A DNA stretch of 62,502 nucleotides, from the NCBI RefSeq assembly GCF_019649055.1, contig NW_026570519.1:1-62502 (forward strand), read 5' to 3'. Positions 1-62,502 of the stretch are shown in pieces. Within the stretch, counting starts at the first letter, position 1. Each line of letters opens with the position of its first letter. Source of the stretch: Paramacrobiotus metropolitanus. Taxonomy: Eukaryota; Tardigrada; Eutardigrada; Parachela; Macrobiotidae. The translations under genes and the position numbers were made by a program. The notes beneath the pieces were generated by a model. It was not told the DNA's origin. It made no database searches and saw only the letters and a list, made by a program, of their open reading frames with translations.

Positions 1-585
1 ACAGCGATCACCGGGAAGTCATAGATACATACTTGTAAAGCGTGTGCGGTGATGTACTGCGCCTGGTAGTTGATATCACAGCCACGCTCGGCGAAAGGTC
101 GGGTACAACCGAAATTCCAAAATGAGAAACGGCAGCGTTAATATGTGCACAAACATCCATTTTACAACGCAAACAGCAACGGCGACACGATGGGAATGAT
201 ACAGGCGATGAAAAGGAAAGTCACGCCACAAGCGGTTCTGGACGACAAGGACCTGCGCCCAGGTCATAGCCATCGCGGCGGATACCACGCGTATAAATAT
301 GTCACACACTGCTGCGCGTGATTGCCATCCAGGTTGGACCAGTTTAATCATGATCCACGAATAACAGCGCCGTAAAAAAGCAGATTAGCGACGGAGATTG
401 ATAAGGTAGACAGCGAAGGGTGTTCGCAGGCTGCGGTGGCGAACGTATAATGCCAGGATGGCGAAATTCAGCAGAAGAGTGGTGGCTACAGCGCCGATTC
501 GGATATATCTGGGCGTGGTCATTTGAGTTTTGGCGAGATAGCCGGTCCAGTTGAAGGTTAGGTTAGTCGTTGTGTTTAGTGCCAT
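1..585 (-). CDS. class A (rhodopsin-like) GPCR, 5' part, reading frame broken
   Basis: Probable seven-transmembrane receptor; the ligand cannot be inferred. The likely start is the ATG at 583-585, giving an N-terminus with three N-glycosylation sequons (NTT, NLT, NWT). A hydrophobic TM1 (TLLLNFAILALYV) follows, then a short basic loop and PFAVYLINL. A one-base shift near 394 is needed to continue into SVANLLFYGAVIRGS, a typical TM2. From about 351 the next frame gives a TM3-like stretch with a Cys (AAVCDIFIRV), an intracellular segment VVQNRLW in the place of the DRY region, and TM4. A further shift near 118 is needed to reach a second Cys (GCDINYQAQYI) and the start of TM5 (ALQVCIYDFPVIA). 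The gene runs off the left edge. At least three frameshifts in under 600 bases mean either a pseudogene or indel errors. The GPCR call rests on the TM pattern and the paired cysteines. Confidence 0.6.
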
Positions 586-2574
586 TGGCTTGATGGAAAT
601 TTTTCGGCTGCCTAATAAGGTATCTCCGCTTAAACGAATTAAAAAAAGTGCAGTTTTATAGTAGCATACTAGCACTGATAAAATTATCTACAATTGCCAA
701 AATTAAGGACAATTTTCAATGCGCGATGACACTACTTAATCATTAAAACTGAATTTAAGAAAACGGCAGAATCTGCATCTTTTAAGCAAAAAAATTAAAA
801 CACCGAAAGTGGCAGTGTCAATTCAATAAATAAAACCGCGACAAAATAGTTAAGAGCGTTTCTGCATCCGATCTACAAATTTTAACAGAAAAATAAACAA
901 CCTGACTACCTTTACCTTTGCAAGCTCAGCATGCTGCAGTAAATAAAACTAAAGAGCGTGCTGCTGTACGATCCTTCTCTAGTTGCAGCTCAGATGGCAA
1001 AGCGCTGCGGTATTATAGTCTACTATGAAAATCTAATTAATAACAATTAAACCGTCAAAGGGCAGAGATTAGGTTACAAGGTTTCCTTCGCGTACAACTC
1101 TGGACAATTTCAGACCTGGGTTTCTTCTAAGCTTTTCTGATGAACAAAGATGCAACCTCCACGGAAACAACATGACTTCGATGGCTCAACAACCCAGAAT
1201 TTGGAAGCAACGCGTACAGATTGTAAACCGATCAATGGATTCTCGTCCGTCGTATATACCGCAATTACGCGGTCACAGCGGTCTTAGCCATTAACTCTGT
1301 GGAATACCTGCAATACCGTGCCAGCTTAACCTCCTTGGGAAACAAACACCGGCTGACACAGCCAAGTGACTTCCGCTTCGCTTGTTTCTGCCTCGTTATG
1401 AATGGAAAGAAGATCTCTGACGTTGGTCGGGCTGACAAACTGGGCTAATAACACTGTATATAAGATTGCAATGGTTTGTTATTTTCCGATAAAATTGCGT
1501 CTTAGACCGTTTATCCTTTCAAAGCGTTCATCCATGATTCCACATGTCGAGGTAAAATTTACTGCCTAGAATTTCCGGTGCCATTGTACCGTCTACAAGC
1601 GATTGGGCGAGCTATAGTACAGGAGTACACAGGAGAGATATAGAAAGGAATTTGTAACTTAGGACGCTGATATCGTATGGTATCAGTAAGCTAACATTGA
1701 TGAGAAGCAGTTGAAACCTAATTGTAATTTGACCAAGAGAATATCGTCTGATCGCACTGGAGATTGTAAAATTTTCTAGCACAGCCTGCTCGTCTGCAAT
1801 TGCATTTCTGGTATTTCAGCCAGTTCTCGTATTCCCTGACTGTTTCCTGGCTGTTGGTGTGCAAATAGGTACTATAGTATCGGAATAATCTACTAACATG
1901 ATTGTTCGTTTCTGGTTTAGCGATAAATCGGCGTTGCAGCAACTTCAGGTGATTGGATGCGATCTAATTAACACACCGGCAGACACCTGGGGTTGGAAGT
2001 GAACTTTCAACCCAAAGATGTTCATTTCAAACACGTACAATACCACTAGACACATGGCATATCAAATCTGTGCGCACTACGCATTTATCCAAATTGCACT
2101 CCTTCTCCTTTATTGAACTGCGAGGTTGAACTGCCAAAATAATGATTAATTTGTATATGTATGTATAATCTTATAGAAACGCTTTGCATTTGCCGATTTC
2201 AGTTGCTGACTAGTGTGACAAGTTATTCCTTCGACGGCAGTTTTTAATTATTATCCTTCTGGTATGCGTTCTTCGCGTCTTAATCAAAGTGATAAAAATG
2301 GCTCTGTGTAGGTAAATCTTAGGTCAAAATTACATCAGAACAAGGAGAATATTTCATGGGAAATGGTACGCGTACTTCCATGGGCGCTTTCCCGTGGCAG
2401 CATCGATTTTCTTTTATCGCATACAATAATTTGATCAAATATTAGCGCAGCGCCCAGTTACAAAACGACACGAACCTGTTTTTCTGAATGGTTAAGCTGA
2501 CTGCGGCACAAAACGGCTTGTGTTAACTTTTGACAAAACTGTGCCCGTGTTTTTGATGCCTGTAAAGAAAACGA
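586..2574. other. intergenic, no gene recognised
   Basis: AT-rich sequence. Only short open frames of 60-75 residues occur and none shows a domain, signal peptide or plausible splice context. It separates the divergently placed GPCR (minus) and PAO1 (plus), so it may hold both promoters, but I see no clear element apart from the TATA box just before PAO1. Confidence 0.5.
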
Positions 2575-2580
2575 CCGGTT

Positions 2581-5080
<2,500 letters not shown>

Positions 5081-5962
5081 TAATTATTTTATTCTGTCCT
5101 TGTTTCTTCGCTTGTATCTTCGTAACAATTTTCGGTTTGTTAGCAGCTTCTGCAAGAAATGTTCTGGGTTAACGATGCACACTAAAATAATCAGTGATAC
5201 CCCGATGCGATACAGTGCGCAATGTACGATATTCAAGCGCCATATCGCTCAAATATGCAGCGATAAACGAAGAAATACAGGGGCTCAGTATTTCGAAGTT
5301 CTTTCGTCAGAGCAAATAACTATAAGCACATCTTATACGAACGCCCACAAGCTCACAGCCATACCTGGTCGAATTGGTATGTTTCTACAAATTGACATAC
5401 AGAATCACGCATGTATGTGTGCAAAAATATTTTTGTATATTTTCTTATGGTGGAAAAACCACAATAACAGACGCATTTACCGGTATCGGTTATTTCGCCC
5501 GGCAAAACAGACGTTGGTTAATTTACTAGGGTAGTACAGCAAGGCAAATACGACTCGTATATGTATTGCCATAGGCTAACAATTGCTGCGCTATGTCGAT
5601 TTATACCATTCTTCTGCACCATACGCAGTGTCCGGTCGCTGAGACGCTTGCATCAGTAAGAAACTTATTTTCTGCGAACACTGGAATTAACCTCCTAGTC
5701 GATTTCGATAAAGATAGACCAATAGTACGCCAGACGCCAATCCAAGTTCAGCCAAGCTGCTGAAATTTTGTTTAGTATGTCTGCAGACCGCTAAGCGTTT
5801 GCTCAACGTTAGATCATATTTTTTAATACGTTTAAGTTGGCGAAAACCCATTTCCGATTGTCCGCAGCTTTATTGCTCAGAAAATTCATCTTTCATATCT
5901 GTGCGATTGCTACACTAAAATTAATTTCAGATTCAATTGGTGTTGCTCGTAATTCCCCCAAA
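5081..5962. other. intergenic between PAO1 and UGT1
   Basis: A 144-codon open frame (5100-5534, plus) crosses most of it, but its translation has no domain, is rich in Tyr, Ile and Arg as expected of AT-rich noncoding sequence, and starts inside the PAO1 3' region. I treat it as chance. Nothing else is recognisable. Confidence 0.45.
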
Positions 5963-7328
5963 ATGCCGGCAAGGAAGCACGTACTGGTACTGTGCTATCC
6001 GACATTCGGCCACTACATCCCCATGCTGGAGTTCGCCGAGCGCGTCGTCCCCTTCCACGATGTGACGCTGGTCGTGTCGGCCACCCGCGATCAGGAGATC
6101 CTCCAGCGCCACCTTTCTCCACCCGATCCCATTCGCCTGCACTTCCCTGAACGACCAACTCAGCATCAACCTGGACGAGAACTTCACGGAGATGAAGCAG
6201 CTGATCAAATCATTAAAGAACAAGCACCACATTACGCCAGATTCGTGGCCAGTTTAAACCAAGCCAGTTCAGCGTTGCCACACGTAGACGCGGTATTCTG
6301 TGATATCTTCCAGCATGCGCCATGCCAACCGTGTCATGATAAGGGCATTCCGTTGTACATCGTCAGTACATATCCAGCGAACTGATTTGCGGGATGATGA
6401 GGATCGAAGAACACATACGATCCCGGATGAGACCTTCTTCTCAGTAAGATGGTGGTGAAAGATGGGAAGCTTTGCGCAAAGAGCGGTAAAGTGGTGGAAC
6501 TGAATCAGAAAGAAGCGGTGAAGTGCGCTAAAGAATTCTCTTCAATTCGTTCGAAAAGATCGAGCCGACAGCGATGCAGGAACTCCAGAAAATTCGAATT
6601 ACAAGACAAGAGTTTAATGTTTGTGGGACCGCTGATTCGCACACAGCGGAATTTACACCATGAGATTGAGAGCGGATTCCCGGCAAAGGTCATGCAGTGG
6701 ATGAACCGGCAAAGGAGCAAAGCGTTGTTTACTGCTCGTTTGGCTCGATTGCTGTGGCCTCAAAGAACAGCTAATCGAAATCGGCAATGCGTTACTTGAG
6801 ACTCAACGGCCGTTTATCTGGGCGCTGCGACCGTTCCGAACGCACCGGATACTTTCCAAGGACAAATTATGATGATAATGTCAGCTTAAGCGCGAAATAT
6901 TTGATCGTTCCTTGGGCGTCAGAAATCGCTGTTGGCACACAGGGCTATCGCGCTTTTATCGATCACTGCGGCTGGAATAGTACGCTGGAGGCGGTGCATT
7001 GCAGGTGCCGCTAATTGCCTGGCCTATGTTCGGCGATCAGCATTTTAATGCCAAACTGGTCGAGCAGGTGGGGATTGGTGTGGCGATTCCGGCAACGGGA
7101 TGATGAATGCGCGGCTGGTTTCGGCGCAAAGAAATCAGCGAAAAACAGGGCGGGTCATTGGGAAAACAGCAGATGCCGGAGACAGGTCGGGGTTTAGGAA
7201 GAGAAAGTGAGCACTGGCTGCTCAGGCCCACATGCTCTTTCGGAGGAAGGCACATCGACGCGCAATTTGGCGGAACTGTTGAAGAATTTAAGCGATGCGC
7301 AGTCGCCAGTGCCACTGTTGACTCTTGA
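5963..7328 (+). pseudogene. UDP-glycosyltransferase (GT1 family), intronless, several frameshifts
   Basis: GT1-family glycosyltransferase, which moves a sugar from a UDP-sugar to a small lipophilic acceptor. The start is the ATG at 5963 (MPARKHVLVLCYPTFGHYIP); the FGHYIPMLEFA segment carries the usual N-terminal catalytic-His region. The middle part lies in several frames: SLNDQLSINLDENF near 6150, VDAVFCDIFQHAP near 6290, MFVGPLIRTQRN near 6615. The C-terminal domain shows VYCSFGSIAVASKEQL near 6740, RPFIWALRPF near 6810, and the UDP-sugar binding signature IDHCGWNSTLEAV (6960-6998), followed by WPMFGDQHFNAKLVEQVG. Only part of the signature is in one frame. The sequence resembles plant-like PSPG boxes more than vertebrate UGTs. 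I see no introns, unlike its neighbours, so a retrocopied or transferred origin is possible. At least five one-base shifts are needed for a full-length protein. Confidence 0.75.
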
Positions 7329-10300
7329 AGTATTATTCTGTTTTGTTGACCATCAGTTAAATTTCTCCGAGGTGCGTTTTTGTTGCCTTGTAACAATTTT
7401 TCGAACACATGTAGAAATCTTTGCTATGGCTTGCAGTGGCTGCTTAAATCTTTTAATCATCCAGTTAATTCTGTATGTAAGAATTTGTGATTATTTTGTA
7501 AGTCACCGTTTCGCAATTGTAAAACAATCCAGGAATGCAGTTCGATTAACCATAAATAAATTTCATAACTGAGTACAGTTTACAGATGTACAAATGATAC
7601 AATGCTTGAATATCCGGTGAAACATACAGCGTCAACATTATTCGGCATTACCCAGTACACGTATACGACAGTGAGTGCGACACGCCTGAACAAATTTATT
7701 TACTAATTGAAATTATGAATTTTTCAACAGTGAGTTGAACTCCAAAATCGTTACTGCATTGGTAAAATCTTAGAACGGGCTTGCAAGGAACCCAAAGGTC
7801 AAAACTACGAATCTGTAGGCATGAATCATATGCAGGGTAGAGGTAAAATTTTTTTTAACGATATTATTTTTGCTACTTCACTGGTTATTGGTGGTATCTT
7901 TATTGTACTCTAAAAAATCTTCATGAAAGGGAAGAATCCGTTTTCAGTCAGCACATCTTGGCACACGTTATCTGTAATACATGTACAAAATGGTCTAAAC
8001 TCCCAGCGCATTGTAACTTTAGCGACTCAGCGTTAATGTTTATTGCGCTATAATTAAAACTCAGTTGTTTCAGTCATCCTCTCTGCGTCTTCGGAGTTAT
8101 CCTCACGGTACTTCAACAGGCGCAAGGCACTGCCGTCACAATCATGGCTGGAACAGCTATCAGGTAGCAGATCTGAAAAATAATGGGTATAAGGCAAAAT
8201 TTGTTGGCGTGACCCACAAACAGATTATGTGTTAGTGAAAACAAGTCTGCTCATCATTACTGTTATCACTACTACTGCTGGAGGATAAGCTAGTCGCCAG
8301 CCTTCAGGTTTATCCTCCCTCGGCTAAACAGGATCAGCCTACTTTCGTTCCATTCGTCATGCTATGTTTCATCTGTGGTCTTTCTCGTGTAAGACGCAAG
8401 CTATGTCTTGCCAGTTAACTTCCGCCTAGTCCTTAGTTCCTTACCACTTGGCTGGTTGCGCATTTCGCTTTGCTCAAGAAAGGGATTTCGGCTCTGAAGA
8501 ATTCAACCTCTCTGCTCAGCTCGACCGCAGTTTAGCGCGAATTAATCGGACCCGGCCTAGCAATTCATCGCCGCGCACCAGTTTCCCAGCACCCGGGCTG
8601 ATAAAGTGTCCACTTTACGTTGCCGCAACGCAAACAAGCACATGAACTGTATATATCCTTTTATGAATTACGGCCAAAGTCAAAATGACGATGAGTTCTC
8701 CATCTTTTTTGGCCTTGATTCTAACAGGCAGGACTCATCCTGCTTTATAGATAGACGGCAAGGTGGCACCAACCGTCAATATTTCATTTCTGCAAGTCGT
8801 TACTGACTAGCCTTGGCTGAACATACATGGCCTGGAACTGAATCTCGCTGAATCTTTCTGAAGCTAACACTAGACAAAGAATGATATACGAGTAATTATG
8901 TTTTTTAACCAGTTTGCGCAATGTATACCAGATTAATCAAACTAAAACGGTCACTTAATAGGAACGTAACGGCGATACAAGCAAAGATACAGATAGGTTT
9001 TCTGAGAACAGGAAATAAAATGTAACACCTGTTTTGGTTCAGTTTCGCCATGGCACAGCAGAATATCGTGCGTACTCAATCACACATAGCCATATTATTA
9101 AGGCTGCAATGTTGCACGAGGAACTCTGGCTATCAAGATTCGACCTGGTCCTGATGTACTACTCGTGGTTTGTAATAGAGTGTACTGATATGCCGCAAGT
9201 GGCAACGAAGTGCTTTTCAATAATCGCTTGTCACACGTTCGTAAAATAAAATATGCAGAATTGTACGAGCCATTTCATAAAGCGTGGCAATGGATATGTC
9301 GTTTTTAACTATAGCATGTTTCATTCATAATTTCCGTTAATTGTGTTTCTCTAATCTTTATGATTTGCAGGTAACATGTTTGAACTCATGAAACAGATCC
9401 ACAAAAAAATTATAGGCAAAAGAGATCGACCATACAAAATTTTTATCGGTTTTCTCTTTTTTTTTTCGCTGCCATACCAATGATTTCTTTAAGTTAGAAA
9501 AATTTTGAACTAGCAAAAGATTAAGGTATGTGAATATAATGAATGTATAGGAATATTCAAGTTATGATCGAGAAAATATTAATGCAGCTGCATGATGGAA
9601 GTGCCAACGTGTGTGTTTTCCTGGTGTTGAACCATACGGATGATGCCAATATTTTTTAGCCTAGGTAGCCATGCACGAACTGATGCCAGTCGCCAGCCGC
9701 TGTACCTCGACCATTGTCCTAATGAACTGGTTATGAATGCTACACTTTTTAAAAAATAATAGTGTAATTTTATGAATACGTCAAGTATTTTTCATATCGA
9801 TTGCCACTTTTTTGTAAAATGACCCTCGTAGCTCGTTTCGATTAAAACGAACCCAAAATTGTCAACTATCTGTATGTCTAAATAAATGTCATTAAGTATG
9901 TACTATAAATAAAAAGCCATTAATAAATATCATTTAGTAAACATCATTAAGTACGCACATGTACGATAACACCGTTCGTATTATTAATACGTAAGCAGCC
10001 GTTTGTATTGAGTCATTGCTTACCGCTGAAACAAATCTTTCGGTTGGAATATCCGTGTTTCCTTGCTGTAGTAATTAATCATAGAGCTGCTTATCAGCAT
10101 GAAAGTGACGAAAAAAAAAGAGGGCAATCCAAACAAGAGCGGCAACTACAACAACATCAATAAAAAAATCGGTGTGTTCTGGCAGCACAGAAAAACTCTG
10201 CCACCAAGCCGTATTGTGGGGTGTAAAACCAGAATCGGAACAGTGTTTCTAGTTTTGCAAAAGTAGTTTACTACGAAAAATTGGAAACTTGGTTGCCCAT

Positions 10301-11860
10301 GATACCATCAAAACTGCACCGATTTTACAGGTGGGAAGGAGATGTCGTTTGACTTACGATGATGACTTTTCGTTCGGATCCATGGGCGAAGATCCACAAC
10401 AGCAGTCCATGCATCCTTTCACCATTGCCAAAGCAAACTGATGACGAACCAGTCATTGCCAGCTTAGTAGCACTCGGTACGATGAGGGCCTCAGTACACG
10501 ATTATGTTCAGTATTGCGGCGGTAAAAAAAAAGCAGTCCCTAGATTAAAAACGGAACACGCAAGAACAAATCCACAAGGTCTTGAAGTCTTTACGTAAGT
10601 TTCCTCCTTCACTAACAGATAGGCATTGAGCATTCTTACCACGCCAACTAGCTGTGTATAGAAGCAAGGGTTGACCTTTTTTCTCGCCATCTTCCAAATC
10701 TTGACGAACTATACCATTCAGAAGGCGACAATATAAGAACTTAGCAACACAACTAATTTCTTTGATAAATAAATAAAATATACAATTTACAAGGTTCACA
10801 GGATATCTTTTGTTTGAAGAAGCCCGTACATCTACGATTTGTACTTGAATAAGAGGAGTACCAGTAGTTCCCCTAACAAACTAAAACGATTATAAGAACT
10901 AATAAAATGGTTCGAACTGGCTTCAGCCTTCTGCTTCACAGCACTATGTATGTACAGAAATCGCTAGAGTAGCAGGTGACGCTCATTGATAATAAGTTAG
11001 GCCCTTTCATCATCCGTTCTCCATTCTAATGTGCTGAAACGATGATATGTATAATATTTGAATAACGATACTATACGGCTGCTATCTTTGAGACAGTGCG
11101 AGTACAGTCCGTACTAGATGATGTCACGATGCGACTGGAGTATTGTATCACTGTCTGTATTTCGGTAATCTACAGGAATTGCTCCGTTCAAAAACAAACA
11201 ACAAAGGAAAGCCGTTTACGACAATTTGTCCATATTCGAGATATGGCTTGAAACTACTTATCAACCGGCACAAAATCGGTAAATATTAACAGCGAGCAAA
11301 CAATCTGCCACGGTCGGATGACAATGACATACAGTATGTACATGATCTCTAGCAAGTAGCAAATGCAGAAGACAAACCTCAGATTACGCCGGAATTTGTG
11401 ATCACCTCGTACCATATCAAGACTCAAGAGAATGCATTTTCTCTATCGGTCAATCCATGGGTAAGATCTTTTGGCCGTTTTTAATTATGGACACTTTAAT
11501 TAAACGAGTGCGTTTTGGCTGGCCGTGATTTTGTGAGATACTGTATGTTGCTGGAATTACGAGTAGTAGGCGTAGAGCTATCGTGTCCCGTTGCATCGAA
11601 AGAACAAAACACACTGAGTTGTGGTGCAATTTACCGGTCAGAAACAATATCGACTGTTTACAGATGCGGTGCATGAAAACGATTAATTAACCAGTTGACG
11701 GGCATTGGTATTGGGGCACAACGACGTGTTCGAGGGTTTCCCCCCCCAATGATCGGCAACAGTTAATCGATATCCCATATTGTAGTAAGCCATAAGATAG
11801 GGGCTTTAAAGCAGCAGCAAAATTTAACTCAAACTTGTGTCCCAAGTAAATTAAGAACTA
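7329..11860. other. long intergenic stretch, no certain gene
   Basis: AT-rich overall, with a GC-richer patch at 8080-8640 and another at 10,350-10,600 (65- and 79-codon frames without domains). Between 7740 and 7912 a frame without an obvious start ends in a hydrophobic segment (FATSLVIGGIFIVL) and a stop. It could be the last exon of a membrane protein, but I found no matching upstream exon. A poly-T run lies near 9460-9470. No tRNA, rRNA or transposon ends were recognised. Confidence 0.4.
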
Positions 11861-11918
11861 TAGATTCGAGAATATCAATGTTTATGTCAGGTTTGTGTGG
11901 CTGCCGGCACAATGGGAC

Positions 11919-12095
11919 GGATTCAGCGGGACCGGAATCCGGGTATTACGACACACGATACGCCCCTTTGTGTTCTGTCTCCAGCTGGCGTGTTTGGTTG
12001 TGTTCGGTCTGTCTTGGTTAGATCTTCATGTGAAGGTATAAATTAGAAGAATGTTACAACGCTAACTCGTGTCACTTGTCGCAGTAAAATTTCCG
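11919..12095 (+). repeat. split direct repeat A1
   Basis: Begins GGATTCAGCGGGACC and ends GCAGTAAAATTTCCG. The same sequence recurs as A2 at 13,932-14,112 with a few one- or two-base indels. It is the left terminus of the 2.3-kb element. Confidence 0.75.
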
Positions 12096-13845
12096 TCATA
12101 TTACTGATCGTTAAACATTTTTCGTTCCTTTTACGTTAAATTATCTGTCATGTCTGTGACTCTCAACAAGCTCGCACGTTCAGTCTGAAACAACTGGGCC
12201 GCCGCTTCAGAGATCAAGCAGCTCATTGTCGAAGTTGAGGCGACAAGTTTTAACGAGCTGAAACCAGCTCTTGTTCAGCAACTATGATTTACTCACCCAG
12301 ATGAACCTTTGGAATCGACGAAGCTGCAGCAGGTAAAGGTGACTCACCCTCAGACCTGGCTACAGCTATCGGAATTCGCGGCGTCGGTTTCACAGCTTTT
12401 CGACAACGGATACAACTCCATCGACGATGTTATTTTGCTGGGGAAAGTCAAAATTCCCGAGACCTGACCTTTATCACCAGCATCCGCGACCGCAACCAGC
12501 TCGAGATCTTTGTACTGGAGCACGTGGTCAACTCTTCTCCTGTTGCCTCCACTGTTAATGGTCCTCTCCGTCGGAGCGTTTACCAACGCGCACCGACAAA
12601 GCCCGCCAGTCAGCCTCGGATGACGAAAGTTCAGGCAGCCCGTCGAGCACACCGCAGTTCCACCAACGGCACCCGCACGTCCTTTTAGCCGTAACCTTCC
12701 CGACCGCATACGCTGCCTTTCGTGAAGGCAGCTCACAGGCTTCACTAAAGACGTTAAGCCGCATGAAATTTCGTGCGATGAACTATTGCCGGCAACATTA
12801 TTTTAGAGAACTCGCACGGAAGACGCCTACCAGTACTCATCGGGTTCCTGGAATACCAGGTTTACTTGTCTAAACGCTGTATGTATGACGACTGTTGTTG
12901 CGTTTGATTGTGAATTCCGTGAAAAAGCCGAGATTGGTTTGACCTTTCTGACACCTCGCGTCGCGACTGCACGGCTGATGGGTATTTTCGGCGGATTCCC
13001 GCCGTACCTCGGGAATTCTCAGTTTTGCAGCCTAAGGTAAATTTGGTTCGGGCCAAGCATTTAAGCACCCAGGAACCTCCTTTCCGAACTGCTGCTTTTA
13101 ATTTCAACGAACTGACACCTTGCCAGGACGTCCTTGTCGGTATCACACATCTGCGGATTCTGCCGGAAAGACCATCGCGCCACCGCCTGCACCGAACAAC
13201 CAGGCGCAAGCAGCTCGATTCCGTATGACCTCTATTCTACGTAGTTCCTGGATGGTTATTCTGTCTACTTTTTTTTGCTGAGTTTCCTTTGACCGGGTTT
13301 CATCGCGTCCGTTCAATTGTTTTAGGCAAAGGTTCATCATTTGTCCGTCAACGCACACACTCATGACCGACTTGCATGCATTACTTTTCCGGATCTGCTG
13401 CCTGAGTGTGTCTCGCTCCTTATTGTGCGTCTTCTACGGCATCGTGTATACTCCATTGCCGACTGCCGTTACCGTCTTGTGTATCCGCTTATGTGCTTTA
13501 GCCTTCGTACATGATTTGATTTGAGTGCGTTGATTTGGCCAATCTGCGGAATTCCCAGATTGTCTAAAGTTCCTTGCCGTGGTTGCCTTGCATTGTCCGC
13601 GGGATGCGTCAGGATTTTCTGGCAGCCGCTTCACCTTCGACTACTGTCGCCTCCGCCTCCGTACTATTGGCGTGAATTCCGCCGAAACAGTTTCCATTGT
13701 CGTGTTTAACTAGTTTACCAAATTTTCAAAGAATTTATCCTCCCGCACATTACGTCAAACGCAGCATTAACGATGGCCTCCACCACGCTGCACTGGTTCA
13801 TCACGTCCTTCTTTTGTGTTTGTGTTGGGGTTTGGGCTTTGAAGG

Positions 13846-14224
13846 TTTCCGGCCATGTTCGGCATATTTGCCAAAGGGTAAAATTCCGAGCCCACTATCG
13901 TCGTTGTCGCGTGGCGTGTGGGAGTAATGTTGGATTCAGCGGGACCAAGGAATCCGGGTATTACGACACACGATACGCCCCTTTGGTTGTGTTCTGTCTC
14001 CAGCTGTGTTTGGTTGTGTTCGGTCTGTCTTGGTTAGATCTTCATGTGAAGGGTATAAATTAGAGAATGTTACAACGCTAACTCGTGTCACTTGTCGCAG
14101 TAAAAATTTCTGTTTTTTTTCGTGTGATGGCTTGGGGCCGTTTCCGGCCATGTTCGGCATATTTGCCCAAAGGAAGTAAAATTGAGCCCACTATCGTCGT
14201 TGTCGCGTGGCGTGTAGGAGTAAT
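13846..14224 (+). repeat. B1-A2-B2 right terminus of the split-repeat element
   Basis: B1 (13,846-13,928) and B2 (14,141-14,224) share TTTCCGGCCATGTTCGGCAT at their left ends and CGTTGTCGCGTGGCGTGT near their right ends. A2 (13,932-14,112) lies between them. This order lets a circular intermediate rebuild both ends in Ngaro/PAT-type elements (known for the family; inferred here). Confidence 0.7.
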
Positions 14225-14394
14225 CAGAAGCATTTTATAAATATTCAGGATCAAAAATCAAGCAGGTCCGCTTTGACCGCTTCAACCGACGGACGGTCGT
14301 TCTTATACGAGAACGTTGGGGAACTTGGTAACTTCAGTTTGTAAAGTTCATGGTGGCTTCGCGCTTTCATTTCCCATCGCTTCTGAAATAGTCT

Positions 14395-14763
14395 GCTGGT
14401 GACGGTGCACCGCATAGTGCATTGGTGGCCTGGGCCTTATTCGGGCATCCGCACTTTACCGCGAAGTTAATGGAACAAGTAGGAATTCGTGTGGCTATTG
14501 CGAGAACGGGGATGATGAATGCGCCGTTGATTCCGGCACACAAAGTCAGCGAAACGGTGGAGCTTGTAATCGGAAGAACAGGAGATAGAGAAAGCGTATT
14601 GAAATTTACGCAACTAGTCCGCACATTGGCTGATCAGGCCCGGCATGCTCTCTCGGCGAATCGATTTTTGCCTGGTAATTTGGAAGAACAGTTAAAAAAT
14701 TTGCAAACATGTTCCATCGTCATTTTTTCAGTTATGCAACATCTGCTTTGTAGATCATCGTGA
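14395..14763 (+). pseudogene. UDP-glycosyltransferase C-terminal fragment
   Basis: An open frame of 113 codons from 14,422 matches only the last third of UGT1: WALFGHPHFTAKLMEQVGIR corresponds to WPMFGDQHFNAKLVEQVGIG, and the LADQARHALSANRF...NLEEQLKNL tail corresponds to the HALSEEGTSTRNLAELLKNL tail of UGT1. The donor-site signature and the whole N-terminal half are absent. It sits about 90 bases downstream of the PAO relic. The alternation PAO-UGT-PAO-UGT-PAO suggests tandem duplication of a PAO+UGT pair. Confidence 0.75.
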
Positions 14764-15444
14764 GCATATTTAAAATTTTACCAGCACTTCTTTTTGATCT
14801 AGGTAAGTTATCTAACTGGGTATTAAAAAATTGTTACGTTGGATTCTAACAATGTTTTATTAAATACAAACTGTATATAGATTTTCCTACGGCTATTATT
14901 CAAATGTTTTAAAAATGTGTATTTCTATTTAAGTTCTAAATCATTTTCTTTTCATAAATGGAAAGCTGTCCACAAAAGGAATTCGATAACACAGCAATCG
15001 GTATTTTTTACCAGTTATTGCAAATCTGAAACAAGCGATTAGCAAACTCTACAAGGCAATGATTTGTAAAACAGTATAGTAAAGAAATTTATTATAAGTA
15101 TTATTCTGTTCGTGAGAAGTCTGAGAAGTACTAACGATAGAATGATAAAAAGTAAGATACAATGACGTCAAGGCGCACTCCACTGGCAGCAGACATAAAG
15201 CATGTTCACGAGATGCCGAGAGAATTCTCAACGACAATGTCGGCAATTTTTAACCGCAGAAAACTTGAACAGTTATTGACTTCGAAATGCTTCCTAGAAC
15301 ACCGCATCCGTACCAGTTTATTTTGAATGCCTGCTGCTGACTAACGGGAAAAATTGCCGATCGTGCTTATCATGACAACAAATGTAGTCGGCATTCTTAG
15401 TACTTCCCAAAGGAAATCGCATAACACACTAGCTGTGCACAACA
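14764..15444. other. intergenic upstream of PAO2
   Basis: AT-rich, with no open frame that shows a domain. It should hold the PAO2 promoter. Confidence 0.5.
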
Positions 15445-15452
15445 TATAAAAG
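15445..15452 (+). promoter_or_regulatory. TATA box of PAO2
   Basis: TATAAAAG, 89 bases before the ATG at 15,534. Position and sequence fit a core promoter giving a 5' leader of roughly 60 bases. Confidence 0.5.
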
Positions 15453-15514
15453 CAACGGTGAATGTCCGGTTAAATGAACAGCATCCACCAATCGAGCTTT
15501 TTTTGGTGCGCTAA

Positions 15515-17674
<2,160 letters not shown>

Positions 17675-18091
17675 CAGCGTTTTGCACATGATGTGACTAT
17701 GAGTACCTAAATCGACCTAACGTTTTCCACTGTGTGTGCGTACCGTGACACGTGCAGACTGGGAACAAAACGTGAGCATGTTACTTGGTGGCTGGTTCTA
17801 TGTATAATGTTGTCATGAATAGGGTCAAATACCCCCTCGAAATAACAGAAAATCTGAAGGTGGGTCTCCCACAAAATACGAGTTTATCGCCCAAAAGAAA
17901 AAATACGTTACAAGGAAAACTAAACTGATCATTTTTATACGAAATGCATGAATTATGCATCGGTAGCCGCCGAGAACAGTTGCTACGCACATCGAGCACA
18001 CACCGTGAAAATTTTATTGAATTTGTCAAACTATGAATCGGAAATAAAAAGTAGCGGCACAAGAAGCAAGTTTTAGCTGACAATTTATTCT
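17675..18091. other. intergenic between convergent PAO2 and repeat protein A
   Basis: The 3' flanks of two convergent genes. A 111-codon minus-strand frame has no recognisable domain. Nothing else is seen. Confidence 0.5.
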
Positions 18092-20455
18092 TTATGACGG
18101 GCAGGGAGAAGGACAAGGAAACGTGTTGGAACTCAGTTCTTTAAAAGCGTAACGTTTGTCGTGCAAGGCATTGGAAACCGGATACGTTGTGTAAGCATGA
18201 TAATCGCGGACGACCCAGTATTCTGCGGAGGTGGGAGCACCTCCATGATGTACAAGCCATCTGTCGTCAAACAGTATCTCCGTTACCTGCAATTGGCTGG
18301 AGCCGGAGTGAAAAGGGCAGGGTTGATGTTGATGGTGTTACCGAAACCAAGGTTGATTGCCAGGCGATGTGTTCCGGTTGTGACACGATCCTGAATCCAT
18401 AGAGCTCCGGAAGAAGTGTCTTGATAAACCTTCCAGTTGTTAGCCACCAGCAAGGTCTGCAACTGCACACTGTTACTTGCTGTAAGATCGGCAACTTGGA
18501 TCAGTCCGTTTGGACGGATATTGATGCTGGTGCCCATGCCAGGGTAGAATGCCACACGATTATCAAAGGAGGGAGCGCCACTGTTGTCTCTAACGACTTA
18601 TATACTGCCACCCTCTTGGCCAATCGTCCAGGTGCCAATGGTAACCATGGGCGTCCCCACGTTAACGGATGCCGAGAACGTTTTTGCGTTAATTTGACAG
18701 TTAGCTTGGACGTTCACACAGTCCTTGGTAAAAGGCCACAAAATTGTTAGGAGCGCTGTTGTCTCGGAAAACCAAAGGATTGCCGCCTTCCTGGCTGATA
18801 GCCCATGTGTTGATGCTGACCTTTGGAGTGGCAACGTTTACGCTTGCGGCAAAGGTTTTGGCGTTTACTTGACAATCGGAAGTGACTGTCACACAATTAC
18901 CCAGACCTTGATAGAATGCCACCAGATTGTTTGACGAAGGACCTCCGCTGCTATCCCGGAAAACCAAGGGGTTACCGGCCTCCTGGCTAATCGCCCAGGT
19001 ATTCAGGCTGACTTTTGGCGTGACAACACTGTCACTGGCTTTAACTGTTTTAGCATCCAGCTCACAGGTGGGTCTAGCGTTTATGCAGTCGCCCAGTCCC
19101 TTGTAAAACGCAGCGCGGTTATCAACTCCAGGTGCACTGTTATCCCGCAAAACTAGTAGATCATTTCCTTCTTGGAGAATTGTCCATGTGCTAATGCTGA
19201 CCTGGGACGTGACAATATTGGTACTAGCCGTGATGGTCTGAGCCTCCAGTTTACAAGTTGGTTTGCCATTGATGCAGTTGCCCAGTCCTTTGTAAAACGC
19301 CACGCGGTTATCCCTTCCGGGCCCGCCGCTGTTATCACGGAAGACCAGTGGATCATCGCTTTCTTGAAGAATCGTCCAAGTACTTATGCTGACCTTTGGC
19401 GTAACAACATTTTTGCTGGCAGAGAAGGTCTTGGCCTCGACCACACCGTTCGGGCGGACGTTCACACTGGCGTCGATGTTTGGGTAGAGAGCTACGCGGT
19501 GATCTCCTACAGTCATCAGATCCCGGAAAACCAAGACCTTGTCTTCTTCCCGGATGACCCAATCATTGTCACCGAAGGTGATCTCTTCCACCCGCAGCTT
19601 TCCTTCTGGATCAACAATCACTGCCTGACCGCTGCCTTCCTTGATGACAAGTCTATCGTCGCCGCTGTTGGCATCCTGGATGGCAAGATAGTGATCGCCA
19701 TCGCGTTCCACATCCCGGATTACAAATTGGCCGATGCGTATTTCGTTTGCCGTCAAAACATCTGAAAACGCACGATTGTTGGTTGGTCAGAAGCAGTAAT
19801 CCACAGACGAATATAAATACTTACAGTTGTATGAATGCCTAGCTGCCACCAAACACATGCATCTACATACTGTGCATGTACACAGTACTAGGTAGGAAAT
19901 TTCCCGTAAAGCAGTTCTTTTACTACTTTATATAATGTTAATAGATTTATCATACTTGCTCTAATGTCAGAACTCGCACTGCCGGCCGACGCTGGCGGTG
20001 AGGGCGTGGGCGAACGTGGAGTTTGGCAATAGCACGGCTTGTATCCGTCACCGTAGTGACTTTCGTCGCGAATGTCACTTTTATGCCTACAGCAACATCG
20101 GCGGTGGATTCATGACAAAACCGATTATAAGAGTAGAAGACGGTGCATCACTCTTTGGGTAGTTTCACAACCATCGTATTCTGCTAAATGCTCACCTTGG
20201 TGCTGACGAATCGCTTCCTTTCCAAAATCCTGGGCTATTTTCGTTGTACATGGGCTGTCGGGCATTCCTGTTAACGTTAACATTCGTTTTTCTTGCTTAA
20301 AAACCATTACAATGATAAGTACTGTTTATCGAAATAATTTTTCTTAGACAGAATGAAGGCAACATAAAAATGACCGTAAACTTGCCCATGCAGGCGCCTT
20401 GATGAATTCCCTTTGCGACGGTTATAAACTCCATCAGAACTGCGGTGCCCGTCAT
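18092..20455 (-). CDS. repeat protein A: multi-exon protein with about eight W-x-I / LVFRD / AFYxGLG modules
   Basis: Function and family not recognised. Exons inferred from splice signals and phase: 20,455-20,382; 20,267-20,196; 20,086-19,956; 19,761-18,092. The phases agree (2, 2, 1). The short N-terminal exons give a Ser/Pro-rich linker (SPTPSPPASAGSASS). The long exon encodes repeats of about 61-64 residues, each with a Trp (STWTILQE), LVFRD, then AFYKGLGNCI and TPKVSI, probably beta-strands. A different last module has RWLVHHGG and YWVVRDYHAY. The frame is broken near 18,740 (shift), at 18,598-18,600 (TAA where the other repeats have Leu) and near 18,287 (shift). The unbroken form would be roughly 650 residues. 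Paralogue B at 22.1-23.1 kb shares the exon phases and the first and last modules. The modular beta pattern recalls phage or algal-virus fibre repeats, but that is only a resemblance. Confidence 0.6.
18300..19590 (-). repeat. tandem coding repeats of about 190 bases in protein A
   Basis: The module recurs about every 185-192 bases in a single exon. Copies near 18,960-19,150, 19,150-19,340 and 19,340-19,400 share DNA strings such as CTTGGAGAATTGTCC/CTTGAAGAATCGTCC and AGTCCCTTGTAAAACGC/AGTCCTTTGTAAAACGC. The nucleotide similarity suggests recent unequal exchange among the central copies. The first and last modules are the most divergent. Confidence 0.75.
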
Positions 20456-22105
20456 ATGCTGTCGTTGGCAAAACGAAGACCGCCTGAGCGATAAAGAGGT
20501 AAAGTAAAATAACGGATGAATATTCTGGAGCACATCGATGTTTTTCACATTGCGAACACATTTAAACAAGTTTTAATATACGCGTCATTCTGCTGTACTT
20601 TGTTTTATGGACTTACTCATTTGTCACAGTTATCACTTCGTTAGATTCACAGTACATACTTTGGAATTGTAAAAATTACTTCGTGTTGACCAACGCGAGA
20701 ATCTGTATGTTTCCAGCAAAATCATAGAGTAAAAGCGTTTTTACTGCGAGAACGTCAAAGTACGTACTTATGCAGAAACGCAGCTGCGTTGCGGTAGCTA
20801 ACTTAAAGTGCACTTTCGAATAACAACTTTTTAATTGGGAATTTTCGAAACCGGTTTAAGTTTAAGCACAAACTCAAGTTCAAGTTGCAAATTTGAACGG
20901 GAAGTTGAATTGTTGTTTCAACTTGTGCAAATATAACTTTCGAAAATGACTCCGTACATGATATAAAACCCTGTAACGATTGTTTAATAAACTCGATATA
21001 CACTTACGGAATACAGATACAGGATGATGTAGTGCCAGATCCAGTACACCATGATTCTTTTGTTAATTAAAAGTTTCAAACAGTAATTAATATCTACTTT
21101 TAGCTGCAAAGGCTAAGGTTCTTGCGTAATATCAAAACATTTTAGCTGTTATTATCATAACTGGATTATGACTTCTTTTCCTCTTTCTGTCCAGAGCGCA
21201 AATGCCGTACAGCAACCGCGGGTTGAAAGAAACTGTGTACGGTATGAGCGGTACGGTATTACAGGGTGTAGGCCGTGTAATGTGAACTGTGAACGAAAAT
21301 AATTTGGTACAAGGTATGTGTGGCTGTACCTACTGCACCAAATTTAATTTTTATGTTGGGTTTTTGTGCAATAGCACGTACTGTACACACACCAATCGGC
21401 TCGCTAATTTTGTGATTAATGCACCATACTAATGCTGTACGGCGTGTACGCAGCGCACGGTAACCTATGCAGTTAAAACAAAAACCATTCAGTTGCGATC
21501 AGATAAAGTTCAGCGTATACCATTCACAATGGGTTGGGTCTAAAAAACCATCGGCTAGTTGAACAGTGTAATGGTCGCAAGAAACTACCGTAGTCACTTC
21601 AAAGTCGAAGAAAACCTGCGTTACCGCGGCGCGTTTACCAAGAACGAACAGCGCCAAAGTCCGACCGAAAACGTACACCGCTCCACTGCAACCGCATTGC
21701 TTGGCAGTTCCGACAGGTTGTACGAGTCGGTCGTTTGCACGTGACTCAAAATGATTCAACCTCATTAAATTTTCACCAAGAGAAATCACGACCTCTACTC
21801 ATCATTACGCCTAATTCTATAAATAAGGCGTGTATGCAATCCATGGAAGTCGCAAATAGATGAAGATTTATTGGGAATACCGGATTGGGAATACCGGACA
21901 AAAATAAAACCATACAGAGCCATTTACGTTGGTTCCTCGTCCGAACTGCAGCAGTTAAACAAAACAAAAATGTTGTACAATGCTTGTGCATACTTTTATT
22001 GGAACATCAGTCTCCATGGGGCTCATGCACGTTCTTATTGACCATCGGAGAAGCTCGATATCTGTTAGCCACATTATAAAAACGACCGGCAAGCGAACAA
22101 CTGCA
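20456..22105. other. region between the two repeat-protein genes
   Basis: It contains the putative 5' end and promoter of gene A and the 3' flank of gene B. In another frame 20,460-20,560 (minus) encodes a hydrophobic stretch (LYLFIAQAVFVLP) that would be a good signal peptide for gene A if one base were shifted. The rest is AT-rich without features. Confidence 0.4.
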
Positions 22106-23074
22106 TTAAGTATAAAAATTTTGATTAGTTTTCTCCTTATAAGCGTATCTGTAATCTTGCCTTCCGTTAAGGTAGGCGTCGTAATCGCGGAGGACAAAGT
22201 ATTCTGGACCAGACGCAGGGTAGGGACCATGATGGAACAACCATTTGCGTTCAAACTGGATTTCGGTTACCTGCAGCTGCCCGGCTCCGGTGGTCAGCAC
22301 CGCCGGATTGAAATTAATGGTGCTGCCGATCCCGCGATTAAGGGCGATACGGTGCAGTCCAGCCGTCACTCGGTCCTGTATCCACAACGCTCCACTGCTG
22401 TCATCCTGGTACAGTTTCCAGTCCTTCCGATTTGCAGGTCATTCAGATCGACGGCGTGCAGTTTCAGTTTGCCTTGGCCTTCGAAGGTGGACGAGCCCAG
22501 GCCTTCTTTAAGCGCCAGTCGGTCTTCATCGCTACCGGTGGCGTCGCGGAATACCAGGCAGCGTTGTCCGTCCTCATCGCACTCTTCATCACGGATCAGC
22601 CATTGGCCCAGACGGATTTCTTTCACCGTTAACGAATCTGTCACAGAAAACGTCACAGAAAACCGAAAACCGTTTTACCACAGCAAAGAGAAGCAGTCTG
22701 TATTTTGTTCGACAACAATGTCGACTCGAGCGCATATATTGGCAAAGGTCACACTTATGTTAGCGGCTTTGCAAGGCTTACTTGCGCTGATATCGGTTGG
22801 ATACGCTGACGGTGCCGGCCGGTTGCAGGAGAGCTTGTTGGCGGGGGCATACACATTCCACTGGTTTCGGGCCATAATTGTCGTAATCAGATCCACGAGC
22901 ACTGTCTCGGTAACTACCGCACAGAATCATGGTATAAACGTTACGATTACGGTTATCCGTTAAAAAAAGAAAGAAATTAAGCAGAGCACGCGCCTCGTGG
23001 TTTGAATGCATTACAGCACAGTTCTTGCTTTACCTGTTCGAGCGTCCAGTTCCGTTGTATAAACGACCGGTTAA
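22106..23074 (-). CDS. repeat protein B: short paralogue of repeat protein A
   Basis: Unrecognised family, clearly homologous to protein A. Exons: 23,074-23,034; 22,913-22,782; 22,637-22,106; the first exon was not found. The second reads RDSARGSDYDNYGPKP, matching the A sequence RDESHYGDGYKP. The junction DISA-N-SLTVKEIRLGQW matches DIRA-N-VLTANEIRIGQF in A at the same phase. The long exon holds three modules: a first like A's first, a middle with LWIQDRVTAGLHRIAL (A has LWIQDRVTTGTHRLAI), and the final KWLFHHGPYP / YFVLRDYDAY module. One extra base in the 132-base exon and one shift near 22,425 break the frame. B probably keeps the ancestral short form from which A expanded. Confidence 0.6.
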
Positions 23075-25059
23075 CTGCGAATCTTTGTAGGTCGGTCTTC
23101 TCGCTGATGAATGAGAGATACCAATAATCTACGACAGGAATTCGGTTAACCAGCGATTAGAGAGAAACTGCACAAAGCCCTAAATGTATGTACTTGTACC
23201 TAAAGAAACGGTGGATTACTAACCATAACAGCATGCAGTAAGGCGTAATAAACAACCCATTTTTCAGCCTTGAACGAGCTGTGTATGAAGGTAGACCGCC
23301 TGAGTACTTCTTCGTTTACTAAAAAACGAAAGTGTATCTTTTGGAAGAACAGATGGGCGAAATCGGTTTTGTAAAATGGTGGTAAACTGTTTGGTCAAAT
23401 CGGTTATGCAAATCGGTTATGTAAAATGGTGGTAAACATGCAAAAAGCTATAACACACGCACGCATAAGGGAATCAAACAGCAATCATAGTTCGTTACTG
23501 TACTACCAACACTTTTATGTAATTGCTGAATCGCGAGCCAGAACTAGCCTGCTTATTTGTTACACGATTTTTCGCAACAAGCTGCCAACAGCGTTGTGGT
23601 AGCGCATTTTGTTATTTACCTACAAAAGCCGCGGATTACAATTTTCGGAGTTCTGTTACTTAACTTCCAAACTCGGATTACAGAAGGAAGCAGTTGTAGA
23701 AAGAAATTATTGAAACAGTGTGAAATGGATAGCTGACACATAATTTTAAATCAAGTTGTTGGCAATAGTTTTAAATATAAGTAATGTACTTATTCACAAC
23801 ATCAGATGTAGTGTCTGGAAGTCGGATGGTGTTCTAACAGCCAAGATCAAATAAGTATATTTGCTCACACATTTTCCTTGTTGTTTCTGGAAATATATAT
23901 TTATATAAATACATATATATAAATGTAAATATATTTAATAAATATATTGATCAAATATATTTGCCTACACACTTTACATTTTGCTTCAGGAAATTGTGGA
24001 AATTTCGCGTCTCGTTATTAACATGCTATGGCGCATGTACCACAGTACGAGTATTGCTTTTGGTTAACTTGTATGAGCTCCGGCACGCGTCTGTACGACG
24101 GTGCGGTTTGTCCTGTGTTAAGTGATTTATTACGAGTAATTCCATGTTGTAACACGCTGGGTTTTTACTTGATTCTGGAGGCAGAATCAGTCGATCGATA
24201 TGTGAGCTAGCGAAATAAGATCTAATAAACTTGTGTTGAGATATCCGGATATTCGTGTGTGTTGTGGTGACCTTCGTAAAGACAACTAGGGATAGTTATC
24301 TGAGCGGAAGTCAGTGTGTGAGTCGGAAGCAACATCATCCGACTAAATCTGGGACAACAACATCGTCCTAGCAGGATCCTGAGTGTGTGTGTACGCGTTG
24401 TGTGTAGGAAATATTAGTGCTAATATTTCCGAGGAGTTTCCATTATTGTACATCTAGAGCATATTCCATCTTTATTGCCTGAGTAAGGTTGGTCATCCTG
24501 CTGTACTTGTGAGTACAAGTACACCAGAGCATGTCATTATTTTAACGAGCTTGCTGTTCGCAAGCTATGTATCAAATCGGTTTGCTCAATCCGAAGTACC
24601 AGAGATAATATGCAAAAACTAGTAGGGCATACAAATAATAAGCAGTTAATTCCGGTAAACATATAATCAATAGCTGTTACAATTTGAACCATATACTACC
24701 TTCAAATTAAATCAAAGTCAAGTCTTCTGCAAGGATAATTTTCATACCGTAGGACGGAGGGATGCACCATGCGCCGTGCACATATGACGTAAAATGTACA
24801 GCTACTTTTTATCAGTGCAGTTCGGCATTCAGTTAACAGTGAAACGCTGAATACTGAAGAAAATGTGTATTTCCTCAAGACAAAACCACAATAAAATATC
24901 TACAGGTGACCTTTACCATAACGTTTACAGATACGTCTTTTAAAAGGGAACTTATGCGAATACTTTATTTACTCGAGCTTGAACTAAGGCATAAATATCA
25001 GGGATGAGTCTCTGATTAACTGAATGACTGGCTGTCTTTATCGGTTTTGTGTATTTACT
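23075..25059. other. intergenic, AT-rich
   Basis: No gene recognised. 23,888-23,965 is an almost pure A/T tract of ATATAT/AAATAT strings. 24,200-24,560 contains many GTGTGT/GAGTGTG strings but no clean array. 23,385-23,432 contains a short tandem duplication of an AAATCGGTTATGTAAAATGGTGGTAAAC-type segment. Confidence 0.45.
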
Positions 25060-25235
25060 TGGAAGTGGGAACCATGTGGCTTGTGACTTGTGAGCAGCAG
25101 AGAAGAGATTTATGCAGCGCAGAGCAACAGACAACGCAGCTGACAGAAGGGTGCATTAAAAAAGGTCACTGAGTAACCGGCCTCTCGTAGCTGCCCGGCG
25201 GCCAGAGCAGGACATTTTGCTGCCGAGATGTATCT
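25060..25235 (-). pseudogene. relic of a peroxidase last exon
   Basis: This stretch aligns over about 120 bases with the last coding exon and 3' flank of the peroxidase gene at 29,337-29,480: GCAGAGAAGAGATTTATGCA, ACAACGCAG and the GTAGCTGCCCGGCGGCC core are shared. Translated on the minus strand it gives QQNVLLWPPGSYERP against QQSVLPRPPGSYGEAGYS. No other peroxidase exon was found nearby, so it is a 3'-end remnant of an extra copy. Confidence 0.65.
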
Positions 25236-26238
25236 GTACATTGTCGCCAAATCTGCATCAATGTGACAATTTTTATGGGGAATTGTATTAGTGAAATATG
25301 CTTTTAACTTGTTAATTGCAGAAAAGTGATTTAAATTTCCATAATGTCTTAAATGATTTGCAAAGTCTTCCTTTTGTCTAAAAAAAACTTTTATTGAACA
25401 AAATATGTAGCAAATTGCAACAAAAGATGAAATAATGCGCGGGTTTTAGACAATCAGCCAGTATTTTCGTTAACGCGACAGTAAAACCTTCCCGTAGACC
25501 GCTGTTCACTGACTGTTATTAGTTTCTTTCTTAATTTGGTATGTTGGGAACAAAGTGAATAAAAGTATGCGTCAGTTTTTATGAAAAGCTGGTCAGTGAA
25601 AAGAGAACGACAAACGGTGGTTCTTGGGAACTGCTTTTGTTCTTTCGAAAATTTTGGTATCCACAGTAGTTTGTGATGCCCACATCGTGTATGCTGGGAT
25701 CGACTGCGAGCTGATAAATAAATAGGCACATTTCTGCTTCCTGTTTCTTAATGCCAGAAAATACGTGCTAGTTCGAATACGAGTCTTAATGTAATGCGAG
25801 TGATGTGTTGATCCCCTTAGAAAACTATTCTATGAAGATCCCGCTGTTTCCCATCCAGCACATCAATCGTCTTCAGCGTGTTAATACTATGTAGTTTCAA
25901 CCGACGAAGGCATTGTACGTGTATCATCTCAAAGTAAATTTCTTTGTACTTGATCTAACCGCGGAACAAAAGCCTTTAATAACTGCCTGACTGACTGTCA
26001 ATGGTAAGAAAAAAACGCGGAAACAGAATATTCATAAAGTGTAATACGTACTGCTTGTAATGCATACATAATTATCATAATGCCTGTAGTCAGCGCTGCG
26101 CATAATATCCGTGCATAAAAAAACATGATAACAGGAAGCGTTTTCTAAGACAGTTATTAGCATATTTACTGCGCTACACAGTAGCTTACTTCATAGAAAA
26201 AGAGCCAATACCGTTCCCCTGTCATACTGTATGATAGA
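25236..26238. other. intergenic 3' of the B-lectin gene
   Basis: AT-rich. A 91-codon minus-strand frame (25,454-25,729) has no domain. No transposon ends or RNA gene recognised. Confidence 0.45.
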
Positions 26239-27734
26239 TTAAGGTTGATCAAGAAACCCGCTTGACTGCCAATAACATCCGCGGGAGTCACACAGGTAAA
26301 GGAATCCGTCGTCGTAAAGCCGCAGTTCGGGATTGTCGTAGTTCGGAGCATTTGTTATGGAGGACCACAGAGCGCGATTACCGATGCTGTACGCTACCAA
26401 ATTCCCGTCCTCCTGCAGTCGGACGCTGTTAATCCGCTCCTGTGTCGCTGCCTTGAAACCGATTCGATTGTCTTGCCGGCGCACCACCATTAATTGCTGC
26501 CTGTTAAAACGGGATGGTCCCAACGTGAATTTGCCGTTCGAAGAATAGAACAACATATCCAGATCCATATAGTCTACCATTCTAACTACCACTAAAAGAC
26601 AGAAAACGTAAACTGTTTCAACAACCAATTATATAAGACTCTTTTGGGAAAGATTGTTTCGTTAGGCTATGCTTACCTAGATAATTGTACGTTTCTGCTG
26701 GAGCAAGATTGACCCGACCACCACACTGCCAGCCCTGAGTGCCGGAAGATCGAGACGATCGCCAATAGCATCCTTTATCGTTGCACAAATAGAAATAACC
26801 TTGATCCGACAGCAGCAGTCTCGATTCGCCGTATCCCCAGGTTTCGGTGGACCAGTAGGACGTCTCGATGCTGCCACCGTTCCCCCATGATCCGACGGTG
26901 AAATGGCCATCGCTGCCCAGTACGGCGCGGAGCGGAGGCAGTCCAACGGTCTCCGAGGCCCACACCGCCCGGCCGTCGCATTCCCGGTACAAAACTAAAT
27001 TCTGGTCGGTTTGCAGAATCAATCGGTAAGCTCGCGATGGAGAGTAGTAGCTAACATTGGGCGTCAAGAATTCGCCGGCTCCCAATATCACTGCAAAAAC
27101 CATACTTCTATATGGATCACCGCAGTCGCCACAAGTTCGAGCTTTTCTGCTTACCGCTGCCATTTCCGTACTGTGCATCACGCAGCTCTACTGCGCTTTT
27201 GTCAGGCATGGAGGTGGTCGTTATACTTCTTTCTTGGTCCTCTAAAAAGTAAAAGAAACCATTTTGCTTGGTAACTTCGCTACAACATTCGCCATGCATA
27301 AAAACTCTGTTTACATACCAAGCTCTGCAACCTGCTGCTTTTTCAACTCAGCAGCTGCAGTGCGATTTGTCCAGAAAGAGTCTTCACTGTCGTTCTCCTT
27401 AGCCGTTTCTGGTGCCACCTATTTTGAATCCATTTATTCGCAGTTAATCAACTGATCATGAATCGTTGCATACGTGTGTTGGATTCTTACCTGAAGATGT
27501 AGGTCACGAAAACCCGCTGCGATCGATTCAAGATTACTGAGCCACGACGGCATGCCGGAGTTCATACTTCTTGCAAGGGTATAATCCCGTAAGTCTACGA
27601 GCGGAGCATACCGAATTTAATAACGGTTTCAGCATTAACGCGATCTAATTTGCGACTGGACACTTACTGCTTGGTAAGGCGACTGCTGGTGTGGTAACTG
27701 CAGAAGCAGCAATAATACAGAAGTAAAACCACAT
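26239..27734 (-). CDS. secreted protein with two bulb-type (mannose-binding) lectin domains
   Basis: Three exons with perfect phase: 27,734-27,668 (67 bases, donor GTAAGT), 27,090-26,677 (414 bases, donor GTAAGC) and 26,591-26,239 (353 bases), giving 277 residues plus a TAA stop. Exon 1 is a signal peptide, MWFYFCIIAASAVTTPAVA. Exon 2 carries the first B-lectin domain with the mannose-site signature QxDxNxVxY in full (QTDQNLVLY), followed by AVWAS. The second domain, in exon 3, also has it (QEDGNLVAY, then ALWSS). The second half of each domain ends with a Cys pair, YLCNDKGCYWRSS and YLCDSRGCYWQSS, probably a disulphide. Comitin-like and monocot lectins share this fold; mannose binding is therefore likely but inferred. 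The gene shows no frame damage. Possible roles in immunity or matrix cannot be read from the sequence. Confidence 0.85.
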
Positions 27735-27844
27735 TTTGAACGATCAATTGATTTTGTACTTATTAGAACGTGATTGACCTTAATGTACTCTCAACCGTAA
27801 TGTACCCTACTCTCAACTTGCTTTCAAGCAACCACCGGGAACAG

Positions 27845-27852
27845 CTTTATAT
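27845..27852 (-). promoter_or_regulatory. TATA box of the B-lectin gene
   Basis: TATATAAA on the minus strand, 111 bases before the ATG at 27,734. It fits a leader of about 80 bases. Confidence 0.5.
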
Positions 27853-29418
27853 ACATCGGTGCTACCATACTCCTAGATCGATAGCACAACTTGATCGTCG
27901 ATACCATTGATAAACATCGATGGATAATCTTGATTGCTGATATTTGCCGTTACTTGGTACAATGCACATGTACATACAAAGCGTCATTCGGCTCCGGCTT
28001 GGTTCTAGCAGTGCATGTATGCTAATCGCTCAATCTTCTGGCGCGTCATTCTTTTATCCGTTCCCGTTTTTTCCAGACACAGTCACTATTTTCAGGAAAC
28101 TGTGTACCATTTCAGAAAACACCGGTAAATGTGTTTGGTGATTTTTAAGTTGAAACGTCATCTGGCATAGCTGACTGGCATCCAGATTAAATAAATGGTC
28201 ATGGACTTACGACGTCTGATCTTACATGTACCGTAAGTGATTCTCTCAAGTTAATACCACAGAGTTCGTGCACGGGGAAATCGCGCTTGCAAAGTGTGCA
28301 CTGCCAGCAGACACAAACAAACATACCTACAATACACACATTGCATGTACTACCATATATTCCGTACTCGTACACAAGGTCTATGGTAGAACTTGTGAGG
28401 ACCGCTACAGTATGTACTGTACCTTTTACGGTATAGTTTAGTGGAAACTCTGTGAAGTAAAACAACACTTGTTAGTGCAATGACAAATGGATAAAACAAC
28501 ACGGTTAACTATCTGACAATACTCATTAATTAAATGAAGTTATCGAACTGACCTTTGTTTAGCACGAGAAGCAGCGTCTGACTTGTCCTCGACATGCAGA
28601 TACTCTTCTCCAGAAAGACTTCTGCAGAAAGCGCGATCTAAGCCCGATAATCAATGTAATTCTCTGCCAATTTGCTTGTAACGAGAATAATGTTTTATAT
28701 ATACATAATACAATGGTTTAGCGTCCTCGTACAACGAATTTCTGCTCTTTAAAGTCGAAAACAATGATTGTTAGGTGGCGGACGGCCAGGAATTACGTGG
28801 TTTCATAGGTGTACATCCAGTTACAACCATCTCTACTATCTTCGAACAATAATGATCGAATTTGCAAAACAAGTACAGATACAAGGCTCCCAGTAGACTT
28901 GCTACTATGATAAATATTGCCAATACAGAATCAGGCTCAAGACACGAAAAGAAGCGCCCAGTAGTTCCAAGCTGAAAAATAATTGTCGGTTGTGCGCATT
29001 AGCGACAGGGCTAACAATAAAGCGTGTACATCAAAAACCTCCAGTTACAGAGCATGGTATATTATAGTAAAATGTTTTCTGTCTGGAAGACGGAGCTTAA
29101 TTGTCCAGAGATTCACATGTTTAGTCATTCCCCGCTATCGCAGGAATTTTATTAAAATAGGCGGGCAAATAAAATTGCAAACAAACGCTGGGCTGTGTGG
29201 TTTTGTTTTGTTGAAGTTAAAGTTATGTTGACTTATTTCTGTTTCGACTTGACATACATACGCGATGACTCGAAGTGCAGTAACTCGAAGTCAACCTTGA
29301 CTGGCTTTATTCACTTTGTGCAGTTACTGATAACTATGGAGGTAGGGAACAACAGAGAAGAGATTTATACAGCGCAGAACAACAGACAACACAGTTGGCA
29401 TCGAATGCATCACAAAGG
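27853..29418. other. intergenic between the B-lectin promoter and the peroxidase 3' end
   Basis: AT-rich. Short open frames (65-89 codons) occur without domains. Nothing recognised. Confidence 0.5.
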
Positions 29419-32400
29419 TCACGAGTAGCCGGCCTCCCCGTAGCTGCCCGGCGGCCTGGGCAGAACACTCTGCTGCACGGCGTCATGAATGGCGCTCTTC
29501 AGCTCCGCTGCTTCCCGCGGAACTGCCAAACGCACAAACAATTTTACCCTTTATACATACAGCCATCGTCATTTCTTATTCATTCACGTAGCGTACCTTC
29601 TTTCCATGCTTGCAAATTCACGCGCGGGAGAAACGGTCCTTTACATGGCACTCTCTCATTTCTGTTACCCAAGAGAAAATACATGTTATTAGAAATTACT
29701 CGTGGTATTAACGTGGTACGTATATAACCCTTGTACCATGTAAGGACCGCTTTGGATAGTGTTACTTACACTAACGGCAATACATGGACGAAGGCGTTGG
29801 GCTGTACAGTCTCTACTTCATCGGAATTATCGCAGATAATCCGGGCTATACTGCTCCTCCTGAGTTCGTAAAGTTGCTCTGCAAAACGTACTTTATATTC
29901 ATAAATAAGACTAACGATAGTATTCCGTTTTTCTTCGGACTGCCACACTGGTAGACAAACAACAAAGTTATTAACGGTAGACCGCTTTAAAGACAGAATG
30001 ATTGTCATACCGGAATTATCAGTCTTCGCTCAGAAGACTTCTATTTTTGCTCCACATAATTATGTCGGTCGGACTGTTACGCATCGTAAAAGTACTAAAA
30101 ACATATTTGCGCTTTTTCGCTATGATATATGGCGGAAAAAGAATAGTATCTTCAATTTTAAACTAGACTCGCTCTCCACCGCTTTGCCAAGGCCGGTACC
30201 CACCTGATGTGAAAGCGTTGGGCTGTACATCGTTCTCGTACCAGAACCGATCGCCGCGCTTCAGATGCACAAACTGTTTGGTCAGCAGACAGGTAAACGT
30301 CGGACCCAGGAGTCCGTCATGCAACGGCTCTTCGGCAATGCCGGCGGGAAACTATCAACATGGTCGAAATTATTTGTCATCGACCAGATTCTTGAATGAC
30401 TGCGACATACGTACCAGATCAATATCGTCTACCGTTCTATAAGAAAGACAAATGTGTTTAATGCAGTATTAATTGGTATTATGGATTCAAATTGCGAAGA
30501 TATTATTTTACTCATAAACCGTCCGGAAGCGTTCGACAACTTCCGCACGCATTACATCCTTAAGGTCATCGAAGGCGTTCACTTTGGCAGTCCACAGAAT
30601 TCCCGCCAGGCGTTGTAAGGGGGCAAACCTGAAATGCATCAGTTTGTTTTCATGGGTACTTCACATCTGTAATGCCGAAGATCGCGCGGGGTTGCCTTTA
30701 CCAACCAAGCACACAGCGGTCAGTCGGTCACTAATTATAAAGGGGCAATGCTGTAAATTTTATAAAACGCTACTAAACTTGAGCAATCCAATATTTCTGA
30801 GCAATAATTTAAATTACAAAAATTTTAAAAAAGTTATTTTACTAGAATATTACTTGGACAGCACAATGCACTGACGAACAGGAAGGAAAAGACGTAATTG
30901 GACCGTTTCGCCCATGCACTACGATCTCATATGCAATCTATAAGAGTAGATTTGCTGTAGTAATTAGGCCGGTACGTCGCATTATGGATAATGCATGCAA
31001 TGAATTATAGGTAATTATGCATTTGACGTCGGCATTAATACTCGTATAAACTGGCAGAGTGTCATTTACATAGATTGTATTATTAATATATGCTATCAGA
31101 CTTGATTAGGGCGTACCGTGATCCCGACCACGCTGAATATTAATCGCCGCCAAATCCACTCCGAACTGATGGGGCTTCGACTCGAATAAGTGCTCGGTGA
31201 TCTCGCTGCTCATGAAGGTATCACGTTTCTGTATGTTATCATTGATCATTCCCAGCAAATACATATCCACCACGCCCGGCTGATACAGCGGATATGGTTT
31301 GAAGAAGGCGTCCCGCAACTGTTTCTGCCCGATGTATTCGTGGTATTTGTTGAAGAAACGGAACCACGACGGGATCAACGTGTGTCCAAATCTGTAGTCA
31401 AACGCTGTATTCAGAAAATTAAAAGGTCACCGGGTGCTCCTTTACTGACCGTAACGCGGCGGTGGCGAAGACGTTGGCGGCGCTAGGATTGACGGTCTTA
31501 TCGTAGCCGCCGTAGAAGCCGGTAGGCAGCGGCAAAAGGTCATTCTGGTACATGACATCCTTGCCGAGCACCAGCGGTAGCCATTCGTTGTAGGTGATGT
31601 GCTGGAGAATGGCGCCGACAATCTTTCGGGCTTCCTGGAATAGTCGTTCATCATCCCAGTGGGCGTTCATATAGTATAGTTCCTCAGCGATGCGGTTGTG
31701 CTCACGCGAGAAGAGGATGTGCATCGTGGCCAAACCTGCATTCACGTTGAAAATATTTTTCATTTTATTGCAAATTTAAACTTTGTTGTACCGCAAATAA
31801 AATGGTTTTAATTTTTTTAGAAGAAACCTGAATGTATTATCATTAATTTTATTTTTTTGCATTGTAAATTGAATCTCTGTAAAAGACAGTTTTTGAATTT
31901 AAAAAAGTATTCAGGTTTTAAAGTCTTTTTTTATTGCGTACTTTAAAAACTAACTTGATGTTAAAAATTATAGCAAGCTGGCAATCAGAGAAACTCGAAC
32001 CAAGATGCGCATTTTTCGTCAAAGTACCGGTATTTTCGTTGACACGACTGTCGCCGGCTCGGAAGCACGGCAGCGATGCGGTAGCATCCGGACAGTCGCC
32101 GGTCTCTGGATCAGGCGGTAAAACATCCTTATGGCAATAATCGACGAAGACCGTCCGCAGTTTGCCGTACTGGTATGTTCGCATATTCTTCATATCGTCA
32201 TAGGTTGATCCGTAAATCTGACTTCCGTCGATGAAACTGGTGAGCTGATTCATTTGTTCGCGCGGCCCTATCATTATATTTGCACACATTATGTGACGCA
32301 GATACCTATTTAAAATTAGATTTTTGACAAATTCAGCCCCAACAAATAAATAATTACTCTCTTTCATCAATATTCTTAAAGCTGAATTATGAATTAAAAT

Positions 32401-35400
32401 TAGAGGAAAAATACCGGGACTAATTGGAATTATGAAATCGTTGCACATTTTACATAAAATATTCCGCGTGACCTTTCATGTACCTAATGCGCATCCGGGC
32501 CGAGGCGCCGCTTCCGATCGTACGAAATTCATACAGCGCAAATTGTATTTTGCATAAAACTGATCCCCAGCCGGAATTTCAATGGGATAACACGCCGGAT
32601 GTCCGGGAATTCCCCAGGGCACCTCGCAGCACTGAATATTAGCTGATTTACCGAAGCCGGTGAGGGTGGTGGTGGGTGTGTGATTTATATCGTGATCCAT
32701 AAACTGCAACAATAAAGTTGAGGTTTCTCGTTGAAGATGTACAAATACGCTGCGGGTGCTATTTATCCAACCTGTCCAAAGTGCATCAGAAGGAGAGTGT
32801 AGTGGCAGTGCGGCCGGTCCACATCCGGATGCATAACGGTGGAAATGAGACGCGCCGACGGCAGGGGTTGCCAGTTACGCCGCGTGCTCGTGGCGATTCG
32901 ATGCCTGCAATTAACTGCAGCATGTCAAACGATAATTCATCTTAATAATATAATTTCTCTTGAACTTTGATTTTCCTAATAAATTTGATTTTCCTAATAA
33001 ATTTGGTGCTGATTAACTTAACTGTTCTAATTAAATACGCTTTTTAATACTTCACAATTAGTTTCCTTAATTTTAATAATTAATTTTAGTATCACATTTT
33101 TTAACCAGTTAATCGTAATTAGCTTATATTATGATTTCGGTTGATCCATTAATGAGTTTGTCAAGCGTTTTGCCATATTTCTATCGAACTGACCGTCGTC
33201 GTACGCCGGTGGTAAAAAATCGTTGGAAAGCCGAAAATGAGCGTCCCCATTCGGGATGATACGGATTATTGCAGAAGCCGTCAATTTCCGGAATCGGCCC
33301 GGTTTGCAGGAACATGCCGGAATAGGCGGTAGCACACAGACGTCTCCCAGCACTGTCCCGTATATACTGATTTGAGGCAGTGCATAATGAATTTGTTCCC
33401 GTGATAGCCGATAACTGTAGAACAACATTTGATGTACAAATATTTATAAATTACCCGATTTCAAACACATTTCATATACAAAAACATATAATAACACTCT
33501 AGTTCCTGTTCAGTCTTAAACTTCAATTAATTTAATTTCAAACTGAATATTTTCTTTAACTCATCTCTCATTTTTACATAGAAGTACTGTATATCGATTT
33601 AATTTAATTATCTAATGATTTGAATATTAGCAAAAATTTTGCCAATTTTGCTGGATTCCCTACTCTTGCGCCAATCCTTTGGAAATGTCGAGAGCGACCA
33701 ATGCCGATCGGGACAGCTGTTTCGCCCTCGTATTAGCCCGCCCCAGTGACTCGTGAATGGACGCGAAGGCGCCGGAGCTATTAGCTTTAAGAAACGCACC
33801 TACAACATATAACAATTACCCAACCAGCACAACATTATGCCGGCATCATATCCACCGGCGCCAATATGCCTTTAACACGGGGGTTAGCGTCTTTACCGGT
33901 TTTGAGCAGTTCCGGTTCAACACGGTTGAGGAGTTGATCGACCCGTTGCAGACTGTGGTCAGCCCGCTCTTTCAGCTCCGTGTACAGGAGGGGCGGCAGC
34001 TCCACCGTGGAGTAGTGAGTGTGCGGATACCTGTACAGAGGATTACACACGGATCGTCACAGTTAGCGACAGAGAGGAAGGGGATTAACAATGCCGGGTG
34101 TCACGCGCAGATGCACCGCTGCGGCCGGCAAACAATGCCCGCAGACAGCCGTCACACACGTAATGCGCCCGAGACGGATTATGCAACAGATAGCGCCGGG
34201 GCTACGGCACACGGGCCACTGCTGCCCGGACAATGGGCCACTGCACACTTCCGCCTTGCCGCCACCGACACTGTAGCGCTGGATTATTATACATCCCATT
34301 ATACGCGAAGGCAATGTCAAAACTGTCTACAGTGAAAATTTAATTGGTAACTGTAATATTCCGAAAATTAAGTACCACCAGGCTTTCTACTATGTACAAT
34401 ACGAGTATACTTCCTGCTGTGAGTATATATCTAGCGAAACAATCCGCTCGATTTTGCGGAAAGTTCGACTAATTCGGGTATCGTATTCGAAACATGACGC
34501 TCTTAATGATCTGTGATAACACCAACGACAGAAGACAAAATGCTTTATTAATTATACCGACATTATACCGGCCAGGCACTGGCTACGCACTTCCGGCATA
34601 AAAAATTTACGTTCCTTTGAAATCCAGCACATAACAGTCTTCCGGCCTTTCCTTTCGAAATCCGTACTTTCCGTTTCCAAAATCCTTCCGTAAATTATAG
34701 GAAATGTGTGTTAACAGTTTAAGAAATGACTTCTGGAGACCGGCAAAAGCTCAGATACACATGTGATTTTTGCACCGGATAATCACATCTGCCTAAATAT
34801 AAGGTTATTATCATACTGCGATTAAAGCAAACTTTTGACTCGTTCTTTTTTTGCAAATAAAATTATTGCACACAAACGTAAAACACTTTCCTGGTGAACG
34901 TCTGAAGTGTCGCCATAACGCATTTAGGGTATGCCAAAATTTAAAAAATTTTCACGTCAAAATTAAAAAACTGTTCCTTCTTTTCGACATTTTGCTTTAA
35001 GTACAAATAAAAACTGTATTTTTATCCCAATTACTGGAAGCGATGAAAAGGTGTACCAAAGGGATTCTGAGGTTTTAAAAACCCCAGTTTCTCAAGAAGT
35101 CATTCTGAAGTCCGCAACGAGGAAGCTGGACAGAAAACCACTGACCTTTCATATACGACTGTGGCGAAGACTGGTACGACGCATGCGCCAGCGGCACATT
35201 AGCCTCCACCGTAATATAATTCACGGAACCGGCGCCGGCACCGGTCGCCCGTCGCCGCCGCCTCCGGGCTTCCCCATCAACGTCTCCACCGGCACCCCAT
35301 TCCCCACGGCAATCGACCGACATTCTGCAGCGGAATATTCCCCACTGCCGGAAGTCCCCGGAAGTGCTGCCATTAGCTCCGGATATGCCCGCAACGTCAA

Positions 35401-35620
35401 ATGACTCCGGCAGTTGATTCAGCTCCCATCACTGTCATTCCTCGGTGGTACTCGTCTTCCCGCGGCCATTCAACGCGGAAATGGTGCTGATGGTGGAGCG
35501 GATGCCGCCCGGGAGGGTGGTCAGGTTGGCGGTAATGGAGCATATTATGCAGGGAAGAAACAACAACACGGAGATCACAGTCAGCGACATGGTGAGAATA
35601 AACTGCGCCGATGCCGGCAT
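29419..35620 (-). CDS. animal haem peroxidase (chorion peroxidase/peroxinectin type), copy 1, with all C-terminal exons
   Basis: Animal haem peroxidase, oxidising substrates with H2O2. The start is an ATG at 35,620 followed by one hydrophobic segment (TVISVLLFLPCIICSI), so type II membrane-anchored or secreted. Exons run leftward: 35,620-35,146; about 34,030-33,833; about 33,798-33,665; about 33,420-33,130 (EIDGFCNNPYHPEWG); about 32,890-32,783 (MHPDVDRP); 32,707-about 32,480 with the distal His (MDHDINHTP, 32,700-32,686); 32,267-about 32,026 ([19 protein letters not shown]); about 31,745-31,440 ([21 protein letters not shown]); about 31,400-31,110 with the proximal His (RFGHTLIPS, near 31,383) and NIQRGRDHG; about 30,628-30,511; 30,442-30,208 (GDRFWYEND); about 29,885-29,775 (ARIICDNSD); last exon to the TGA at 29,419. 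Exon 1 here has several small deletions relative to copy 2, and one T too many in a T-run near 33,216 shifts the frame, so expression of a full protein is uncertain. Confidence 0.85.
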
Positions 35621-37058
35621 GAGCAGGGCTCCGCGCTGCGGCAGTTGCGCCAGTGGGCAATTAATCCGGAAAAATCCGCCAGCAGATCGTCCGTCCGCCC
35701 GCCGGGGTCAATCAGCGTATCATCTCGCACATGTGTGCATCAACGCGCCGGCGGGATTTATTAACAGTTTTCAAACACAGCACTATCTTTAATACAGCGC
35801 ATATATGTTACACAACGTAAACAACCGTCCGCAAATTTAAAGGTCAATCAACGTATCAACGCACCGCCAGGATTTAAATAACAATTTCCCAAACACAGCA
35901 ACACTAACTATTATATATATATATAAAAATAGCAGTCTTTATCGTTAATGTCTATCGACTATCGCATATATATCACACAGTTTAAAAAAACAAGTTTTTC
36001 GTTCAATATACACCGCATATATATCACACACAACGTTTAGTCTGTCCGTTTAAAAATAAAGGTGACTCTTGCGCGGTGCCGGTCAGATGCGAGAGCTGTT
36101 TAACGGTGGACTGATGCGTATGCTGCTTAAAAAAGACAGCGTTGTTCCATCCAGTAGCGTTGTGTTTGTTTCGCGTAATGCTAAGTGGATGGATATGGGG
36201 TTATGATGGTGACAGCCTGACAGTTGTCTCCTCTACGGCGTATTCGCGCAGCATCCACTGAACGGGTCGTTGGAACCCGCTATTATCACCGACCATTTCA
36301 CTTCGCAATTATTACTCTTTCCGCCAACTGTTGCCGAATATGGAATCGTTACCCGGGTTTTGTCATTAACCTTTAAATAATTTTATCAGAGGACAATTGC
36401 CGGCACTTACCGGCACCTTTTCCTAAGTAACCGCAGAACGAACCCGGTTAACCGGTTACCGGGTTGGAGTTCGTGTGAGCAGGATGGTTGAAGAGGGAAA
36501 AATTATAAATTAGTGTGGTGGTGTTTAAAAAAAGATAATTAGCGGGTTGAGATGTATCGTTTACAGCTGTACACGGTGCGCAGCACTTTGTCCGATTATG
36601 CTAATCCCGGAGATAAATTAGCCGGCGATGGTGGTGGTGTCATACACAGCCCAGTCAAGTTCATGGTCAAGTGCGCATCCAACACAACCGAACAATACTC
36701 CATTCACGGCTTCGTACAGAAAACTGCGCGACTGATAACCATTTTGACGCCGCTGAGAGTTTTGACAAATTTACGTCCGGTTGCCGATCGGTTTAATGTT
36801 GCTCAAAAGCTACCGGAAATACGAAAATATTATTATTTTATCGTAACAGAAAACTACAGGTATGTTTGATTTATACGGATAATAAACGAGAGTAGTTTAA
36901 TTTACAGTAGTTTAATTTACTCTGTACGTGTAGTTTTTTTATAATTAATATTTATTATTTTTTTTAATAAGGATTGCAGATTTTGTTTAATTTGTAGCTG
37001 TTATTCCAAGTCGTGTATTACCGGAAATCACTTTTAATCCGACCTTTTAAGCGACGCC
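35621..37058. other. region upstream of peroxidase copy 1
   Basis: Presumed promoter region. It holds ATATATAT strings near 35,910 and a 25-base near-palindrome at 36,441-36,465 (AACCCGG...CCGGGTT). A plus-strand 105-codon frame (36,552-36,869) has no domain, and its frame is not kept in the second copy, so I do not call it a gene. Confidence 0.45.
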
Positions 37059-37066
37059 CTGTAGTA

Positions 37067-37723
37067 TAGAAATGGGCATTCTTCATCCTTATCCTATCCG
37101 GCACTTTTAAAATTATCTGCCCGACCGTTTAATTCTTTGCTACTTATCCTATGGTTATCCGACACTCGGATCCTAGTCTAATCAGATAATTGTCCAAACA
37201 GACAATTTTAACAAAAACAAAAATTCAGACATACGATAGGAGAAAATACTATACCGGGTACAATATCATAATTTTAAGTATCGATAAACTTGAAGTTAAC
37301 GCTAAAACGATGGAACAATGGACTAGTGCAAATACGTGAATCATGTTTCATCACCCTACAAAAAGCAGATACGAAATGCTGCAGTTACGCTTAATATACG
37401 AGGTAGTTGCAGCTTACTTGTTAGCACAAAAAGAAACAACTGCATCATGGTGCTGCGATAATCGTTAGACTTTAATATGTGTTGCTACCGCTTGTAATTC
37501 TTGTAATTTAACAATCTAACAGCGCAGATAAAATAATTTATTTCGATTCTCGGATAAAGTTCGGACAAGCACCAATTATCGACTATCCGAAAGCTACGGG
37601 GCATTATCCTTGTCCCGAACGTTTCGGATAATTATCCTTTATCAGTGAGTTTATCCTATCCGAAATTCGGTTGGATAGGACAAAACGGATATTCCTGATA
37701 TTCCTATCTGATGCCCATTTCTA
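37067..37723. mobile_element. hAT-type MITE, left copy
   Basis: A 13-base terminal inverted repeat, TAGAAATGGGCAT at 37,067-37,079 and its complement at 37,711-37,723, is flanked by 8-base near-identical direct repeats CTGTAGTA (37,059-37,066) and CTGTTGTA (37,724-37,731). The 8-base target duplication and the TIR form fit hAT. The 657-base interior has many subterminal TTATCC/GGATAA motifs in both orientations and no transposase. Part of the segmental duplication. Confidence 0.7.
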
Positions 37724-38380
37724 CTGTTGTATTAGTAAAATGATTTTTTGTATGAGCAGAAATACTGCTGCGCTCAACCGCAGATGGCGCAAGTTTAAAT
37801 ATTATATAGCCTTGAATGCCGGAACTGTTTTCCGTCGCAGTTGCGATTTCCATGGTATATTGCTGGCAGCTTGTCAAAAATGAGCTAATTATGGCGCAAT
37901 ATGTTCCCTTTAATTAGTGCATAACATGTGTGTTTATTGTAATTAGGTGGCCCGAAAGCAGTGCTGAAATCACCTTGATCCAGACGCAGCACCGCGCCGG
38001 CTGTGGGTCAAGTGGACTGAATCAGGCACTGTGACGCGCGGTGATATGTGCTGCTGCTCCAGCGCCGCATTATACTGCCTTCACGCGAGCGTCATCGCAA
38101 ATATTGACCCTCTTGCATAATAATTATTGATTTACCTGTCTAAGATCGCATAGGTAAGTACAATACTCTGTGGGTGCGCACCTGCAATGCACAGTTGCAG
38201 GGATTATTCTGACGCATCCGAGGAAATTAATTACTTACTCGTCCACCGTCATTTCAGAAACACAGCACAATTGGTTGTACCAACAACTACGTTACAAAAT
38301 TAAGCAACGCCGACATTTTGTATACCTGCTCTAAATTGTGTGCACATTATACATTATTCTACATTATACATATTACAACT

Positions 38381-38537
38381 TAGGACAAAATGGTCGCATA
38401 CCCAACATCTCCACATTCAGTACGCATGCAGCGGAGTGCACTGTACGACTGAGTTCAAAATATCCGTTTCATACAAGCGCACTGCACCGCTTGCGTACAG
38501 AATGCTGGGTATGGGGCTATGCGACCATTTAGTCCTA
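38381..38537. repeat. 157-base foldback (imperfect inverted repeat), left copy
   Basis: TAGGACAAAATGGTCGCATA at 38,381-38,400 is matched by its near-complement at 38,518-38,537. The arms continue inward through ACCCAACAT/ATGCTGGGT and ACGCATGCAGCGG/CCGCTTGCGT, so nearly the whole segment folds into a hairpin. It could be a MITE or a hairpin RNA source. Flanking bases show no clear target duplication. Confidence 0.65.
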
Positions 38538-38548
38538 CATTGTATATG

Positions 38549-38576
38549 ATAACATTAACGACATCGTTAATGTTAT
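38549..38576. repeat. perfect 13-base-pair hairpin, left copy
   Basis: ATAACATTAACGA, a two-base loop CA, and TCGTTAATGTTAT. It is an exact palindrome lying 12 bases after the foldback and is kept unchanged in the second copy. Role unknown. Confidence 0.6.
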
Positions 38577-38986
38577 ATCAAGACAGATCGCAATACAGGC
38601 AACCCCACTGAGGGCGGGATTTGCAATGACGAAAGCGCTGAGTAATCCAAATTGCCGAAGAACACCGTAAAAGCCAGAGTTTTTTAAGCTTTTCAAGCTT
38701 ATTTGTGTTCTTTAGTCGTTTTACTCTTTTATTGCAGTTGGGATTTTATTTCTAATATAAAATAAGCAATGGGAAGAGGCAACATGATTAAGTACTGTGC
38801 GGCAACTTACAAAGCGGCTGTTGTAGTTTCTACCGGTATACGGCAAAATTATTACGTACTGCACGAGTTGGTTTTGTTGATTTATTCAAAAGAAACTTTT
38901 CAAAATCTAAGAACAAAATGAAGCAGATACTGAACTGAACAATGTGCAAAATTAAAGAACTAATTGGGACTAATTTACATGGAGAA

Positions 38987-39141
38987 TCTATATAATAATC
39001 GCGTAAGCCTTAATCTTTGTTGAGTCCGTCAGCTCGACGCACGGATCCAAACTGCCGTGACTTCTCTATATAATAATCGCGTAAGCCTTAATCTTTGTTG
39101 AGTCCGTCAGCTCGACGCACGGATCCAAACTGCCGTGACTA
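38987..39141 (+). repeat. 78-base tandem duplication at the Helitron 5' end, left copy
   Basis: Two copies of a unit running from CTATATAATAATCGCG to CCAAACTGCCGTGACT, differing only at the first few bases. The same pair occurs at 54,194-54,349. Confidence 0.85.
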
Positions 39142-40666
39142 TATATCATTCGATAGCTCTTAAAAGTGTAGATTTGCCATCACAAATCAGTTTTTCAAGA
39201 AAAAAGTAAGTTTGAAAGAAACTTCCAAAACTTTCACATACAAAGTCTATGGGAAAAGCTAAGAACCCACCACTGCTAAACCAACCACCCCACCACTGTC
39301 TCAACAGCCAACATGCTTCTTTGACAGTTACGCTTACTGCTGACTGAACTTTACGTTCCATAACAGAAAATATTTCATCGTCTTAATGTACATTTCTCAT
39401 CGAAATTTAGTTTGAGAAAGAAAGCAAAACGAAGGAAAGAAAACAAAATGGCCGCAAAGATTCTGCGACTGTGGGACGGTTCTAAAGTCTGATTTTAAGA
39501 ACGTACCTGACCCCGCAGTAGTTTATTCAGTTTCAGCTAACTACTGTAAGTACCTTCCGGGCGGGCGCGGTTGCCTTTCTTACAGAACTGCCTGCGATTT
39601 AAGGCAATTTTTCTACGTTTTCGTTTTCGGTAGGTAAGACAAGGTGGTGTTCGAGAAAGGCAAACGGGGCAACTTGGAATACGTATTCAAGGTTTGCTTC
39701 GAAGAACAGCAAGCTGTTGTTTGTTTCGCAGGTTACGTGGTGTTTGGATTAAAGAACGGCTGATACATATCAATGCAAATCCAGCTCTCTGTACAAGCCA
39801 TTTGTAAATCATTTCGGTATAAAATCGGGTGGGGTAAAACTGGATGTGGCGCGAATTGTAATATGTGGGTGGAATGCTGCATTGTAAGTAAAGAGGACAA
39901 ATGAATTTTTCAGTTCGCTTGACAGCGTACTAGAAGGCGGCGCCGCGAACAACGCCGTGCTAAGCGCAAGCGGAGCTAGCGGAGCAGCAAGCATGCAAGA
40001 ATTTTGCGTTACCGTTCCCGCTTTTGGAAAAGAGTTAAAAGCGAAGAAGGAAACATAACGAAATGCTTCTTTTCTTATTTATTTAAACTGTGTGGTTGTG
40101 TTCTTTGGTCAAAGACTCAAAGCAATAGTAAAAAAGGAGCAGCGATAGCATTACTCTGTCCGTGTGTTCGGATTGTTAAAATGGGATACAAAGGGCACCA
40201 GTGGTGGTAATTTTCAAATTGGGCTTTCAAGTATAGGTAAACTGTTATCGGATAGTAACGACCCTACAGCTTGAAAAAGCGCAGAATGATAAAAAATGAA
40301 AGGCTTTTGTTCTTATGTTCGTCTTACTCTAAATCTTAAAACGCGCAGAATGAAAAGAAGGGAAGAGGTCAACGTCTACTAAATTACAGAGTCCCTATGC
40401 GGTCCCCTAACTCTAAATGATTGGATAACTGATCTGGAAGTTAATTAATGGACAGGAAACTAATGCAAAATGTTCTCCTATTTGGGCGTAAAATTTCGTA
40501 TTATTTTCAGGTTTAAGGGAAGTCGGCCGGTACATGGTACCAAATTCGTGTACGTGCACGAAAAGTTTCGCTTTCGCGCACTCGCAAATAAAATTTTGTT
40601 TTGGTTTTTGACGTTTTGTAGCCAGAAGATTGTATACACTGGCGTGAAAACCGTTTGTGCGCGCAA

Positions 40667-41046
40667 CATCCGCTTCGGAGAAAATGTTTGTTAGAAAATT
40701 CTAAAAAGGTTAAATGCGTTCAGGTGTACCAAAAGTCTCATTATGGATCGATCTCCCTCAGATTTTGCATGTAAATCCACAACATTACCATGAAGATCGT
40801 TTTTACACCGATCCAGACTTCCACGATTTTTTTCAGATTTTAAAATGAACTTTAAAATTTTTGAAATTCATTTTAAAATTTGAAAAACATGCTAGAACAG
40901 TGGATCCGTGTCAAAACGATCTTCATGGTTACGTGCATTTACATGCAAAGTTCGAAAGGGATCGGTCCATAATGAGACTTTTGGTACACCTGAACGCATT
41001 TAACCTTTTTGGAATTTTCTAACAGCCATAACTCCCGAAGCGGATG
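40667..41046. repeat. 380-base inverted repeat within the Helitron-like element, left copy
   Basis: Arms of about 165 bases start CATCCGCTTCGG (40,667) and end CCGAAGCGGATG (41,046). Inner matches include AAGGTTAAATGCGTTCAGGT and GTACCAAAAGTCTCATTATG with their complements. The spacer is rich in TTTTAAAATT. Possibly a separate foldback inserted in the element. Confidence 0.8.
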
Positions 41047-41132
41047 TACTAATTTAATTTAATTTAATTTTGCACTAGGTTATGATTTGTCCATCGCATA
41101 TAATTATTCCGCGCAATTTGCGGGTCAACTAG

Positions 41133-41667
41133 TAATGATATAATCACGTATCGGTGATTTAATATGCAACATCACAAAGGGGAAATTATAAAAAAAATAA
41201 CGGGAAATTGATTCTAAGTCATGCACGTTACACATTTAAAGGTTTATTTTACTTCTAAAAATAGTGGAAGTTAATACGCATATTTTGCAGTTCGAATCAC
41301 ATTTAACAGAAACAGAAAAGGGGCAAACCGATTTTCCCAGCATTTTACTATAGCCGCGCTAATATGCGAGCTACTCTTGCGATGACGTAATGAGTCAGTG
41401 GTATTGCTTTATTGAGACCTGCCCTGGTCATATATATGTCGACAACAATATGGAGATCCTTCTAGGTTTTTTTAAAACAAGTGAGAATGGAGCGGAATTT
41501 TCAGTTTTCACCATCGGACAATTTTGTTTGGCTGTTTACACTCTTTAGAGTTACTAGCGGCTTAGATTGATATACCTCACCGCCAACGGTGAGCGGCATT
41601 CACACGAAAACATGCAGCGGTGTGACAGTGACTGACTGACTGTCGGCAAAAAAATGAGTCAAAATGG
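41133..41667. other. end of the left duplication copy
   Basis: No gene. Contains ATATATATG near 41,430 and GTGACTGACTGACTGTCGGC just before the boundary with the retrotransposon. Confidence 0.5.
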
Positions 41668-41806
41668 GTTGGCTGATGGATTGCTAGCGTGATAGGGAAA
41701 ATAGGTCAAGACGAGTATCCCATTACAATAGTGCAGTCTAGATAGAGAGGCCAAGAGATTGCGTCTACCTAATTTAACATCGATTAGCAAGCAAATCGTC
41801 CTTTAA
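41668..41806 (-). repeat. terminal direct repeat, 3' end of the retrotransposon
   Basis: 139 bases from GTTGGCTGATGGATTGCTAG to GCAAATCGTCCTTTAA; no difference from 46,102-46,240 by eye. Confidence 0.9.
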
Positions 41807-42001
41807 ATTCGGTTAGCCGCGGTATTGTTGTTTGTTTGTGGACGGTAGCGAGTAAGCGGGAACGACAGCAGTGTTGCGGGTTTTTGAGAGAGAACAGGTC
41901 GGCATAATTGGGCATATGCGAAATCGAAGTCGGAGCAGGCGGACCTTCCGACAACGACTTTCCGATATCCCATTTGTGCCCGACTGCCCCAAACAAAACC
42001 G

Positions 42002-42979
42002 TTACCCGTTGGAGTAGGGATTCAGCGTGGTGGGGGCCGGCGTCCGGATGTATCGCGCGTAGCAGTTGCTCTTCCAACGCCCTGCGCGCTGGATCACGCG
42101 GTCTGGCACGTTGTTGCACGCGGCGGTGGTTGCCGCGCCGATGCGGAAGCTGTGGGTGTTAATTCGGATCTGGTCCGGATGCCCCTCCAGGAGACGATGG
42201 AGGCAGGCTTCCACGGAGCGCCTGGTCAGGTATCTGCCGTCCTGATGGATGAGGAGCGGCCGTGCTTCAGCTGTCGGGTTGAACTGAGCATGAGCCATAT
42301 ACTTCCGGTAGGCCTGCACGGGACACACGGAACGACCGGTCGCCGTCAGCGCTACGGAGTGGCCCTGACCGGTTGGATCGGTCTTGGTGACTTTCAGTTG
42401 GATGAGCAATCGATCTTCGTTGTCTTGCACGTCTGTGGAAAGGAGAGTGCGCCGCGGATCGTAGCGATCGGTACCAGGGCAAGTTACTTCTCCGACGCGG
42501 AGGTAGCCGAAGTACATGATGGTGAACGTTGCCCAGTACAGTGACTGTTCGTGGTGGGGCATGCCACTGGAGCGGATGGCGTCCTTCAGGTATCGCATCA
42601 TCTCCAACGTGACAGGTTGGCGCTTGTCCGTGTTGGGTGGGGCCAGCCGCCGGTAACCTTGCAAGGCGCGAGTCACGATGTCGTGGCCGGTTGGGGATGT
42701 CATGCCGGCTTCACGGTGGTAATTGTTGATGCCGGCAAGGTAAACGGTAACGGTCCGGAGGGATTTCTTTGCGGAATACAGGTGTGCGACGTATTCCGCG
42801 GTGATTTCTGGCGTCGCTGGGAGTGGCTGAGCGAATCTAGAACTGCAGAATACTGAAAACTGCTTGACGGCAGTTACGTACGTCTGCCTGGTGGAGCTGG
42901 CAATGTGAGCGTGCAGCAAGTTGCTTAAGCCGCTCGTGCGCTGTACGCTTCTAGAAGCTGTGGGAAGATGTCCGGGCAT
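42002..42979 (-). CDS. retrotransposon tyrosine recombinase (325 residues)
   Basis: Integrates the element through a double-stranded DNA intermediate, in place of a DDE integrase. An N-terminal SAM-like part (TYVTAVKQFSVFC) is followed by the catalytic domain: first Arg in YLRVGEV, the HxxR box in HSFRIGAATTAA, and the nucleophilic Tyr in GRWKSNCYARYI, with the usual GRW before it. All four catalytic positions (R, H, R, Y) are present. It overlaps the end of the RT frame by 55 bases. Full length and intact. Confidence 0.9.
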   Translation of the reverse strand: MPGHLPTASRSVQRTSGLSNLLHAHIASSTRQTYVTAVKQFSVFCSSRFAQPLPATPEITAEYVAHLYSAKKSLRTVTVYLAGINNYHREAGMTSPTGHDIVTRALQGYRRLAPPNTDKRQPVTLEMMRYLKDAIRSSGMPHHEQSLYWATFTIMYFGYLRVGEVTCPGTDRYDPRRTLLSTDVQDNEDRLLIQLKVTKTDPTGQGHSVALTATGRSVCPVQAYRKYMAHAQFNPTAEARPLLIHQDGRYLTRRSVEACLHRLLEGHPDQIRINTHSFRIGAATTAACNNVPDRVIQRAGRWKSNCYARYIRTPAPTTLNPYSNG

Positions 42980-44874
42980 GGATCCGGACGTTCCGACGCT
43001 GTTGGTACGAGCGCTCGGAATCTGCTTTGCTGAAAACGAGATAGGGAGTCAGCAATTGCGTTATTAACACCGCGTATATGCTTTATGGTAAAAGTCATAT
43101 TAGCGCAGGCAGCGGTCTTTAACATGCGGCGCATGAGGTCTAACACGCCAGCGTTGGTTGAGCGTAGATTCTCCCAGGCCAGGGTGGCGCCTTCGTTGTC
43201 GCAGTGGAAGATGACCCGCTTCCCTTGCAGTTTAGTGCCCCAAACAATCAAGCTGAGGAGTATCGGTATCAGCTCAAGGTACTCAATGCATGGCTTCCGC
43301 TGGATAATCCACGGTGGCCAGCGCAGTTGAAACCATGACCCTTGAAAATATGCACCAAGCCCGAGAGTTCCCGACGCGTCTGTGTAAAGGTCAAGGACGT
43401 CGGATCTTGTCCAGTCCGGCTGGATGAAGGACGCAGTGCCGTTCCAGGCTGGAAGGAATTCTTTCCACCATCCCAGATCCTTACGGAATTCGCCGTTGAG
43501 AGCGATGACCTTTTCGTGGCGGTTGTCGGTTAGCAGGGCGATCATTCGTCGGGTAAATAGACGGCTCGCTGGGACACATTTGGTGGCAAACGTGAGTGTT
43601 CCGATAAGGCTCTGGAGCTGCTGCTTGGTGCAGTGGTCACGGTTACTCCATTCTTCCAGCGCTTCCTCGATGCTCTGACGTTTATCGTCGGGAAGGCTAA
43701 GGGTCTGTCGGACAGAGTCCAGCCGGATACCCAGGAACGTCAGCTGAGTCGCGGGTCCTTCGGTTTTGTCATGTGCCAAAGGGACCCCGAGTTCACTGCA
43801 CGTCCGAGTCATGGTGGACATCAGTGTGCTACACTGAATACTTCCAGGTTTTCCAAGAAAGAGGTAGTCGTCGACGTAGTGGAGCATGCTGAATAGACCG
43901 GTGCGGTTCGAGACGATCCAGTGAATTGCGCCAGCAAATTGCTCGAACACGTACGGCGACGCCCTACACCCGAAAGGTAACACTACATCGAAGTAAAACT
44001 CACCGTTCCACTGATAGCCGAGGAGATTCCACTCCGCCGGGCGTACCGGTATCAGTCGGAAGGCTGATTTTACATCCATTTTAGCCATGAGTGCGCCTCT
44101 GCCGAGTTCCGTTAGGATGGATACTGCGTGGTCAACGGTGCAATATACCAACGGAAGTTGCGTGACGTCAATGTAATCGTTTACACTGTCGTCGTGCGGC
44201 TGGGATAAGTCCAGGATGGTTCGAATGCTGCCGTCTTTCTTCGGTCGCGCGCCAAGGGCGTTGCAGACAAAGTGCGGCAGGGGTGGGTCGGGAAATGGAC
44301 CGATGGTATGGCCGGCATCGACCTCTTTCCGTATGGTGCGCGTAACCGCAGCGTGGTGGTTGCGTGTCGAGGCGGCGTTTGGTGTGGAGCGTGCTTTCTG
44401 GGGACCATTGTAGTAGATAGTGCAACCGTTTGTAAGTGTATTAGATATGAATGATGTTAATGTGGAATCCGGATGTTGGGCGAGCAGTCTGGCAAAGGCG
44501 CTAATTCGTAGCGGTGTGTTCGCCTTTGCCAGCACTGTCACTTCTTTATTTATCCAGTTTTGGGCAAGTGGCCGTCCGATGCTTGCGGTCCCCACACCTG
44601 GCGCAGGCATGGACTCTCCCGGCGCGGCAAGGCGTTGGGCAGTTTCCGTAATTATAGTTGCGGCAGATTTCCCCGTCTGCGGCGGGAGTGGCACGAAAGG
44701 GCTGCCCATATCCCGGTTGACCTTTCCGCGGTGCGGGGCAGCTGCTGATGTAATGGTCTGTCCCTCCGCAGTTTCGGCAGCGATCGTCTTTCTGCTTTGG
44801 CTTTTCCGGTCGCGGCGACGATTCGCGTTCGACGTACGATGCGTTCTGGATGCACTCAATGTACGTATCTTCAT
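42925..44874 (-). CDS. retrotransposon reverse transcriptase-RNase H (649 residues)
   Basis: Replicates the element. After a basic N-terminal region, the RT domain shows LGARPKKDGSIRTILDLS, LMAKMDVKSAFRLIPV, the LPFGCRASPYVF segment and the catalytic YVDD box (residue about 333), then LTFLGIRLD. RNase H follows with its acidic residues in YTDASGTLG (about residue 497), YLELIPI, CDNEGA and NAIADSLSR. All catalytic acids are kept. The frame is uninterrupted. It overlaps the upstream gag frame, so it is probably made by frameshifting or re-initiation. Confidence 0.92.
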   Translation of the reverse strand: MKIRTLSASRTHRTSNANRRRDRKSQSRKTIAAETAEGQTITSAAAPHRGKVNRDMGSPFVPLPPQTGKSAATIITETAQRLAAPGESMPAPGVGTASIGRPLAQNWINKEVTVLAKANTPLRISAFARLLAQHPDSTLTSFISNTLTNGCTIYYNGPQKARSTPNAASTRNHHAAVTRTIRKEVDAGHTIGPFPDPPLPHFVCNALGARPKKDGSIRTILDLSQPHDDSVNDYIDVTQLPLVYCTVDHAVSILTELGRGALMAKMDVKSAFRLIPVRPAEWNLLGYQWNGEFYFDVVLPFGCRASPYVFEQFAGAIHWIVSNRTGLFSMLHYVDDYLFLGKPGSIQCSTLMSTMTRTCSELGVPLAHDKTEGPATQLTFLGIRLDSVRQTLSLPDDKRQSIEEALEEWSNRDHCTKQQLQSLIGTLTFATKCVPASRLFTRRMIALLTDNRHEKVIALNGEFRKDLGWWKEFLPAWNGTASFIQPDWTRSDVLDLYTDASGTLGLGAYFQGSWFQLRWPPWIIQRKPCIEYLELIPILLSLIVWGTKLQGKRVIFHCDNEGATLAWENLRSTNAGVLDLMRRMLKTAACANMTFTIKHIRGVNNAIADSLSRFQQSRFRALVPTASERPDPCPDIFPQLLEAYSARAA

Positions 44875-45073
44875 GTTGATGAGTCCATTGGTCGAAATCG
44901 TACGGATGTCCGGTCATGTGTGCGCGCGGAACTGCCGATCGTACTCGAGCCAGTTGGCGGTCGGAACCCCACGCTCGACGTACGACGCAATTATGTCCAT
45001 GTACTTGTAGAAGCGGGTGCTTAGTTCCGGTGCGATGTGTGAGAGCGGTAACTGGCAAACACGCCGAAGGCAC
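44546..45073 (-). CDS. gag C-terminal part with zinc knuckles
   Basis: Nucleic-acid binding half of Gag. It contains CRNCGGTDHYISSC, a CCHC knuckle, and a second cysteine/histidine cluster (CRNYNYGNC...HACARCGDRKHRTATC), a pattern typical of DIRS-order Gag proteins. A sensible sequence upstream (APELSTRFYKYMDIIASYVE) lies in a third frame between the two gag frames, so the protein needs shifts near 45,040 and near 44,930. The ATG given by the open frame is therefore probably not the true start. Confidence 0.7.
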   Translation of the reverse strand: MPSACLPVTALTHRTGTKHPLLQVHGHNCVVRRAWGSDRQLARVRSAVPRAHMTGHPYDFDQWTHQHEDTYIECIQNASYVERESSPRPEKPKQKDDRCRNCGGTDHYISSCPAPRKGQPGYGQPFRATPAADGEICRNYNYGNCPTPCRAGRVHACARCGDRKHRTATCPKLDK

Positions 45074-45869
45074 GCATCCATGATGTGAAGCAGGTAATCC
45101 GAACTTTCCCGTCCTCCGGCTTAATGGTGACCTTTCCGTTATCGAACACCATTTTGGATTCCAGTTTCTTTGGTTTTTCGACGCGGTTCTTTAGCAGGAG
45201 TAAGTCAAGATCAATGTATTCAGTGTGGTCGAGCAGCTTCTTCACGAGCTTCTTGTCCAGCGACGGAAAATGGTGTGGAAAGGGAGGAATGGCTGCGTTA
45301 CCGGCGGCAGTTCCCCGCAGAGGCCCCAGCCGGCTGAAAACGTCTGGACGTCTCCCAACGTGCTCTCGGGCCGGCAAGCGTACTGGTAGTGTGTCCGATA
45401 ATTCACTGCTAGCAGATGATTGCGAACTGCTACGCTTACCTTTTTCTTGACTGCGTTTGCGCTTGCGGGTAGTGGAGTGTCCGTTGTGATCAGTCTGGTG
45501 CACGATTCTTCCGAAGTCGTCACCAATCTGGATCTGCAGGTTGGAGGAAGGGGACAATGGTCGAGGTGCTGAAGGATCTGTAACTTGTTCCGGTGCTGAT
45601 GGCGCTAGAACAGGCTCCGGTGCTGGCGGTGGTGGCTGTACCGGTGGTGGGGGAGGAGGTGCTAGACGCTCCATTGTGGCGAGAATTTTATCCAGCTGTT
45701 CCTGGTGCCTTTTCTGCTGCTGCGCGAGCGAATGCACCGTCGGTTCCGGGGCTTCCGCGTCGCTCGCTGTGGTGGGGGGCTTACTGGCGGCGGTAGTCCG
45801 TTTCGCTCTGGTGGACGTCACGGGTGCGCTTTTCGCTGGCTGCCGCCCTCTGTTACCACGTCCATTCAT
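45021..45869 (-). CDS. gag N-terminal part (282 residues)
   Basis: Starts with ATG at 45,869 (MNGRGNRGRQPAKSAP). A Thr/Ala/Pro-rich region with a helical stretch (LAQQQKRHQEQLDKILATME) and a polyproline run is followed by Ser/Arg-rich sequence and a more ordered end (LLDHTEYIDLDLLLLKNRV, WMRAFGVFASY). It stops at 45,021 in what seems to be a shifted frame. It is the first coding region after the right terminal repeat. Confidence 0.7.
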   Translation of the reverse strand: MNGRGNRGRQPAKSAPVTSTRAKRTTAASKPPTTASDAEAPEPTVHSLAQQQKRHQEQLDKILATMERLAPPPPPPVQPPPPAPEPVLAPSAPEQVTDPSAPRPLSPSSNLQIQIGDDFGRIVHQTDHNGHSTTRKRKRSQEKGKRSSSQSSASSELSDTLPVRLPAREHVGRRPDVFSRLGPLRGTAAGNAAIPPFPHHFPSLDKKLVKKLLDHTEYIDLDLLLLKNRVEKPKKLESKMVFDNGKVTIKPEDGKVRITCFTSWMRAFGVFASYRSHTSHRN

Positions 45870-46101
45870 TCTCGGAGTGTGAAAGAGATAATAGCGTTAA
45901 ATTCGCCGCTCGAGATAATCGGATGTTAGTGTGGGGGATCAGGGGGATCAGGAGTTTCTTCTGCTAAAGGTCACGAAGTACTTGACTGATGTGCTATAGC
46001 TTTAGGTGCTGTGTGCAAAACATCGAGCAGTTAGTCAAGTAATCAGGTCGGAGAAAATTTTCGACTGAAAGTAACATCAATGCGGTTGTGAGCATTAGAC
46101 A

Positions 46102-46240
46102 GTTGGCTGATGGATTGCTAGCGTGATAGGGAAAATAGGTCAAGACGAGTATCCCATTACAATAGTGCAGTCTAGATAGAGAGGCCAAGAGATTGCGTCT
46201 ACCTAATTTAACATCGATTAGCAAGCAAATCGTCCTTTAA
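46102..46240 (-). repeat. terminal direct repeat, 5' end of the retrotransposon
   Basis: Same 139 bases as 41,668-41,806. The next base (46,241) starts the second copy of the segmental duplication. 45,870-46,101 between this repeat and gag is a noncoding leader. Confidence 0.9.
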
Positions 46241-49200
46241 TATAACGCTGTATCAGACTTGATTGGGCGTACCGTGATCCCGACCACGCTGAATATTAAT
46301 CGCCGCCAAATCCACTCGAACGGTGGGGCTTCGACTCGAATAAGTGCTCGGTTGATCTCGCTGCTCGCTGAAGGTATCACGTTTCTGTATGTTATCATTG
46401 ATCATTCCCAGCAAATACATATCCACCCACGCCCGGCTGATACAGCGGATATGGTTTGAAGAAGGCGTCCCGCTGTTTCTGCGATGTATTCGTGGTATTT
46501 GTTGAAGAAACGGAACCTACGACGGGATCAACGTGTCCAAATCTGTAGTCAAACGCTGTATTCAGAAAATTAAAAAGGTCTGGTGCTCCTTTACTGACCG
46601 TAACGCGGCGGTGGCGAAGACGTTGGCGGCGCTAGGATTGACGGTCTTATCGTAGCCGCCGTAGAAGCCGGTAGGCAGCAAAGGTCATTCTGGTACATGA
46701 CATCCTTGCCGAGCACCAGCGGTAGCCATTCGTTGTAGGTGATGTGCTGGAGAATGGCGCCGACAATCTTTCGGGCTTCCTGGAATAGTCGTTCATCATC
46801 CCAGTGGGCGTTCATATAGTATAGTTCTCAGCGATGCGGTTGTGCTCACGCGAGAAGAGGATGCATCGTAATGGAAACCTGCATTCACGTTGAAAATATT
46901 TTTCATTTTATTGCAAATTTAAACTTTGTTGTACCGCAAATAAAATGGTTTAATTTTTTAGAAGAAACCTGAATGTATTATCATTAATTTTATTTTTTTG
47001 CATTGTAAATTGAATCTCTGTAAAAGACAGTTTTGAATTTAAAAAGTATTCAGGTTTTAAAGTCTTTTTTTATTGCGTACTTTAAAAAACTAACGATGTT
47101 AAAATTATAGCAAGCTGGCAATCAGAGAAACTCGAACCAAGATGCGCATTTTTCGTCAAAGTACCGGTATTTTCGTTGACACGACTGTCGCCGGCTCGGA
47201 AGCACGGCAGCGATGCGGTAGCATCGGACAGTCGCCGGTCTCTGGATCAGGCGGTAAAACATCCTTATGGCAATAATCGACGAAGACCGTCCGCAGTTTG
47301 CCGTACTGGTATGTTCGCATATTCTTCATATCGTCATAGGTTGATCCGTAAATCTGACTTCCGTCGATGAAACTGGTGAGCTGATTCATTTGTTCGCGCG
47401 GCCTATCATTATATTTGCACACATTATGTGACGCAGATACCTATTTAAAATTAGATTTTTGACAAATTCAGCCCCAACAAATAAATAATTACTCTCTTTC
47501 ATCAATATTCTTAAAGCTGAATTATGAATTAAAATTAGAGGAAAAATACCGGGACTAATTGGAATTATGAAATCGTTGCACATTTTACATAAAATATTCC
47601 GCGTGACCTTTCATGTACCTAATGCGCATCCGGGCCGAGGCGCCGCTTCCGATCGTACGAAATTCATACAGCGCAAATTGTATTTTGCATAAAACTGATC
47701 CCCAGCCGGAATTTCAATGGGATAACACGCCGGATGTCCGGAATTCCCCAGGGCACCTCGCAGCACTGAATATTAGCTGATTTACCGAAGCCGGTGAGGG
47801 TGGTGGTGGGTGTGTGATTTATATCGTGATCCATAAACTGCAACAATAAAGTTGAGGTTTCTCGTTGAAGATGTACAAATACGCTGCGGGTGCTATTTAT
47901 CCAACCTGTCCAAAGTGCATCAGAAGGAGAGTGTAGTGGCAGTGCGGCCGGTCCACATCCGGATGCATAACGGTGGATATGAGGCGCGCCGACGGCAGTG
48001 GTTGCCACTTACGCCGCGTGCGTGGCGATTCGATGCCTGCAATTAACTGCAGCATGTCAAACGATAATTCATCTTAATAATATAATTTCTCTTGAACTTT
48101 GATTTTCCTAATAAATTTGATTTTCCTAATAAATTTGGTGCTGATTAACTTAACTGTTCTAATTAAATACGCTTTTAATACTTCACAATTAGTTTCCCTT
48201 AATTTTTAATAATTAATTTTAGTATCACATTTTAACCAGTTAATCGTAATTAGCTTATATTATGATTTCGGTTGATCCATTAATGAGTTTGTCAAGCGTT
48301 TTGCCATATTTCTATCGAACTGACCGTCGTCGTACGCCGGTGGTAAAAAATCGTTGGAAAGCCGAAAATGAGCGTCCCCATTCGGGATGATACGGATTAT
48401 TGCAGAAGCCGTCAATTTCCGGAATCGGCCCGGTTTGCAGGAACATGCCGGAATAGGCGGTAGCACACAGACGTCTCCAGCACTGTCCCGTATATACTGA
48501 TTTGAGGCAGTGCATAATGAATTTGTTCCCGTGATAGCCGATAACTGTAGAACAACATTTGATGTACAAATATTTATAAATTACCCGATTTCAAACACAT
48601 TTCATATACAAAACATATAATAACACTCTAGTTCCTGTTCAGTCTTAAACTTCAATTAATTTAATTTCAAACTGAATATTTTCTTTAACTCATCTCTCAT
48701 TTTTACATAGAAGTACTGTATATCGATTTAATTTAATTATCTAATGATTTGAATATTAGCAAAAATTTTGCCAATTTTGCTGGATTCCCTACTCTTGCGC
48801 CAATCCTTTGGAAATGTCGAGAGCGACCAATGCCGATCGGGACAGCTGTTTCGCCCTCGTATTAGCCCGCCCCAGTGACTCGTGAATGGACGCGAAGGCG
48901 CCGGAGCTATTAGCTTTAAGAAACGCACCTACAATATATAACAATTACACAACCAGCACAACATTATGCCGGCATCGTATCCACCGGCGCCAATATGCCT
49001 TTAACACGGGGGTTAGCGTCTTTACCGGTTTTGAGCAGTTCCGGTTCAACACGGTTGAGGAGTTGATCGACCCGTTGCAGACTGTGGTCAGCCCGCTCTT
49101 TCAGCTCCGTGTACAGGAGGGGCGGCAGCTCCACCGTGGAGTAGTGAGTGTGCGGATACCTGTACAGAGGATTACACACGGATCGTCACAGTTAGCGACA

Positions 49201-50762
49201 GAGAGGAAGGGATTAACAATGCCGGGTGTCACGCGCAGATGCACCGCTGCGGCCGGCAAACAATGCCTGCAGACAGCCGTCACACGTAATGCGCCCGAGA
49301 CGGATTATGCAACAGATAGCGCCGGGGCTACGGCACGTGCCTGCCCGGGACAATGGGCCACTGCACACTTCCGCCTTGCCGCCACCGACACTGTAGCGCT
49401 GGATTATTATACATCCCATTATACGCGAAGGCAATGTCAAAACTGTCTACAGTGAAAATTTAATTGGTAACTAATATTCCGAAAATTAAGTACCACCAGG
49501 CTTTCTACTATGTACAATACGAGTATACTTCCTGCTGTGAGTATATATCTAGCGAAACAATCCGCTCGATTTTGCGGAAAGTTCGACTAATTCGGGTATC
49601 GTATTCGAAACATGACGCTCTTAATGATCTGTGATAACACCAACGACAGAAGACAAAATGCTTTATTAATTATACCGACATTATACCGGCCAGGCACTGG
49701 CACTACGCACTTCCGGCATAAAAAATTTACGTTCCTTTGAAATCCAGCACATAACAGTCTTCCGTCCTTTCCTTTCGAAATCCGTACTTTCCGTTTCAAA
49801 ATCCTTTCCGTAAATTATAGGAAATGTTGTGTTAACAGTTTAAGAAATCAACTTCTGAGACCGGCAAAAGCTCAGATACACACTGTGATTTTTGCCGGCC
49901 GGATACCTATGCATCTGCCTAAAATATAAGGTTATTATCATACTGCGATTAAAGCAAACTTTTGACTCGTTCTTTTTTTGCAAATAAAATTATTGCACAC
50001 AAACGTAAAACACTTTCCTGGTGAACGTCTGAAGTGTCGCCATAACGCATTTAGGGTATGCCAAAATTTAAAAAATTTTCACGTCAAAATTAAAAAACTG
50101 TTCCTTCTTTTCGACATTTTGCTTTAAGTACAAATAAAAACTGTATTTTTATCCCAATTACTGGAAGCGATGAAAAGGTGTACCAAAGGGATTCTGAGGT
50201 TTTAAAAAAACCCCAGTTTCTCAAGAAGTCATTTCTGGAAGTCCGCAACGAGGAAGCTGGACAGAAAAACCACTGACCTTTTCATATACGACTGTGGCGA
50301 AGACTGGTACGACGCATGCGCCAGCGGCACATTAGCCTCCACCGTAATATAATTCACGGAACCGGCGCCGGCACCGGTCGCCCCCGTCGCCGCCGCCTCC
50401 GGCTTCCCCATCAACGTCTCCACCGGCACCCCATTCCCCACGGCAATCGACCGGACATTCTGCAGCGGAATATTCCCCACTTCCGCCGGAAGTCCCCCCG
50501 GAAGTGCCGCCATTAGCTCCGGATATGCCCGCAACGTCAAATGACTCGGCAGTTGATTCAGCTCCCCATCACTGTCATTCCTCGGTGGGGCACTCGTCTT
50601 CCCGCGGCCATTCAACGCGGAAATGGTGCTGATGGTGGAGCGGATGCCGCCCGGGAGGGTAGTCAGGTTGGCGGTAATGGAACATATTATGCAGGGAAGA
50701 AACAACAACACGGAGATCACAGTCAGCGACATGGTGAGAATAAACTGCGCCGATGCCGGCAT
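46241..50762 (-). pseudogene. animal haem peroxidase, copy 2, truncated at the 3' end
   Basis: Copy of the peroxidase gene from its start (ATG at 50,762) to just after the proximal-His/NIQRGRDHG exon. The C-terminal exons (GDRFWYEND, ARIICDNSD and the last exon) are missing because the duplication ends at the retrotransposon. Exon 1 is intact here (start, TM segment and at least 170 residues), unlike copy 1. Frame damage elsewhere: a base lost after the DPETGDC segment near 47,225, two bases lost in the TGTG run at the proximal His near 46,531, several small losses near 46,320-46,500, and the same extra T near 48,344 as in copy 1. It cannot make a complete enzyme. It might still be transcribed from a duplicated promoter. 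Confidence 0.85.
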
Positions 50763-52236
50763 GAGCAGGGCTCCGCGTGCTGCGGCAGTTGCGCCAGTGG
50801 GCAATTAATCCGGAAAAATCCGCCAGCAGATCGTCCGTCCGCCCGCCGGGGTCAATCAGCGTATCATCTCGCACATGTGTGCATCAACGCGCCGGCGGGA
50901 TTTATTAACAGTTTTTAAACACAGCAACACTATCTTTAATACAGCGCATATATGTTACACAACGTAAACAACCGTCCGCAAATTTAAAGGTCAATCAACG
51001 TATCAACGCACCGCCAGGATTTAAATAACAATTTCCCAAACACAGCAACACTAACTTCAATATACCACATATATATAAAAAATAGCAGTCTTTATCGTTA
51101 ATGTCTATCGACTATCGCATATATATCACACAGTTTTAAAAAACGAAGTTTTTCGTTAATATACACCGCATATATATCACATACAACGGTTAGTCTGTCC
51201 GTTTAAAAAATAAAGGTGACTCTTGCGCGGTGCCGGTCAGATGCGAGAGCTGCTTAACGGTGGACTGATGCGTGTGCTGCTTAAAGAAAAGACAGCGTTG
51301 TTCCATCCAGTAGTTGTGTGTTTGTTTTGCGTAATGCTAAGTGGATGGATATGGGGTTATGATGGTGACAGCCTGACAGTTGTCTCCTCTACGGCGTATT
51401 CGCGCAGCATCCACTGAACGGGTCAATTTGGACCCGCTATTATCACTGACCATTTCACTTCGCAATTATTACTCTTTCCGCCAACTGTTGCCGAATATGA
51501 ATCGTCGTTACCCGGGTTTTGTCATTAACCTTTAAATAATTTTTATCAGAGGACAATTGCCGGCACTTACCGGCACCTTTTCCCTAAGTAACCGCAGAAC
51601 GAACCCGGTTAACCGGTTACCGGGTTGGAGTGTTCGTGTGAGCAGGATGGTTGAAGGGGAAAAATTATAAATTAGTGTGGTGGTGTTTAAAAAAGATAAT
51701 TAGCGGGTTGAGATGTATCGTTTACAGCTGTACACGGTGCGCAGCACTTTGTCCGATTATGCTAATCCCCGGAGATAAATTAGCCGGCGATGGTGGTGGT
51801 GTCATACACAGCCCAGTCAAGTTCATGGTCAAGTGCGCATCCAACACAACCGAACAATACTCCATTCACAGCTTCGTACAGAAAACTGCGCGACTGATAA
51901 CCATTTTGACGCCGCTGAGAGTTTTGACAAATTTACGTCCGGTTGCCGATCGGTTTAATGTTGCTCAAAGCTACCGGAAATGCGAAAATATTATTATTTT
52001 ACCGTAGCGCAGAAAACTACAGGTATCTCCGATTTATACGGATAATAGGGCACGAGAGTAGTTTAATTTACGAGTAGTTTAATTTACTCTGTACGTGTAG
52101 TTTTTCGTAATTAATATTTATTATTTTTTAATAAGGATTGCAGATTTTGTTTAATTTGTAGCTGTTATTCCAAGTCGTGTATTACCGAAATCACTGTTAA
52201 TCCGACCTTTTTAATTGCTTTTGACGCCCTGTAGTA
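50763..52236. other. region upstream of peroxidase copy 2
   Basis: Counterpart of 35,621-37,058, including the 25-base near-palindrome at 51,602-51,626. No gene recognised. Confidence 0.45.
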
Positions 52237-52911
52237 TAGAAATGGGCATTCTTCATCCTTATCCTATCCGGCACTTTTTAAAATTATCCTTACCCGACCG
52301 TTACTTTTTAATTCTTTATACTTATCCTATGGTTATCCGACACTCGGATATCCTAGTCTAATCGGATAATTGTCCAAACAGACAATTTTTAACAAAAACA
52401 AAAAATTCAGACATACGATAGGAGAAAATACTATACCGGAGTACAATATCATAATTTTAAGTATCGATAAACTTGAAGTTAACGCTAAAACGATGGAACA
52501 ATGGACTAGTGCAAATACGTGAATCATGTTTCATCCTCCCTACAAAAAGCAGATACGAATGCTGCAGTTACGCTTAATATACGAGGTAGTTGCAGCTTAC
52601 TTGTTAGCACAAAAGAAACAACTGCATCATGGTGCTGCGATAATCGTTAGACTTTAATATGTCATTGCTACCGCTTGTAATTCTTGTAATTTAACAATCT
52701 AACAGCGCAGATAAAATAATTTATTTCGATTCTCGGATAAAGTTCGGACAAGCACCAATTATCCGACCCTATCCGAAAGCTACGGGGCATTATCCTTGTC
52801 CCGAACGTTTCGGATAATTATCCTTTATCAGTGAGTTTATCCTATCCGAAATTCGGATTTGGATAGGACAAAACGGATATTCCTGATATTCCTATCTGAT
52901 GCCCATTTCTA
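52237..52911. mobile_element. hAT-type MITE, right copy
   Basis: Same inverted repeats (52,237-52,249 and 52,899-52,911) and flanking 8-base repeats (CTGTAGTA/CTGTTGTA) as the left copy, duplicated with the segment rather than inserted independently. About 18 bases longer than the left copy through small indels, mostly in T-runs and TATCC motifs. Confidence 0.7.
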
Positions 52912-53575
52912 CTGTTGTATTAGTAAAATGATTTTTGTATGAGCAGAAATACTGCTGCGCTCAACCGCAGATGGCGCAAGTTTAAATATTATATAGCCTT
53001 GAATGCCGGGAACTGTTTTCCGTCGCAGTTGCGATTTCCATGGTATATTGCTGGCAGCTTGTCAAAAATGAGCTAATTATGGCGCAATATGTTCCCTTTA
53101 ATAATTAGTGCATAACATGTGTGTTTATTGTAATTAGGTGGCCCGAAAGCAGTGCTGAAATCACCTTGATCCAGACGCAGCACCGCGCCGGCTGTGGGTC
53201 AAGTGGACTGAATCAGGCACTGTGACGCGCGGTGATATGTGCTGCTGCTCCAGCGCCGCATTATACTGCCTTCACGCGAAGCGTCATCGCAAATATTGAC
53301 CCTCTTGCATAATAATTATTGATTTTACCTGTCTAAGATCGCATAGGTAAGTACAATACTCTGTGGGTGCGCACCTGCAATGCACAGTTGCAGGGATTAT
53401 TCGACGCATCCGAGGAAATTAATTACTTACTCGTCCACCGTCATTTCAGAAACACAGCACAATTAGTTGTACCAACAACTACGTTACAAAATTTAGCAAC
53501 GCCGACATTTTGTATACTTACTGCTCTAAATTGTGTGCACATTATACATTATTCTACATTATACATATTACAACT

Positions 53576-53732
53576 TAGGACAAAATGGTCGCATACCCAA
53601 CATCTCCACATTCAGTACGCATGCAGCGGAGTGCACTGTACGACTGAGTTCAAAATATCCGTTTCATACAAGCGCACTGCACCGCTTGCGTACAGAATGC
53701 TGGGTATGGGGCTATGCGACCATTTAGTCCTA
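53576..53732. repeat. 157-base foldback, right copy
   Basis: Same length as the left copy with no change seen by eye. The perfect 28-base hairpin follows at 53,748-53,775. Confidence 0.65.
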
Positions 53733-54193
53733 CATTGTACATGTAATATAACATTAACGACATCGTTAATGTTATATCAAGGCAGATCGCAATACAGGCA
53801 ACCCCACTGAGGGCGGGATTTGCAATGACGAAAGCGCTAGAGTAATCCAAATTGCCGAAGAACACCGTAAAAGCCAGAGTTTTTTAAGCTTTTCAAGCTT
53901 ATTTGTGTTCTTTAGTCGTTTTTACTCTTTTATTGCAGTTGGGATTTTATTTCTAATATAAAATAAGCAATGGGAAGAGGCAACATGATTAAGTACTGTG
54001 CGGCAACTTGCAAAGCGGCTGTTGGCAACTTAGTTTCTACCGGTATACGGCAAAATTATTACGTACTGCACGAGTTGGTTTTGTTGATTTATTCCAAAGA
54101 AACTTTTCAAAATCTAAGAACAAAATGAAGCAGATACTGAACTGAACAATGTGCAAAATTAAAGAACTAATTGGGACTAATTTACATGGAGAA

Positions 54194-56359
54194 TCTCTAT
54201 ATAATAATCGCGTAAGCCTTAATCTTTGTTGAGTCCGTCAGCTCGACGCACGGATCCAAACTGCCGTGACTTCTCTATATAATAATCGCGTAAGCCTTAA
54301 TCTTTGTTGAGTCCGTCAGCTCGACGCACGGATCCAAACTGCCGTGACTATATATCATTCGATAGCTCTTAAAGTGTAGATTTGCCATCACAAATCAGTT
54401 TTTCAAGAAAAAAGTAAGTTTGAAAGAAAACTTCCAAAAACTTTCACATACAAAGTCTATGGGAAAAGCTAAGAACCCACCACTGCTAAACCAACCACCC
54501 CACCACTGTCTCAACAGCCAACATGCTTCTTTGACAGTTACGCTGCAGCACGACTGAACTTTACGTTCCATAACAGAAAATATTTCATCGTCTTAATGTA
54601 CATTTCTCATCGAAATTTAGTTTTGAGAAAGAAAGCAAAACGAAGGAAAGAAAACAAAATGGCCGCAAAGATTCTGCGACTGTGGGACGGTTCTAAAGTC
54701 TGATTTTAAGAACGTACCTGACCCCCGCAGTAGTTTATTCAGTTTCGGCCTAACTACGCTGTAAAGTACCTTCCCGGGCGGGCGCGGTTGCCTTTCTTAC
54801 AGAACTGCCTGCGATTTAAGGCAATTTTTCTACGTTTTCGTTTTCGGTAGGTAAGACAAGGTGGTGTTCGAGAAAGGCAAACGGGGCAACTTGGAATACG
54901 TATTCAAGGTTTGCTTCGAAGAACAGCAAGCTGTTGTTTGTTTCGCAGGTTACGTGGTGTTTGGATTAAAGAACGGCTGATACATATCAATGCAAATCCA
55001 GCTCTCTGTACAAGCCATTTGTAAATCATTTTCGGTATAAAATCGGGTGGGGTAAAACTGGATGTGGCGCGAATTGTAATATGTAAGGTGGAATGCTGCA
55101 TTGTAAGTAAAAGAGGACAAATGAATTTTTCAGTTCGCTTGACAGCGTACTAGAAGGCGGCGCCGCAGGCAACGCCGTGCTGCGGCGCAAGCGGAGCTAG
55201 CGGAGCAGCAAGCATGCAAGAATTTTGCGTTACCGTTCCCGCTTTTGGAAAAGAGTTAAAAGCGAAGAAGGAAACATAACGAAATGCTTCTTTTCTTATT
55301 TATTTAAACTGTGTGGTTGTGTTCTTTGGTCAAAGACTCAAAGCAATAGTAAAAAAGGAGCAGCGATAGCATTACTCTGTCCGTGTGTTCGGATTGTTAA
55401 AATGGGATAAAGGGCACCAGTGGTGGTAATTTTCAAATTGGGCTTTCAAGTATAGGTAAACTGTTATCGGATAGTAACGACCCTACAGCTTGAAAAAGCG
55501 CAGAATGATAAAAAATGAAAGGCTTTTGTTCTTATGTTCGTCTTACTCTAAATCTTAAAAACGCGCAGAATGAAAAGAAGGGAAGAGAGGTCAACGTCTA
55601 CTAAATTACAGAGTCCCTATGCGGTCCCCTAACTCTAAATGATTGGATAACTGATCTGGAAGTTAATTAATGGACAGGAAACTAATGCAAAATGTTCTCC
55701 TATTTGGGCGTAAAATTTCGTATTATTTTCAGGTTTAAGGGAAGTCGGCCGGTACATGGTACCAAATTCGTGTACGTGCACGAAAAGTTTCGCTTTCGCG
55801 CACTCGCAAATAAAATTTTGTTTTGGTTTTTGACGTTTTGTAGCCAGAAGATTGTATACACTGGCGTGAAAACCGTTTGTGCGCGCAACATCCGCTTCGG
55901 GAGAAAATGTTTGTTAGAAAATTCTAAAAAGGTTAAATGCGTTCAGGTGTACCAAAAGTCTCATTATGGATCGATCTCCCTCAGATTTTGCATGTAAATC
56001 CACAACATTACCATGAAGATCGTTTTTACACCGATCCAGACTTCACGATTTTTTTCAGATTTTAAAATGAACTTTAAAATTTTTGAAATTCATTTTAAAA
56101 TTTGAAAAACATCACTAGAATAGTGGATCCGTGTCAAAACGATCTTCATGGTTACGTGCATTTACATGCAAAGTTCGAAAGGGATCGGTCCATAATGAGA
56201 CTTTTGGTACACCTGAACGCATTTAACCTTTTGGAATTTTCTAACAGCCATAACTCCCGAAGCGGATGTACTAATTTAATTTAATTTAATTTGTGCACTA
56301 GGTTATGATTTGTCCATCGCATAATAATTATTCCGCGCAATTTGCGCGGGGTCAGCTAG
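54194..56359 (+). mobile_element. Helitron-like non-autonomous element, right copy
   Basis: Starts TCTCTATATAATA after an A and ends CTAG before T (56,356-56,360). Its 3' hairpin is better preserved than in the left copy (CCGCGCAATTTGCGCGG). The 78-base 5' duplication (54,194 and 54,272) and the 380-base inverted repeat (55,889-56,268) are both present. Confidence 0.5.
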
Positions 56360-57286
56360 TACCGAGATATAATCACGTATCGGTGATTTAATATGAACAG
56401 TTGCACACAGTACCGCACACTGCATTCGTATGGGGAAATTATAAAAAAAAATAACGGGAAATTGATTCTAAGTCATGCACGTTACACATTTAAAGGTTTA
56501 TTTTACTTCTAAAAATAGTGGAAGTTAATACGCATATTTTGCAGTTCGAATCACATTTAACAGAAACAGAAAAAGGGGGCAAACCGATTTTCCCAGCATT
56601 TTACTATAGCCGCGCTAATATGCGAGCTACTCTTGCGATGACGTAATGAGTCAGTGGTATTGCTTTATTGAGACCTGCCCTGGTCATATATATGTCGACA
56701 ACAATATGGAGATCCTTCTAGGTTTTTTTAAAACAAGTGAGAATGGAGCGGAATTTTCAGTTTTCACCATCGGACAATTTTGTTTGGCTGTTTACACTCT
56801 TTAGAGTTACTAGCGGCTTAGATTGATATACCTCACCGCCAACGGGTGAGCGGCATTCACACGAAAACATGCAGCGGTGTGACAGTGACTGACTGACTGT
56901 CGGCAAAAAATGAGTCAAAATGCACCAATGTTCAAGATCACGTTTCTTCTGCAGTGTCAAATGTGCACCGAATTCTTTTCACTGTTGACGCAATTTTATG
57001 AATTGTCTCATTTCCTGCTATCGCTGAGTCATAAACTGTTGGTAGATTTGAAACTGTTGGTTGATATTGAACTTCTCCACATATCGTGATTTTCTTTCGC
57101 CTTTTACTAAAGAAAACCATGTGGAGGAGCCGCTATGAGCCGTATTAAATTAGCCGCTATGAGCCGTAGACTTTAGGTGCGTTTTGATGGTTCTGCTGTC
57201 TGTGCTGCTTACCTCGGACTGCGGCACATGTGCTATGTAATTGCGGTCTCCATCCGCAGGTTGACAATCTCGATTCTCGTACAGAT
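56360..57286. other. end of the duplication and 5' flank of the BTB gene
   Basis: Right duplication boundary at 56,922, then unique sequence. A CATCCGCAG acceptor-like signal at 57,252-57,260 lies 26 bases before the chosen ATG, so a noncoding or short coding first exon upstream is possible. No TATA box seen. Confidence 0.45.
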
Positions 57287-59401
57287 ATGTCTCAAAATGT
57301 CATTGAGTCTATGGATGCGGATAATCGCGCCATCGGAGTGTCCAAACTTGGCGACCATGTTAAACACCTGCTATTCAGTGAAGACATGAGCGATGTCGAG
57401 TTCGCGGTGGGACGTGATTATGGAGCTGTGATGGTCTTCCCAGCTCATAGGTATGTCTGAGCTTGATTTGTAATTGTGACGACTGCCGTTCATCATTTCA
57501 TGTAATCCAGTTTGTCCTCATCTCTGCTTGTCAAACGCGCTGGGCTTTGCACAGTTTGAAGTTGTCAGTTTTGTAGGGTCATAATTGGCGTCCGCAGTCC
57601 TGTGTTCCACGCGATGTTCTATGGAAGTTTACCCGATAACTGCACAGCTCCCATCGAAATCCCCGACGTTCTTCCGCACGCTTTCGCCAACATGCTCAGG
57701 TAGGAATGTCATCCTGTTGTTACGCCATTTCTTTCTCGTTCTTTCCACCCAATACTGTATCAAGAGAACACAGAAAATTATGCAGCTATTTGTACACCGA
57801 TGTGGTGTGGGATTTCACCCAGGACAACGTCTTCCATACACTGGGCTGTGCAGACAAGTACGATTTGCCACTGCTGGTAGCCATGTGCACTAATTTTGTC
57901 CTGAGTGATCTCAACATCGGCAACTGCCTGGATATGCTGGATAGCGTAAGTCTGCCCTAATATCCGTCCCACATCTGATATTAGCCGTCTACTTTGTGTA
58001 GGCGGTTCACTATGCAAATGTGGCGCCGAGTATCCTGGAAAAGTGTTTGAGCGTGATTGATGAATCAGCAAAATCGATCTGGCAGTCGGTTCGGTTCAGC
58101 GCAATCGGGCGCGAGGCCCTATGCGCCATTCTCAGCCGGGACACTCTGACCGCCAATGAAGATACCATCTGTTTGGCTGTTGACAAGTAAACGAATCTTT
58201 AATGGGACATTACGTTGATTTCTCGATGTCTTTATTGATAGGTGGGCCGCCAACATGTGCATGCAAAGGAATTTAGACCCATCCTTCGTAAATCGGCGTG
58301 AGGTATTGGGCCAGGCGTTGTTCCTCATTCGGTTTCCGCTCTTGACAGATGTACAGCTGCTGGATGGACCCGTGAAGGTATGCTGGTGACATAGATTCGT
58401 ACTGTGTTACTGGCCAGACTCTGACTGGCATCGGCGATTTGAACGGCCGATGAGTCCAAATTACGGTAGATCGGAACAGTAAGGCGCCGGTATACGATTA
58501 CGGTCAAACGCGATCATTGAAATGTTTTGTTTTGCTCAGAGTGGTTTGTTGCTGCAATCGGAGGTACTGGACATCTACCATTGTAAACACGCTACCATCA
58601 AACCACCGCTGCCGTTTCCTACAAAGCCCCGACAAAGTTAGCTTGTTAATGCGTTCTTTAAGAAAGGCCGCCTTGTTGCAGAAATACTTTTGGCATTTCT
58701 AGATGTGCGCGCTGAGGGTGTCATCAGTTATACGGTTCCGGATGCCAGGGCACTGCCAGAGTCACCTGCCTGCATGTTAAGCGACCTCGTGACTGTCAAA
58801 GCTGCTGTGGTAAGAGGTCCGCCGTAGAAACAGAAACCGATTACGGAAATATAAATTGACTAGGTGGAGTTCACGCCCTTGGATCCGGAGTATCTGTATG
58901 TTCGTATTTAACGTAACACATTACAGGAGAATCGAAGTGAAAAAGAAAATTTACGGTGAGTCTACTTATCTGGGCTTCTACCTGTCGTGTTCTGGATGTC
59001 CGAAATCCACGTCGTGGACCTGCCAGGCTACAGCTGAGATGCACCTGATGCCATGGAAAACAAACTGCACCAGTTAAGAAACGTATGTGTACTGCAGTGC
59101 ACTCAGTAACCTCGACGACAACCATGAGTAGGACATCCATAAATGTACTCTGAAATTTTGCACTCGTAGAGAAATCTCACTTGTTCAACAACAGTCATTC
59201 CTGGGGATTCCCGAAATTTATCTCTATGGAGGTGAAAGTTTCAAACGAAGAAGAGCTTGGCAACAATTGTTGAGTACGTGTTGACGAAGTTTGTAATTTA
59301 AGGATTTGCTGGATCCGGATGAAGGGTACGTTGATCCTCATAACTTCTCCTTAAGACTGCAAGTCAGAGTGACTGCTGACCTTCCTTCCGGAATGGACTG
59401 A
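57287..59401 (+). CDS. BTB-BACK-MATH domain protein (440 residues), intact
   Basis: Likely substrate adaptor for a cullin-3 ubiquitin ligase. Eleven exons: 57,287-57,450; 57,577-57,699; 57,774-57,945; 58,002-58,186; 58,242-58,377; 58,540-58,636; 58,703-58,809; 58,864-58,895; 58,927-59,072; 59,170-59,231; 59,303-59,401. They sum to 1323 bases (441 codons) without a break. BTB domain: DMSDVEFAVG, then VRSPVFHAMFYGSL, IEIPDVLPHAFANML and YLYTDVVWDF. BACK domain: HYANVAPSILEKCLSVID to AVDKWAANMC. The C-terminal part looks like MATH: FYLSCSGCPKSTSWTCQATA, HLFNNSHSWGFPKFISME and DLLDPDEGYVDPHNFSLRLQ. The first half resembles BTBD1/2/3/6, whose last domain is usually PHR; here MATH-type motifs fit better. 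Introns are mostly 30-160 bases. A TAA or GTTA-type donor reading decides exons 6 and 9, so those limits are less certain. Confidence 0.85.
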
Positions 59402-60165
59402 AAGCATGTACGCATGTGGAGCATAATAAATGCATAAGGATCAGTTATGCGCATGAGTGAAATAAAATTATGTTGGAACGCTAACAATGTGCCTAGTGCA
59501 TTTTAGATTAATTGTTGAATTTGTTGTTGCGTTTACAGATTTTGTATCTATTCTTGTTGCTGCTGAGTTTTTAGTAGGCTTGCACTCAGAATTCGATGAG
59601 AGGAAATGATTTTAGTTAAAGATTCTTACGTTTCGACGGAATTCTGAAGGGCATATCGGAACACTTCTCGTACCGTGGTTTATATGAAGTCATAGCAAAC
59701 CGTATGGCCCGAATCTATGTATAGCTATTAGCTAGTATTAGTGAGTATTACTACACTCTACAGATACACTTTAGCGGGAATGTTTTAGGCAACAATAATA
59801 ATTATTATGGTTATAGCGGCGGTGTCACTGTCTACAAAGCACAAACCAGATCCGAATAGCTCACTTCATGTATAGGAAAATCCGGCATTACCACTCGCGG
59901 TTGCAGTACTGTTTTCCACTTTCTTACCATTGGTACTCGTACTAGAAACGCGGTCGGCATAGCACTCCGCTGCTCTAGGAGTGCGAGAGGAACGAATGAA
60001 CATTCCACTCACTCCTATAAATAGAGCACCGGGTATAGTGTATACACAAAGTACGACTGTCTAAGGTGTCCATTATTTAATTCATTACTGTGAGTGTTTT
60101 CCCCATAACCATCTCAAAAGAAATTTCAACAAAACAACCCATAAAAACAATTCCAGATTACCAGA
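59402..60165. other. intergenic between convergent BTB and KANSL3 genes
   Basis: Contains a strong promoter-like stretch on the plus strand, CTATAAATAGAGC at 60,016-60,028, with no plus-strand gene downstream. Otherwise AT-rich 3' flank. Confidence 0.4.
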
Positions 60166-62502
60166 TTAATACAACAAATCATTCCCGTCAAATGTAAAAA
60201 TGCCACTATTCCACAATTTCCCCTCCGACTGAGCACACAATTTCAGTTGCCGGGCGGCGTCGGCATCATCCTCCCGGGCGACCATACCCCGGGGGCGGTT
60301 GGCGCAGGGACACGCGCCCCGGTATGCGCAATCACCGACATACGCTGCTCCAGTCCCGTCCAGGCACCGCCTCCTCCACTCCCGGTGCCCCCCGGCATGC
60401 GCAAACCGATCTGCGCGATCTCCGTGGCCGACAGGTTCCAGGTGGACTGCACGGCGCCTGCCAGCAGCGGCGGCGGCACGCACCAACGGCTCCCCGCGCT
60501 GAAACCCAAACTGCGCAGGCTGTCGGAGGCGGTGGAGGAGCCCCGCTGAGGTGCTGATGGAGGGCAGGGGGCAGGAGGCTGGGAGGGGCAGCAGCGGGGC
60601 CACGGGAGGCGGTGGGGTAGGGTTCGGAGGCGGGGTGGCGGCCGGCCAGGGCGTGGGGATCCCGGAGGTGGAGTCCTGCGATTGGGAGGCCGAGGAGCCG
60701 CCGGAGGGGCTCTCGGTGCTCAGTGACGGCGTTTCCACCTAACGACGCAAGAAAGCGATAATAAAACAAAATTTCCACAAATAAATATTAAATTTTTTAA
60801 TAAATCATGATTCAAATTTGCAAATTTATCAATTAATTATTAAATCGTAAATGTATAATTCTACGTTTTTCTAGCTAAGTTTTTGGTAGCACATTACGCA
60901 TTTTAGGCAACGTATGGCAGTTTTATAATATTTTTTTAATCTTACAGCATTTTAAAAACAAACTACAAATAATATTTCGATTGTAAAAAGCACAGTAAAT
61001 CAATAATTATTATTCTCTTTCGGAATTTGGAAAATAATCAGAGAATTTGTAAAAAAAACAGCTGTGTATCGACGCTGTTCTGACGGTGATTAATAATTTC
61101 CGGAAATACCAAAAGTTTGTAAATCCAGCTTTATAAGAATAAAACAATATATCACCACAGCATTAATTAAGGATGTTGGTTTATTACTTTGTGGCTGTTT
61201 TTCGTGGGTGTGTCCGCATGGGCGTTGGGTTTAACGCGTTTCGCAGCGGGACGAGCCGTAGCGGGCTTCTTGCGCTTCTTGGGCGACACCTCCACCACGG
61301 GCAGCTCCGCCCGGGCCTTGGCCACCTGCCGCAGGCGTTCAGCCTTGGGAATAATCCGGTAGAGAAAATGCACACATTCCTCCTGCAAATGCAGTTAATT
61401 CGTACTTATTCCTTCCAGCAATTCTACATCAACATACAAGAATCACAGCGGTGTTTGTGCTCAGTTCGATCGCAGAAAAGGGCCTACTAAATCAGTGTAT
61501 CTTCGGCACTATATCAGTGTACTTCAGAGAACAGTAACAGTCAGCAAAAATAACTTCGTGTACTTTTTATATTATAGATAATTACGCCAACGCTAATAAA
61601 GTACACAAACAGAATGTACATAAAAATTAGAATAAAAATAAAACACATTATCCAGAATAAAACAGAAGCTAAAGTACAACAAAATCGAATTGGAATAATA
61701 CTGAAAAAGCTGCCGTCCTGTTGAATGTCAACTCACCAGCAGACATCGATCGGCCATACTCTGCGTGATGCGCAGCCGCGACTTGACGTAGTGCTTCACG
61801 CGCAGATAGTCGTCGCAGCCGGTGGCCAGCACCACCTCACTGTCCACCTCCAGTTTACTGCGGAACTCCACAAACTCCTCCAAGGACAGTTGCGCCCGGC
61901 CAGACCGATGACGAACTGCACGGCCGTCTGCAGTTTCAACAGCGGACTGCCATAACGCTGCAACACACACCGCCAATTACAACCAAGTACCGGCCGCAAC
62001 ACCATCTAGCCTGGACAACGACGCTATAAACAGTCTCATTACAACTCATTTTGCTTTCGAAACAAACATCCCGGAAGCCGACAATTTTCACCACCAGAAA
62101 TTCTGTAAATATTAATAATATTCTCAGCAGCTATTTTTTGAAAAAATATTTACAGTGATAAAACCGGAAGCTTGTAAACCTATAAAGAAATATTCAGAAT
62201 ATCGGTTGTGAATTAATAGTTAATGCTGATATGAGTGACATGTGAACGCCATTCGATCAGTGCAATAAAACTCGAAATGGCGGATAAGCAACAGGAGCAG
62301 AACCGCTGACTTACTCCGTGAATTCCGCGCGGTGTCTTGATGGGGAATCCCAGACAGATGATGGCCGTACACAGCGACTGGCAACCCTCCAGCAGGGTGG
62401 CCTGACAGGCCAGCAGCGCGCCCACCATCCCGACCAAGATCAGCGCTTTGTCGCTGTGCAGTCGCGCCATCTACCAACAAGACACAAGATACAACGTCAA
62501 CT
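60166..62502 (-). CDS. KANSL3: KANSL3 (NSL complex subunit 3) homologue, 3' part
   Basis: Subunit of the NSL chromatin complex that works with the histone acetyltransferase MOF/KAT8 in the nucleus. The gene enters from the right edge. Exons: 62,470-62,315 (ALILVGMVGALLACQATLLE, TAIICLGFPIKTPRG), 61,957-61,737 (TAVQFVIGLAG, LEEFVEFRSKLEV, VVLATGCDDYLRV, RITQSMADRCLL), and 61,382-61,188 (EECVHFLYRIIPKAERLRQV, then a Lys-rich nuclear-localisation-like KKRKKPATARP). These match the alpha/beta-hydrolase-like core of KANSL3 in order, including the VIG and TQSM.DRC segments. A further exon from 60,738 (in-phase acceptor TTAG) is Ser/Pro/Gly-rich and may be the disordered tail; its frame shifts near 60,545 and the stop is at 60,243 or 60,166. 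The 221-base exon is one base short of phase (near 61,900). Confidence 0.75.

Follow-up and report, generated by a model that had tools for sequence, protein, structure and literature searches.

A 4.57-kb tyrosine recombinase (YR) retrotransposon, putatively of the Ngaro type, lies precisely between two direct copies of a 10.6-kb segment in the genome of Paramacrobiotus metropolitanus, and we are inclined to think that the insertion of the element itself made this duplication, in one event. The window, that is, the whole stretch of 62,502 bp that was analyzed, is a whole short contig (C299:1-62502) of the assembly searched (169.8 Mb in 533 contigs); element copies elsewhere are designated C1, C34, and so on. 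The layout can be written L-S-E-S-R, where L and R are the left and right flanks, S the segment, and E the element, and the sequenced animals are probably polymorphic for this allele. The original prediction had proposed a direct 10.6-kb duplication with a retrotransposon precisely between the copies, which BLASTN comparison of the window with itself upheld; the identification as a YR retrotransposon was supported by Pfam matches of the reverse transcriptase (RT) and YR ORFs, and the outer edges at 31,083 and 56,922 indeed hold no element. The features of the locus are as follows.

30199..32709, minus strand: animal haem peroxidase gene, with PF03098 matches at 30199-30351, 31109-31396, 31443-31748, 32020-32274, and 32482-32709
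31083..31090: landing site T, TTAATATA, with a TTAA core, as read from the empty allele on C109 and a comparison of element ends
31083..41666: segment copy 1 (S1), joined to the left flank without interruption; the landing site is seamless and the C109 allele crosses 31083 without a break
34360..49480: noisy block (right part of S1, element, left part of S2), the segment parts of which carry most of the indel noise; boundaries estimated
41667: extra base G at the S1/element junction, found neither in the segment copies nor in the element as read from other copies; no microhomology
41668..46240, minus strand: putative Ngaro-type YR retrotransposon, A1-gag-RT-YR-B1-A2(partial), 4.57 kb, 92% identical to the nearest copy
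41668..41806, minus strand: partial second A repeat (A2), 139 of 224 bp, a truncated and noncanonical sense-3' end; B2 absent
41803..41989, minus strand: B1 repeat, sharing TTAA with A2 at the internal A2/B1 junction
42002..42979, minus strand: tyrosine recombinase ORF, 325 aa (Pfam PF13495 and PF00589, E about 5e-6)
42925..44874, minus strand: reverse transcriptase ORF, 649 aa (Pfam PF00078, 1.8e-13)
44546..45869, minus strand: gag-like region of two overlapping ORFs (45021-45869; 44546-45073, with zinc-knuckle matches under the cut-offs)
46017..46240, minus strand: A1 repeat, 224 bp, the canonical sense-5' end, joined at the landing site TTAA
46237..56922: segment copy 2 (S2), running on into the right flank (BLASTN self-comparison)
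46262..47871, minus strand: second, partial peroxidase copy, with PF03098 matches at 46262-46681, 46672-46827, 47228-47428, and 47617-47871

The two segment copies (31083-41666 and 46237-56922; 10,584 and 10,686 bp) share 96.9% identity with 77 mismatches and 252 gap positions in the BLASTN alignment. Alignment by MAFFT gives 153 mismatches and 124 gap events totaling 234 bases, and chance is no concern for a match of 10.7 kb. As TTAA is common to the element end and the segment start, the alignment of S2 begins at 46237, and bases 46237-46240 are counted twice, as the last four of the element and the first four of the segment. The junctions had been described as exact to the base; the element does lie exactly between the copies, but the G at 41667 belongs to neither and the TTAA to both. 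We read the S1/element junction at 41667 as end-joined, with one extra base and zero microhomology. Other repeats are visible in the window. A repeat of ~535 bp at 40513-41047, and the matching part of S2, match themselves on the opposite strand at 83%; some thirty places in the genome match this repeat on both strands at about 72-90%, and it is probably a foldback or MITE-like family. A tandem 76- to 78-bp unit occurs in both segment copies (38987-39140 and 54194-54349). The left flank carries a direct repeat of ~180 bp (11919-12093 and 13932-14110, 93%); a further pair lies at 13845 and 14140.

C299 can be aligned in parallel with C109 between about 311,809 and 260,411, in descending coordinates, and is apparently an alternative haplotype of it. 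C109 carries the segment once and lacks the element, and its sequence reads through an intact landing site with TTATTAATATA. The ancestral state was therefore most likely single-copy and element-free, as far as the two alleles can tell. The sequence TTAATATA is found at 31083 and likewise in the element-free C109 allele, so it represents the landing site and not a repair scar. It had been taken as a microhomology indicating end joining at the left boundary; this interpretation was dropped, since the bases were already there in the empty allele, and the end-joined junction is the one at 41667. Identity between C299 and C109 is 96-97% in the left part and, from ~34.3 kb of the window on, 73-94% in pieces. 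This abrupt drop, from about 34300 (C109:277244 downward), may mark a haplotype block, introgression, or paralogy boundary.

The landing site lies in the peroxidase gene: exon matches flank it, running from the left flank into S1, and the site itself falls between exon matches. The gene spanning the site is uninterrupted in S1. S2 holds only the segment-side part, which is cut off on the element side and has stops in two of its four matches; these broken frames may be sequence noise.

Several independent copies elsewhere end at the right-hand end base of the window element or within a few bases of it. Among the first 13 relatives cut out, in window orientation, seven start with TTAAATTC (the B repeat) and three with variants of it, two are truncated at this side (C1 and C34), and one begins within the coding region (C85); 11 of the 13 end with some form of CGTCCTTTAA (the A repeat). 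Complete relatives show the order B2 - spacer - A2 - B1 - ORFs - A1. The window element starts 139 bp before its A2/B1 junction, so the rest of A2 and the whole of B2 are missing, and the two 139-bp repeats at its ends (41668-41806 and 46102-46240) are identical. Because A2 is cut, B2 is missing, and the A2/B1 junction GTCCTTTAAATTCGG is internal, the left junction does not look like the product of a recombinase.

We assign the element to the Ngaro type, a classification that rests on domain matches and repeat structure. Its RT is of retrotransposon type (PF00078). The YR ORF scores 27.3 bits with PF13495 (cut-off 27) and 26.8 bits with PF00589, just below the cut-off of 27.1. By eye we also spotted in it residues that we take to be the R, HxxR, and Y of the tyrosine recombinase motif, and the RNase H part of the RT ORF was recognized by eye only. 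No methyltransferase domain, the feature that separates Ngaro from DIRS/PAT, was matched in Pfam up to E = 1 in the four ORFs scanned. Passages of PMC8547959 describe Ngaro elements with split direct repeats. The corresponding arrangement A1-ORFs-B1-A2-B2 is found in relatives, complete in C153, C79, C106, C52, C157, C58, C31b, C13, C68, and C275. The window copy departs from this norm in lacking B2 and part of A2 and in having a 10.6-kb duplication at its sides. Its terminal repeats are direct and not inverted, which, with the missing methyltransferase match, sets it apart from DIRS1-like elements. Ngaro-like RT matches are abundant genome-wide (of 861 first-look candidates, 68 were scored, and the listing gives 70 matches), and many of those listed have uninterrupted frames. 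Bases 601-1100 of C263:40966-42665 form a stand-alone B - spacer - A mini-element without ORFs, laid out like the B2-A2 module and maybe a nonautonomous derivative. In C21, an extra B unit of ~190 bp, identical to its own B2, directly follows A1 and reads as a tandem or nested insertion.

The same anatomy recurs at three other copies, C1, C34, and C7a. C1, whose left end is cut in B2, is associated with a gap-free direct duplication of 1,204 bp at 99.6% identity; the duplicated stretch lies in a dispersed repeat with eight further matches at 77-84%, well below the identity between the two C1 copies. C34 has a truncated A2 and a 58/58-bp duplication, with just two copies of it within the fetched stretch. 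C7a, a member of another family that shares 66% identity with the window element, has a B2 short by 47 bp and a 40/40-bp duplication; its near-identical sisters C106, C52, C157, and C58 have an intact B2 and no duplication. In all four cases, including the window, the duplicated stretch runs from the A1 junction to the truncated end, and the left duplicate retains the whole landing site (TTAA in the window, C1, and C7a; TTATA in C34). Microhomology at the truncated-end junction is 1 bp in C1, 1 bp in C34, and 2 bp in C7a; the window has one extra base instead. With lengths of 40, 58, 1,204, and about 10,600 bp, these duplications do not have the fixed short length of classical target site duplications from a staggered cut. 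Nor does the window copy show the canonical ends and absence of duplication beyond the core that ordinary YR integration leaves.

We examined this association of truncation with duplication in 45 copies, the window and 44 others that were cut out. Eight have a truncated sense-3' end and a readable right side (window, C1, C34, C7a, C179, C39, C85, and C233). Twenty-eight, whose left end opens with a full B repeat, be it B2 or B1, were considered intact: 14 of them are C27, C150, C153, C79, C123, C48, C263, C106, C52, C157, C58, C31, C154, and C56; the next 11 are C31b, C13, C93, C68, C58b, C77, C89, C123b, C62, C145, and C275; and the last three are C43, C7b, and C8. Nine were left out: C41, C103, C60, C65, C29, and C131, where one end was not placed, C21 because an additional B unit follows A1, C10 because its duplication reads as an old tandem repeat, and C52b for an uncertain right end. 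The intact class includes some oddities: C153 and C123 have two to three extra bases ahead of the B repeat; the A end stops some bases short in C48, C154, C43, and C7b; deletions inside the element occur in C8, C48, and C123; and C263 has no ORFs. At the right junction of C79, beside A1, is a small-scale patchwork of repeats that includes a 12-base piece of the left flank and looks like templated filler. A further 18 copies were chosen from the upper part of the RT match list before their flanks were viewed, some of them containing a stop; C73, C14, C32, C3, C40, C195, a second C21, and a second C1 place were passed over on that list.

An abutting duplication of at least 20 bp is present in four of the eight truncated copies (window, C1, C34, and C7a) and in none of the 28 intact ones (Fisher p = 0.0012, a value that serves only as a guide because the first cases prompted the test and the copies share ancestry, so that the counts are not independent). 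The value rises to p = 0.014 if two short matches at intact ends are counted as duplications, namely 10 bp including the core in C123b and 16 bp within a tandem array in C153. A first count of four out of five truncated copies (p = 1.2e-4) predates the testing of C39, C85, and C233. The four truncated copies with no abutting duplication are C179, whose B1 is cut by about 49 bp, and these three, which lack roughly 0.65 kb (C39), 2.4 kb (C85), and 3.7 kb (C233) of the sense-3' side and may be products of later deletion, a reading made after the fact. The genome-wide search with right flanks covered the first 25 of the 28 intact copies listed above together with C179, C39, C85, C233, and C52b; for C43, C7b, and C8 the duplication test was made on fetched flanks only. 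Among the matches listed for the flanks of these 25 intact copies and of C179, C39, C85, and C233, none is a direct upstream copy on the same contig. The right flank of C123b has a direct copy downstream (88%), and those of C93 and C179 have inverted copies on their own contigs; the right flank of C179 has a second copy ~55 kb off, in opposite orientation. That of C93 lies in a repeat that numerous contigs share, frequently as inverted pairs separated by a few hundred bases, and the C93 element seems to have landed within such a repeat. C10 was rejected as an additional case (625 bp, 82%), since it reads as an old tandem repeat in a different register; repeat-unit sequence goes on at both sides of its element.

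The distribution of indels bears on the reality of the structure. In the left 3.2 kb of the segment, 22 deletions relative to C109 are private to S2 and one to S1; at 34849-36712 the numbers are 20 for S1 and one for S2, and at 37803-38149 four and zero. Private substitutions number 32 in S2 and 10 in S1 in the left 3.2 kb, and 16 in S2 and 15 in S1 at 34849-36712. A single change point near 34,360 accounts for 99 of the 124 pairwise indels, the best of 2,000 label shuffles reaching 91. The segment sequence thus adds up to one clean copy (left part of S1, right part of S2) and one noisy copy surrounding the element. In the element itself (41803-46240), comparison with four relatives revealed one private deletion, seven private insertions, and 246 private substitutions. 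We read the noise as reflecting lower read depth over the element junctions, polishing reads being drawn to the clean parts; the low-depth structure would be either a minor allele in the pool or an assembly product. As the indel noise sits in the element-proximal parts of both copies, few reads probably stand behind the window allele. If so, part of the apparent 3% difference between S1 and S2 is sequence error and does not give the true age of the copies. According to passages of PMC8277472, the assembly of Paramacrobiotus sp. TYO, since named P. metropolitanus (PMC11191345), if it is the same source, was made from ~3,000 pooled animals with ONT R9.4 reads, Canu, and HaploMerger2, and its authors suspected concatenation in reads >1 Mb and discarded those.

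It is thus conceivable, though we consider it unlikely, that no chromosome carries L-S-E-S-R and that the assembler worked low-copy molecules into the contig, be they a minor L-E-S-R haplotype, an extrachromosomal circle, or nanopore reads that had been concatenated. The private deletions, almost wholly confined to the block around the element (left in S2, right in S1), the single change point with its fit above all 2,000 shuffles, and, given a common source, the pooled animals and suspected read concatenation of PMC8277472 point in this direction. A switch of haplotypes by the assembler inside E would likewise yield L-S-E-S-R from L-E-S-R and L-S-E-R. The caution originally voiced about haplotypes and misjoins was warranted, the noise around the element leaving room for a misjoin. 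On the other hand, the S1/element junction offers an assembler no homology to overlap, and the anatomy recurs at C1, C34, and C7a, the C1 duplication being free of indels. The original prediction had found attractive the re-insertion of a circle. A circle of element and segment derived from L-E-S-R would enter the element-free homolog by homologous recombination in the segment, which does predict L-S-E-S-R with no outer elements, and passages of PMC3266345 mention a rolling-circle intermediate proposed for DIRS1-like elements. But this takes two steps, homologous re-entry through the 40 or 58 bp of C7a and C34 is implausible, and no contig with the element alone at the landing site is among the best candidates listed; we regard it as improbable.

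Recombination between elements had been set aside because the outer edges are empty. This ground is not valid, since a crossover between L-E-S-R and L-S-E-R gives exactly L-S-E-S-R; what weighs against such a crossover is the truncated left end. If two polymorphic insertions, sitting at opposite ends of the segment on different homologs, had undergone unequal crossover, both should have canonical ends, but the left end is a truncated A2 repeat, for which reason a simple crossover between two canonical elements was dropped; the scenario also calls for two insertions separated by 10.6 kb, and none of the contigs listed carries either of them. We give this explanation very little weight. Still less do we credit the idea that the segment was already tandemly duplicated and that the element hit the junction of the two units exactly. 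C10, where an element sits in an apparently pre-existing tandem repeat of 82% identity, offers a model for it, in a different register. This idea, also raised originally, was abandoned, as the edges would have to coincide, TTAA falling on the junction to the base: it explains neither why the segment starts exactly at the canonical element end nor the truncated end and the three parallel cases. Insertion of the element as the maker of the duplication is favored because these three other end-damaged copies share the layout at a smaller scale.

From the observed junctions and the partial coupling of truncation with duplication, we infer an order of steps, a template, and the enzymes involved. The YR would join the sense-5' end of the element (A1) to the TTAA target in the peroxidase gene. 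The second end would stay unjoined, its free sense-3' end being trimmed into A2, and the chromosome end of the left flank would become a one-ended break. Beyond the landing site, this end would be lengthened by 10.6 kb copied from an intact template, for which the sister chromatid, the homolog, and the displaced strand are candidates. The extended end would then be joined to the cut element end, at the junction without homology and with one extra base described above. The product carries, in this order, left flank, segment, truncated element, segment, and right flank, and has no element at its outer edges. Tandem duplications of about 10 kb arise by fork restart in BRCA1-deficient cells, where a broken end is extended by copying and then end joined; they share copying and end joining with the route proposed here and differ in that they are not initiated by an element.

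To our knowledge, the integration of YR retrotransposons is known mainly from element anatomy. DIRS1-like elements, which are related, integrate with no target site duplication according to passages of PMC3266345, in contrast to the 10.6-kb duplication at the window element. In titles and abstracts retrieved for Ngaro with TTAA or tandem duplication, and for DIRS with flanking direct repeats, we found no report of such duplications, which is not proof of their absence, and the text "target site" does not occur in PMC3783388, PMC6681497, and PMC9210276. Precedents come from another element class. Passages of PMC5223499 report L1 inserts with long flanking duplications in NER-deficient cells, with values up to 6,765 bp; as in the window, one end coincides with the site of the enzyme itself, and the insert is flanked by a direct duplication that can reach several kilobases. 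L1 uses target-primed reverse transcription from an endonuclease nick, whereas the window element has a precise sense-5' end at a YR-type core and a truncated sense-3' end. In cancer, a 22.6-Mb tandem duplication with a LINE-1 was attributed to sister chromatid bridging (PMC7058536). This case resembles the window in having a single element at the duplication junction and differs in its size, its somatic origin, and the lack of a YR. The L1 cases are precedents for insert-linked duplications from kilobases to megabases.

More tentatively, and with less than even confidence, we propose that YR retrotransposons have a second, half-canonical route of integration. The recombinase would join only their sense-5' end, at a TTAA-like core, and the rest would be completed by break-induced host copying and end joining, giving truncated elements between duplications of tens of bases to >10 kb and generating segmental and gene duplications. 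The coupling of a truncated sense-3' end with duplication would reveal which end joins first, and it would show that host repair can come to the rescue when the second integration step fails. If true, the half-canonical route spares one complete copy of the gene that is hit, and a simple route to gene duplication would follow.
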